DNA of 64,000 nucleotides. Source: Niebla homalea (taxonomy: Eukaryota; Ascomycota; Lecanoromycetes; Lecanorales; Ramalinaceae). The position numbers were made by a program, and so were the translations under genes. The notes below the pieces were generated by a model. The model worked only from the letters and a program-made list of their open reading frames with translations. It searched no databases and was not told the origin of the DNA. Below, piece by piece: positions 1 to 64,000 of the stretch; the first letter of the stretch is position 1; the number at the start of each line of letters is the position of its first letter. The DNA lies in the NCBI GenBank assembly GCA_019925105.1, contig JAHGAU010000043.1, positions 124,001 to 188,000 of the forward strand, written 5' to 3'.

Positions 1-3000
1 TCTTTTATATACTTTTTCTTTTCTTTAAATATATAAATATGCCCTCCTTTTCTTATTAATTAATTATTAGAATATACGTTTTTAAAGCTGATTTTACTCT
101 TTAAACTTTTTCTTTTCTTATAATTTATTAATTTTAATTATTTTTTTTATTTTCTGATTTAATCTTTAAGTTTTCTTTATTATTCTTATATTTAAATAAG
201 TTTAACTTAGTTTTTTTTTTTTTTATTATTATCGCGTTCCTATAATATAGCTTTTTATATATTAACTTTTAACGTATTTTACTTAACGGGTATATTTAAA
301 ATTTAAGTAATTAAATATCTTCTTTATAAATAATATCCTTAATCTTTAATATCTTTATTTAAATCTTAAAGTTAACCATAATTAACTTTAATTATAAGAA
401 TCTTAATAAGATATTATAATTTAAGTTATCTTTTAATATTATAAATATTTATATTAATTTAATTATTCTTACGACTTAAATATTAAATATAACCTATATA
501 TAAAGTAATATATAGTTTTTATTTATTATTAATATATTTAAGTAATTAATTTTAAGCAATTTTAAAGGCCTTTTTTTTATCCGTAATTCCCTTATTATAC
601 TTAAGTTAATTATAATAATATCCGATCCTTAATCGGCTTTTATATTAAGTAACTTACTTATTTATTCCGGTTAATAAATAATTATTATATTTATAAAGTA
701 TACTTACTTATTCTTATTAAATATAGCTTTAAGGTCTCGTTTTAAGCTTATAATTATAATATTATTGATCTTTAATCGTTTATTCTAAATCGTCTTTTAT
801 ATCCCTTTTCCGTTATTCTCGGGAATTTCCTTAATAACTATAATCTTTTTACGACGTATATGGTTAAGGTTTAATACGTTCTTTATAAGTCGGTTTATCT
901 TTTTCTGAAATATAATAAAAGTTATATTAAATATATTATAAGGAATATAATATTATTAATTAATAAAATCCGTTTAACGTTTAAGGTTTACTTTTTTAAT
1001 AATCCGATAATTTATTAAAATTCTTTCTTCCTCTTAATCCTCGTTTTTCCCTTCGGCTTCCCTTTATTTATTCCTTAATTTATATAAGCTTAATTCTTTT
1101 TTTCTAAATTATTATCTTTAATTCGTTATCGCTTCGCGGCTATATTTACCATTATATTTACTTCGTAATTAACGTCCTTATTAAGGGGGTATCCTTTTTT
1201 TTTTATGGTAATAACTTCGTAACCAAAGTTATTAATAGTTTCTTTATTATTAATTTTATTAAGGACTTTTCCTTTTTCTTATATAGTTAAAACGATAGTT
1301 ATTACGTTTATTAATACGTTTAATTAATCGGTAAACGGTACGGTTATAGGTAATAATAATAGTCGGTAATCCGTATTACGATGCCCGTTTTTACGGTTTT
1401 AATCCTTCTTTTATATATATTTTTTTTCGTTAAAACTTACGTTATTTCCGTTATATTTTTATTTATAGCTTATATATTTTTCCGTTAAGAATATATTATA
1501 ATATTTATAGTAAATAAAGTATAATTTTATATTAAATAACTTAAAGCTATTAATATAAGGGTTTTTAAACTTAACTGGATTAAATAATCTTAAAGTAAAT
1601 TAATTATTCCTTTTAATATTTTAATTAATATATAAATTTTATTAATAATTCTATAGTTTTTAATTTATATTTTCCGCTTAATTATTAATATTCTATTAGG
1701 ATAAATTTTAAGGTTAATTTTAATATTTAAGTTATTAAGGTAATATTACTTACGATAATTATATTAACGCTATTTATATTATTAAAACGTCTTAAAGCCT
1801 TTTATTTATATAATTTTAAGGGTATTTAATTTATTATATTCCTTTTATTTATAGTATTTATATAATTCCGTTATAATTAATATATATTAAATTTACTTTT
1901 AACGTAGCTTTTAGAGGTTTCTGTTTATATAACTTAATTAATTTATAAATATTTAAACTTTAAGATTCGTTTCTTTATCCTTTTTTTTTTTTTTAAGTTT
2001 CCGTTTTTTTTTTTTTTTTCTATAACCCGTTCTGCCTTAAAATATACTTTATAAAGATTAAGCTTTTTATATATATCTTCTATTAAACGTTTACGGAGCT
2101 TTATATCCGTTAAATTATTCTTAAAACGATTAATTACGTTTTTTAATATATATTTAATTATTCTATTTATTATATTCTTTAATTTTCCGGGTTTAATATT
2201 TTTTCCGTTTAAGTTATATATAATACGGAATATACGTTTATAATAATTAAAGATAAAATTAATTCCTTAAGATAATATTTTAATATTATTTACCGCTTAT
2301 TCCGTAAAGTTATCGGGATTTAATTTTAAGAATTTTTAACTTAATAGTTTTTAAAAGTTTTTATATCTTTTTTTATAACATTATTTATTATTTTATCCGT
2401 AAGTAAGGCTTTAATTTTTAGTTATTCTATTTAGTACGTTATGTTTCCTTTAAGTCTTATATTTATCGCGTTTATCTATTAATTAAGGGAAGTATCTTTT
2501 CCGATCTCCTTTTATACGTTACGGATTTATCTTTATATATTATTTAGTTTACTTTTTTGCTTATTTAATTCTCTTAATTTATAGAATAGAATCTTAATCT
2601 TAAATTATATTATAATTCTTTACTATAAAGTTTCCGATAATTTTAAGGTAAAAATTAAGATTATTAATAGTATTACGGAGTTTTCTTTTATATCTAACTT
2701 TATTATTACTATTAAGGAGGATACTTAGAACTATTTAAGTGCCTCCTTTACTTTATATATATTAATTAATTCCCCTTTAAATTTAAAGGATTAAGGGATT
2801 CTTAATAATATTTCGTTATTTTTTAAAGAAAGGTTAATAAAATTTATTATTAAGTAATCCTCGATAATATTTATAATTATTAATAAATACGGGATGGCCC
2901 CGTAACTTATATGAATTTATCTTAATCTTCTCTATTTTTTATTCAATATAAAATATAGAGGTATATATTCTTTTTAATAAAGGAAATAAAACAATAATAA

Positions 3001-4842
3001 AAAGAATAATAATACCGTAATTAATTTTTAATTCGTATAATAGTACCTAACTTTACCTTTCCTATTTTAAAAGTATTAAGTTATATATGAGATAAAATAC
3101 ACTATCGTTAATATATTACCAGTATTGATAAGGGTATTTTAAAGAAAGGGGTTTACGGTTGCTTTAAGTAACTATATTTTATTTTTATCTTTTTACTTTT
3201 TTTTTTTTTAAGGAAATAATTAAATTAATATATAATCGTATAACGTTAATAAGGGTCCTTTTAGTCTTTTGGGTTATTATATAGGTATATATGAATTATA
3301 CCTTATTATAAGTCTGTATTTCCCTTTCAGATTAAAGTAAGTTTTAATTATTTATTCTGATTTTCTCTGCTTTTTATATAAAAAAGCCTTAAGGAGGGTA
3401 TTATTAGATTAAATAAATCTCATATTAATAACCGCTATAGGTTATTATTGGTATTCCTGGTATATATACGATATAATTATTATTTTAAGTATATTTATTT
3501 CTATTCTTTTTTATTAATTCTTTTAATTGGTCTTATTACTTACTTCTTTTTATTATTTGTTTATTTAGTTTACTTTCTGGTTTTTCGATTCTTAATTGCT
3601 TAATTTATAACTTAAGGTAAAAAAGCTTATTGCGTCCGGTTAATATATTATATAGCTTACGGTTATTTCCTAAGAATTTTAAAGACTGGTCTAAACCTTT
3701 ATAAATAATTTAAAACTTAATTACCGCCTAAATAATTTTTAATTTAGTAATTTACGTTTTAATAAGAAATATCTCTTTAAGAGGTATATACGATTATTTA
3801 AGCCTTATTAAAGAATCTTATTTTTATTACCCTTATCGTTAAGATATACGGTTTAATTCGGTTCGGTTATTCCGATAGCTATTAAGGAGTTTTATATATT
3901 TATTAATATTAAGGTACCCGGTATTATTTACGGGTCTTAAAAGATCGTTTACCCGGTATAAAATGGTTTTCAGGATTGACTTTACGTCTTTAAGGAATAT
4001 ATACGATACTCCGAATTAAATTAAGGAATCTTACTTATAATAGATAAATCGGTTACTCGGAATCGTCCTATAAGACTTACGGTTTAATTACTCGGAATAG
4101 TTTAATAAGACTTACGAATTAATCGGGTTTAATTACTTATATTAGCTTAATAAGTCTTATATTTTAATTATTATAGTCGTTAATTATTAAATAATAATTT
4201 TACGCTATTTAAAATAATTAATTTTTTTTATTTTTTTCTTTAATTACTTTAATTTCTTTTATTTTAAGAAAACGGCTTATATTAATATATAGGTCGTAAT
4301 TTCCTTAACGATAATCTAGAATATCCGGTAATATATACGATTATTTCTTAATTAAAGTTTAAGCCCGTTATTAATATAAAAGGTATTACTATCCTTTTAT
4401 AATTAAGGCGCTTTAAAAAAGCTATCGTTTTTTTTTACTTTTTAATTCTTAATAATTAATAGTTAATTAATAAATATTAATAATACTTTGTTAATACGTA
4501 CGAACGGGGTCCCTATATTAATTACGGGTGGTAATAAGAATATCCGAATAAGGGTACCTGGAAAAAAGTTACTTAAATACCCTTATTTTTCTTAATTTTG
4601 GTATTTATTTAATAAGTAAGTGGTAATTAAGAATATTCTGTGAATATATATAAATCTATAGCCTATTATTCTCGTTATATATGTATATTATAGTAATAAT
4701 AAAGGTCGGTTTTCTATAGTATCTTTATAATTTTTACTACCGTTAATTAAGGAAAAAACACGGTAGGTTATTTATAATTAAGTCGTATAATTAAACCGAA
4801 TTCTTTAATATATATAAGTAAATAAAAGCCTTCTTAAAACCG
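1..4842. repeat. RIP-degraded AT-rich repeat tract, unclassified
   Basis: No open reading frame of useful length exists on either strand. CA and TG are very rare while CG, CT and AG remain, which is the RIP pattern. Islands of less mutated sequence occur near 2885-3160 and 3250-3480, and a loose tandem of about 40-base units (sharing ACTCGGAAT and AAGACTTACG) lies at about 4040-4160. I could not find a pair of long terminal repeats or a readable transposase or reverse transcriptase motif, so the element families are unknown. Confidence 0.7.
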
Positions 4843-5095
4843 CCAGAAAAAATGGGAAGGGATAAAAGAGTAAAAGTAATAAAATAGTAAGTAATAATAA
4901 AGTATAATTAAAGATAAGCCGTAGCCCTTATATAAGTTAATAAGGTATAAGTTACTTGCTATAATAATCCGTTATACCCTTCCTTTTTCAAGTGTGTACG
5001 AATCGATTCCACCCTTAGTCAGCCCTCTTGGTGTTTCCCTTCCTTCATGCACCCATCCGCAAGTTTGGTGTCTTCCATGCTCTCCCCTTTCCAAA
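4843..5095 (+). repeat. MITE-like repeat, copy 1
   Basis: This ~253-base block recurs in inverted orientation at about 28497-28756. The two share long identical stretches, for example around CAAGTGTGTA, GAATCGATTCCACCCTTAGT and ATGCACCCATCCGCAAGTTT. The ends (CCAGAAAA..., ...CCTTTCCAA) resemble imperfect terminal inverted repeats (TTGGAAAG against TTAGAAAAG in copy 2). No clear target duplication was seen. The left half of this copy is RIPped, the right half is clean. It could also be a short solo LTR or a SINE; it has no coding capacity. Confidence 0.7.
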
Positions 5096-5506
5096 ATATT
5101 TTATTAAAGATCTCGTAAAAGCCTTTACCGGAGAAGCCTTTACTAAAGAACCCTCCGGCGGAAAAGCCATATTATATCTATATATATAGTGGAAGGATAT
5201 ACGTAACTATAGTAGAGGCACGACTAAGCTACGAAGTTCATTCAGAGAGACAAGGAGCATGCCCCTTACCAGAACCCCGAAAACGCCAGCTTAGCGAGGT
5301 GCGCATTGACAGAGCTGCTATTGAACTTGGACTTTATTCAACGTGATCAGGAATATCTACCTGCCTGTGCTTGATTATCGTCAGCAGCTCACGCCGGCCC
5401 TGCGTTGAAATAAACAAGTCAATCAGAAGGCCTTGAGTCGGCCCCGAACGGTTCGCAACTTGATGTAGCTCAATCATCGTTACATATGATTCTAATCCAT
5501 GATTCC
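5096..5506. other. Isochore edge, no gene seen
   Basis: AT-rich RIPped sequence gives way to GC-balanced sequence between about 5100 and 5250. I see no open reading frame or repeat here. It is the 3' flank of the minus-strand secreted-protein gene that ends at 5507. Confidence 0.5.
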
Positions 5507-6621
5507 TCATTGGATCGTAACGGTGTTATTAAATGTAACCGAGGGTGGCCGTGTTCTTTTGTTAATAAAGCCTCGACCAACAATTGCCCCGTTCCTACGG
5601 ACCCTGAATTCAAGCTCGTGCCACCGCAGCCGTAGAGGTTCAATGGTAGGCAGCCGTTTAGCGAGATCTGCCAGGGCAAGAATTACGATCCTGTGTGTCA
5701 AATTGTCCACAGCCTCAATACTGGTTGCTATAATGGCAAGGCTCCACTCTTTGTCGTTGTCGAACCCGATGACGCCAGAGGTCGACGCATCTTTATCGTT
5801 ATACTCAGCCTCTGAGATAAGGATACTAGCGAGGATATTGTAGATGAGGTGGGGACGGAAAGGCTCGCCCCCGCTGTGTAGATCTGTGATGATGACGCCG
5901 TTGGTCTCAATCTCTTGGCCAGCGAGGGGTTGCGAAAGGCTTTGGGTAGATTCCAAACTGGTGCTCCGTGTCTTCACATTTGCGCTTGTGGTGCCGTTAG
6001 TTTTGTTGCCATCAAGGCTGCTGCCTCCCGACACTGGAACGGTAGAAAGGATCTGGCCAAACCCGATCGGCGGCTTATCTTCGTACTCCACCATGAATGA
6101 GATCGCGATATAGCTATTGCGTTGAAACCAACACGACAAGATGCGGATTACCCACAGAATCTCCTTGGTATGCAAGCCGGAGATGCCTGGCGCCTTACTG
6201 CTGGCGAAACTAATGTCAGTGTCAGCGAAGACGTTTTGAAATCTTTCTCGGTAGTCGGCCCATTGCTCCAAAGCCAAGACGCTCATGGTGATGGCGGTGC
6301 TGACGTAGACATCGATTTTGGAAAGGATGACTACAGGCGTTTTAGGCCTCACGTCACATTGGAAATCGGCGGGTTGAGGCTCCTTGATTAGATGCTCGGA
6401 ATAGCTACTGTTGATGTAGGAAATCGGACCTGTCAGATCTCCTTTCGGACACGTGAAGGGGGCGGCGCTAGACCATCAGATGCTTGAACTTGCTTCTTCG
6501 GGGCTTGTCACTCTTACGAATTGAGGATGGAGAGATCAGCGTCAGATGATTCAGTCGGTAAAAAGCATTGAGAAGGACTCAGACTCAACAAGAAGACCAG
6601 AACCCTCAGTGCTTTGATCAT
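5507..6621 (-). CDS. Predicted secreted protein, two exons
   Basis: Exon 1 runs 6621-6518 and exon 2 6467-5507, with a 50-base intron (GTAAGAG donor, TCTAG acceptor). Splicing keeps the frame and removes the stop codon that ends exon 1's frame, giving 354 residues. The chosen start gives a classic signal peptide (MIKALRVLVFLLSLSP, then SQC); an upstream in-frame ATG at 6699 would bury it. The mature part has only three cysteines (FTCP, FQCD, LSCW) and several N-glycosylation sequons (NSS, NKT, NGT, NLT, NNT). Residues about 75-160 look folded, followed by a Ser/Thr-rich linker (SLESTQSLSQ) and a second hydrophobic-patterned region ending at NNTVTIQ. I do not recognise a family. Inference: an extracellular protein. 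Its position within 0.5 kb of an RIPped AT-rich tract resembles that of many fungal effector genes, but no function is shown. Confidence 0.65.
6518..6621 (-). other. Exon 1 of the secreted-protein gene
   Basis: Codes for the signal peptide and the first mature residues. It ends within a serine codon at the GTAAGAG donor (donor G at 6517). Exon 2 resumes at 6467 with the remaining base of that codon. Confidence 0.6.
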
Positions 6622-7754
6622 TGCGTACAGTGCTACCCAAGACGCTGTACAATTATCGGCAAGCCACGGATTCCAATTGGTCTTATAATCTTTTTCCATG
6701 TCTCACACACTGGAGGTCCATAGTGTCAATCGCTACTCGCACAGTCGCTAAGCGCAAAAACCATGAACGAAACATTGTTTCTCTCTTAAGCACGGGGAGA
6801 TCGAATTATATCAGAGCGTGATGGAATTTCGGGGAAAATGTGTACAGAAGACGCTCCTATCCTTGCAGAGTCGCAACAACTTGTTTCAGGCTCGGTGGAA
6901 GGCGACAGTCATAGCATTGCATATCCTAGGATCGAGGCTCCCTGAATGGAACAGTCATCGAAATTTGTATGCACCAAGTAAAGGTCCAATCCGTTCTAGA
7001 AGATAAGCCAGTCAGAAAGATGGTCGGTGGTCTCATGTCTTTTGGATCGCCTCTGGTTAGGGATATTAGATCTGGGAGTTGTCGCCAGGACGTGGGGCCT
7101 TTGCCCGTAGCGGATGCTTGAAAGGTTGCTCCTCTGTAGCCGACACATAATGTGGAGACGCGCATGTATCGTTCGATGCGGTAAGCGGCTCTCTCTGTGG
7201 GACTTTGATATGGGAAGGAGTCAGGCGCAGCCGGGGTCGCCTATTTCAGCTCGGACGCTACCTATGATCTAGACCCGGCTGGCCCTGCTGGGGCGGCGGG
7301 GGTGGGCCTGAGCCGATGAGCTCTTTGCGGGTAACGAGTACCCCACAGGGCGCTCGCGATTTTCGAGTGCGGTGCCCTGCGGGGACCGGCTCAACTGCGG
7401 GGTCTTTGGTGGTCCGGGTGCCGCTCCACTGCTGGGTATCTGGCTTTGCGGGGCCTCTGAAGTCTGAACCCGAAAAGTGGCATAGAATAAGCTTTAAACC
7501 TCACTACTTCTTCCTTCTCCAGCACCATGAATCGCGGCCTTACGCTTCTAGGTACACGAGGGTTATTCTAGTCTTTTGGCGAGGGAGGAAACAGGATGGG
7601 GATAAAAGCGCTTGGGTGCAAAACAACCGGGCGGCGTAGAGTGTTTTTGTTTTGTTTTTTAATGGTTTTTTTTCATGTTTTTTTCCAAGTTTTGTTTCGG
7701 TAAGAGGGTGGCAAATTATTAGAATTGAAGGATTTCGGCAGAGCTGATCTTGGT
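6622..7754. other. Intergenic island sequence, GC-rich patch
   Basis: Presumably contains the promoter of the minus-strand gene ending at 5507, but no motif stands out. A locally GC-rich patch at about 7250-7470 repeats the words GCGGGG and GGGTGCC. A T/G-rich run with several oligo-T blocks lies at 7640-7700. The 107-residue open frame at 7316-7639 is low-complexity with no start context or homology that I recognise. Confidence 0.45.
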
Positions 7755-8107
7755 AGGCAGCCGTGCCACGGAGCGGGCTTATCTTGTTCCGCGCTGCTTA
7801 ACGCACGTACCTGTATAAATTACATGTATATTTCCAACACTCACATTATTCCGTAACTAATCAACATTCATGCATACTCTACCCACACATATACTGAGCA
7901 CACCACAATTTGGTAGCAACAGCCAAAGATAACAATCCTCATCGCACTCAGCATGTAGACGACACGGTACAGACGGATGTCGCACAATCGCGATTCCAAT
8001 CACCACTAAGACGAGCGACCACCCCCGGATCGCATTTGGCAGAGAACCAACACTTCAGTCACCCTGTCAACTTTGTGACACCATCACCAGCTATGTATTC
8101 AGCATAG
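7755..8107 (+). repeat. Retroelement LTR-like remnant with possible primer-binding site
   Basis: The stretch around 7764-7800 (GCGGGCTTATCTTGTTCCGC) closely resembles the segment upstream of the gag start in both tandem copies (about 13215-13240 and 34090-34110, GGGCTTACCTTGTTCCGC). It is followed by a TATA-type AT block and then by CACCACAATTTGGTAGCAAC at 7898-7917, which looks like an LTR end (CA) and a tRNA-complementary primer-binding site. A 65-residue open frame (7910-8107) follows at the place where gag would begin, but it carries no recognisable gag motif. I read this as a decayed, divergent relative of the retroelement at 13 kb. Confidence 0.4.
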
Positions 8108-8528
8108 TCACTCAGCAGACGTGCCTTAAGATCGTCCCTGTTCGATAGGCAAGACGGCAACCCCGATACCAGCCAACCTCTCAAATCCGCAAAGCTTCGC
8201 CCGCAATACGTCAGCAACTACCTCAGAGCCGACGCTATCAGTTGGTATATAAGCCTACGAGAAGCAGAAAGAGTGGGGATCAATACACGTCTAAAGCTAT
8301 GGATTCAAGAGCTTGAGAGGAGCAATTCAAAGAGACGGTCGGGAAGGCCCCTGTCCAACGACAAATCCATCATGCTTCTGTTCGAGCGCCTGGCGCCAGC
8401 GGGCTTCATGGTCACCGTATAGCGTTCCACTCCCGCTCTCCAGCCTATAGCATTGTATACGTACCCGCACCTGAACACAGACGACCTGGGGCGGGCGGTC
8501 CGTGAACGACATCGAAAAGATGTGGGGG
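8108..8528. other. No gene seen
   Basis: GC-balanced sequence without long open frames, repeats or RNA-gene signatures that I can recognise. Confidence 0.4.
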
Positions 8529-9774
8529 TTAAACGTAGCCTTGAAGTCGGATGAGAGTGGTCTTACGGACTCTCGATATGTGCCCGTCGTTGATGGTGAT
8601 CGCGTGGTCTATGGTCATATGGGAGTAGTTCCCAGCGAGCATGTGCCCGCACTCCTGGAGCTTCTTGACCCCCAACGTTGAAACCACCCTCCTGCTGGTA
8701 CCCCTCGTCGCCTGCACTATTGTGTAGATCCGCTCCCTTATTGAGAACGACAAAAGACGTTTTCTTGAGAAGCATGGCCGCTCAGCTGGGCTCTTTTACT
8801 ACGCGCGCAATCGCTCTGACAACTTCGTCGTTTCCATTCCCGTTCCCCACATCTGTTTCGTATACCATACCCTCTTGCATTTATCGTATACCATGCCCTC
8901 TTCTATATTAAGGTAGGTCCAGGTCTCCGTCTAATATACGAACCAATAGCCCATCTCCTATCGCACTCATCTTCCCCCATGCGAGTAGACCAAATCGACC
9001 GTGGGCTCTTTCACTTTTATGGTCTTATGCCATATCACAGCGACGATCCTGTTGTTCAACATAGGCTCTATGGAGCTCGAGCTGCACCTTGGTCGCCGTT
9101 ATGTTGTATACACTGCCTGAACATTATAAGCGGCTTCTCTGTCCTTTTATATTACGCTGTATTGATCCATGGTTTCGAGCAAGATGGACGAGCCATTTAA
9201 AGCCCGCCCGGTACGATATAATCCCGTCAATCACCATCTTCGCTGCGATTACGTCCGGCTTCCCGGTATACTCGGCCAGGTCGCAGTGGGTGTAATGGTG
9301 GCCAGGCAAGAGGCGACGGTCAGCAGCGGTTCTGCGATACGAACTATATACCGGAAATCGTAGCAAAGTACGTACACCTCAACCCCGATGACCTTGCCCG
9401 TGAACTTGACTTCGTACCCTAGCAGTTCGAGAAGGTCTCTTACTATATGGTCCACGGAGACGACGATTAATGTGAACTCGAGATCGAACTTTCGCCCTTA
9501 AAACGACTCGATGCACCCGATCGCAGCCAAGGATAAGCGCACTATGGATCTGACGATGGGGTTCAAGTGTCTATTCTATCACTGTAAGTAACATAGTCGC
9601 GCAGTCTGACTCAGTCATTTCTCTCTGCAATGTCTCAAGCATCCCGGCCATGAACGGAGGGCATATATCGAAACGCCGAAAAGATGCCATTACCGCCAGA
9701 AGTCTGTTACAGCGATAGACGAAGAAGTCTGTCATAGCGATGAACGAAAAGCAGACATCTTTCATAAGGCTCAT
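8529..9774 (-). pseudogene. Decayed gene remnant, unrecognised
   Basis: Minus-strand open pieces follow one another in different frames: 9774-9571 (RRFDICPPFMAGMLETLQRE), 9455-9249 (LLELLGYEVKFTGKVIGVEV), 9366-9124 (HCDLAEYTGKPDVIAAKMVI) and 8753-8529 (KKLQECGHMLAGNYSHMTID). Their composition looks protein-like, but stops and frame changes separate them and no set of plausible introns joins them. I cannot assign a family. It may be one broken gene or several fragments, and the plus-strand open frames over the same ground look like shadows. Confidence 0.3.
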
Positions 9775-10112
9775 TGGACAAGGAGATGGAAATGAGATGG
9801 GGCTGTGTGCCGATCTATCCTACGCTACCACAGCTTTGGTCTTGGTAAGATCCCATGGCCTGACATATCAGCCCAAGTCTTCATCCCTCCCACATCATTT
9901 CACGTCCTCACATCATCTTGCTCACCGTCCCGGTCGCCACCCCCTCCCCCCCTAAACCCCCGGATCCACAAGTCTCTTATGGTCATGGGCAAGGACGGGT
10001 CACTTCTTTCATCCAGCTTTAGGCTATGCATGACAGGCTAGCATTATTCATAATATTCATAAGCCAAAGGAGCTTTCCCTTCTCCACATAATCTTCATTT
10101 AATCAGTACACG
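9775..10112. other. 3' flank of the protease gene
   Basis: Short gap between the remnant to the left and the stop codon of the Ulp1-like gene at 10113. It contains pyrimidine-rich stretches (about 9890-9960) and AATATTCATAA near 10050, but no coding feature. Confidence 0.4.
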
Positions 10113-12990
10113 TCAACCCGACATCACAGAGTCGTCGCTAGAATCTAATTTCTGTAGTGCGTCCTGCAAGGACGCGCGCAAACTCTTGCGACCCTCTTGA
10201 GCATCTTGCAATTGGGACATGGCTAATGCTTCTTGCCCCTTGGCCTTCTTCTGGGCCTTCCTTGACTGTACTATCGTCCGCTGAAAAGATTCTGCTTGGC
10301 TCTGTATGCTGGTCAAATCTTGCTGAACCGCTTTGAGTCGGTCCTGGCTCTCGTTCATCGATCCTTCCAATTCATTCGCGAGGTCCCGCTTGAAATAGGT
10401 CTTCACATTGCCGTTGTAACACTCGAAGATCTCAGTCAGGGACTTGTGCTCCTTTTTCAGTGCCACGGTCTCGTTCCTCAGGCTTGATTCCCTTCTCTGC
10501 GATGCCTCATAAACTTGCTGTAATTGGGTGCATGCAGTCGACCATTTGCTCTTTTGGCCTTTGGCTGTTTCACGTCGATGATGAGCCACATGAAGTGCGT
10601 TGAGTACTGGTTGCACAGCTGTGTGTAAGGGATGTGGATGAGTAGCTGGTTTTCAGAGTCAGACTCGGCCTTTACTCCCAGCAAGAACATTGTTACTTAC
10701 AAGACTTCATCGTTTCAGCGACAGGGACAGCATCCAGATGAGACATTCCATCCGAAAGAGCCCAGTCATCGGCCGCCAGCTCTTCGCGACAGACCAACAT
10801 CCGGAATACCTTGCGCCAGATGGTGCCGTCGATTTCGGTTGGGATGGAGAGACCTGACACCAGACAGCATATGTTGACCAGCACGTATATGCCACAATCG
10901 GTACCATTGGGTTGCGCCGCTGCAGTCTCACGAACAAATGTCCATGGCGTCGATGTACTGCTGTCATTGGCGTTGGCGTCAATTGTGTCCACGGATCGAA
11001 TGAGCCGAGATGCTATCCGTTCGGCGTCCTCAGTGACTCGCGTTGATGAGATGGAGTCGTAGTAATGGACTCTGCGGGAAGTCAGGTCCAATTTGGCAAA
11101 TGTCCAATGATGGTTGGACCGATGGTGAAGAGGGAGAAAGGCCATTTGGCAGTCTTGTGCTGATCTCGGCAGTCGTAATTGCCGTGGACGCTCGGCCTCA
11201 ATGTTGTACCATAGTGGATCGAAGATGCAATAGCCATCGCCGTGATGTGTGATCGCGGTCAGGACGAGCTTCAGAGCATCGCTGGACAGTTGTTGCTTTG
11301 GTTGGAGGTCGTCTGCAGCCGTGCGGGATGATGATGATGATGATGATAATGATTTGTTTGGAACACATGCTGGAGAGCTGCCACCTGGGCCGTCATAGTT
11401 GGCTGTCAGGTCGATCAGCTCGGGCGTAGGCGAGATGGAGTCCTTTTGGTCATCACTGTCCGGAGTCGCGAGCCCGAACTTGTCCATTGATGAGGTTGGG
11501 TTTGGGTCAGGGTCAATCTCGTGCATCTGTCGCCGCAATGAGAGCGTCGTGTCATCTGCGGACGGACCACAATCTGCATCCATTGAATCAGGCTGTGGAG
11601 TCCAAGGCTGTAGATGTGAGGGTGTAGTAGTAGTAGACGTCGAATGCGGCGGCGAGCGCGTTGGAGTAAGGGAGAACCGGTCACTGATGGACACTGCATG
11701 ATCGGGATTCCCAGGATCCCCACTCCTTGTCGTCGAGTCCATGTCTCTACGAGGTATCTCAATGCTCATGTCGATGCTCATGTCGATACTCTTGTCGATA
11801 CTCTTTTCACCGCTCAAGCGTGACATGGGAGACGCAGGAGATGAAGAATGATCACCATGGTTTTCTCCTGGACTGGCGAGTTTTGCTCCGTCCTCGCCAG
11901 TCATCTTTCGACCTTCCGAACCAGCGGACTCTTCTTCTTCCTCTTTCTCAGGCTTCGGGGTCTCGGACCTCGGGGTCTCAGAGCTCGATTGTGGCCGAAT
12001 CTTCGTTGAGGGATGATGAAACGGGAAGGGAGGAGGATTGCCATCATGTTTGATCTTCCTTCTCTTTCTCATGGAGACCCGCGCCAGTCGGTCACCGTCC
12101 TCAGGACTGCCGTCATCCAAGGGTAAAGAAGGTGCTGGATGGTCTTCCGGCTCCTGCTCCTTGGTGGGATGGGTCCTCTGGAGGGTCTTCTGGATATTCA
12201 CATTCAATGCAATTCCGACATCTTTCACGTCCGACGTTTGGAGCCATGGACTTCGACACATGCCCGTGTGGCCTTGACCGGGCGGTGTCTCCGACCGCTC
12301 TTTCACCTTTGCCGCCAGCGCCGTCCGGGCATCATGCATTCCATGGCGTTTAGCCAGGGCTGCCAGACTGTTGATTTGGTTGGCCGTCCAGCCGGAGGGA
12401 GGCCGGAAGCTCCCCAACACCTCGTCAAGCTCGATTCCCCACGCTTTCTTGATTCGGGTGAGACCATCCATCTTCCTTGCAGTATACTTCTCGAAGCGCT
12501 CGAGTCTTTCAGGTATGGAAAGCGTCTCTGCGACATGACTGCGCCAGGACTGGAACTCGGGGGTGTCGGGTTCGTGATGACGGATATACCGCCAGATGGC
12601 AGAGATCTAGGAAAGCTGGAGTCAGTCGGTGTTGATCGTATGTCGTATAACGCAGACGGCATGGATTGCTCGATGATTGGCAACATTAACCTTCTGTGCA
12701 CATATATCCTGAGCCTCTTCGTCTCCTTGAATGATCTCACGCAAGACCTTCTCATAGCCTGTCAACCGCCGCTGTAGATCAGGAGCCTCTGAGATGCGCT
12801 CCAATTCAGGATGGGATTCATCCAACGGCTGACAAGGACAGGAAGATGAAGAAGAAGAAGAATGTGTGGGGACACCAGCCATTGGTGGAAGCCCGTCAGT
12901 AGTGAGGGATTCGAGGGATTCATGGTATCGCCGACAGGACAAAAGAAAGGAAGCAACGAACACTGTGCGCAGAGTTTGTGGCGGGGACAT
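10113..12990 (-). CDS. Ulp1/C48-type cysteine protease with C-terminal coiled coil, three exons
   Basis: Exons are 12990-12691, 12606-10701 and 10618-10113, giving about 903 residues. Intron 1 (84 bases) uses GTTAAT..CCTAG, intron 2 (82 bases) GTAAGT..CACACAG; both keep the frame. Near residues 560-735 is a Ulp1-fold protease domain with His600 (NHHWTFAKLDL), Asp617 (HYYDSI), Gln665 (AAQPNG) and Cys671 (GTDCGIYVLVN). The His-Asp spacing of 17 and Gln-Cys spacing of 6 match Ulp1. Family knowledge: such proteases cleave SUMO or related ubiquitin-like proteins, or process them. The N-terminal ~140 residues are helical and charged. A long Ser/Pro/acidic, likely disordered region follows with a tetrapeptide repeat (SIDK, SIDM, SIDM). 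Exon 3 supplies a ~165-residue coiled coil. Without intron 2 the protein would stop right after exon 2. The start at 12990 is inferred; the next Met is at 12882. The gene's 5' end lies in a tandem duplication. In fungi, C48 proteases occur both as host genes and inside DNA transposons. No transposase is seen here. Confidence 0.8.
10619..10700 (-). other. Intron 2 of the Ulp1-like gene
   Basis: Strong donor GTAAGT directly after the codons for AETMKS, acceptor TTACACACAG, and a CTGAC branch-point match in between. Reading through instead gives a stop two codons after the donor. Splicing joins the protease domain in frame to the coiled-coil exon. Confidence 0.75.
11765..11800. repeat. 12-base coding tandem repeat
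   Basis: Three near-identical 12-base units (CTCATGTCGATG and variants) lie within exon 2 of the protease gene. They encode the tetrapeptide repeat SIDM/SIDK in the predicted disordered region. Nearby, GAT-triplet runs (about 11327-11347) encode polyserine. Confidence 0.8.
12607..12690 (-). other. Intron 1 of the Ulp1-like gene
   Basis: Donor GTTAAT follows codons for CAQK, and acceptor TTTCCTAG precedes codons for ISAIWRYIRHH. A CTGAC branch-point match lies about 20 bases before the acceptor. The donor is weaker than that of intron 2, so this boundary is less certain. Confidence 0.6.
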
Positions 12991-15900
12991 TAGATAACTA
13001 AGAAAAACGCCGGCGTTTTTAAGTCACCAGAAAAGCAAGACTACGGATGCACGTTGCTCGGTGGTAGCACCGTAGGATGGATGATGCATGAAGGATCTAC
13101 CTGCAGGGAGCAAAATCTACTTATGGGGGCCAAGGGCCAAGACACTAGCAAATACAGCAAATTCCCCCAAAACGTTTCTTCTTTCTTAGCCCTGGAGAAT
13201 TTCTTGGCACGGACCGGGCTTACCTTGTTCCGCATTGCTTGGCATGCCTACACTCATCTTTAGCTACGGAATTGATCGCTATTCATCATTCATATATATA
13301 CTACTTTATCACCAAGCATACGCAGACTGCGTATCGTTTAATATTAAATAACCAAGACTTTATTCTTCGATTAAAATTATAAATACCGTAACCTCTGCAA
13401 GAGCCTGTATAAAAGCCTCCGCAAGAGCCCAAGAAACTTGGTTATAGAAAGAAGAAGTAGCACCCTCTTCCAGCCATGGCTTCACCTGAAGACAATACTA
13501 GGATAATAAAGAAGATGGACGTTATGGATATGAAACTCATTCGATATTATGTAGGTTAAAATCACAGAGCTTAAAAAGAAACATATACTTTTAAAAGAAT
13601 AATATCGTTAAAATCTTTTATACTTAATAGATCTTAATAATATATATTAAAATAAAATATAAAATTAAAGAACAAGAAAAGAAATCTATATTTATATTAT
13701 TTACCTTGGAAAAAAACCACTTTTAAGGTAAAGAATTAAATTATTTTAACGGTATTAATAACGTTTTTATATTTATTAATAAAATTAAAATCCTTATTTA
13801 AAATAATAAGCTTATAAAAAATTATATAATTTTTAATTTTATAAATTTATTAAAATTTCATAAAATTTATAATTATAATATATTATAGCTTATAAATAAT
13901 AAACGGAAAAACTTTATATTTACTTTTAAATTAATAACTTTTCTTTATTAAGGTATTATTTATTACTTAATTTAAGATTCCGGAATATTAAATTTTTAAA
14001 TAATCGATTAAATTAAGTATATTTATCGTAATATGTTAAAGTAAAAATCAATTATTATATATATCGGTTAAGTTATAACTTTAATTAAGCGTTTAAGATA
14101 TATAAAAATAAATATTATAATTTATATTTACTTATTTTAAAGTTATTTTATAAAGTTTTCTTTTAATTCCTTAAGAATCTTAAGAACATTAAAACTTAAA
14201 TTTAATCTATATAATATAATTAATATTATAACTATAATAAATTTATTTATTTATAATTAATATTATTAAGTTTATTATTTTTTATATAGTAAGTAATATT
14301 AAATGCCATCATTAATAATTATAATTACAATATATGATTTAACCGTAATTAACGTCTTAACCTATAACGTAATAATTATATAAATTAACGTTTTTATTTA
14401 AATTAAAAGCTATTTATTATAAATTACGTAAATACGTTATTTATTAATTAAGGATTATTAATAATAGCTATATTAATTAAGGTTTTAATTAAATTAAATT
14501 AAATTTATAAAGTTAAAAATAATCTAAGATTTATAATAAACCCGGAAAAGCTTTTACTTTAAAATATTATATTTAATAAATGAAAATACCCCGAAGTAAT
14601 TATTAAGCCTTTAGAACTTAATTTTAATATATAAACGTACGTAATTTTATTATTAAAAGCGTCTGCTTATTTAATAAAATCTCTTTTTAATATATTAATC
14701 AATTTAAATCAATTAAAGTTAAATATAAAGTTATTTTTAGAATATTTAAATAATTGCAAATCTTATTAAGTATTAAAAGATTAAGTAACTTTAGAATCTT
14801 ATTATAATATTTACTTTAAATAATATATTATAAATAAATACAATAAGTTAATTAAATTAATATAAAATTAAGTATTAAATATTCTTATTAATATTTAATA
14901 AAGTATAAATTATATTTTTAAATATTATAATGTAATAATTATTTATATAATTATTAATCTATATATAGATAAAAAGTAATTAATTAAAAGGTTTCTTTTA
15001 ATTATTATTAATAAACCCAACTTTATTTATGATAATATAAATATAGTCTTCTTTCTTTGCGGTAATAATAGAATATAGTATCTTTAATTAATTATTAGGG
15101 ATGCAATTCTCCTTATAACGTTATAATAAACCCCTTTTGTATTAAAATATTAATCCCGGCAAACTTGGATCGAGTTATTAATAGCGTTAAAGGTTACGTA
15201 CGCTACTTTTACTTCTATCGATCAATAAGTAATAAAAGATAATATAGCTTTTTCTTAAAAATATCGATTCTTTATCTCGCTTTTTCTAGAAAAAAAACGA
15301 AATAATAAAGGGGGAGATACTATAAAACTTAACACCATTAGATACTTTATTATGTTTTTTAATATTATAAAAGAAAAGGACTTTATAAAGTAAGTTAACC
15401 TTATAAATAATAGAATATATAAGGTTAATTGTAAAATATTTATTTTTAAATAGTCCTTAATATTTATAGATAGCCAGGCGTATTAAATTATTAATAATAA
15501 TATTATAACCAATAATTATATAAAATCTGATAGATCGGGACGTATTAAGGCCAAGTTTACTATTAAATAACCAACGTATTATCTTATTAATATTATTATT
15601 CCCGCATAAACTTAAGCTTTTAATATTTTAGTAAATTTAAGTATTTGTTTAAGTTTTAAGCTTAATTTATTATAGTCTTAATTAATTTATTCTTTATTAT
15701 TATTACGTTATTTATTAAGATTTTTAAAAGTTTTAAACGTAGAATAATTTTATTAAATATTTTATTAATATATAAGGAAGTTATAAGGATTAATATTAAT
15801 AACAACCGTAGCTTATTTACGTTTTATAATTTCATTTTTATTATTAAGGTTATTTATTCCGGTATTATTTTATTTTTTATTAATAAATTTTTTTTAAAAA

Positions 15901-16160
15901 ACTTAATAACTATATTTTACGGGTATTATACGTTTTATAATTAATTTATTAATTAATAAATTTTCTTATTCTTTTAAGTCGTTATAAGTATAAATAAAAT
16001 AGTTAAACGTTATTAATAAGGTATGAAAAGTAAATAAGTTAATTATACTTAATTTATTTAAAATAAACGATTAAAAGGATATCGTAAATAAGTTAAAAAT
16101 AAAAAATATCTTAAATTCTAATTTAGAAGTTAAGGATTCTTTATTATTATTATCGTTATC
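12905..16160 (+). repeat. Tandem segmental duplication, copy 1 (RIPped)
   Basis: This ~3.26 kb segment aligns with three separated pieces to its right: 16270-16414, 33907-34423 and 54894-57560. It starts inside exon 1 of the protease gene, crosses its promoter region, a retroelement gag start and a decayed coding region. From about 13545 on, nearly every difference from copy 2 is C to T or G to A; for example GCTCGAGAAGAAACGCACAC in copy 2 appears as GCTTAAAAAGAAACATATAC. The first 600 bases are much less mutated. Confidence 0.9.
13476..14500 (+). pseudogene. Retroelement gag remnant, RIPped copy
   Basis: An ATG in a Kozak-like context (CAGCCATGGC) opens a frame (MASPED...) that matches the start MASTEDVLARMMKKMD at 34353. 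From about 13545 it corresponds to the clean sequence starting at 54894, but RIP has filled it with stop codons. Together with its partner it marks a retrotransposon-type gag. The right boundary is approximate. No LTR pair could be defined for this element. Confidence 0.55.
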
Positions 16161-16269
16161 TTTTTCTTCCTCTCCCTCTTTTACGTTTTTAACGTATTAA
16201 GCTACGTATTTAAGGAGTTAATTACGTTGGGCGGCGGAGGTGGTCCAGTGATTAGCCCGATCTTATTTA
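16161..16269. other. Junction filler between tandem copies
   Basis: About 110 bases that match neither end of the duplicated unit. The left part is pyrimidine-rich (TTCTTCCTCTCCCTC). It is followed by an unexpectedly GC-rich, un-RIPped block at about 16230-16255 (GGGCGGCGGAGGTGGTCCAG). This is the breakpoint joining the end of copy 1 to the start of copy 2. Confidence 0.55.
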
Positions 16270-16414
16270 AAGGATTCAAGGGATTTATAATATTGTTAAT
16301 AAAATAAAAGAAAGGAAGCAACGAACACTGTGCGCAGAGTTTGTGGCGGGCACATTGGATGACTAAGAAAAACCCCGGCGTTTTTGAGTCACCAGGGTCA
16401 AGAAAAGCAAACTA

Positions 16415-16459
16415 CGGAAAATGACACTAAAAGTCCTGGACAACGCTAAAATCTCGGGT
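16415..16459 (+). repeat. Left terminal inverted repeat of the Fot1-like element
   Basis: 45 bases ending CTAAAATCTCGGGT. Identical in reverse complement to 33860-33904. Remarkably free of RIP differences given the mutated interior. Confidence 0.95.
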
Positions 16460-17774
16460 AAGGGTTTTTCCGGGGCTTGGTACACCCCTTTTTTTTCAGT
16501 CTTTAACACTTACACTTAAAACACTACCCATAATAGGCTTAAAACGTCGATTATAAGGCTTTAAAGGATTAAGTTAAGTTTATTACTATTACCTTATTTA
16601 ATTAAGCTTGATAAGCGCTTATAAGACCGGGTTTATACTTTATAAAACTTCCGTATACCCGTATATTCAGCCTGCCGTTATTTAGAATTATACGGCTTAA
16701 TTATATTACCCTTTTTATCCTTACGGTATATATTATTACCTTTAATATCGATAATTTATTAAATATAATAAAGTATTTATTTAATTTAAGTTTAAATATA
16801 ATCTTAAATAGATACTTAATTTTAATTTTTAAGTTATACTTTCTTTACTTTAGCTTATATATAAGGGGTATTATAATAAATCGTTTTTTATTTTATTTAT
16901 AATTAATAAAACTTAATTATATTAAGATCCGGTAAATTACCGTATTATAGTAAACGTAAAATATTAAAAAGCTAAAAGATAATATTTTAATATTTTAAAG
17001 TATAAATAAAAGCCTTATTTTCTTATATTATGGTTCCGGGCTTAATTTTTTAATACTTATAAGTAAAAGGGATAAGCTTAAGCATAAGTATCTTTTTTTA
17101 ATAACGGTACTAGTTAATACCCCCTTTTTTACTACTCCGTATTACCTTTACGGTGTCAGCTTAATAACGGAAAGGGGGGGGGATAGGCCTTTACTTTGCC
17201 TATATTAGCCATAACTCTCCATTAAGGTTTTGGGCCACTTTTATTACGTAAAGCTATCTGTTGTATTACGGTATTAAATTCCTATTCAGCTTTTTTCTTT
17301 AATTTAAGCCTTATATTAAGTATATTAAGATCTTAAGTATATTCTTTTTTTTCTACGGCTATCTCGGTTTCTTAAATATAATAAAAGCCTTTATAATAAT
17401 AATTAAAGTAACTTTAAAATATAAATTCAGAATTCTTTAATATTTTACGACGGATATATATAGTAATAAAGACCTTATTTATAAATCGTTAAACTTATAT
17501 TTTACCCCGTTAAGTATTTAATATAATATTTATTTTATTACTTTAAATAACGTTCTTTTAATCCTTTAAAGTTTAATTCTTATATTTAATTATTTACGTA
17601 AAACGGTCTTTTAATATTACGGGTATAAATATTAATTTCTTTAATATTTTATAGGATTTAAGTTTAAATTTATAAAAAGCTTTTAAAGAAATAATTAATA
17701 CAAGGCTTAATAAGTACTTATATTAAGCCGTTATTATCTCTTTATAATTGCGGTTTTTACGTACGTAAGCTATA

Positions 17775-17923
17775 TGTCACGAGCATGTACATAGTGATAG
17801 GACACTGTCCTATGGATAGGACACGTACATAGTTAGTAGTTTGTCCCTTTAGGATAAACGATCATTTATATATATATTAATTACTTTATTACTTTATCCA
17901 TTATATACTCTATACCCATTACA
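17775..17923 (+). repeat. 5' LTR of G1
   Basis: Starts TGTCACGAGCATG and ends CCCATTACA. Less mutated at its left end than the 3' LTR, which reads TATTATAAACATA at the same place: all changes are C to T or G to A. Confidence 0.92.
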
Positions 17924-20900
17924 GTATAGTAGTAATAACCATAAATACTAAATAACTATTTAACGGTCCTATTATCCTCTTAAATATTATCTTAAACGAA
18001 AGGATATTGTTTTATTTATTAAGATAACCCGGTCCGCGCAGTTTATTTAGCTATGATAGATAGCCTTTTAAACGAGCTTTTCATTAATACTTATTCTTAT
18101 AATATTATTATTAAGAGAAAGAGATTATATTTTATTACCGGATAGTAAATATCGCCTATCTTAATACCTATTTTATCCTTAATATTATCGATTTACCCTA
18201 GGATAACGTCCGTTTTATAAAACGTTTAAAAACGGTAAAAACCTTCTAACCGCTATTTAATAATTATAAAATAACGAGTACCTTTTATCCTTTTTATCCT
18301 TTAACCTACCGGAATAAAAGTATCTTATACTTGCCGTAAGATAATTACTTAAATTTATAAACGGAAGTTATTGTTTACTTTTAGATTATTCTTTTCTCTT
18401 AAATATTTATACTTCTGATTTCTTTATTTTTATATTGCGTACCGGATTAATATCCTAAATAAGTAGCTTAATCCTATTCGTTTTATTATAATAATTAAAT
18501 TAACGGATTAACTTTATCTTAATCCTATTACTTTATTAAAGTAAAATATTTTATCCTTAAATTAAAATACTATTTAAACTATTTATTAAATTATTTAATT
18601 TATTAAAATAAATATTTATAAGAACTTTATAAAGATATTTACCGTATTAATTATTAAAATAATTATAAAATACTTTTATTTTTCAATATTAATAAATTAA
18701 ATAAAAATATTATCCGATAAAAACGTTAAGGTGGTATTTCGATCTATACCGGAGCAATTATCTTACCTTATTAAGTAACCGGAAAGCGAGCATATTTTTA
18801 AAAAGGTATTTAAAACCTTTATTTAAAACGTTAAATTAATGATCGGCCGGCTTTATATAAAGTAATTAATAGCGTTAATATTATCGTTATCCCCAGAACC
18901 CGGGTTATAATCCGATTAATTAAAATTATCGGTATTAAATATTTTTATTAAGATTACGGTATATAGAGAATAAGCCCGCCGTAAATAATTTAATCGTCCT
19001 TTGATAAATCGAGATTAATAAAGGCCAATATCAATTATAAATAAAACCAGGCTATAATAAATAATTATTAAATTAATTAATATTACCGTTAACCGTATTT
19101 AAGATAAAACGAATTAAAAGTAAAGATAAAAATAAGGTTTACCGGGTAAATATAATAAATAAGGATTATTAAGAATTTCGGTTTTTATATTTAAGAATAT
19201 AATCGAAACGCTTAAGTATTTTAATCCGGTATATTTTACCGACAATAATAAATTAATTATTAACTTTAAACGGTATAGTTTTTATCGGGACGTATTTATT
19301 TAAATAAATTATTTAAAGAATATTATTAAAATAGAATTGGAGGATATTATTCGTATATAAATTAACTTTTACTTACGCGGCGAGGCTTTTATTTAATATT
19401 TTATTAAATTAAGCGAATTAAAACGTAACTTATTGTGAAAAACATCCCTTAAACGATAAATTAAGGCCTTAATTAATCGATTTAAGGAATAAGGGATTAA
19501 CGTTATAGAGGCGTTAAATAAATTGGATTATAGTATAGTTAATATACGTAATAACAAGATATTATAAGTTTTTATATATAATATTATCCGTTATATACGG
19601 GTAATAAAGATATTACTATATAATTAACTCTTATTTATATATATAAAGATAAACGTTAAATTCCGCATTTATTTAAAAGAACCTATAACGTTAACGTTAA
19701 TATCCGCGTTTATATTTATAATTAATAGTAAAATAAACGCTTTCTTAAACATTATAAAAGATAAAAAACGTAATATCTTTATATTAAATAAAGGTTAATA
19801 TAATAATTTTATATCGCGAAAACGAAATAATAATTAAGGAGGCTATTATCTATATTAAAACCGTTTCTATTTGTAGCTTAATTATAATTATTATAATTAA
19901 GGTTTTCCTTACGCGCTTTTTTAAAGTAATTATTAAAGTAATTATTAAAATAATAATAACCGTTTATAATAGTTAAGTTAATAATATATATTACGTCCCT
20001 AGTAGCAGATCGTTAATCTAAAATTACCTTTCATTATTATAGTACCCTTAAACGCGTATAGTTTATTATATTAACAGAATAATAAATATTTAAACCGATT
20101 AAATTAAGGAGGATTTCGCGGAAATTAATTTATATAAAAAATAAGCCGATTAAAGGTATCCGTTTATTAAATATTTATTAATAATTAAAAAAAATATTAA
20201 AAATACGTCCGCGTCCGGATAAGGATAAGATTTAATAATATTAGCCGAATAAAAGAATAACGATTAGCAATTAAATAATATATATTAACAGGATACGGAC
20301 GACTTATATATCGGATAAAATAATTTTAATAATAATATTTATTATAATAATAATAGATTACCCGAAAAATAATATAAAGCGTTTATAGGCTTTATTAATT
20401 TTTCATCCAAGTATAATAACTATTACGTATCCTTCCCTTTAAGAATAAAGCTTTATAAGTACTTATAAAGTAACTGCCTAGTCCGGTTAGGGCCGTTACC
20501 GGCAACTATTAATAACGGCCCCCCTTAAAGCTTATTAACGATTGCCAGTACCGGCCCCTTTTAAGGTGATATTCTATATAAACTTATAATATAAATAAAC
20601 TTAATATCCGCGGATATTCTGATTATTTTATTAACCGCGTTAAACGAAGGTATAAATACTAGCTTAAGTTTTAGAAGCTAAAACTATATATAAGTAACTA
20701 TCCAATTAACCTTATACCTAAAGAATGTTTTTATATATCTAAATAATGGTTACGGTATAAATTTAATTAACCGTATATAATTATTGGAATAAATACCGGA
20801 TATTTTAATCTTTAAAATAATAATATCCTTACGCGTTAAAAGCATTAATTTTACGTTTTATAATATTAATAAGTATATTATTATTACCTTTTATTTACCC

Positions 20901-22129
20901 GGTATAAAGGATAATTAAAAGGTATTCTTTAATATAATACGGGAATTATACTTAATAAATAATTTCCGCGTAAAAATGTTAATCGGTAACGATATTATAG
21001 GTCCGGAAATTATTATCCTGAATATCAGATAAGGATATATTATTATAGGAAATAGTATATAAATTGATATCGTTACTTAATAGCGTAAAAAGCATTTTAA
21101 ATTATTTATTTAAACGAAAAATTACTTAATTATTTTATTATATTCGTCTAAGATTCTATTTATTAAAGCAATTATTATCCCTAAAGACCGTAATTTTATC
21201 TTTAAGTTAATATAATATAAGGCCTTATCCTTATATACGTACTTGGCAGATTACTTATTTAAGGGTGTTTTGGTTAAAAACGAGCACGATTACCCCGTAT
21301 ATATAAAGCGTAAATAAGTACTCGGTATCCTTAATAGTATTAATAAAGAGAATTGCTTTTAATCGGACGCTATTAACATAACTCGTTATTTACCTTAAAA
21401 ATTAAGAATAAAAAGCTGGATAAAGAAGTTAATAACTAAATTAATAACTATTACCGTTTTACTCTCTATTACGTATCTTAAGAAAACAGGATTATATAAA
21501 TAACGATTAAATAATAAAATTATAATATACGGAAATTAATTAATACGGATAATATTTAAAAGCCTCATAAATAAATTTTTAACTATCTGGTAAGATAACG
21601 GGTTCGTAAATTTTTTAGAGGATAAATAAATAGAATTATTTTTAAAATTAAATTAAGAATTACGTATTAAGAATAAGATTAAGGTATATTTATTAAGTTT
21701 AAGGGACCGAGAAGTTATAGATAAAACGTTTAATAAACTATATAAGTAAAGTCGATTATCCTATATAGAATAGCCGACGCCTTTTAGCTACCCGGTATTT
21801 ATAGTATAAAAGAATACTCTAAACGGATAACGTAAGGGCCGTACGGTAATAAATATCCGAGGACTTAACGAGCTGCTTATACTAGATACATATTTAGTCT
21901 TTTTATAATTAAAGGTAATTTCTCGATTAAATGGCTATAAATACCTATTAATAATAAACGCAGTTTCTTTCTTTTATTAATGGCGTACTTATTTGTTTAT
22001 TAAATACTTACTTACGGTTATAACCCACCGCGGATAGGAAATATTCAACGTTCCGATTATAAGTTATTTAAATTCCGTTATATATATCCAATAATAAATT
22101 AACGAAATATTATAATTAATTAAAGATTT

Positions 22130-22420
22130 CGTAAAAACGTATATCGATAATATTATCGTTAAGTTAAAAATGTTATTTAAATACGTTTTTAATTTACGGA
22201 GATTATTTACTTTTCTACGTAAATATAATATCTCCCTTTTACCGATAAAGACGTTTTTCGGATACTTTAACGTTTTACTATTAAGATAAAAGGTAAATTT
22301 ATTAAGATTATTAATATCGGAAGAAAAACTTACGGTAATATAATTATTAAAATATTTTATTACGTTCGGTAACCTCGAATATTACTTGGGATTGATAGGG
22401 TACTTACGGGATCGTATTTA
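22130..22420 (+). pseudogene. Reverse-transcriptase remnant of G1
   Basis: Readable in pieces: KTYIDNIIV (the catalytic YVDD with the second Asp changed to Asn by RIP), TKTFFGYFNVLLLG, and GDLEYYLGLIGYLR. These are hallmark segments of fungal Gypsy polymerases between the active site and the RNase H linker. Several stops interrupt the frame, so it is inactive. Confidence 0.8.
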
Positions 22421-24043
22421 TTATTATATATAGCGAATACAGTTTTTATAGAAATTTAAAATAGCCTTACTTAAGGATAGCCCGTTAAGAAATAAACGTA
22501 AAGCGTATTTATCCGTTATATAATTATTAATATTTATATTACCGTTAAAAAAGGAATCCTTCCGCTTATTATAAGACGTACTTTTATAACTATACGTCCT
22601 TATATACTTTAACCCGGGCCGTATCCTATAGATTGATTTAGATATTTTAAAAATATTTAATTTTAGTATTATTATCTTTTACGTTAAGGAAAGGTATATT
22701 ATCCCAGAAGGGAAATAGCTTATCCGTATAATAATTAAATCAATTATATTCCTTTTTAGAATACTATTTATTATAGAGACTTATTATTAATCTATAGAAT
22801 TAGAGATTACCGACTTTATATAGGTTAATAAAAAAGTAAAATATTTAATAAATTCCTCTTAATATTAAATAGTAATTTAAATAGATTACTTAATTATATT
22901 AAATATAATAAAATATATAAGCATTATAATTACGTTATTTACGGTACAGAATAATAATCGCTATATCCGCTTATTATAGTTCTTATAATAGTTCCGATTA
23001 AACGTCCGGTATAAACTTAATAAAAAGTATATCCTCCTTAACGCTTTATCCCGGCTTATAAGTTTAAATAATAATAATACGGATAATTACTATAAGCTAA
23101 ATAAATTATACGTTAATACGCTATTTTCAGTAATTATAATTAAGATATTATTAACGTTCCTTAAAAATATCCTGGATAAATATTAAAAAGACGAGTTCTG
23201 GAAAAAAGTTAATATATAATTAAAGAATAACGATAGTCTATCTATTGAGGACGGTATTAAACTGCCGTTTATCCGGGGGAATAAACTGCGTTTACTTAAA
23301 ACTCCGACAGATTTACTTATTTATATAATTAAAGAAATCAGAATAATATAAGTCTTATTAAGGCCTTAATTATTTATCCTATTATCGAAGCCATTAAGGC
23401 CTTAATCACTTATCCCGTTATTAAAGTAACTTATCTTAATATTAAAGTTATAGTAATTACCTATTCTAAGGATAGACTATTGACCTTTATTATAATTATT
23501 TATCCCAGGAATAAAAGACGGTATTTTATAGTAATTATTAAGGATAAATAATCAACCTATAAATAAAAAAGGGGATCGCCTTATAATAAGGTCTTCATCG
23601 TAATTATTTATCTTAAAGCTATAATCATTTATTCTAAGAGGATTACTTATTTTATCAGAAATAAAAATAGATAATCACCTTATAATTAAGCGTCTCAGTA
23701 TAATGGATAAATAAAAGGATAATTTAATCTATTATGTAAATAAGTTATCCGGCTTACAACGTTTATACGTATTAACGTCCGTAATTAAGGATATCTTTAA
23801 CTTTATATATAAAGTAATATATTTAAATTATTAATAATCTTTCGAAATTATTTTAACGTCTTAATATATTTATTGATTAAGTTATTACCTTAGATTATAT
23901 ATCCGGTATTATCCCGCTTATTTAACTTATTAAACGAAGCGTTATAAATTATATAAAAGTTTATAATTAATTTATATTATCCCTTATTTATTTTATACGT
24001 TTATAATTAACTTTATTATAATATTACTTATTAATATTAAAGG

Positions 24044-24389
24044 TGTTAGACTGACTCCGCTGGCGGTGCGCCGGCGGGACTAGTAAAGGTGGGTATAGAA
24101 GACATAACGTTACGGTCTGGATACTTAAGTACTACTTTAATAAGTAAATTGGTAATAAGATTAATTCTTAAGGAACTTAGAAAGAACTAAGGTATAACTT
24201 TCACTTAAGATAAAAATAATAACTACCCCGTTTTACGCCTATTAAACTACGGCTTATAAATAACGTATATTAAAGCCGTTGCCAAGGCCCTTTATTAAGG
24301 CCTTTTACCAAGGCCTAACGGCCTACCTTAACGTAATAATATAACGTATTATTATAGCGTTAACGTAAAGATAACATTAACTATTAATA
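24044..24389 (-). repeat. 3' LTR of G2
   Basis: On the plus strand it begins TGTTAGACTGACTCC. The first ~150 bases are almost clean, the last ~100 fully RIPped. It contains a local repeat of AAGGCC words (about 24280-24310). Confidence 0.92.
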
Positions 24390-27300
24390 ATTATCTCCCC
24401 CTTTATACGTTAATCTTTAAGGTATAAAGAGATATATTTAAGAAGCTAGTATAAAGCCAGTTAAATATAAGGCTTATTAAAAACTTATTATTAAACTTAA
24501 TAAGAAAAAAATAAATAAAAAAAGAGTCCTTAAGTATATATATAAGTATAATAGTATCTGTTTAATAATAATATAATAGGGGTACTTTACGTTAACGGTT
24601 AATTAACGCAACTTATAAAGCTTATTAAAAACCTTTTTATAAAACCCAATAGGAAAAAATAAGTGGAAAAAGAGTCTTTACGGTATTAATTAATAATTAC
24701 TTAAAGCTTTATTATTGATTTACTACGTTATAATAAAGGTAAATATTATCGTAAAAACGGTATATAATTATAATAAAGTTTTTATTCTATTTTAAACTTC
24801 TTTTCTTTTTTTCTTAATAGTTTTAATTACTCTTATAAATATAATATATTAAGGGTTTATATAAGTATTTATAAGTTAATACGCGTATAGTTATATACCC
24901 TTATTATTTATATTATTATTATAATAAATAACGTTAATATTATACGGGCGTTTTATTTATATTAATAGTCCGCTTATTTCGTTTATTAATATTATATATA
25001 AGTTAATCGATTTTAAATAACGTAATTTACGTTAATGTATTATTAACGTAAACGTAAATATAATATTAATAATAAATATAATAATACTTTACTTTATTTA
25101 CTTTTTATAGGGTAAACTACGTTACGTACGTAACCCGTTATTTTACTTATAATATCGCCGTAAGCGATACTTTTCCCGTTACCTTTTTATAAATATCCTT
25201 ATGCCGTTAAACCGCCGTTATTCTAATATATATATAATTTCCGGATTAAATATAATCCCGGGTAATTCAATAAATACGTAAGTATCCTTTAATCGGTACG
25301 CGGTTTATTAAGGCGTAAGCCCGGTATATATAAAAACGTAATAAAATTTTTCAGGATTTTAAAGCCTTTTAGTTAAATATTAATTAAACGTTAATTATTA
25401 CCGGTCGGACGGAATATACGCTCCGTTAAGTTACTTTAAAAATTAAGGAGGAAATATTAATCCTTTAAATTAAGGAAAAGGTACTTATTACTTACGTTAA
25501 AGCGGCGGAAAAAAAATTATCCGGCTTAAAAAATAAATAAGTAAATTATAATATAATAATAAGGTAACGGGTATTAATATTTAATAATTAAATCGGCTTA
25601 ATATAAAGGGTTTAAACCCTTTATAAAAGTCGATTCCGTCGGGGAGTTATTCTTTATTTCCCGACCCTATATCCGGGGTAAGGAGATAGAACCTTAAACT
25701 TATAATATCTAATAATTTAAAAAATAAAAAAAAGGAGGGAAATACGGACTTTAACTTATTTAAAGAAAAGGGAGAAAAGGTTATATTTTTTTTAACGGCG
25801 TTATTTAAGGGGTCGGCCTTAACTTCTAGGAATAATATCTTAGAATCGAGTTAAAAAGCTTTTCCGGCGAATAATATTAAGGAAAAACCTTTAATTAAAA
25901 CGGAAAAAAAAGCCAAAAAAAAAGGAGGAAAAGGATAAAAAAAATATAACGCCTTTATATTTATCCTTAATCTTATTAACCTATTTATAAAAGGACAAAG
26001 CCCGCGTTAACGCGGAGCTATAGATTATTCTTTTATTTTTATATATTAATATTATTAAAGTTTAACGTTAAACGTTAAAGTTAATAACGCTAAATATTAA
26101 GCGCTTATAATCTATATATTATTAAAAAGTAATAAGGTAAACGATATTATAAGTTACCAATATATTAACGTAAACTTAATAAAATATACTTATTAATCTT
26201 TTATTACCTTAAATAACTTTACCTTTTTAATTTTATTTACTTAATATTTCCTTAATAGCGTATTAAGCGCTTATAATTTAACGTTTACGCTTCTTTACCT
26301 TTTTTAACATTATCGTAACTATTATTAAAGTTATTCTTATTAATTATAATATTATAATAAAGATAATTATTTCCGTAATATTAACTTATCCGCATACGTA
26401 ATATCCGTAATAAATAAAGTTATTAATTAAAGCTTAAACTCTAATAATCTTACGGAAGGATAATATATAAGGGCTAAATAATTATAGTATTAATTATATA
26501 TATAGTTATTAACCATATATATAATTTCCGCCGTTATAACGTTTTAACCTTATTTACGTTTCCTTTTATTCCGTGTTATTTCGTCGTATTATTTTTATAA
26601 TTCTTAAGAGTACTTTAAGTCCGTTTTTAATATTTATTAATTATATTTAAAGCCTTAATTAATTTACTTAACTTAATATTAAACGCTTTTTTTACTTTTA
26701 ACTTTATCAATAATTTCTTTAATTATTTATTCCTTTTTATTATTAATTAATTTAAGTATTTATATTATAGCCTTTACCGTTTAATCGCCGGCGTAAGTAT
26801 AATAAAACTTTAAAAGAAAAATATGGATAATAAGGAATATTTAATAAGTAATAAAGAAGAATAAATAATACGTTTATATTCTAATTTTATTATTAATTTT
26901 AAAGGGTCTTATAAATCGGGGTATAAGCTTTTTATTTAATTATTTTAATTTAAGGTTTTTAATATTTAATATTATTAAATTGTTAACGTTATATAATTTT
27001 AACTTATATTTCTTATTATACGTTTTTTAACTTAATTTAATAATATAACATTATCGGTTTATTAATATTAATTATATTTTATATAATATTTTAACTTTAT
27101 TTTTTATTATAAATATTTCCTTTTTTATAAGTTTATCCTTAAGTTTAAAATAAATATTTAGATTATAATTATATATCGTTATAAAAGGGCTATAGCTTAA
27201 AGTTAAGTATTCCGAATTTATATAAGTAAATTCGGTTAAAAAGAATAATTTTATTTAATTTATTTACTTAAAGTTAATAAAGGTACTTAAATATTATTTA

Positions 27301-27639
27301 AAGTTTTAATTTTAACGCTTTATTTAATTATTTATTTACGGGTAAAAAGCGGTATTTAATTTATGCTTTATTTTCATATAATAATATATTAAACCCTAGA
27401 ATTTATTAATAAATAAAGATTCCCGGTTAATTACGATTTTAGCCGGCGTATTATAGCGTAATACGATTTCTTTAAAGAAAAAATCCGTTAACGTAATAAT
27501 ATCGATTTATTTTATAATAAAGAGGTATTTATATATCTTTATATACTTATTTATAATTATTGAAATTAAATTATAAACGCTACTTTTAACCTTATTTACG
27601 GGTAAGTTAATAATAAAATTTATACTGAATTTCTTCTAA

Positions 27640-27850
27640 GGTACGGCTAATTAAAGGAGTAAAGTAAATTCACCGTAAAGGCGGTAATACGGTATTTTAA
27701 TTCTTTAGTAAGTATCGTACGTTTTAATATAATTATTAACTTAAACCTTTAAGCCGTTCCAGTGATATTTACGGCTTAAAAACTCGTAAGTTTTTTTGGC
27801 TTTAAAATAACCCGTTAATAAATCATTATAATACTTATTAATTAGCTTTT
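27640..27850 (-). pseudogene. Integrase zinc-finger remnant of G2
   Basis: Minus-strand reading gives NKYYNDLLTGYFKAKKTYEF, KYHWNG, and VNNYIKTYDTY followed by RIKIPYYRLYGE. This is the HHCC domain of Gypsy integrases (pattern H..S...GH.G..KT, then Y.W, then C..C) with both cysteines changed to tyrosine, as C to T/G to A mutation predicts. Confidence 0.75.
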
Positions 27851-28496
27851 TTCTAACCGTTTTATCTTAGGGGACGTATATATAGCCCTTATAGGTAATA
27901 AGGCTATTAAGATTATGTTTTTATATATTATTACGACCTTAACGAGAATATATTGGCGTTACGTTATCGTCTTTAATTTTATATATAAACGTATCGTTAA
28001 CCTATAGATCCTTAATAAATAACTTAATCGGCCTAGATTCCTTATAAGGCCCTTTAAGTAGCTATTAAATCTCTTTTTACGGGATAATAACCTAAATACC
28101 TTTTAAAGTAAGTAATAATTAATAGTTAATAACCGCCGTCTGCCGGCGTTCCGCCGACTTATCGGATTAAAGTACGAACTTATTCTATAAAGTAAATAAT
28201 AAGGTAATATTAAAAAATAAAACTCTTTTATAATTTAAACGTCTTAATAAAGGATTAATAAGGTTTATTTTACTTTAATAATAAAATATTTTAAAGTTAT
28301 AATTAATAAGTTTTAAGGCTTATTTAACTTAATATAGGCTTAACGCCGGCTATTTTATAAACCTTTAAAGGTTATTATAATTTATTTATATTTAAATAAC
28401 TTTAAGGTTCTTTTTTAAGTAATATCGTTATTACTTAAACGCTATAACGATAATGAAAAGCTTTTAATTATACGTTTTATAATTTTATTTAATAAA

Positions 28497-28756
28497 AGTT
28501 GGAAAGGGGGAGAGCATGGAAGACACCAAACTTGCGGATGGGTGCATAAAGGAAGAAAAACACCAAAAGGGCTGACTAAGGGTGGAATCGATTCATACAC
28601 ACTTGAAAAAGGAAGGGTATAACGGATTACCATAAAAAGCAACCTATACCTCACCAACTTGTATGGGGGCTGCGGCCCATCTTCAATTGCACTCCATTGC
28701 TACCTGCTATTTCATCACTTTTGCTCTTTCATCCCTTCCCATCTTTTCTAAAGTTA
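28497..28756 (-). repeat. MITE-like repeat, copy 2, inside G2
   Basis: Inverted copy of 4843-5095, inserted in the RNase H region of G2. It is only lightly mutated although the surrounding element is saturated with RIP changes. The 71-residue open frame at 28657-28442 is a by-product of this insert. Confidence 0.75.
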
Positions 28757-29444
28757 TTTTTTTAAATTAATACGTAATTAAGCGTTAATAATCCTCCTTA
28801 AATTATTAAGATAAAATGCCTATAATAATAAAGTTAAATATATCGGTCTTTACTTATACCCTTTATTTTAAGTTAAAATAACGGAGTAATAACGCGTTAA
28901 TAAATATTTCACGGAGCCGGCGGAACGCCGTATTAACCGTATTATTTTACTTTAATAAATTAGCCTTCTTCTTTTCCTTATTGCCCTTAAGTAAATTAAT
29001 TAAAGGCTTAGTTATCCTTAAATATTTATAAATAAAACGACGATAAAAATTTATAAAGCTTAAAAAGACTTATATTTCTTAGTAGGTTTTTAAGATAAAT
29101 TAATCTTTAATAATTTAAATACGCTCTTAATCTATTTAAATCCCTTTAATAAAAACGATAAACCCTAAGAACTCCACTTAAATAATATTAAATTAATACT
29201 TTTTAAGGTTAACGTAAAGCTAGAATTAATAAAGTTATTTAAAAACTTATTAAATATAATATTAATAATTTACCGGATTCTTATTAAATATTAAAATATC
29301 GTTTAAATAAACTATATAAGTTATATTAATAAAATTAATAAAAATATAGTTAATATAAGTTTAAAAGGTTACCGGAGCGTTAATTAATTTAAACGGTATA
29401 ATGAGATACTTAAAGTAACTATAACGCGTACGGAATACCGTTTT

Positions 29445-29666
29445 TTACTTATTACTGGACTTAATCCGTAACCAGTAATAAGTATCCTTAAGGTCTAACT
29501 TAATAAACCATTTAAAGTTATTTAACCGGTTAAGGGTTTCGGTAATTAAGGGTAATAAATGTCGATTTTTAATTATAACCGTATTTAACCTATAATAATT
29601 AATATAAAAATGAAAGCCGCTATCCTTTTTAAATATAAAAAAAATTAAAGCGTTTATAAACGACAT
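29445..29666 (-). pseudogene. Reverse-transcriptase fragment of G2
   Basis: A 73-residue open piece contains FKKDSGFHFYINYYRLN, TVIIKNRHLLPLITETLNRL and FKWFIKLDLKDTYYWLRIK. These correspond to the finger and palm segment of Gypsy RT (usual pattern FCVDYRGLN, then ...KNRYPLPLI, then ...FTKLDLRDAYH). RIP-type replacements are visible, for example Tyr for Cys and Asn for Asp. The catalytic box further on is no longer in frame. Confidence 0.85.
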
Positions 29667-31640
29667 TAAATAACGAATTTAACCCCGGGCTATAGTATCC
29701 TTAAGATACCGCCGGAGCTCCGTTAACTTTATCCGAAATAAATTATATAAAAGATTATATAATAGCTCCTTATTATTTAAGTTAATAATATAATTCTTTA
29801 ATTTTAATTTAAATAGGGTATTAATTATATTATTGGAAAAAATATCTATATATTCACTTAACTCCCTTAAGACGCTCCGGTTAATAGAGTCTTTTATAAT
29901 ATTTATATACGTTAAATTACTTTAAGGGATTTACGGTACTTTTAAGCGCTCCGTTATTATGCTTATATAAACGACTATAAAGATTTTATTAATCTTTATT
30001 AAATTTTAATTAAAATTATAAACGCTATTAATTTATAACTTATAAAAATTAACCTTAAAGCGTTATTTATTTACCGCCGGATTAATCGTTATTTATAAGG
30101 CGTATAAGGTTAATAAACTAAGGATTACGTTTAAACCTTCTTAATTAATAACGTAAAAAAGTATTTTATATTACTTTTATTGCCCTTAATTATTAACCAA
30201 ATAATATTATAATTAATAAACGCTATAATAAAAGATCTGCTTATTATTATAAAAAGCCGTCTATGGTAAGACGGTAAAGGTTAATTATAAGTTTTATTAA
30301 ACCGTATATGCTTATAAAATTAAATTTATTTAAGCTTTAATATTAATTAATATATTTAATAATTAAGGATTATCCTAGAAACTCGTTTAACCCTTAATAA
30401 TAAAAGCCGGGTATACTTTTAATTATCTTTTTATTGGTTCCGACCCTAAAACACCGCCGGAGCTTTATCGTTTTTTAATACGTTATCCTTTTTATAGGAT
30501 TTTACGCTTATTATTAAGATTTTATTTTATAAAACGATAGGGCAATTGGATATATAATAGCCCTTTTTATAATATATATAATACTTAACGTTTTTATTTA
30601 CTTTAAAAATAACGTTAAAGTTTTCGGATATAGCTTTACGTTTTTAACCGTAAGAATTAATTTTAATAGGGATATACGTTAACTTTAAGCCGTCGGAATT
30701 AAGTTTAAATACCTTATTTTTAAAGGATTTACCCTTATTAACTTTTTAATTATTATTAATAATACGCTTTAGGTTATTTTCCTATATAATCGTTACCGTT
30801 ATAATATCGTTTTAAATTCTTAATACCTTATTAACTATAAGGATTTTAATTTTAAACTTTACTAAAAGCTTCGTAAAAAATATATAAGTATATAACTTAT
30901 TTAATAATAATAATAAGTTCTCTTTTATAATCTTTAAAATATTACGGAATTACGTTATTTTTTAATTAAAATATTATTTAATATCCTTAAACCGCTTATA
31001 ATAAGTAAGCCGGCGGTTTTTTAGATTAATTATTAAGTTTAAAAGTTTATCCTTAAGTTCTTAATAACTTATTCTATTAATTTCCTTATCCAATAAGTTA
31101 AAAATTTTATAAAAGATAAACCTTAAATAAAAAACTATTTTTTTTCTTTTAATAAGGAAGTATTTAAGATAAAGTATAAATTATTTTTTTAAGTTAATAT
31201 ATTATATTTAATGCTTACCCTTAAACTTATTTTAATATAACTTAAGTTTTTCCGGACGAAAGGATTTACCTTTATAAGGTAAAATAAAAGCCGCCGGCAG
31301 TATACCGTTAATATAAAGCTTAATAATAGGGTTAACGCGGGGGAAAATCCCGGAACCTAAACCCTTATATTACGTATTAACGTGGTTAAATATATACTTT
31401 TAAAAAGTACGATTTTTAATTTTAAGCCGGTTAACTTTAAATTATAATTCTAAAAGTTAAGCTTATTAAGCCGTAATATTACGGTAACGTTTTACCGCTT
31501 TAATTTACTTAACTATAATAAAGGGGTTCTTAATTAAAGGGTAAATATCACTTTCTTATTTTAAGGTTCGTTAAGTTAATTAAGGATTTATTACGATAAT
31601 AACGTTAAACCTTTTCCTTAATAAAAAAGAAGAATTAAAA

Positions 31641-31986
31641 TATTAAATTAATTCCGTTAACGGTACGCCGGCGGGATTAATAAGAATAAATATAGAAGAC
31701 GTAACGTTACGGTTTAAATATTTAAGTACCACTTTAATAATTAGATTAATAATAAGATTAATTCTTAAGGAACTTAAAAAGAATTAAGGCATAACCTTTA
31801 CTTAAGGTAAAAATAATAATTACCCCGCTTTACGTTTATTAAGCTACGGCTTATAAATAACGTATATTAAGGCCGTTACCAAAGCCCTTTACCAAGGCCT
31901 TTTACTAAGGCCTAACGGCCTCCCTTGGCGCAGCAGTATGGCGTACCACTATAACGCCGGCGCAGAGATGGCGCTAGCTGCTAACA
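31641..31986 (-). repeat. 5' LTR of G2
   Basis: Same length as the other LTR. Here the right end is clean (GCGCAGCAGTATGGCG, GCTAGCTGCTAACA) and the left end is RIPped, so the two LTRs show opposite gradients of mutation. The clean halves together give the ancestral LTR. Confidence 0.92.
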
Positions 31987-32189
31987 AAAGGATAAGATAT
32001 TATGTTATTTATTACGGATAAATTTATTAAGCGTATTATTATTATATTAAAAAGATTAACGTTTTAAGCGTTTAATTAAGTAAACGTTTTAATTAAACGT
32101 TTAAAGATCGTTAATTAAAACTTACTTAAAGTTATATTATCCGATAAAGATAAAAAGTTCCTATTAAATCTTTAGAAATCTTTTTTTAA

Positions 32190-32420
32190 ACGCCTCGGCG
32201 TTAATTTATTGTATTCCACGGTATATTATCCGTAAACGGACGGTATAAGTAAAAGAATAAATTAAATAATAAAAATTATACTTCGCTTTATAATCTATGT
32301 AATAAATAACCCGTTTAAGTAATTATAAATGCTATTTACCATTTAATTAATCTTAAATAATTCGATATCGTTAGTAATTACGTAAGTATTAAATAAAGTA
32401 TTATACGGATTTATCCCAAT
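32190..32420 (+). pseudogene. Integrase core remnant of G1
   Basis: Plus-strand reading gives LYSTVYYP-TDGISKRIN and, further on, a VLNKVLYGFIP-like segment, matching the conserved end of the retroviral-type integrase core (STAYHPQTDGQSER...). RIP converted CAG to TAG, giving the stop. It lies right of the inner element, so the inner insertion hit between RNase H and the integrase core. Confidence 0.75.
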
Positions 32421-33252
32421 AAAAGTATTGGATTTAATAAATATAATATTGCCTTCACGTTTTTACTTAATGTCCCATATTACCGTAATAAATATAATCG
32501 TATTTATATAAATAATAAATAAATATTATTATAATTATATATATATATTAATATATTTACACGAAAATAATTATATATTGCTCCGATTATATAAAGGATA
32601 TACTATCCCTTTAAATAAGGGCAATCCGAAGTACGGATAATAATATATCGGGCTATTTAAGGTTTTTAAACACGTCGGCCGACTTATATATAGATTAAAT
32701 ATATTATAATATTAAAAGATTTACTTTATTTTTATAATTATTTAATTAAAATTATATCCCGCTTTAAATACGGATCCTTTTAATGAATTTCGGTTAATAT
32801 ATTTATTACCGGTATTTACGTATAAGGATAATAAGAACCTGGATAAATATAAAATTAAACGTTTATTAAATAAACGGATTATATAAAAGGGTAGAGGATT
32901 AAGTACTTAATATTTAATATAATAGGTTAATTACGGACTAGAAAATAATATATAATGAATACTTTTATAATTAAAATATTATTAAGACCTTATCGATAAC
33001 TATAAACGATTTATATCCTTAATACTTTAATATAATATCCTTTCTTAATAACGTCCGTACTTTACGTTATTTAAATAAATCAATATATCTTACCCTTCGC
33101 TAAGTAAGCGTTACGTAATTAACGTATTTATTATTTTGCCCTTTACTAAGTAAACGTTAATCGGTTAATTAAATATTATTAACTAGAACATTACGATCTT
33201 AAAATAAAAATAAATACGAGGACGTATGCTTTTATTATTATTAAGGGGATCT

Positions 33253-33401
33253 TATTATAAACATATATATAATAATAGGATACTATCCTTTGGATAAGAT
33301 ACGTATATAGTTAGTAGTTTGTCCCTTTAGGATAAACGATCATTCATATATATATTGATCACTTTACCACTTTGTCCATTACATGCTCTGTACCCATTAC
33401 A
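33253..33401 (+). repeat. 3' LTR of G1
   Basis: Same length as the 5' LTR. Its left half is RIPped and its right half is clean, the reverse of its partner in places. Confidence 0.92.
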
Positions 33402-33859
33402 CTATAAGTTTCTTTTAAATCTTAAAAGTAATTTTAATAAGCCGTCTTGGCCGTTTTTCATTTTTAATATAAGAAAGCTTAATAAAGGGTAAAACGGCCG
33501 GATTAAAGTTATAAGCTTAAGTTTATTTCTTAAGATAATAAATTGATTAATATAAGAGTTTTATAAGGTTTTTAACGGTATTAATAGTTTTTAATTATTT
33601 AATAAATATTAAGTATTCCGCGAGATAAAGTACTTAAGTTTTAACGTTTAAATTATAATTAATACTTTATTTATTCGGTATTTTAGAAACTATAAGGTAA
33701 AATAAAGGTTTCATAAATAAACTTATTATTTAATAAATATTATACCCAGTCCTTAATACCTATACGGATTGTTACGTCGCTAAGGGGTTGCGGTATAGGC
33801 ATTATAGTGGAGGTGAGGAGGAAAAAAACCCCCCCCCCCCCGGGACAATGGTTTTTCCG

Positions 33860-33904
33860 ACCCGAGATTTTAGCGTTGTCCAGGACTTTTAGTGTCATTT
33901 TCCG
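33860..33904 (-). repeat. Right terminal inverted repeat of the Fot1-like element
   Basis: Reverse complement of 16415-16459, followed by the TA duplication at 33905-33906. Just inside lies a run of ten or more C residues (about 33832-33842). Confidence 0.95.
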
Positions 33905-34352
33905 TACTCATGCACGTCGCTTGGTGGTAGGATGGATATATCATGACCTGCAGGAAGGAAATCTACCTATGGGGGCTGGGGCCCCAAATCCGGAAACCGC
34001 AGTTCACTGGTCACCGGGGTAGCTTAGTCAGGATCGCCGGGCGTTTCTTCCTTCTTAGCCCCAGTGGAGGATTCCTTGGCACAAATCGGGCTTACCTTGT
34101 TCCGCGTTGCTTGGCATACGCACACCCTTATTGCACCAACATAGCCATGGAATTGATCGCTGCTCATCGTTCATACATATATTTCCCCATCGACGTGCAT
34201 ACGCAGACTGCATGTCGTCTCGTATCAGACGAGCAAGGGCCTGTTCCTCGATCAAAATTACAGACACCGCAACCTCCCCAAGAGCCTCCGCAAGAACCTC
34301 CGCAAGAACACCAGAAACTCAATAAAAGAAGAAGTGGCACCCTCTTCCAGCT

Positions 34353-34423
34353 ATGGCTTCAACTGAAGACGTCCTTGCTAGGATGATGAAGAAAATGGAC
34401 GCCATGGACATTGAATTCTTTCG
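34353..34423 (+). pseudogene. Retroelement gag, first piece (copy 2)
   Basis: Starts MASTEDVLARMMKKMDAMD in clean sequence and is cut at the TTTCG duplication by the Copia element. The frame resumes beyond 54893. Upstream (33907-34350) lies the same leader as at 13041-13475, with CCGCAAGAACCTCCGCAAGA-type short repeats just before the gene. Confidence 0.6.
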
Positions 34424-34656
34424 TGTAAGATGCACAGCGAGCAAGTAGTTATGCAATGTGTTTACATTCTGTATGATCTATATGATAATCTATTTATAAA
34501 GATAAAAGGTGATTATAGGTAAATAACTAGGCGTTCTGGGATATACGGCCGGATAATAGTATTTATATGTATTATAAGGATATCTTAATATTACTTATAT
34601 AACTGCTCTATAACACTTTTTGCCCGTATTTTATGCCCGCAATATACCGGTTAATA
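34424..34656 (-). repeat. 3' LTR of C1
   Basis: Begins TGTAAGATGCACAGCGAG (plus strand); its first ~60 bases are clean and the rest RIPped. It ends CCGGTTAATA, which corresponds to CCGGCTGACA at the right LTR. Confidence 0.9.
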
Positions 34657-36096
34657 TACCCCCTTAAGACCGTATTATTAATATAGTAATAATACCGATC
34701 CTGTCCATCCTTATATAGTTACTCTTTTACTATACTTAAGCCTTATCGGTATTAGGTAAATAATAATAAGTGCGTTTTTGGAAAACATTAAAAAAGTGAA
34801 AAATTCCGGTAATAGTAATAATAATTATAACAATAAAACTTTTATGTACCGACCGGCTTCGGGGCTTCAAATATAGTTAACTAAGCTCCGGGCAAATATA
34901 TATATAGAGTTATAAGGTGGTTATTACTGGGTACTTACTATAAAAAATTAGAAAAATAGAAAAAATTAAAAACCCGCGAAAATAACCGAACCGGGAAAGA
35001 TTATTATATACTTAATTTATAATTACAATTTTCTAAAAGTTAAATCTCTTAAAAACAATATCTCCGGGGTTTTATTAAATTATATTACGTAATAAGGTTT
35101 ATAGATTTACGGTCTTTAAAACTTAAAAACTTTAGGAGTTCTCCGCTAATAAAAGTACTTTTATTAAATTATTTATTAAAAAATAATAGCAAAGCTTTAT
35201 TTAACGTAAATAATCCTATATCAAATCTTTTAACGGAGTTAATGACGATATACGTTTATATAACGGAGTTTAATAATAAATTAAGAATTATTGTTAATAA
35301 GGATCTATATAGTTTATATATTATTATACTTAATTTATATTTTATAATTTACGTTTAAGTTAATATCCTTAAAAAACCGGTTTTATTATATTTATTCTTT
35401 ACTTATTATTAATATTATATATAACTTAGCTTCTATAAAATTAATAATAACGGTTTTTTATTTTAAGGTTTTCCAATCTATTATCTTATTAAAAAATTAA
35501 AATTATAACCTTATAAGCTTTAATGGGTATTTAAACTATCTGTGAATTCCATATTTAATAGAATAATAAAAAGGGTACGGGGATCGGTAAATTCATATAT
35601 TAAAGACGATAATATAGAGTTTAATTTATTTTAAATTTTTTATTACTTTATTAATTGCTTTTTAATAATATTCCAGTAAGTTCATTAAGAATTCTAATAA
35701 CTTTAAATATATACAGGCTATTTTTAAAGATATCGTTATTATTGAAAAGTTAATCGAGCTTATAACCTATTAATAAATATTAATTTATTATAGTATTATT
35801 TCCTTATCGTTTTTAAGTAAAATTTCTAAATAATTTATAAATGCTCATATTTATTTTATCGTTATTTATATATTGAATTTAATAATGATTCTATTTACGT
35901 AATTATCTTGAAAGAAACGGAGTTAATAGACCTTTTTATTATGCTTAACGCGGATATTAAGAAACTATTATATTTTATCGAGATATTTTATTTCGTAAAT
36001 CTTAAGAAACTTAATTTAAAATTTATTAATTTTTTTAATATATTGTTAATTATAAATAAAGTTAATATTATTAAAAAAGAAGAAGAATATTATATA

Positions 36097-36271
36097 TGTT
36101 AAGAACGTGATAAATGTGATATCTATGATTGATATGATTGTTGAGTAGCTAGGTAGGTAGCTATGGATTTGAGTGAGTGTGCGCGCCAAGACCCCCGGGA
36201 GCTAGCCATCCATGCTTATGCATACCGCAAACCGTGATGCTATGTACCTGCGCATGCGCCGTTTCATAATA
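36097..36271 (-). repeat. Solo LTR of the N1 family
   Basis: 175 bases, TG..(C/T)A ends, flanked by the duplication ATATA (36092-36096 and 36272-36276). It is the reverse complement of the N1 LTRs at 43246 and 51227. It is the cleanest copy (GCGCGCCAAGACCCCCGGGA) despite lying in saturated RIPped sequence. No partner LTR was found, so it is read as a solo LTR left by recombination or partial insertion. Confidence 0.85.
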
Positions 36272-38209
36272 ATATACTTATTGATAAAAAGATATCTAAT
36301 ATCCGTAACTTATTTTAATCTTAACTTATTAAATATATTTAATAGATAACGGAATTAAAAAACCGGTAATTACTTAAGTTTATATAATACCCGTTATAAG
36401 AGTAATAATATAGCTTATCCCTTCCACCTTTTTAATATTTTAAAATAAATAAATTCATTAATATTATTATTAATAAAAGTATTAATAATATTGTATTCAC
36501 GGGTCTTAAGGTCCTATATGGTTATAGGTATTATTATAATTTTAAATACATAACTTATGAATATCGTTATAAACGCATTTTAGGCCGTATATTGAAGATT
36601 TCCTCTTACATATAACCGTATTTTATAGTTTAAAAGGAACCCTTTATTATTAAATCTATATTTATATATTTATATAATAGGGATAAGCTTGTTATCCACC
36701 TTAATAACATATTTATATAAAACTTCTATTTAAGTCTTTTTTCCTTATAAAGTTTCAATTTCTATATTCATTATTATTAAAAATCTTTTTCTATAAAAAT
36801 ATTTTAATATTTTGTAATAAAATTTTAACTTGAATAATAAGTGATCCCGGTAAAGTTATATTCCTGTTAAAAACGGGATTAATAACGACATCGGCAATAA
36901 TATAATAGTTATCTTATAAAAAATATAAATAGGGATAAAGATTATAAAAATAATATAAAAGGATTAGTTTTATTAATTACTTATTTAAAAACTATCGCAT
37001 ATATTTCCTTTTTCTTTTTCTAATGTATAATAATATCCGATGATATTATCTTTATTAAAGTTTGATTTATAAATAGATTTCTTTTAAGGCGTTATTATTA
37101 ATAATATTTCTGAAGTATTAAAGAAGTCGTTATTTAAAATATTATTAAGGGCACTCTTCCCTATACTTATGAAATTCTTTACTTATTAATGTATTTTACT
37201 TAATAATAAATCTCTGTTATACTCGTTATTATAATTATTATTATAATTATCGGTATTATTAAAAGGAAAGGTTTTATTACCCTTCAAGGATAATAGAAAT
37301 AAAAGGAATAACGGGTATTTTATCCATATTTCCTTCTTTTTCCCTTTTGAAATTAATGGTTTCTTTAATATTTCCTTATTTTCATTATTATCAGTATTAA
37401 AGTTATTAAGAACTTAAATAATAATACAAAAAAGATGTAAAGTTAAGATATTAATGGTAATATTAAAAAACGGTTCTTAAATTAATTAAGTAATATTGAT
37501 TTCTGTTAAATTATAAAATTCCTTTTTATTAAAAATAATATTTTTAATATAAATTACTTTCTATTAATTAAGAACTTAAAATTATAAATATTAATGCCTT
37601 TATATTTTATAAAAAATTTAAAAAAAGCTCTTAAATAATTAAGTTAAATTTTTATTCAATAATTTTCTTTTATAATATCTTTTAAGTATACTTTTTAACC
37701 GGTATATGATTTATAAGGAACCTTATTGATTATATAATTTGAGGTTATAGATATATTGATAGATTAACTTTAATCCGTAAAGTTCTTATTTTAATTGAAA
37801 TAATCTTTCTGTTTTATTTTCAATACCCATCTTAAGCCGGCGTATTTAAAACTGATTGTTCTTAATTAATATTTTATTTCAGAATAAAGATCTATAAACT
37901 TATTACTTAATTTTTTATTATTATTAAACCGTATAAAGGCTACTTAATAATCAAACTTCTTTTAGATAATAATAATAGCTTTCCTTAGAATAATTATAAC
38001 TTCAAATTTATATTAATAAATATATATTATTTAAAAGTCTATCTTAAAATAGATAATATAAAATACTTATTAATATTTATTTAAGCTTAACTATAATTAT
38101 ATTAAATTATAAATAATTCCAAAAAAAGCTTTTCTAACTTCTCCGCTTTATAGAATAATTATAATATAATTTAATATACCTTTAATAAAATATAAACTTT
38201 ATATTTATT

Positions 38210-38700
38210 TATATATGGTACCTTTGATTTATTAATGATCTTTACCCCCTTAATAGTTCTTACGAGGTGGTAAATAGTATTATTATTAATATAAGTAAGG
38301 AGTTAATATTATTCTATTACTATTTCTGACTTAACGTTATTTAATAAGGTTATTATAGATATAAATATTGACTTAATATTATCTTTAAGAAATTAAAAGG
38401 GACCGTTCTTTGGTATATATATTACCGTCTTACCATTATTATACAATCAGTTATACTTTAAATTGAAATATATACCCTTTTTAAATAAAAGATTAATATT
38501 AACGATAATAATATGAAATCCTAAAATATAAAAAACGTTTCTTAGTCTTATAATATTTATACCTTTTAGGGTAAAAATATAAATATCGATTTATCTATAT
38601 ACAATAACGAATAAACGTCCTATCCCTAAGAGTATAATTATACTATCGATATATTCCTTCTTTTAATGGAATTTGTCTCTTATTATTTTATTATAAATAT
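38210..38700 (-). pseudogene. Copia protease / pre-integrase remnant in C1
   Basis: Minus-strand segments RLRNVFYILGFHIIIV, NNGKTVIYIPKNGPF and HLVRTIKGVKIINKSKVP occur in the order expected for a Copia polyprotein between the protease and the integrase. Stops and C-to-Y type changes from RIP are present, and the zinc-finger cysteines read as tyrosines. Confidence 0.75.
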
Positions 38701-39760
38701 GATTTAATAAACAGTGATTGAGTAATTATAATGATTCAAAATTTATATTAATAGCGACTAAGAAAGGGTTTAAAATTAAAAGGATTATAAAAACCCTTAT
38801 TTTCGGTTAAGGTAGCGGTAACACTACCCTTATTAATAATAATAAAAATCTCTTTTTCTTATGATTTCGTTTTACCTTTAAGGCTTTATTAACCTTTTTC
38901 TAATCTATAATAATTTTTAGCTTTTTTTCTTCCTTTTTTCAAATAATTAAATTAAACCTGAAATTTATTAGCCTTCCAGCTTAATCGTCCTTAAGGTAAT
39001 TATATTAACCTTAATAATATTTTAAGCTATAAAGATATTTAAATATTTCCTTTTATTTCGCTTTTAATATAAGTTTTTTTAATTTAAATTTTTCTTCAAC
39101 TTTAATACTAAAAGTTAAATATAAAGCCGTTAAAGATTTAATGTCCTTTAACCTTATATACTATTTAAATAATTCTATTACTTTAAATAAAAGAACCTTG
39201 TTATTATTAATAATTCGAAATTATTATCAATATTAATATATACTTTTCAATTATTATAAGAAAGTTAGAAAATACTATTCTTATATTAATAATTTCTTTA
39301 AGGGTAAGTTCTTTTCTTGAAAGATAAATTTAACTTTATTTATCCAGCTATATTTTAATATTTTATCGGTTTATTAATCTTATTTTTAGTTTTAAATATT
39401 TTTATTAAATATTTAATAACTTTATTATATTAATAAATATAGATTTTTAATTTAAAGCTCTTAATATATCCTGTAAATAAAACTTAACCTTTTAAAGGTA
39501 GTTCGTATTTAAGGTAATAATTATATTATAAATATAATTTACAATCTTATTAAAGGACTTATATTATTTTTTTTATTTAAGCTCTTATCTTTAATAATAT
39601 TATTTTTTATAAATTTTAAAGTTTCATATCTTATTTATTTTCTTTTTTAATATTATATTTAATTTAATAATGAATTCTGGATTTACCGGTCTTATAAATA
39701 GAATAAGTTTTACTTTAAAACTTAAATTGGTTTAATCTTAAGTTATATATTTAATTACTT

Positions 39761-40052
39761 AATTTTAGCATTGGACAGACCCGTGGGGTGACGGAAGAGC
39801 AACAGGTCCAGGGGCAACCTTTAAGTGGATTCGGTTATAGTGTTATAGGTTTTCTTGGAAAAAGCGTACGAATAAATTCTTACTCTTTAAACGGCCGTAG
39901 ATACTCTTAGCCCTTAAAATGAGAGTGGAGGCTGGGTGGATACCGGTTTTTATTCTTAACATAATAAATGTCGGGTTTTTACGGTTATCAATAAGGTTAA
40001 ATGGCCGAGTATTAAGGAACGCCGGAATTAGCCTAGCTAGATCCGTAGTATA

Positions 40053-40081
<29 letters not shown>
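39761..40081 (+). mobile_element. 5'-truncated LINE (L3)
   Basis: Matches the 3' terminal ~300 bases of the two long LINEs, with the same tail of (AATC)n at about 40053-40081. A 14-base duplication (ATATTTAATTACTT) flanks it at 39747-39760 and 40082-40095. It is much less RIPped than the long copies. Such truncation is typical of LINE target-primed reverse transcription. The 71-residue minus open frame here is not a gene. Confidence 0.88.
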
Positions 40082-40084
<3 letters not shown>

Positions 40085-40394
40085 TTTAATTACTTTATTT
40101 TGGATAATAAAGATTTATTAATCTTAATCCTTTATTATTACTATAAATTTAACGTTTATTTTACTTATTTCAATAATTAATGAAGTTTAATAAAGAATTT
40201 TTGAAGAGGAATCCTTTTTTTAATAATATAAACTTAATTTTTATTTTTTATTAATACTTATAAATACCTTTTATAAAGGCCTCTTTAATATGAATAAGAC
40301 TTAACTATGGTAAATATTACGGTTAATTTGTTTAATTAAATAGTCAAATAAATATAATATACGTTATAGAGGTATACGTAGTGGGGCTTATAAC

Positions 40395-40462
40395 TATAAA
40401 ATATATAATAAGTAAGTAATATATAATATATCCATATTCTGTATAATCTATATAATAATTTA
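40395..40462 (-). repeat. 5' LTR of C1, first part
   Basis: Aligns with the first ~68 bases of the left LTR, fully RIPped (TATAAAATATATAATAAG against TGTAAGATGCACAGCGAG). It is interrupted by LINE L1 at an 11-base duplication (ATAATAATTTA-type, 40452-40462). Confidence 0.88.
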
Positions 40463-40812
40463 ATTGATTGATTGATTGATTTATATTACGGATTTAACTA
40501 AGTTAATTCCGGCGTTCTTTAATAGTCGGCTATTAAATTTTATTAATAATTATAAAAACCTGATATCTATAACGTTAAGGTTAAAAACCTGGTATTTACT
40601 TAACTTTTACTTTTGTCTTAAAGGATATAGAGTATCCTTAACCGTTTAAAGAATAATAATTTATTTATATACTTTTTTAAAGAAAACTTATAATATTATA
40701 ATTAAGTTTTTTTAAAGGTTACTTTTAAACCTATTACTTTTTTATCTCTTTCTAAATCCGTTTTATATTAAACTTTTAAGTAATATTTTAAATATTTTTA
40801 CCGGTATATATA

Positions 40813-40880
40813 TTATTATTATTTTAATCGTAATTACCTTTTTACCTTATTATTATTTTAATCGTAATTACCTTTTTACC
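40813..40880. repeat. Perfect 34-base tandem duplication in L1
   Basis: Two identical 34-base units (40813-40846 and 40847-40880) lie in the 3' region of L1. L2 has a single unit at the corresponding place. Identity of the units in otherwise saturated RIPped DNA points to duplication after RIP. Confidence 0.85.
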
Positions 40881-43245
40881 TTATTATTGTTACCGTCTTT
40901 TTTAAGGCTTTCCAATAAACGTTTATTATTATATTTCTTTAATTGTAAAAGATACTTTCCGGTTTATATAATTATTATAACCGGTATCTATTTTTCTTTT
41001 TCCTTCCTGGCCGGTAACGGGTTTTCCTTATAAGGTCTTTAATAACCTTTCTTATTTTACCGGTAAAATTAAATTAAAATAATAAATTTATAAATATTAT
41101 AGACCGTACGGCCGCTTAGAGACTTTATTTTATAAAAAGTATTTTACGGTAATCACTTATCAGGGCCTTTTTAATTAATCCCGTTTTAAACTCCTTAAAT
41201 GATAAATATAAAATAAATACGTAAGTTTCATCCTATTTCTTTTATCCGTATCTATAATTAACGTCCGTTCAATTACCGGCGTACGTAATAAAAAGAAAAT
41301 ACATTAGTTTATTTTTACCCGTCCGGAGTTAAATCATTAACGTAACATTACCTTTTTTTATAATCCCGTAATAACGGAAATATTTATTGATAATTTCTGA
41401 ATTATTTAATTCCGGGTATTAACGCCTTTAAGGGATTAATCCCTATATTTAAATTAACGTTTAAGTTATTATAATAGAATTTAAAAAATAATTATTTCCG
41501 TTTTTATTTTTATAACTTTTTTAACTTCCGCCTCTTTTATATTAAACGTAAGTTTATATAGATTTAAATTAACCTTTTAAACGTAAATTAAATCAACCTT
41601 TTTTCTAGTTTAATTTAACTCTATTTTAATAAAAAAAGTAAATATTTTATTTTTACCCTTTATGATTTAAGATTTCTTAAAATTTAATCGGATCCGTCTG
41701 TTCCTTAAAATCGTAATTAAGTATATATTTTTTTAAAGTTCGCTTAAATAATTATTTAATTAAAGGATAACTTAATTGGCGGTATAAAAACCTTAAACTC
41801 TAATACCGGGACGGGAGTTATTTTATATACGCCGTTAATTACTTTTAAGTATCAGTTTTAGATTTTTCATAATTATTAAATAAACTTTTTCTCATATCCG
41901 GGGGTACCTTTAAGAATATATTAGATAATCGTTATATATATTATAACCGGGTTTATTACCGCTTAATAAACGGTCCTTGCCTTTATAAGGTAATAGTTTA
42001 CGTTAACGCCGTAAAATACATAAGGCCTTTTTCTTAAAAGATTATTTCCCCTTAAACCTTTTTTATATAATCCTTTTAATTAAACTTCCCGTTAATTTAA
42101 AGATTAAGGATTTTAATATTAACTTCCGGTTTTATTGTCACTTTATTTAGATTTACCGTAATTATTATATCGTACAACTTTGAGCTTTTAATTATATAAA
42201 TAAATTCAAATTTATATAATATAAATTAAAGCTTATACGTCCTCGTTTATTATAAATAAACTTTATAAGCCTACTTTACTTCTAAATAATTTATATAAGT
42301 AAAAGTACTATAAGTTAATAAATAAATATTTTTAACGAAATTTTTAAGATAGACTTTTTATTTATTTAATTCTTTAATTAACAGGCTATTTAAAAATAAA
42401 ACCAGGACAAAGAACATAAATATCTTTTAAGGGATCTTGATTATAACGGGCTTTATTAAACTTAACTTTTATTTTAAATTAATTGATATTATTTAATTAT
42501 TTAAAAAGCTTTTAATTTATTTTATAATTAAGGACAATATTCTTTTTTTCCGTAAATTATATAATAATATTTAATAGTTTACTTTATTAAAAACTCTTTT
42601 AATATTTAATAAAAAGAAATTTATTATAGACTTCTTTTTATAACCCTTCATTATATAAACGTTATTAATTAAATTTTTAAAAGTTATTTCCATTAATTAT
42701 TTTCTTTCTATGTTTATTTATTAATTAAAGAGAAGCCTATATTTTTCTATACAATTATTAAAAATCTTTAAGATTATTATTTTAAGGGTTTTTTTAATAT
42801 ATAAAGGAACGCGATTAATCTATAAGCTTTTACTTTTAAATAATTTAACTTAACCAGCTTCTTAAATATTATCGTTTTAACCTTTTTGAATTTATAAAAA
42901 AATAACCGATGTTAGAATAAGCTTAAAATAAATAAATAAAAACCTCCTTAAATAATAATATTATTATAAATAAAAATTTATTTAAAATTCTATTAAGTTT
43001 AAAAGCTTTATCCTTCTTTAATTTATTAATTACCTTGATTATTATTTTTTAAGTTATAATTCTTCTTATTATTATTAAGCCCGGGTATATAATATTCTTA
43101 GTATTGAATAGATTAATATTTAATAAACCGGGAAAAAAGGCTTTTTTAAGAGTCTCGATTATATTATTAAAAGTATCGGTTATTATATTATTAAGTTTCT
43201 TAAAGGGCAGGAATTCAAAAATAAATTTAAATTTTTCATTCTGCT

Positions 43246-43407
43246 TATTATGAAACGGCACTTGCATATATATAGCATCACGGTTTACGGTATGCATAAG
43301 CATAGCGGGTAGCTTCCGCAGGGGTTTTGGCGCGCACTCACTTAAATCCATAGTTACCTACCTAATTAAATCATTAATTATATATTATACTTAATACGTT
43401 CTTAATA
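43246..43407 (+). repeat. Left LTR of N1
   Basis: Begins TATTATGAAACGGCAC (RIPped TG) and ends TTCTTAATA. The 100-residue minus open frame at 43351-43049 starts inside this LTR (MDLSEC...) and runs into L1, so it is an artefact of the insertion. Confidence 0.88.
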
Positions 43408-45287
43408 AATAATAGCAATAGCTGAGTCGGTTCTCTACATATCGTTATATATATAGTAACGCTCATTTGAGCTCTCGATACATACCCAGTATCTGTGGCT
43501 ATATAGACCTTAAAAATTCTTATTCCGGTAATACTTTACCGTATAGCTTGACATTCAGCTCCCTAATATAGGGCCTTCTTATAAGCCTCAAAATGGTGAA
43601 CCCCCCGAGGAATAGGAAGAAGAACTAAAAGGCCATTAATAATAAATTTACATTCTTAGAGTATAATGTAAAAAACGAGTTTATTAACGGTGGTAATAGT
43701 AACAATATACTTACCTGAAGACCCTCGTAGATCGCTTAAGCTTAAGCTTAGGCTAAAAACTTAACTTAAGCCTAAATAGGCCTATTTCTAAGTTCTACTC
43801 GTAAATAAGCCGTTAACTTATTAATAATAATTAAAGGATTTATTAATATAAAATTTAATTAACTTATAAGAGTCCTTTATAGTTAATAGCGCTAATTAAG
43901 CGTTAAAGAACCTTATTTACCACCTATAAATCCATAGACAGATAAATTAAATCCATCAAATCCATTAAATCCACCTATACCTCCACTAAATCCTTAAGCC
44001 TTTAATATAGGTAATGCCCTTTTTATATTAAATTTATTAGTAAATTAAGCAATAATTACGCTTAATATATATTAACGAAGTAAAAAGCTTAGGACCTATA
44101 ACCTTATACTTAATAACGTTTATACGTTTATAAATCGTATCCATTAAGTTATTAAGTTAAAAGGCTATAAAATTGTTTAGTTAAACGTTAGCTTATAATC
44201 GCGTAATTTGGTTAAAACATAATATAAAGTTAAACTAACTAACCTTAAGAGATTTATACTTAAAAGGGTTTCTACTTTAATCGATATTTTTATCGATATA
44301 CTTATTAAAAGGTTTATATTAAACCCTATTAAGACCCTTAAGAAAATCGACTCCCTAAAATATACGAAAGCCGATATAGCTAAGAAAAAAGTCCTTATTA
44401 TTTACTTTTATAAAATACTTAAATTGCTCTGTTATTTAGATAGTTATATTACGTTAAATAAGCTTATTGTAATCTTTTAATATATCGAATATAACTTGTA
44501 ATTTACCCTCTTAAAACTTATTACTGGTAATATTCAATCCTTTATTAATTAACTTAATTTATAAAAGCATATTTAATATATACGGTATAAGAACTTTAGG
44601 CCTTGGAAGTCCAAACTATAACAGTTATTAAATACTTTACCGGTAATATCGACGTTAATATTTACTTAATAAGCCCTTCTTTAATTTCCTCATAAATAAG
44701 CCTTAATAAACCCTTAAAGAACGATTTAAAGCCGACCTTATATATATTATATAGACGTATATAATGAATATAATACGCAATATAGATAAGAAATAGACTT
44801 TATATAGGGTAAATAATACCAAAAACCTTTAATATATATTATTAATAATAATTATAATATATAGCAATATAATTTTTCTATATAATCCTATAAAGCCGGT
44901 AAATAAAACCGTAAGTAACTCTTATAAACGTTATCTTAATAATAACTTACTTAAAATACGACCCCGGTAAAATACCGGAGATACGTTTTTTAAGCGATTT
45001 AACTTAAGCTTAAATGTTAAAAACTACGATTATAAACCGGGTAAATACGGGATTTTTCGGCTTACGGTTTTCTTAATTTTTTAATATATAATTTTAATAC
45101 GGCGTTAATACGTTATTACTATTTATTCTTTTTATTTCTTTAGTATTCTTGGCGCTTTAAATATATTATAACTATTACTGATAATAATAAAAGTAATACT
45201 ATATTAAAGGTAATAATATATAATAAGGGCGTTACTTTTTTATCTTTTAGCCGGCATATTATTATGAAACGGCACTTATATATATAT

Positions 45288-48200
45288 TGATTGATTGATT
45301 GATTTATACTACGGATCTAGCTAGGCTAATTCCGGCGTTCCTTAATACTCGGTTATTTAACTTTATTAATAACCGTATAAACCTGATATTTATTATATCA
45401 GGAATAAAAACCGGTATTTACCCAGTTTTTATTCTCGTTTTAAGGGCTAAAAGCATTTATGGCCGTTTAAAGAGTAAGAATTTATTCGTACGTTTTTTTT
45501 AAGAAAACCTATAATATTACGATTAAATCCATTTAAAGGTTACCCTTAAACCTATTGTTCTTCCGTTACCTTATAAGTTTATTTAATATTAAAATTTTAA
45601 AATTCCGATTATATTATTAAATATCCTTACCGATATATAAATTATTATTATTTTATTTATATAACTTTACCGACCGATATAATATTACCTTTTATATTGC
45701 TTCGGTATTTATAACCCCTTTAACCCCCTATTAAGTATAGTTTTCCCGCCGTTACTTTTTACCCTTAAGTCGGCGGCGAAATTTCTTAATTAAGTCTTTA
45801 ACTATTTTATTTATTTCTTTAATTAGGTTAAATTATAATAATAAGCCCGTAACTATTATGAATTTGGCGGCCGCTTTAATACCTTTTTTATTAATAAGTA
45901 TTTAATAATAATCGTTAATCTTTACCCTTTTAATTAACCTTAATTTAAACTCCTTAAATAGTAAATAGGAGATTAATACGTATATGGCGTTTTACTTCCG
46001 TTATTTATATTTATAATTAACGTTAATTCGGTTACCGGTATATATAATAAAAAGGAAGTAAATTAAGCCGTTTTTATTTATCCGGAATTAAATTATTAAC
46101 GCGTTATTATTTTTCCTTATAATTCCGTAACGCCGGAAATACTTATTAATAACCTTATCGTTATTTAAAGCCAGGTATTATTATCCTTAAGGGATCAATT
46201 CTTTATATCCGCGTTAACGCTTTATTTACCTCTTTTTAATCTATAGGGTAATTACCGTTAACTTCACCTTTATAGCCTTTTTCTTTTTTACCGTTTTTAC
46301 TTTAAGTAAAAATCCGTATACTTTTATGTTAACTTCTTAAACGTAAATTAAGTCGACCTATTTCTTGGTTTATTTTAATTTAATTTCCGTAAAGAAGGTA
46401 AATACCGTTTTTTTACGTTTTTTTATCCGCGGTTTTTTATAGTTTTAATAAATACGTCCGTTTCCTATTAACGTAATTAAATTTATACCTTTTTTAAGTT
46501 TTATTTAAGCGATTATTTAATTAAAAGTTAATTTTATTAATAATATAAAAACCTTGGATTTTAATACCGGGATAAGAATCGCTTTATATATTTTATTTAT
46601 TATTCTTAAATATTAGTTTTAAACTTTCTATAATTATTAGATAGGCTCTTTCTTATATTTAAATATACTTTTAAATACGTATTAAATAGTTACCGCGTAC
46701 GTTATTATAAGCTTTATAACCGTTTAATAAACGGTTTTAACCTTTTATAAAATAACTTTTTACGTTAACACCATAAGGTAAGTAAAGCCTTTTTTTTATA
46801 AAATTATTTTCTTTTAAATTTTTCTTATATAATCCTTTTAATCCAGTTTCTTATTAACTTATAGGTTAAATACCTTAATATTAACCTTTAGTTTTACCGT
46901 TATATTACCTAGGTTTACCGTAATTATTATATTATATAGCTTCGGATTCTTTATTATATAAATAAGCTTATACTTATACGGGGCGAATTAAACTTTATAT
47001 ATCTTTATTTATTATAGGCAGACTTTATAAGCCTATTTTAGTTTTAAATAATTTATATAAGTAAATATATTATAAACTAAAAGGTAAATATTATTAATAA
47101 AGCTTTTTACTTAAACCTTTTATTTTAATTTTATTAAGTCTTTAATAAGTAAATTATTAAAGAATAAAAATAAGACCGAAGAAATAAATAACCCTTAAGG
47201 AATCTTTATTATCGCGGGCTCCATTATACTTATCTTTTATCCCAGGTTAATTAACGTTACTTAATTATTTAGGAAACTTTCTATTTAATTTATAAAGAAA
47301 AGTAAGATTCCTTTTTTCCGTAAATTATATAGTAATTTTTAATAGTTTATTTTATTAAACGCCTTTATAATATTTAAGGAAAGAAGATTTATAACGTACT
47401 TTTTTTTTATAGCTTTATACCGTATATACGTTATTGATTAAGCCTTTAAGAGCCGTTTCTATTAACCGTCCTTTTCTTACCCTTATTTATTAATTAAAAA
47501 GTAGTTTATACTTTTTTATATAATTATTTAAAATCTTCGCGATTACCGTTTTTAAAGCCTTTTTTAATATATAAAGGAGTATTATAAGTTTATATAACTT
47601 TACTTCTAAATAATTTAACTTAACCGGCTTCTTAAGGATAATTATTTTAACCTCCTTAAATTTACGGGGGTAATAATTTATATTAAAATAAGCTTAAAAT
47701 AAGTAAATAAAAACCTTTTTAAATAACGATATTATTATAAATAGGAACCTATTTAATATACCGTTAAGTTCGGGGGCTTTATCCTTCTTTAACTTATTAA
47801 TTACCTTAATTATTATCTTTTAAGTTATTATTTTATTTATTATTATTAATTTAAAATATATAATATTATCGATATCTATTAAATTAACTTCCGGTAATAA
47901 AAGAAAAAATGCCTTTTTAAGGGCTTTAATCTTGCCGTTAAAGGTATCCGTTACCGTACCGTTTAGTCTTTTTAAAGGTAAAAACTTAAGGATAAATTTA
48001 GGTTTCTTATTTTATTTTTTACCGTATTTTATTAACTTTTAAATATTATAAAAGGAAACCGCCGAATTATATATTATAACCCGGAAGTATATCTGTTTAA
48101 CCTTCCGGATAATTCTATTTTTTTTAAGCTTTTTTTAACCGCCGTAACGTCTCCCGGTTCCTATACTTAATAGTTTACTTTATAAGCGTTTTTACCTTTA

Positions 48201-51080
48201 TAGTTATTTTTATATATTTTTTATTTTAATAAATTTTAACTTTCTTAAACGGCTTTATTATTAAGATTATTACGTTAATTACTTTATTTAGAGCCTTTAT
48301 TACCTGTATTATAAAACGGTCAATCTATTCCTTATTATTAAGCCGGGGGAGTTCCGTTAATTAAGATATTACTTTTACCGTTTTTATAAATATTTTAACT
48401 TCTTTAATTATCTTTTACGCTTGTTTAAATAATAAAAATAGGGTTATATTAACGGATTAATTTAAGGTTATTTATATCGGGACGTAATTTAAACCGTATT
48501 TTAAGTCCTTTTAAGGTCTATATATTATAATTAAGTTAATAATATTTTCCGAGTTAAATATTAAATCGATTATAGTCTTAAGTTTATGGCTTTCTTATAT
48601 AATAGCCCCTTTTAACGTTAATAATATGAAATTAAACTATATAATAATTATTAATAACTCCTTAAATTTAATATAATTAATTATATAACTTTCTTCATTT
48701 TATTAAGTATAATAAAGATTAAAGTCCTTTATTAAGAGGTATTCATTAAATATAATTATAATATCCTTAAATAACGGGATCGTAAAAAGTTTTTTCTTAT
48801 TAATTAATAATGGATTATACGTATTATAAATATTTAAGTTACCCTTAATAGTTTTTTTTCATACGATCCGAAGCGTATATAAATTCTTTTTATAATAAAT
48901 AACGTCCTAGTTATTTATATTTAGTTTCTTATTAATAAAGAAGTATATCCGCGTTATCTTATTACCTTTAAAGGCTAAATAAAAACCATTTTCCGGATTA
49001 ATTAAAAAGTAAATATACGGATTATACGGCGGCTTTTATATCACTATAATATTAATATCCTTTATTTCCTTAAATCCGAATATCGGTATTATAATTTTAA
49101 TTACTTCCTTATATACGTTATATTATATTATCCTTAAAAGCGTAAATATATTAAATATCGACGTTTATTAAGCTTTCTTTATTAACTTTTATTTATATAA
49201 ATAATTTTTTTTTAAGGTTAAACGTTATTTATTTTAATCTTTTTATTACGATAATAATCCCGGTTAAGCGGTCGGCTTTAAAGGTTAATATTATTATAAG
49301 CTTCCTCTTTTTCATATTATTGATTATTATATTTTATCCTTTTTTATTTAATAAGCTTTATTTGTATTTTAAGATCGTTTTTAATTACTTTACCGGTTTA
49401 AGTTTATATAAGTTATAACATTAAATTTTAACTATTATCTTAGTTTTTTTACGTTAAGTTTTTTTCGCTTTTACCGTATATTATAAGTTTTACGTTGAAT
49501 AATTATTATTATTATACGTTACGTATTTTAATACGTTCTTTATTAAGCCCTTTATTATTAAATTAGCGTATTTATATATATTATACCCTTTAATATATAC
49601 CACGTACTTTATATTATTAAAATATTTTATAATAATATACTTATACCTTTAATATTTAAAGTATTAATAAATATCCGCCGTTTAATCTTAAGGTCTTATT
49701 AATTTAAAAGATTTATCCTTTATTACCCTTTTATTAAAGATATCGTTATATATTTTTATTAATATTACGTTTAAAATAACCGTAAAATATTTTTTTATAC
49801 GATTAAAGGCATTTAATTTCTTTATTATAAAAAGGAAACTATAATTAATGATTTTTAATTTAAAATAGAAAACCGTATTCTTTTTTCTTTATCCGCCTTA
49901 AAGTAATTTCCTTTTCTTTTTTTATAAATTTTATTAAGTATATCCCGTTTACCGCGATAGCGAAGGATTACCTTAATATTTTTACCGTTTTATATCTTTT
50001 TTTATCGGTTTATCTTTTTAACTTTTTTAACTTTTCCCTTGCCTTTAATAAGGCTATATTAAGGAAAATATCTTTACTTTATAACTTATATACCGTAATA
50101 ATTTATTTTATTAGCGGCTTTCTCATTACCTTAAACGCTTTTATTAATTATAGTAAGTTCGTTTTTATCGCTATACTCCTTTCTTCTTCACTTAATAATT
50201 ATACGGTTATTATTTTCGCCTTTTTTAACGTTATTACCTTTTCCCCCGTTTTTAGCTTTTTTACCATTAACGTCGGCGTTATTTTTACGGTTTTTATTAC
50301 TTAACTTATCCCCGCTCCTTTTTTTAAAGCCTTTTTTATCGTTTTTTTATTTTATACGTATCTTTTCTATCTTTTTTCGTTTCCGTTTACCGGCGTTTTT
50401 ATTATTGCCTTTTAAGCTCTATAAAGTTTCTTTAATTCCCTTAAACCTTTCTTTATATTTACGTAAAAGTTTCTTATTTCCCGTAACCTGATTTATAATA
50501 TTAATTAAGTCTTTAACGTAATATCCTTCTATATAATTATAAAGAGGTTTTTTAACGCTTTTACCGTTTTTTTCCTTATTACTTTTCTCCCGCGTATTTA
50601 ACGGTTATTTCTTTTTATAGTTTATTCCTATTTACTTAATATTTCCTTACCTTTTTTTAACTTTCTCTTAATTTATATATACTTAATAAGACCTTTTATA
50701 CCTCCGTTTACCCTTTATTTATCCCTATATACCGTCTTCGTCCCCTCCGCCCCTTATTTATTACCCTTAATAATAATACCTTTATACGTTATATACGTCC
50801 TTTTATATATATCTTATTAACTATAAGCTCCCTATTCGATTTAAGGTTTTTTTATTTTATATTTATCGCGTTATTCATATAACTTATTACCGTTTTTATT
50901 AACCTAAGCCGCTTACCCTTCTTCCCTTTTTACCTTTATTATTACTCCGCTTCCGCTTATCGTATTTAAGGTATTATCCTTACTATTACTTAAGCTATAC
51001 ACGCGTGCATCGTTTCTGACCTCTGGGGTCCCGTTGTTCGTCGCCATCCTGTCCATCTTTTCATATAAATATTATATATC
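45288..51080 (-). mobile_element. Full-length LINE L2 (inner)
   Basis: A 5,793-base LINE inserted in the right LTR of N1, flanked by the 13-base duplication CTTATATATATAT (45275-45287 and 51081-51093). The minus-strand 3' tail is (ATCA)n at 45288-45304. ORF1 starts at 51047 (MATNNGTPEVRNDARVYS), about 33 bases from the 5' end. It aligns with L1 along its whole length. ORF1 and ORF2 are closed by RIP stops. It is the youngest full LINE in the stack. Confidence 0.85.
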
Positions 51081-51227
51081 CTTATATATATATAGTATTA
51101 CGGTTTGCGGTATACATAAGCATAGCGGGTAACTTCCGCAGGGGTCTTAATGCGTACTCACTTAAATCCATAACTACCTACCTAGCTAGATTATCAATTA
51201 TACATTACACTTAACACGTTCTTAACA
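51081..51227 (+). repeat. Right LTR of N1, second part
   Basis: Continues the LTR that starts at 45260, after the L2 insertion. It ends CACGTTCTTAACA before the CTGCT duplication. This end is nearly free of RIP. Confidence 0.88.
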
Positions 51228-52933
51228 CTGCTCGTTATTATACTTTATTAATTCTTAAATATTATAAAGGGAGACGGTTAAGTTATATATTATTAAATAA
51301 AAATATATTTATTTGATTTTTTTAATAGTTTTTTCTTTTTCCTTTCAAGTTTCTTCTAATTATATTAACGTCTTTTAAGTTTTATATATAATATTTTATT
51401 TAATTAGCTTTTTCGCTTTTATGATTATTATTATATATTTTTTATTTTAATAAATCTTGGCTCTTTAAGACAGTGTTATTATTAAGACCGTTACGTTAAT
51501 TACTTTATTTAATACCCTTATTACACGTTTTAGAAATAAATTAGTCTATTTTTTATTTTCGAGCTAAAGAAGCTTTATTAATTAAGATATTATTTCTTTT
51601 ATTTTTATATATACTTCGCGCTTTTTAATTATTTTTTACGCCCTTCTTATCGGTAATAATAACGTCGGGTTAATTAATTAATTAATCTAAAATCGTTTAT
51701 ATCGGTATAAGGTTTAAGTTATTTCTTAAGTTCTTTTAAAGTTTATATATTAATACGGTATTAATAATTCTTTTCTAAATTAAACGTTAAATTAATTATT
51801 ATTTTTAATCCATAATTTTTTACGTTATAATCTTTTATAATATTAATAATAAAAGATTAAATTAAATAACGATTATTAATAGCTTTTTTAACTTAACTTA
51901 ATTAATTATACGTTTTTTCTCGTTCTATATAATATAATAAAGGTTAAAATCTTTTAATAAAAAATATTTACCGTGTATAAATAAAATATCTTTAAATAAC
52001 GGTATTATAAAGGGTTTTATTTTATTAATTGAAAACGGATTATATACGTTATAAATACTTAGGTTACCCCCGGTATCCCCTTCTTATATAACCTAAAATA
52101 TGTTTCAACTCCCGTTATAATGGATTATATCCTAGTTATTTACGTTTAATCTTTTATTTATAAAGAAGTATATCCGGGTTATCTTATCCCTCACAAACGT
52201 TAAGTAAAATCCCTCCTCCGGGTAAATAAAAAATATATAACTTAATTATATAATAATTTTTATATCGTTATAATATTAATATTCTTTATTTCCTTAAATT
52301 TTAAATATTAATAATATTAGCTTAATTGCTTTATTTTATACGTTATATTATATTATTTTTAAAAGCGTTAACACATTATATATTAATTTCTATTAAGGTT
52401 TTTTATTAATATTTATTCAAATTAACGCTTTCTTATTAAAATTCAATATTATTTACCCCGGTTTTTTTATGGTTATTACTATTATTTTAAGGCGGCCGGA
52501 CTTAAGGGTTATTATTATGGTAATTTTCCTTTCTTTATGTTATTTATTATCGCTTTTTAGCTTTTTTAATTAAATTAATTATATTTATATATAAGGATAA
52601 CCTTTAATTATTTCGTTAATTTAAGTTCATATGAATTATAGCGTTAAACCTTAACCATTATTTTAATTTCTTTAATCCTTATTAATTATCGTAAATCCTA
52701 TATGAATAATTATTTTTACCGTATATTATATACTTAAATACGTTCTTTATTAAGCTTTTTATTATCAAACCCGCGTATTTATAAATATCATATCCTTTAA
52801 CGTATATTATATATTTAATACCGTCTGAATACTTTATAATAATATATTGATATTTAAAATATTTAAAATATTAATGAATATCTATTACTTTATTTTATAA
52901 TCTTATTAACTTAAAAGACCCGCTTTTAATTAC

Positions 52934-53364
52934 TACTCCTCCAACCGGGACGGTATGGTACGGGATTTGATTATGGTCTTCCCATACCGGCCGGTACGGT
53001 ATATGGGTATATCCCGTTCCTGTACCGTCCCTATACCGGCGGTATAGGAGCGGGAAATGCTAAGATCCCGGTGGCAAAAAAAAAAATCTTTTTTTTAAAT
53101 GTAAAATATACTATTTTTAATATTAAGCGAGCCGTTAAGTTTATTTAAAAGAAACATTTACTTTTAATATTGCATTTTTGGATTTTTGGATTCTTTTTCT
53201 ATTTATTTTAATATATAATATACTATAAATAGTGAAACGGTATCTTGGCATCTCCCGGCCCCGTACCGGTACGGGATAAGGGTACCCTTTCCCTATCCCG
53301 TACCGGTCCCGTACCGGTCCCGTACCTATCCCGCGGGATTAATCCCGTACCTGTTGGGGGAGTA
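52934..53364. mobile_element. hAT-like MITE with GGTACGGG repeats, inside L1
   Basis: A 431-base insert with imperfect inverted ends (TACTCCTCCAACCGG and, on the other strand, TACTCCCCCAACAGG). It is flanked by the 8-base duplication TTAATTAC (52926-52933 and 53365-53372), as for hAT elements. L2 lacks it. Both arms are crowded with direct and inverted copies of CCCGTACC/GGTACGGG and CCGGTACGG, an arrangement typical of sub-terminal transposase-binding sites. The centre is AT-rich and non-coding. The arms are almost free of RIP. The Pro/Gly/Thr-rich open frames here only reflect the repeats. Confidence 0.82.
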
Positions 53365-54713
53365 TTAATTACTTCTTTATTGAAAACGTTATTATATATC
53401 CTTATTAATATTACGCTTAAAATAACCGTAAAGTACCGTTTTACGTAATTAAGAATATCCGGCCTTTTTATTATAGGGGGGAGTTTAAAGGTAATGATTT
53501 TTAGCCTTCGGTAGAAAACCGTATTCTTTTTTTTATACGTCTTAAAGTAAATTCTTTTTTTACGTTTAAGAACCATGTTAAATATATCTTATATATTATA
53601 ACGGTAAACGATTACCTTAATACCTTTACCGTTTTAAACTTTCTTTTATTAGTTTATTTTTTAGATTTCTCCAGCCCTTCTTTCGCCTTTAAGGATATTA
53701 TATTAAGGAGGATATTTTTACTTTATAGTTTACGTATTATAATAATTTATTCCGTAAGTGGTTTTTCCGTTATTTTAAATATTTTTATTAGTTATAAATG
53801 GTTCGCCTTTATAGCTATATTTTTCTTTTTGTTATTTAATAACCGGATCGTTATTATCTTCGTTTTCTTTAATACTATTTTATTTTTTAACTTTTGCCGC
53901 CGCTATTATAAATACCGTTTTTACGGCCTTTATTACCTAGCTTTTTCCCTTTCATAAAGTTCCCGCTATTGCTCCCTTATTTTATATAAAGTCCTTTTAA
54001 CTCCTTTTTTCCCCGTTTATTGGCGTTTTTATTATTACTTTATACGTCCCGTATAGCCGCTTTAGCTCTTTTAACCCCGCGTTTATCCTTACGTGAAAGT
54101 TTTTAATACTCCGTAATTTTACATATAATATTAGTTAAATTTTTAATATAATATTTTTTTATTTTATTATAAAAAGATTTTTTAAAATTCTTACTGCTTT
54201 TTCTTCCGTTATACTTTCTTTATGGATTTATTATATCCTCCCCTTTATAATTTAATGTTTATTATATAATAATAATATATTCTTTTTACTTATTTTAATA
54301 TTACCTTATACATTCTTAATAACCTTATTACTAATATTATTTTATATTTATTTATCTTTTACTTACCCCGTTATAAACGTCACCCTGGCCTTTTTTACCT
54401 TTTATTTATTAATTATTATTATATCATTTTTACGCGTTTTATTCGTTTTTTTACGTATATCTTATTCCATGTAAATTTTTAATTCGGTTTAAACGCTTTT
54501 CATTTTATCGTTATTATATTATTTATACGATTTATCCCTGTTTCCGTTAATATAGGCGTTTACCTTTTTACCTTTTCGATCTCGACTATTACGTTATTTA
54601 TATTTATCGTATTTAAGGTATTCGCCTCCCTATTACTCGAGCTCTGTATATATGTATTATCTTGGACCTTTAAGGTCCCTTTGTTCGTCGCCATCTCCAT
54701 AATTTCCGTTTAA

Positions 54714-54888
54714 ATAATAATTTATTTATAAAGATAAAAGGTAATTATAGGTAAATAACTAGGCGTTCTGGGATGTACCGCCAGGTAATAGTATTTACAC
54801 GTATTATAAGGATATCTTGGCATTGCCTGCATGACTGCTCCATAACACTCCTTGCCCGCACTCCATGCCCGCAACACACCGGCTGACA
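54714..54888 (-). repeat. 5' LTR of C1, second part
   Basis: Continues the split LTR after the LINE. RIP fades out between about 54730 and 54830, and the last 60 bases are clean (CATGCCCGCAACACACCGG). It marks the right edge of the AT-rich tract. Confidence 0.9.
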
Positions 54889-54893
54889 TTTCG

Positions 54894-55810
54894 ATACCAT
54901 CCAGGTCAAAATCACAGCGCTCGAGAAGAAACGCACACCTTCAGAAGAACGACGTCGTCGAGATCCCTCATACTCAGTAGATCTCAGTGATACATACTGA
55001 GGCAATACATAAGGACAAAGAACAAGAGAAGGAATCTAACATCTACATTAACTACCTCAGAAAGAGATGGCTTTCGGGTCGAAGTATTAGGCTACTTTGA
55101 CGGCACTGGTAATGTCTACACGTTTGTTAACAGAATTAAGACCCGTGGTCAAGAGTTGCAAGCTTGTGAAAGACCATATAGTTCTCAGCTTCATGAGCCC
55201 ATCAGGCTGAGATGAAGCCTACAAGTGGTGGACATCGCAGCTCACCATTAGTGGACGCAAAGATCTCGCATTTGCTTCCAAGTCAATAGCTCCCCTTTAC
55301 TATGCCATCACTCATTGCTCCGTTCGGGATTCCGGAGCACTAGACCCTGAAAACTCAATCAAATCAGATACACTCGTCGTAATGCACCAGAGCAGAAACC
55401 AGCTACTGCATATGTCGGCCAGGTCATGACTCTAGCTGAGCGCTTGGGACACACAAAAGCAAGCGTTGCAGCTCCTATTTACACACTTTATCGCCGCTTT
55501 GCAGAGCACCCTCGTATTCTCTGACGATCTTGAGAACTTCATGGCTCAAGCCCAACTTCGTCAATCTACATGGAATGAGCAGTACCGCAGCTATGGCGAA
55601 TCCACCTACTCGCAATCGACACCGTCGAGTTCATCACCTTACGCACACCATGCGACATCAAATGCCGCTACCAACAACCACGATCGCGACAAACGATTCA
55701 GTCGTGATCGACGTCCTAACCCACAGCGTGGTGGCTATGCAAATCGACGCCCTCACCCAGGTCAAAAGCTGCTCACCGCAAATTACGCAAATGCGTCGCT
55801 TGTTGATTAA
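54894..55810 (+). pseudogene. Retroelement gag, main piece (copy 2)
   Basis: Continues the gag begun at 34353. Recognisable coding stretches lie in shifting frames: KITALEKKRTPSEERRRRDP; YVGQVMTLAERLGHTKASVA followed by PIYTLYRRFAEHPRI; and a final open stretch 55466-55810 with FMAQAQLRQSTWNEQYRSYG and an Arg/Asn/Gln-rich basic tail. The length and the acidic-helical then basic layout fit an LTR-retrotransposon gag. Frameshifts and stops (for example after LSDTY) inactivate it, mostly without RIP. No protease or polymerase follows. Confidence 0.6.
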
Positions 55811-57370
55811 GGGTTGCTGATGGTTGCTGTGCTGGCTGAGGTCTCGGTTGGGCTGTATTGAATTTGGGAGATTGAGGATGATCTGGGGCTTATAATAAAC
55901 GCGGAAGAGCCCTTGCCTTGGGACGTTGTACTTGACGAGCCAGTCTCTGGTGGTCCTGATTTGGATCCAGAGGCTGAAGATGCCCCCGAGGTAGTTGCCG
56001 AGCCTCCGGAGCTCGATCTTGGTATGTACGCGCACGCAGTTCCACCACCAGACGCGTCTGCCCGTTTAACGAGATCTCCTTTCAATGTATTAATCGACCA
56101 AGATAAATCGAATTGGATAATGAATTTATCCTTAGAATAGTCTGAATGGTTGCGAATCTTGTCAGGTGTCAAAAGACCAAGCTAACTCCAGAATCTCACT
56201 TAGATGTTTGCCCTAAATGATACGTCGTGAACAGATATAGCAAGTCGACTGGATTCGTGTGGACTTGGGCACTTAATATTCCTGCTGGCAGTTAACAGAG
56301 TGTGGACCATGTTTCTAAGTGTCATAATTTGACAGCCGTTTATGTGATTATTAATCTGCATGCAGACAAGAAGCAGTTGGTCAAGAGGTTTCTTTCGACC
56401 ATCATTGACAAACCCGACTTCACTTGCGACGACATGAATACAGTCTTCTTTCCTTGCGGCAATGATAGAATACAGTATCTTCGATCAATTGCCAGGGATG
56501 CAATCCTCCTTACAACTTCACATCAAACCCCCCTTGTACCAAAACATCCCGGCTTTGCAAGCTTGGATCGAGCCATTAATGGCGCTAAAGGCTACGTACG
56601 CTACTCTTACCTCTGTCGTCGAATAAGGAATACAAGATGATATAGCTTTTTGATAAGGGTATCGATCCTCCATCTCGCTCTTTCCAGAAAAAACGAAATG
56701 ATAAGGGGAAGATGCTATAAAATTTGAGATTATTAAAGACTTTATAATGCTTTTTAACATTATAAAAGAAAAGGACTTTGCGAAGCAATTTGACCTCACG
56801 AATAACAGAGTGTACAAGGTTAGTTATGAAATGTTCTGAAATAGTCCCCAATCCTCACGGATAACCAGGCGTATCAAACCATCGATGATGATATCGTGAC
56901 CAATGGTTGCATGAAATCTGATGGGCCGGCACGTATTGAGGCCAATTTTGCCGTCAAATCGCTGACGCATTATCTCACCGACATCGCTGCTCCCGCGTGG
57001 ACTTGGGCTTCCAATACCTTGACGGATTTGGGCACCCATCCAGCTCTCAAGCTTGACTCACCATAGACTTGACCAGCTCGTCCTCCATTATTATTACGTT
57101 GTCTGCCGAGATTTCTGAAAGCTTTAAACGCAGAATAACCTGGCTGAACGCCTTGCTGACCTGCGGGGAAGTTGCAAGAATTGATACTGGTTCACCAGAT
57201 GGCCGCAGCCTGTTCACGTCTCATGAGTTCATCCCTACCATCGGGCTTGTCCATTCCGTCGCTGTTCCATTGCTCGTCAATGAAACTTCTTTCTACGGCC
57301 CAACGACTATGCTTGACGGGTACCGTGCGTCTCGTGATTGGTCCATCGGTTGGTGGACCTTCCGATTCCT
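55811..57370. pseudogene. Decayed coding region shared by both tandem copies
   Basis: On the plus strand 56302-56640 is open (DKPDFTCDDMNTVFFPCGND, then a frame with LQAWIEPLMALKATYATLTS). On the minus strand a Ser/Gly-rich frame (56172-55807) is open. The plus reading looks like the end of a secreted-protein-type sequence with a CDD..C pattern, but I do not recognise it. The RIPped counterpart is at about 14500-15990. Several stops separate the pieces, so I treat it as a pseudogene of unknown origin. Confidence 0.35.
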
Positions 57371-58900
57371 CTAAGTCGTCATGAGGTAGGTGTAGGTAGA
57401 GCAGCCAGACGCTGCTAATGAAGTACTGGACGTAGATGAGCTGGATGCACTTGATTCGCTCGAAATAGACGATCGAGAGGATGTCGTAGACGAGTCAGAC
57501 CCAGAAAATGTCTTAGATTCTGATTCGGAAGTTGAGGATTCTTTGTCATCATCATCGTCGGCAAGATTCTCCACAGCCCTAATGGGATTAGAAACGCTTC
57601 TTCGAGCCGTTACCAGAGCAAGAGTGCTTTTTTGGTGGGAAGTCGCTACCTTTGCTCTTGATGAGGTTCTCGACATTGTCCTTGAGATTGTCAATCTCCT
57701 GAATAGTCATGGCCTCCTTTGACGAAGCCCAGAACGACACCACCAAAGACTGCGTTCTGGGAGGACGCTGCGGTCTCACTCGGTAGTAAAGTAGTGAGAG
57801 GCATGCCTCCAGACTCTGTTCTATTTGGTACATCGGTGGACTTAGGTGCAGAAAATGACTTCGTGTTTGATGACGCAGCTGTCCCAGAGGAAACCGATGC
57901 GCCAAAGGTAGCCGAAGCGCCTGTCGTACTACCAATTGATCCTGGTGGAGGGCTCGTTGAGCCACTGAACGTGATTGAAGATGCCGATGGTGGCTTGCTG
58001 CCAACAGAAGACGACGAGCTCATAGACAAAGGAAGACTGAGTGGGGCAGTCCCTCCGACTGAAGACCTAGAAGAAGAGCCTGTTCCAAAAGGTGGCGAAC
58101 CGCCTCCGGAGGACTCGGAAGACGAACTACCTGACTGACTGGTAGAAGCTCCTGTCCCGATTGGTAGCGATACAGTATGTGAAGCATTTGTCGCGCCGAC
58201 AGAGTTCGACTTGGACGGAGATGTACCAGTCGTTGGATAGGAGCATTTGTTGATCCAGTCCCTCCAATCACGTTAGACTGCGAATAAGAGGATAACCCAT
58301 TTCCGAGATAAGCTGATGGAAGGTGGGTGGATCCTCCATTATTGCGTGACGGTAATAATGATGGTCATGTCCCAAGCGGAATTGGAGAGCTGCGAGTTGC
58401 CCCTGTTCCTTCTGCAGACTTTGTACTTGAGGAAGCCAGTCCAGTCCCTCTCGGAGCTCTTGACCGTGATGTGGTTTGAACTGGAGGTACGGGCCCAGAA
58501 ACTTATGAGGAGCTTGTGAGATTATTCATCAATCCAGCGCCTGTGCCACTGCCACTCAAGCCTTGACCTAAGACACTTAATAGTGACGAGAAAGAGCTTT
58601 GCGTGCTCTGAGAAGATCCCGATGAATTGCTTGAACCAGTGGTGGACCCTCCCTTGTGAGAAGATGAGGGACCGTTGGTCCGGTCATCGCTTCCGAACCA
58701 TTAATGAATATGTTGTATAAACTGTCGGCAGAGATGCGAGCGTGGTCAATTATCACTGGAGATTTTGTGGGAGCCATGGTCAAGTTGTCGATGATGAAGT
58801 TTGTGGGATTGATGGTGAAGGGGGTTTGCCAATGACGACGGTCTCAACAGAAGATTGCTGATCGGGAAGCGGAGGTGCTCAAGTATAGTGTTTGTTGGCA
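57371..58900 (-). pseudogene. Ser/Thr/Gly-rich secreted or cell-wall protein remnant
   Basis: Minus-strand reading starts with a short folded block (FTINPTNFIIDNLTMAPTKS then PVIIDHARISADSLYNIFIN, 58830-58700), like the repeated hydrophobic modules in fungal extracellular mucin-like proteins. A long Ser/Thr/Gly-rich stretch follows in changing frames (SSSSESSGGGSPPFGTGSSS, SSITFSGSTSPPPGSIGSTT, 58160-57690), then an acidic-Ser region (ADDDDDKESSTSESES, about 57570-57500) and CSTYTYLMTT. At least three frame changes and stops break it. No RIP bias is apparent, so decay is by ordinary mutation. The plus-strand acidic open frame 57719-58138 is its shadow. Confidence 0.5.
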
Positions 58901-60960
58901 GCTCCAAAAACCGAAAGAATGGAAGCCGAAATTGGCAAAAGCTGGGGGAAATGAATAGCGAAAGAGCGCGACATAAGCAAAATGGAACGGATATACGGGA
59001 AGAGACGACAGTTTGGTAATATCATGCACGAGGAAAGAGAGCGTACTTTAAAGAGCTTATCTATAGAAAACGTTAGATTGCTCTGTTAAGGCTCAGCAGG
59101 ATACCGATATAGGGGCGAAGCAACCCGAATGAGGATTGCCATGTATCAACATATTATGGAAAGCTATGGAGCAGGTAAATCTACATACATCATGCAATCC
59201 CGGATGGGATGAAATCACTGCCGCCAGGTAGGAGGTATATTAACGCACGCAGCACAATATGGACGTCTGCAATTCGTCCTTAGGTAGCAGTTAAGCATAG
59301 CTTTCGGGGATTGATGGGCCATGATCCACCAGACAGTCCCAGCGCAGCGACCGTAAGCTCTTATTCTTATAATTTCGGATCGGCCAGCAGAATATGTGAC
59401 TTGGTTGCACAGCACGGTCGTGTATGTAGGGGGTGGAGTAGCCTTGTTCTTGAAACATGAATCGTGTGCGGCCGGCTTACATGAAAATTATATGCACCTA
59501 CCGTTATTATCTTTACTACATATCCGTAGTCGCCCGCTTATACTTTTCCCTTATCGGTTACACCTGATATTCCGTTACGGACCGAAGATAGGTCCCCAGG
59601 AACATTAATAGTTGTGTCTCCCGAGGCCATCTCTGCATCGGCAAAAGCGGACGACGAGGATCATAACATTACTAGATTTCGTGCCTTTAACAACCAAACT
59701 GGCCTTTTAAGGCTAAGCTATTTGAAGCGCCAAGGATGTATGTGGAGGAGCTCGGCTATTGCGACTGGCCTTCATGCGTGGCGATCGATCCCTATGAATG
59801 ACGTGACCGGCAGCGGGCTAAGAAGATTGAAGGAGGGAGAATGTGGGAGTGGCAAGATCGAGCAGGTTGCCGCATAAGTCATCTCAGTCGTTGCCCGCTA
59901 AGCATATACCGAGAGGATGCTCGCAGGCATCGCGACCTCGCTCTCGAAAGTAAATTGAGCGCATTCGCTAATACCTAATAGCATTCGGCACGGCTGGATT
60001 AAATAGTGACCGTTGCCATGGCAGCGCGGTTAGGCTCGGTGCCTATTACACGGATTTTCCAATGCTATTCTCTTTACGATGCTGTGATCGATCTCTTCAA
60101 TTTGAGAAGGCATAGATACACGTTCAGGCTCGATGTCTGTATGACTGTGACTTGTGACTTGTAAGCCCACCATGGATATATCAAGGAGGCATACATACTA
60201 TCTCATATCGGTAGCCTCTGTTGCCAAACCATCTCACATCTCTCGGCAATCATATGGCCGCGAAGTTCTGTCGCCTTTGTGACAACAGATATGGTCAGAG
60301 TAGACGCAGGTATTGTTCGCAGTCGCCTGGCTCATGCAGAGTCGCCCGTGCCTGGCGCAGTCCGTCTTCAAGCATGAGTAGTGCAAAGAGGATTTAACTC
60401 TGCACCTTGTCTTAGACCTTTAGAGCATTGGCGCGCAGGTTGTACACGCAGACCGTTTTCCCATTTTCAGGCTTATGTCTCTTCGCTGCAGGGGTACGTG
60501 CTGTCTGCAGCTGGCTCTGTGTAGGGAATTGCGGTAGAGGTGGGCGAGATAGGTGGGACCTTGGGGGGAATATCAATCGTGGCATCGAGGTTATATATCT
60601 GGACCCGCACATTTGTATTGATGCTAGGCTGCAGTATCTCTTAAGTCAGAGTGAGGCGAGTGAGGTAGCTGAAGGAGGGAGGAGCGGTTTAATAGCGAGC
60701 GCCTGAAGCGCAAATAAGCAAGTTCGGAGGAAGAATCGATTTTGAACTCCTCCGAGCGCCACTTAAGGGGGTCTCCGGACCCGGACAGGCTTAGGCTCGG
60801 AGCTGGGAGTTCCGGGGCTGAGCTTCTGTTTCTCGGGCGACTCCCTTGGCACCTGCTACTCAGTAAATAAAATCCAAATTTTCCATTTTCCACCATTGCT
60901 GTTCGCCATTATTACAGCTACAACATCATCTTAGCCGTTCCTTCAGACCATGGGCAAATA
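58901..60960. other. Gene-poor island sequence
   Basis: GC-balanced, non-RIPped sequence with only short open frames on both strands. The longest (60428-60706 plus, 60896-60624 minus) overlap each other and lack recognisable content. GTCTCCGGACCCGGACAGGC-type GC-rich sequence lies near 60770. I see no RNA gene or repeat. Confidence 0.4.
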
Positions 60961-60984
60961 AGAGATATAAACTCCAGCCTTGAA

Positions 60985-61290
60985 GGGTCGCCACCGATAG
61001 CCTTCTGCTTTGCCGCCGGTACGCCAGCTTCAGCTTGGACGGTCCAAGAAGAACATTGTCACCAAATCAATCCTGATGGCAACGACCCTTTGAAGCTTTG
61101 GACCAATTGCCTATCAATGAGCAGCTGACACAGCTCGAGCGGGTTCTCGCAGATTGCTTAGAGGCCATTAAAAAGAGTAAAGCAAGGAATCATACTACGC
61201 CGGGGGCGACCATTCATGAAGCCTGGGCATACGTATCTGCACTTGGTGGTAGTTGCGATCGCCAGATCCAGGCCACTGTCAGTTAATGGG
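60985..61290 (+). pseudogene. Small gene remnant, unrecognised
   Basis: One frame reads AWTVQEEHCHQINPDGNDPL and then KLWTN; after a +1 shift near 61098 the next reads LPINEQLTQLERVLADCLEA and then HEAWAYVSALGGSCDRQIQA up to a stop at 61286. The content is protein-like (amphipathic helix followed by WAY-ALGGS), but I cannot name the family. The frame change means either an intron that I cannot place or a broken gene. Confidence 0.3.
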
Positions 61291-64000
61291 AGCAGAGACT
61301 GCAATTACGCTGGGGCGACGGTCTGTAAGAAGTTCCTGTAGAAGCGTCGGCCTTACAATTGCGACTGTTAGGGATGGATCGCAATATTAAGAGCCGATGG
61401 TCAGGTAAAGGCGTTTGAGATCTGCTTAAGTCCATTCAAATCGCGTATTATATTTCCCTACATCTAATAGAGAAGTTTAACGTATTAGCTTACCAGATGA
61501 ACTATTAATTAGCTGGCGTTAAGATAAAAGAGAAAGCGGAGAATAAGTAAAATAAAAGCGTCGACGTAAAGAGGATTTATATATCCGCGTAATATCAAGG
61601 TACTCTTAAACGGGTCCCGGAATGGGTTAGTCCCAGGAATAAGTCCGGAGTCATTATAAAAACGAAAAGAGGAAGAGCCGGATAGACTTAACCTTTCCAG
61701 ATCCTATTTCTTTAATATGAACGAATCCACCAAAGCTGCCCACCTTAACGTCACCTAGTGATACTAATATATCCTCCATTAATATCGAGTATGGTCAAGC
61801 GTTTAAAAAGTACTATTTAAAGGATAGCCTTAATAAAGAGATAGATATTAACGACTCGGGCGTTAATTATTGGAATCTCGGATATGGTCTTTAACCGCTT
61901 AAAATCCCCCCCCGCCCAGCCTCGCGGGCAACTAATCCTATACGCCCGAACGAGGAGAGGAGTTTTTTATCGGAAAGTCCTTTATCGATCGCACTACTAA
62001 AACGCGATCCTCCACGATAAGATCTCCTCACCTTATAGCTTCTTCCTTAGGTCATCCTTATCTCCGTCGCCTTCCGCTCTTAGAGTACCAATCCCGTCGT
62101 TAACGTTAGATTAAGGATAGTCTATATATTAATAATAATAAAATAAGTAATAACAAGGATCTGTCCTCAGGCCCGCCTACCTCTCTTATAATCAATAACG
62201 AAGAAACGATAGGTCTATATAATCCACCCCTTCTTCTGATTAATCCCTTAAGAGTTGCCTTACCTGTCCTAAGTCTGACCTTTAGTCTTTTTTAGCCGTA
62301 CTTCGGCTTGAGACGATACCGTATGCCAACTTAGACCACCCTTTTTTAATACTTAAAACTAGCTCGCTTATAAGCACTTTGGAATATATACTTCTATCCT
62401 TGAACGAAGGCCAAGAATAGTTAAGTACAGCCATTTAGCTTACTATAATATCTTTTTATTCGGCGGAGAGTATTTAAAGTCTCACCTATTCTTAGTCAGA
62501 AGCCGAACAGCCCCTTGCCAGCCAAGTCCTGCAGGGAGGCGTTGGGAGGGCCCTCAATCGCCCTGCCCGTAATATAGGGCCCACTTCAGTCATTCTTCAC
62601 CTCAGCAAATGCTTTAACACATCGACATACCATGAGCCCATGAGAAGTCCAGATTAGCTGTAGGGCCCTCGAGTGAGGAGTGGCCTGCAGGGCGGTATAG
62701 CTGCAAAAGGTGGATTACAAAGGAGAATAGTTCAAGACGACACCGCAGATGGGCCTGTCGTCAACCCATAACCTCAAGCCGTGCGACGAGAGCACGTACT
62801 CAACAACCCTGCCCACAATACAGGGTTTAGATCAAGACTTTTAACACTTCGATACTCTATAAGCCAATCAGTTAAAGTCCTACAGAAAGCACGTAAGTAA
62901 GCCTGCTTCAATAACGTTCATTCTTCATGTTTATAATCAACGGTTTTCCATTCGATTTCTCAGTTAAGCAAAATAGATAATTTCCGACTTTCGTCTTACA
63001 AATTCCTCGGTGGCCGCAGCATTACGGTATGAGCCCATAAGAGTAAAGGTAGAACCTGCAGGCACGAATAGTTAGTAACTAGACGGACGGTTATAACTAG
63101 TAGGTATACGGATGGTCATCAGGCCAGTAAGTGGCACAAGAGCAAGGAAATCCACATCTCAGTAAGAGCGACGACGGTATCAGGGTAAGAGCCACCCAGT
63201 AAGTAAGGAGTAATAAAAACTTCACCTCACCTACGGAAATCTCGTCAGTCGCTTTAGTTGCACGACGACGTCCATAGTAACTCTATAACGTTACGCTTTA
63301 AGAGGAAGTAGTACACGATCGGCTTTATCACGGAAATAACGCCAATCGACTCAAACGCAGTCGATTTTTTCACGTTTACGCCACCTCGATTTACTCGGGT
63401 GTTTTACCTTTTTTCATGAACTTTTTGTTAATACTCAGTTTCCTCGGCCTTTAATACTTGACCACTATATATATTCAAGGTATTATCTACATACTCGGTG
63501 GTTCCTTATGATAATAGCTAGCTCCGAAGGGGTGGAAATGATTGGTTTTACAGGAGCGTACCATCGTAAAGGCTCGGATGGGGGTTGGAAGGGGGGTAAT
63601 ATCACGGTTCCCTGCCCAGTAAGCCCTTATAGCTATTATTCCGTTTATGGCTCGACCTTATAGATCAGTTCCCCGACGTTGAATCCCTAAGGGCCCCTTT
63701 AACAGGCGCCTCCGTAAAAAGTTTAAAGCTTTAATCGAGATCCCTTAAAAGTAACGCCGTATCCATATTCGTTTTTTATGTTCGCCGGCCAGATAATCGT
63801 TTAAAGACACCATAAAAACTTTGAATTTATGCCCGCTACTTCTAAGGGCGTTGATTTCTATACTGAATACACTGTCCATAAATACCATTAATCTTAAGAA
63901 TTTAAGGTAATAAATACTGAACTTCGTTACTTTTATATAAAATCACTGGATACTAATTAGATATAGTTATTAAACGTTCGATTTCGATTAGGTATACGGC
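61291..64000. other. Partly RIPped right-hand region, no gene seen
   Basis: Base composition drops again from about 61430, with patches of RIP-like AT-rich sequence among GC-richer ones (62480-62830, 63500-63620). Words such as CCCTGCCC(G/A)(T/C)AATA(T/C)AGGG (62561 and 62807) and GAGCCCAT(G/A)AGA (62633 and 63030) recur, suggesting an old diverged repeat. Open stretches such as MIGFTGAYHRKGSDGGWKGG (63538-63600) carry no motif that I recognise. Confidence 0.4.

Follow-up and report, generated by a model that had tools for sequence, protein, structure and literature searches.

A 3.3 kb unit occurs twice, head to tail, in a stretch of 64,000 nucleotides from Niebla homalea (the window; contig JAHGAU010000043.1, positions 124,001 to 188,000), and only one of the two adjacent copies carries a heavy load of C:G to T:A mutations. 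These mutations look like RIP, the fungus's own anti-repeat defence. We infer, at about even odds, that RIP acted repeatedly on a chromosome bearing the duplication and that a crossover with an un-RIPped homologue then replaced copy 2.

A tandem duplication split by two insertions

The original prediction placed the unit at 12905-16160 (copy 1) and had it recur in three pieces (16270-16414, 33907-34423 and 54894-57560; copy 2), which two transposon stacks hold apart. We aligned the three pieces one by one, with the inserts kept in place and nothing joined. Blocks A, B and C each align (Table 1), and the alignment holds together. The combined insert is about 38 kb; the 41 kb previously attributed to the insertions is the start-to-start offset of the copies.

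Table 1. Features of the duplicated locus (window coordinates)
Feature	Position	Strand	Remarks
Left flanking gene, Ulp1-type (Peptidase_C48) domain	10121-12883	-	5' end adjoins copy 1
Copy 1 block A	12905-13042	+	Essentially clean; 3/54 partner C/G sites changed
Copy 1 block B	13042-13543	+	Mild, patchy RIP; 61/241 C/G sites; about 13189-13335 corresponds to the dispersed LTR-like repeat (match of partner block)
Copy 1 block C	13543-16160	+	RIP-saturated, both strands; 804/1212 C/G sites
Junction between copies	16161-16269	+	First ~two thirds AT-rich, RIP-like
Copy 2 block A	16270-16414	+	Initial ~36-44 bp RIPped, rest clean; 13/22 sites in 16270-16314, then 0/42
Insertion I	16413-33906		Ends of DNA-transposon type, with a perfect inverted repeat of 47 bp and TA on either side; AT-rich, RIP-like stack inside
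Copy 2 block B	33907-34423	+	Near background despite RIPped stacks on either side; 19/203 copy-1 C/G sites changed
Insertion II	34424-54893		LTR-retrotransposon-type ends TG...CA, 5-base target-site duplication; AT-rich, RIP-like nested stack inside
Copy 2 block C	54894-57560	+	RIP nearly absent (25/402 sites); fragmentary coding pieces
Block A pairing	12905-13042 vs 16270-16414		Separate alignment
Block B pairing	13042-13548 vs 33907-34423		Separate alignment
Block C pairing	13543-16160 vs 54892-57560		Separate alignment

The untrimmed block C alignment, which takes in 13 and 40 extra copy-1 bases outside the block, has 2652 columns, 88 gap columns and 4% transversions (113), whereas three pairs of unrelated AT-rich stretches, about as long, gave 671-736 gap columns and 16-18% transversions. 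With so few gaps and transversions, the homology of block C goes beyond chance. The block C piece scored 925 bits in BLAST; beyond itself, copy 1 had its next match, which takes in block B, at 282 bits, with many compositional matches after it. Because AT-richness inflates BLAST E-values here, the gap and transversion comparison is the better evidence. Under lenient scoring, the homology may extend leftward a little past 12905, to about 12866 / 16234. Polarised over the 0.8 kb that the unit shares with a dispersed repeat family, transversions number 19 and 18 on the two copy branches, and these equal branches indicate that the copies are sisters. The locus is a head-to-tail tandem segmental duplication whose copies are sisters by this RIP-independent clock.

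The limits of the left flanking gene and its first exon near 12883 are our reading of the open reading frames; a PF02902 match (E=8.8e-12) lies in a 637-aa piece at 10693-12606 on the minus strand. None of eight copy-2 pieces, of which the final one runs beyond the unit, passed the Pfam cut-off, and there was one sub-threshold hit. There is no support for copy 2 being under selection as a gene: transversions in the eight open pieces fall 23, 24 and 32 times at codon positions 1, 2 and 3, a weak test with about half of the changes on the copy-1 branch, and the reading is broken.

Insertion II is bounded by a direct repeat (34479-34657 / 54711-54889), with its target-site duplication seen at both sides; at the right end, nothing clearly matches the opening 55 bases of its left LTR. 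The LTR pair shows 2 transversions in 179, as against 95 in the 2602 columns of trimmed block C, and on this small LTR count the insertion looks, weakly, younger than the duplication.

RIP load in the two copies

Untrimmed block C contains 431 C>T and 378 G>A changes in the copy-1 direction (809 together) and 29 in the reverse direction. After trimming, 804 of 1212 copy-2 C/G sites are altered in copy 1, and 25 of 402 copy-1 C/G sites in copy 2. The loads are thus unlike, and the predicted contrast between a saturated copy-1 interior and a nearly clean copy 2 holds. The excess of transitions falls on both strands (from 13575 on, 422/622 C and 376/574 G sites are changed), and CpA is preferred in copy 1, with 325/364 such sites changed versus 479/848 other C sites. 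The target is repeated DNA, copy 2 being the partner. In all of these respects, and in being largely limited to repeated DNA, the pattern resembles Neurospora-type RIP. Even the short junction between the repeats is AT-rich, and DNA between close repeats is mutated in Neurospora as well (PMC4858203). The locus differs in two ways: non-CpA cytosines are also changed (56%), and the load sits on one copy only, so that the expected mutation of both repeat members is not seen in this pair.

Strand runs in copy 1 block C number 403, versus 401.7 expected at random (95% 379-425). Mutation of both strands in random runs suggests many rounds of RIP. Over so many rounds, the present copy 2 was probably absent from the nuclei concerned.

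Could RIP in this fungus simply strike one copy of a linked pair while leaving its partner intact? One-sided RIP of this kind would yield exactly the end state observed, 809 vs 29. PMC3017866, however, describes both copies as affected by RIP, and repeat families within the stacks of the same window are near-symmetric when summed. As this control we used ungapped, seed-supported families only: seven families over 1286 bp carry RIP loads of 133/117, and four over 757 bp carry 68/76. Of five other families, two are also near-even (9/9 and 10/12) and three are less so: 24/4 (the LTR core of insertion II), 14/33 (D1, which like D12 sits within insertion I) and 12/5 (D16). The uneven families are short, and the 24/4 is an effect of a clean element end. 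We consider one-sided RIP very unlikely. Long insertion II alignments (404/398 and 263/260) were dropped from the control; their identity of 0.71-0.72 compares with 0.70-0.72 for unrelated AT-rich stretches, and the counts are partly chance. In a polar variant, recognition and mutation would be uncoupled between the two partners: the uninterrupted member would take mutations again and again across the shared block, and the insertion-split member would be spared. This variant strikes us as highly improbable.

Limits of the RIP tract

The earlier outline of copy 1 can be refined: its block A is essentially clean and its block B only mildly RIPped. The step into heavy RIP lies at 13572 (range 13570-13583), 27-40 bp inside the site of insertion II (13543). 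The altered fraction in copy 1 rises with the size of the continuous block in its partner: 3/54 (~140 bp), 61/241 (~517 bp) and 804/1212 (~2670 bp). Neurospora testers needed about 155 bp, and mutation number tracked length from 220 to 520 bp, according to PMC4858203. The grading with block length, together with the step just past the insertion site, suggests that RIP followed the insertions. Alternatively, selection on the adjacent gene may have kept the 5' part of copy 1 clean.

At its other end, the tract overruns copy 1 by about 146 bp. The original prediction gave 13545-16160 as the saturated interior of copy 1; the tract does not stop there and crosses the junction into copy 2 (13/22 sites in 16270-16314). 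Alignment of the junction to both flanks yielded no origin for it: the right flank scored 27.7, where 60 shuffles reached a maximum of 28.8, and the left flank, with no shuffles of its own, 27.3.

The overrun is also what one might expect of RIP leakage, or of heterochromatin spreading into copy 1 from the neighbouring transposon stack, and leakage into single-copy DNA is reported in Cladosporium fulvum (PMC9453070). Nevertheless, the four copy-2/stack edges are at or near background, with 0/42 in 16315-16414, 19/203 over all of block B and 3/39 over the initial 250 bp of block C, and thus give no clear sign of leakage. The stack ends look clean where testable: the inverted repeats of insertion I are identical at 47/47 positions, and the last 105 bp of the insertion II right LTR contain 0 RIP-direction changes. 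Moreover, the clean block 16315-16459 separates the copy-1 tract from stack I, and the saturated block, unlike a leakage target, has a genomic partner. Apart from the short overrun past copy 1, the copy-2 edges next to the stacks show no clear extension of mutations from repeated into neighbouring single-copy sequence, and we attach very little probability to this explanation.

A proposed third copy and dispersed relatives

A third copy elsewhere had been proposed as one possible cause of the asymmetry. A genome search with 55800-57560 returned two candidates, both of which are the known copies; copy 1 is nevertheless saturated there, so the proposal lacks support for the downstream 1.7 kb. 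For 14480-16310, 40 of 162 candidates were scored and gave only short matches, taken as compositional. The partner might have lain in trans and since been lost, either segregated away on another chromosome or accessory element or missing from a possibly incomplete assembly. Unlinked copies segregate in meiosis. RIP of unlinked copies is also on record in PMC11969663. Against this stand the missing trace of a third copy for 55800-57560, the short matches alone among the 40 of 162 candidates scored for 14480-16310, and the equal exposure of copy 2 to any such partner unless it was absent then. We regard a lost trans partner as unlikely.

Dispersed relatives of the unit do exist in the genome, belonging to what we take to be LTR-flanked non-autonomous elements (LTR - gag-like - LTR); "gag-like" is our own reading of an inner stretch that has no Pfam match. 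Among 14 retrieved family regions, 11 have an LTR pair, and in 9 of these the LTR starts lie 1.86-1.90 kb apart. The unit resembles these elements in carrying ~155 bp of the family LTR in block B and the inner stretch in block C. It differs in having no visible second LTR and in its last 1.7 kb, which our search did not detect elsewhere in this genome. We rejected this family as the RIP trigger. Its members match only the upstream ~900 bp, and RIP in copy 1 shows no drop near 14480, the end of that homology. Transversions to 10 AT-rich relatives amount to 9.2-10.4% for copy 1 and 10.4-11.6% for copy 2, and to an eleventh, GC-normal relative, 13.4% and 13.2%. At such nearly equal distances, these relatives should have endangered copy 2 equally.

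A proposed exchange with an un-RIPped homologue

The original prediction is supported as to a tandem duplication in which one copy is saturated, and partly supported as to the causes it put forward. Distance between the copies is not wholly irrelevant, since a RIP frequency of about 50% is quoted for unlinked duplicates in PMC11969663. Of the suggested causes, restoration or later arrival of copy 2 agrees best with the data, in the form of a crossover with an un-RIPped homologue. Later arrival, or ectopic restoration by gene conversion, introgression or transfer, would account for a copy 2 that is both clean and the sole carrier of the insertions; it is nonetheless disfavoured by the tandem layout, by the equal branches (19/18 over the polarised 0.8 kb) and by the failure to find a clean ectopic donor of the downstream part in the genome, and we hold it to be quite unlikely.

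The crossover would have proceeded as follows. RIP presumably went on for several sexual cycles while both copies shared a nucleus, with copy 2 probably already bearing its two insertions. These would have cut the homology into lengths of ~140, 517 and 2670 bp, of which the longest alone would have been heavily mutated, in both partners. A later meiotic crossover (or conversion), easiest inside the 38 kb of inserted DNA or inside copy-2 block A, may then have linked RIPped copy 1 with the right-hand side of an un-RIPped homologue, for example a single-copy chromosome. The insertions would thus matter by giving room for the crossover and by shortening the homologous blocks. The present copies, about 64% identical over block C, may no longer trigger strong mutual RIP.

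This crossover is favoured by the one-sided load next to stack families that are near-equal when summed, by the sister relationship of the copies, by the many rounds that random strand runs imply while copy 2 was probably elsewhere, by the grading with block length and the step near the insertion II site, and by the lack of any detected third copy of the downstream part of block C. In addition, the genome has two DNA methylase loci identified by PF00145 (open frames of 654 and 680 aa), which would be candidates for the RID or DIM-2 type. On the other side, some other pairs in the window are uneven too. The RIPped junction and copy-2 start fit RIP before the insertions equally well, with exchange at about 16306-16315. 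The apparently younger age of insertion II would mean that the copies stayed un-RIPped for some time, which counts weakly against the crossover, and a genome search for a MAT alpha-box gene (MATalpha_HMGbox), run with no positive control, found none. The un-RIPped haplotype is hypothetical, and the analysis rests on one assembly. An artefact fusing two haplotypes or strains is scarcely credible: the locus was judged from the assembly, on a contig of only 246 kb, yet the boundaries of the insertions, the target-site duplication and the inverted repeats all fit together.

A literature search found no earlier report of one-sided RIP, though such reports may exist under other words. The locus clearly documents a process that is already known, though its outcome is unusual. 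Because transposons have cut one copy into lengths of about 140, 517 and 2670 bp, it also allows one to test, in a fungus other than Neurospora, the rule that RIP becomes more intense as uninterrupted homology lengthens. Should the recombination reading hold, the locus would be a natural record of how a duplicate survives RIP: one copy pays, an un-RIPped allele enters by crossover, and the copies are now too diverged for strong targeting.

Comparison of the two copies

The window (G000:C43:124001-188000) belongs to a genome of 50.6 Mb in 52 contigs, treated here as that of a filamentous fungus, with long AT-rich tracts resembling the products of repeat-induced point mutation (RIP). We aligned copy 1 of the duplicated unit (12905-16160) with copy 2 block by block, leaving the inserts, both absent from copy 1, in place.

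Homologous blocks of the two copies and the insertions that split copy 2
Feature	Copy 1	Copy 2	Remarks
Block A	12905-13042	16270-16414	
Block B	13042-13548	33907-34423	
Block C	13543-16160	54892-57560	
Insertion I		16413-33906	Bounded by 47-bp perfect inverted repeat; TA at each end
Insertion II		34424-54893	Starts TG, ends CA; same five bases flank both sides; direct repeat 34479-34657/54711-54889

The original prediction, of tandem copies with one saturated by RIP and the other nearly clean, was borne out. Over 2652 aligned columns (slightly beyond the block limits), block C of copy 1 carried 809 C>T/G>A changes vs. 29 in the opposite direction; transversions numbered 113. After trimming, copy 1 was changed at 804 of 1212 C/G sites and copy 2 at 25 of 402; cytosines of copy 1 were changed at 325/364 CpA sites and at 479/848 of the remainder. 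The alignment of block C held together, with 88 gap columns and 4% transversions. Because three unrelated AT-rich pairs, aligned identically, gave 671–736 gap columns and 16–18% transversions, this homology is not compositional.

Ten relatives from a dispersed family, which resembles the upstream part of the unit, allowed polarization over 0.8 kb. There, 12 sites are C/G in copy 1 and T/A in copy 2, and six of these lack C/G in all ten relatives; this count says little, as the relatives are themselves RIPped. Transversions fell 19 on the copy 1 branch and 18 on that of copy 2, as would be expected of sister copies.

Extent of RIP

Copy 1 was essentially clean in block A (3/54 C/G sites), mildly and patchily mutated in block B (61/241) and saturated in block C. 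A one-step model placed the increase at 13572 (range 13570-13583), shortly beyond position 13543, which corresponds to the insertion II site. Rightward, the tract crosses the junction between the copies into copy 2 (13/22 sites in 16270-16314) and then ends (0/42 to 16414); it is patchy in the junction, since 16229-16262 appears unmutated in our own reading of the sequence. Within block C, RIP dips at ~15175-15375 (14/33 C, 9/35 G).

Both strands were mutated, and the order of strands was random (403 runs observed against 401.7 expected; 95% range 379–425), an indication that copy 1 went through several rounds of RIP. In Neurospora, according to a passage in PMC7296669, ~91.9% of newly formed mutation clusters comprise a single type.

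Candidate triggers

The dispersed family, which has LTRs around an inner stretch that in our reading is gag-like (no Pfam match), shares ~155 bp with block B and ~770 bp with block C. Copy 1 had at least 67 genomic matches, with 40 of 389 candidates scored; the two copies themselves and repeated or compositional hits are among them. Block B had at least 40 (40 of 106 scored). Fourteen matching regions were retrieved, and 11 of them contain an LTR pair. Of the other three, two loci (G000:C8:1001000-1006000 and 1012500-1017500) have 5–30% GC per 500-base bin, and their match may be compositional given this extreme AT-richness; their long stretches at 5–10% GC are the most extreme composition among the loci profiled. 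A GC-normal relative of the inner stretch (G000:C7:1872500-1876000; 69% identical to copy 2 across 478 columns), in which we looked for but did not detect an LTR pair, may represent an ancient copy, either domesticated or fossil. One family element (G000:C5:1099500-1106000), AT-rich elsewhere, carries at ~2800-3950 a GC-rich tandem array (0.49–0.60 per 500-base bin) between its two LTR-like repeats.

We rejected this family as the cause of the asymmetry, as it is about equally distant from both copies and copy 1 remains heavily mutated (0.59–0.84 in bins 14500-15099) beyond the end of family homology at ~14480. The proposal that a third copy elsewhere had exposed copy 1 to RIP likewise found no support: searches with the downstream part detected no further copy, one returning only the two known copies and the other having 40 of 162 candidates scored. 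Leakage of RIP from the transposon stacks into copy 1 is unlikely, because copy 2 is at or near background at the four stack edges (0/42; 19/203 over all of block B; 3/39).

Other repeats in the window served as controls. At one offset, seven ungapped families summed to 133 vs. 117 RIP-direction changes over 1286 bp; for four families at a second offset the sum was 68 vs. 76 over 757 bp, and two more families gave 9/9 and 10/12. The 133 and 117 of the first set are the near-equal loads of two neighboring AT-rich copies inside insertion II (41729-43078 and 46490-47849). D1 (14/33), D16 (12/5) and D6 (24/4) were uneven; D6 is the LTR core of insertion II, and its imbalance stems from the right LTR, whose final 105 bp are clean against 23 changes in the corresponding part of the left LTR. 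Longer within-window alignments, being partly chance matches, were left out.

Mechanism and order of events

The present copy 2 escaped the RIP rounds that saturated copy 1. Most simply, it would have been absent from the nuclei undergoing them. In Neurospora, RIP is held to act in haploid nuclei before karyogamy, after which meiosis pairs the mutated chromosome with that of the other parent. A crossover between the copies could then have joined a RIPped copy 1 to a clean copy 2; room for it would have come from the 38 kb of inserted DNA that separates the long blocks.

We infer all of these steps, whichever order of events is adopted. RIP after the insertions would fit the grading by block length (~140, 517 and 2670 bp), given a published length dependence with a minimum of ~155 bp (in part of PMC4858203). 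Alternatively, RIP preceded the insertions, with an exchange at ~16306-16315. The mutated junction fits that order, since strong mutation can occur in single-copy DNA that close repeats enclose (passages in PMC4858203, PMC12543289 and PMC6709928), but selection or coincidence would then have to account for both the step at 13572 and the clean state of block A.

Among the explanations originally offered, a restored or later-arriving copy 2 is favored over a third copy or distance; the latter, put at 41 kb of insertions that in fact total ~38 kb, is also unsupported. RIP detects homology on other chromosomes (a passage of PMC4858203), and when strains carrying two unlinked copies were crossed to one-copy strains, one copy underwent massive RIP, with about half of the spores lacking RIP in that copy (a passage of PMC11969663; RIP is also the subject of passages in PMC3017866 and PMC9453070). 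The duplication clearly exemplifies a known process, here with an unusual outcome.
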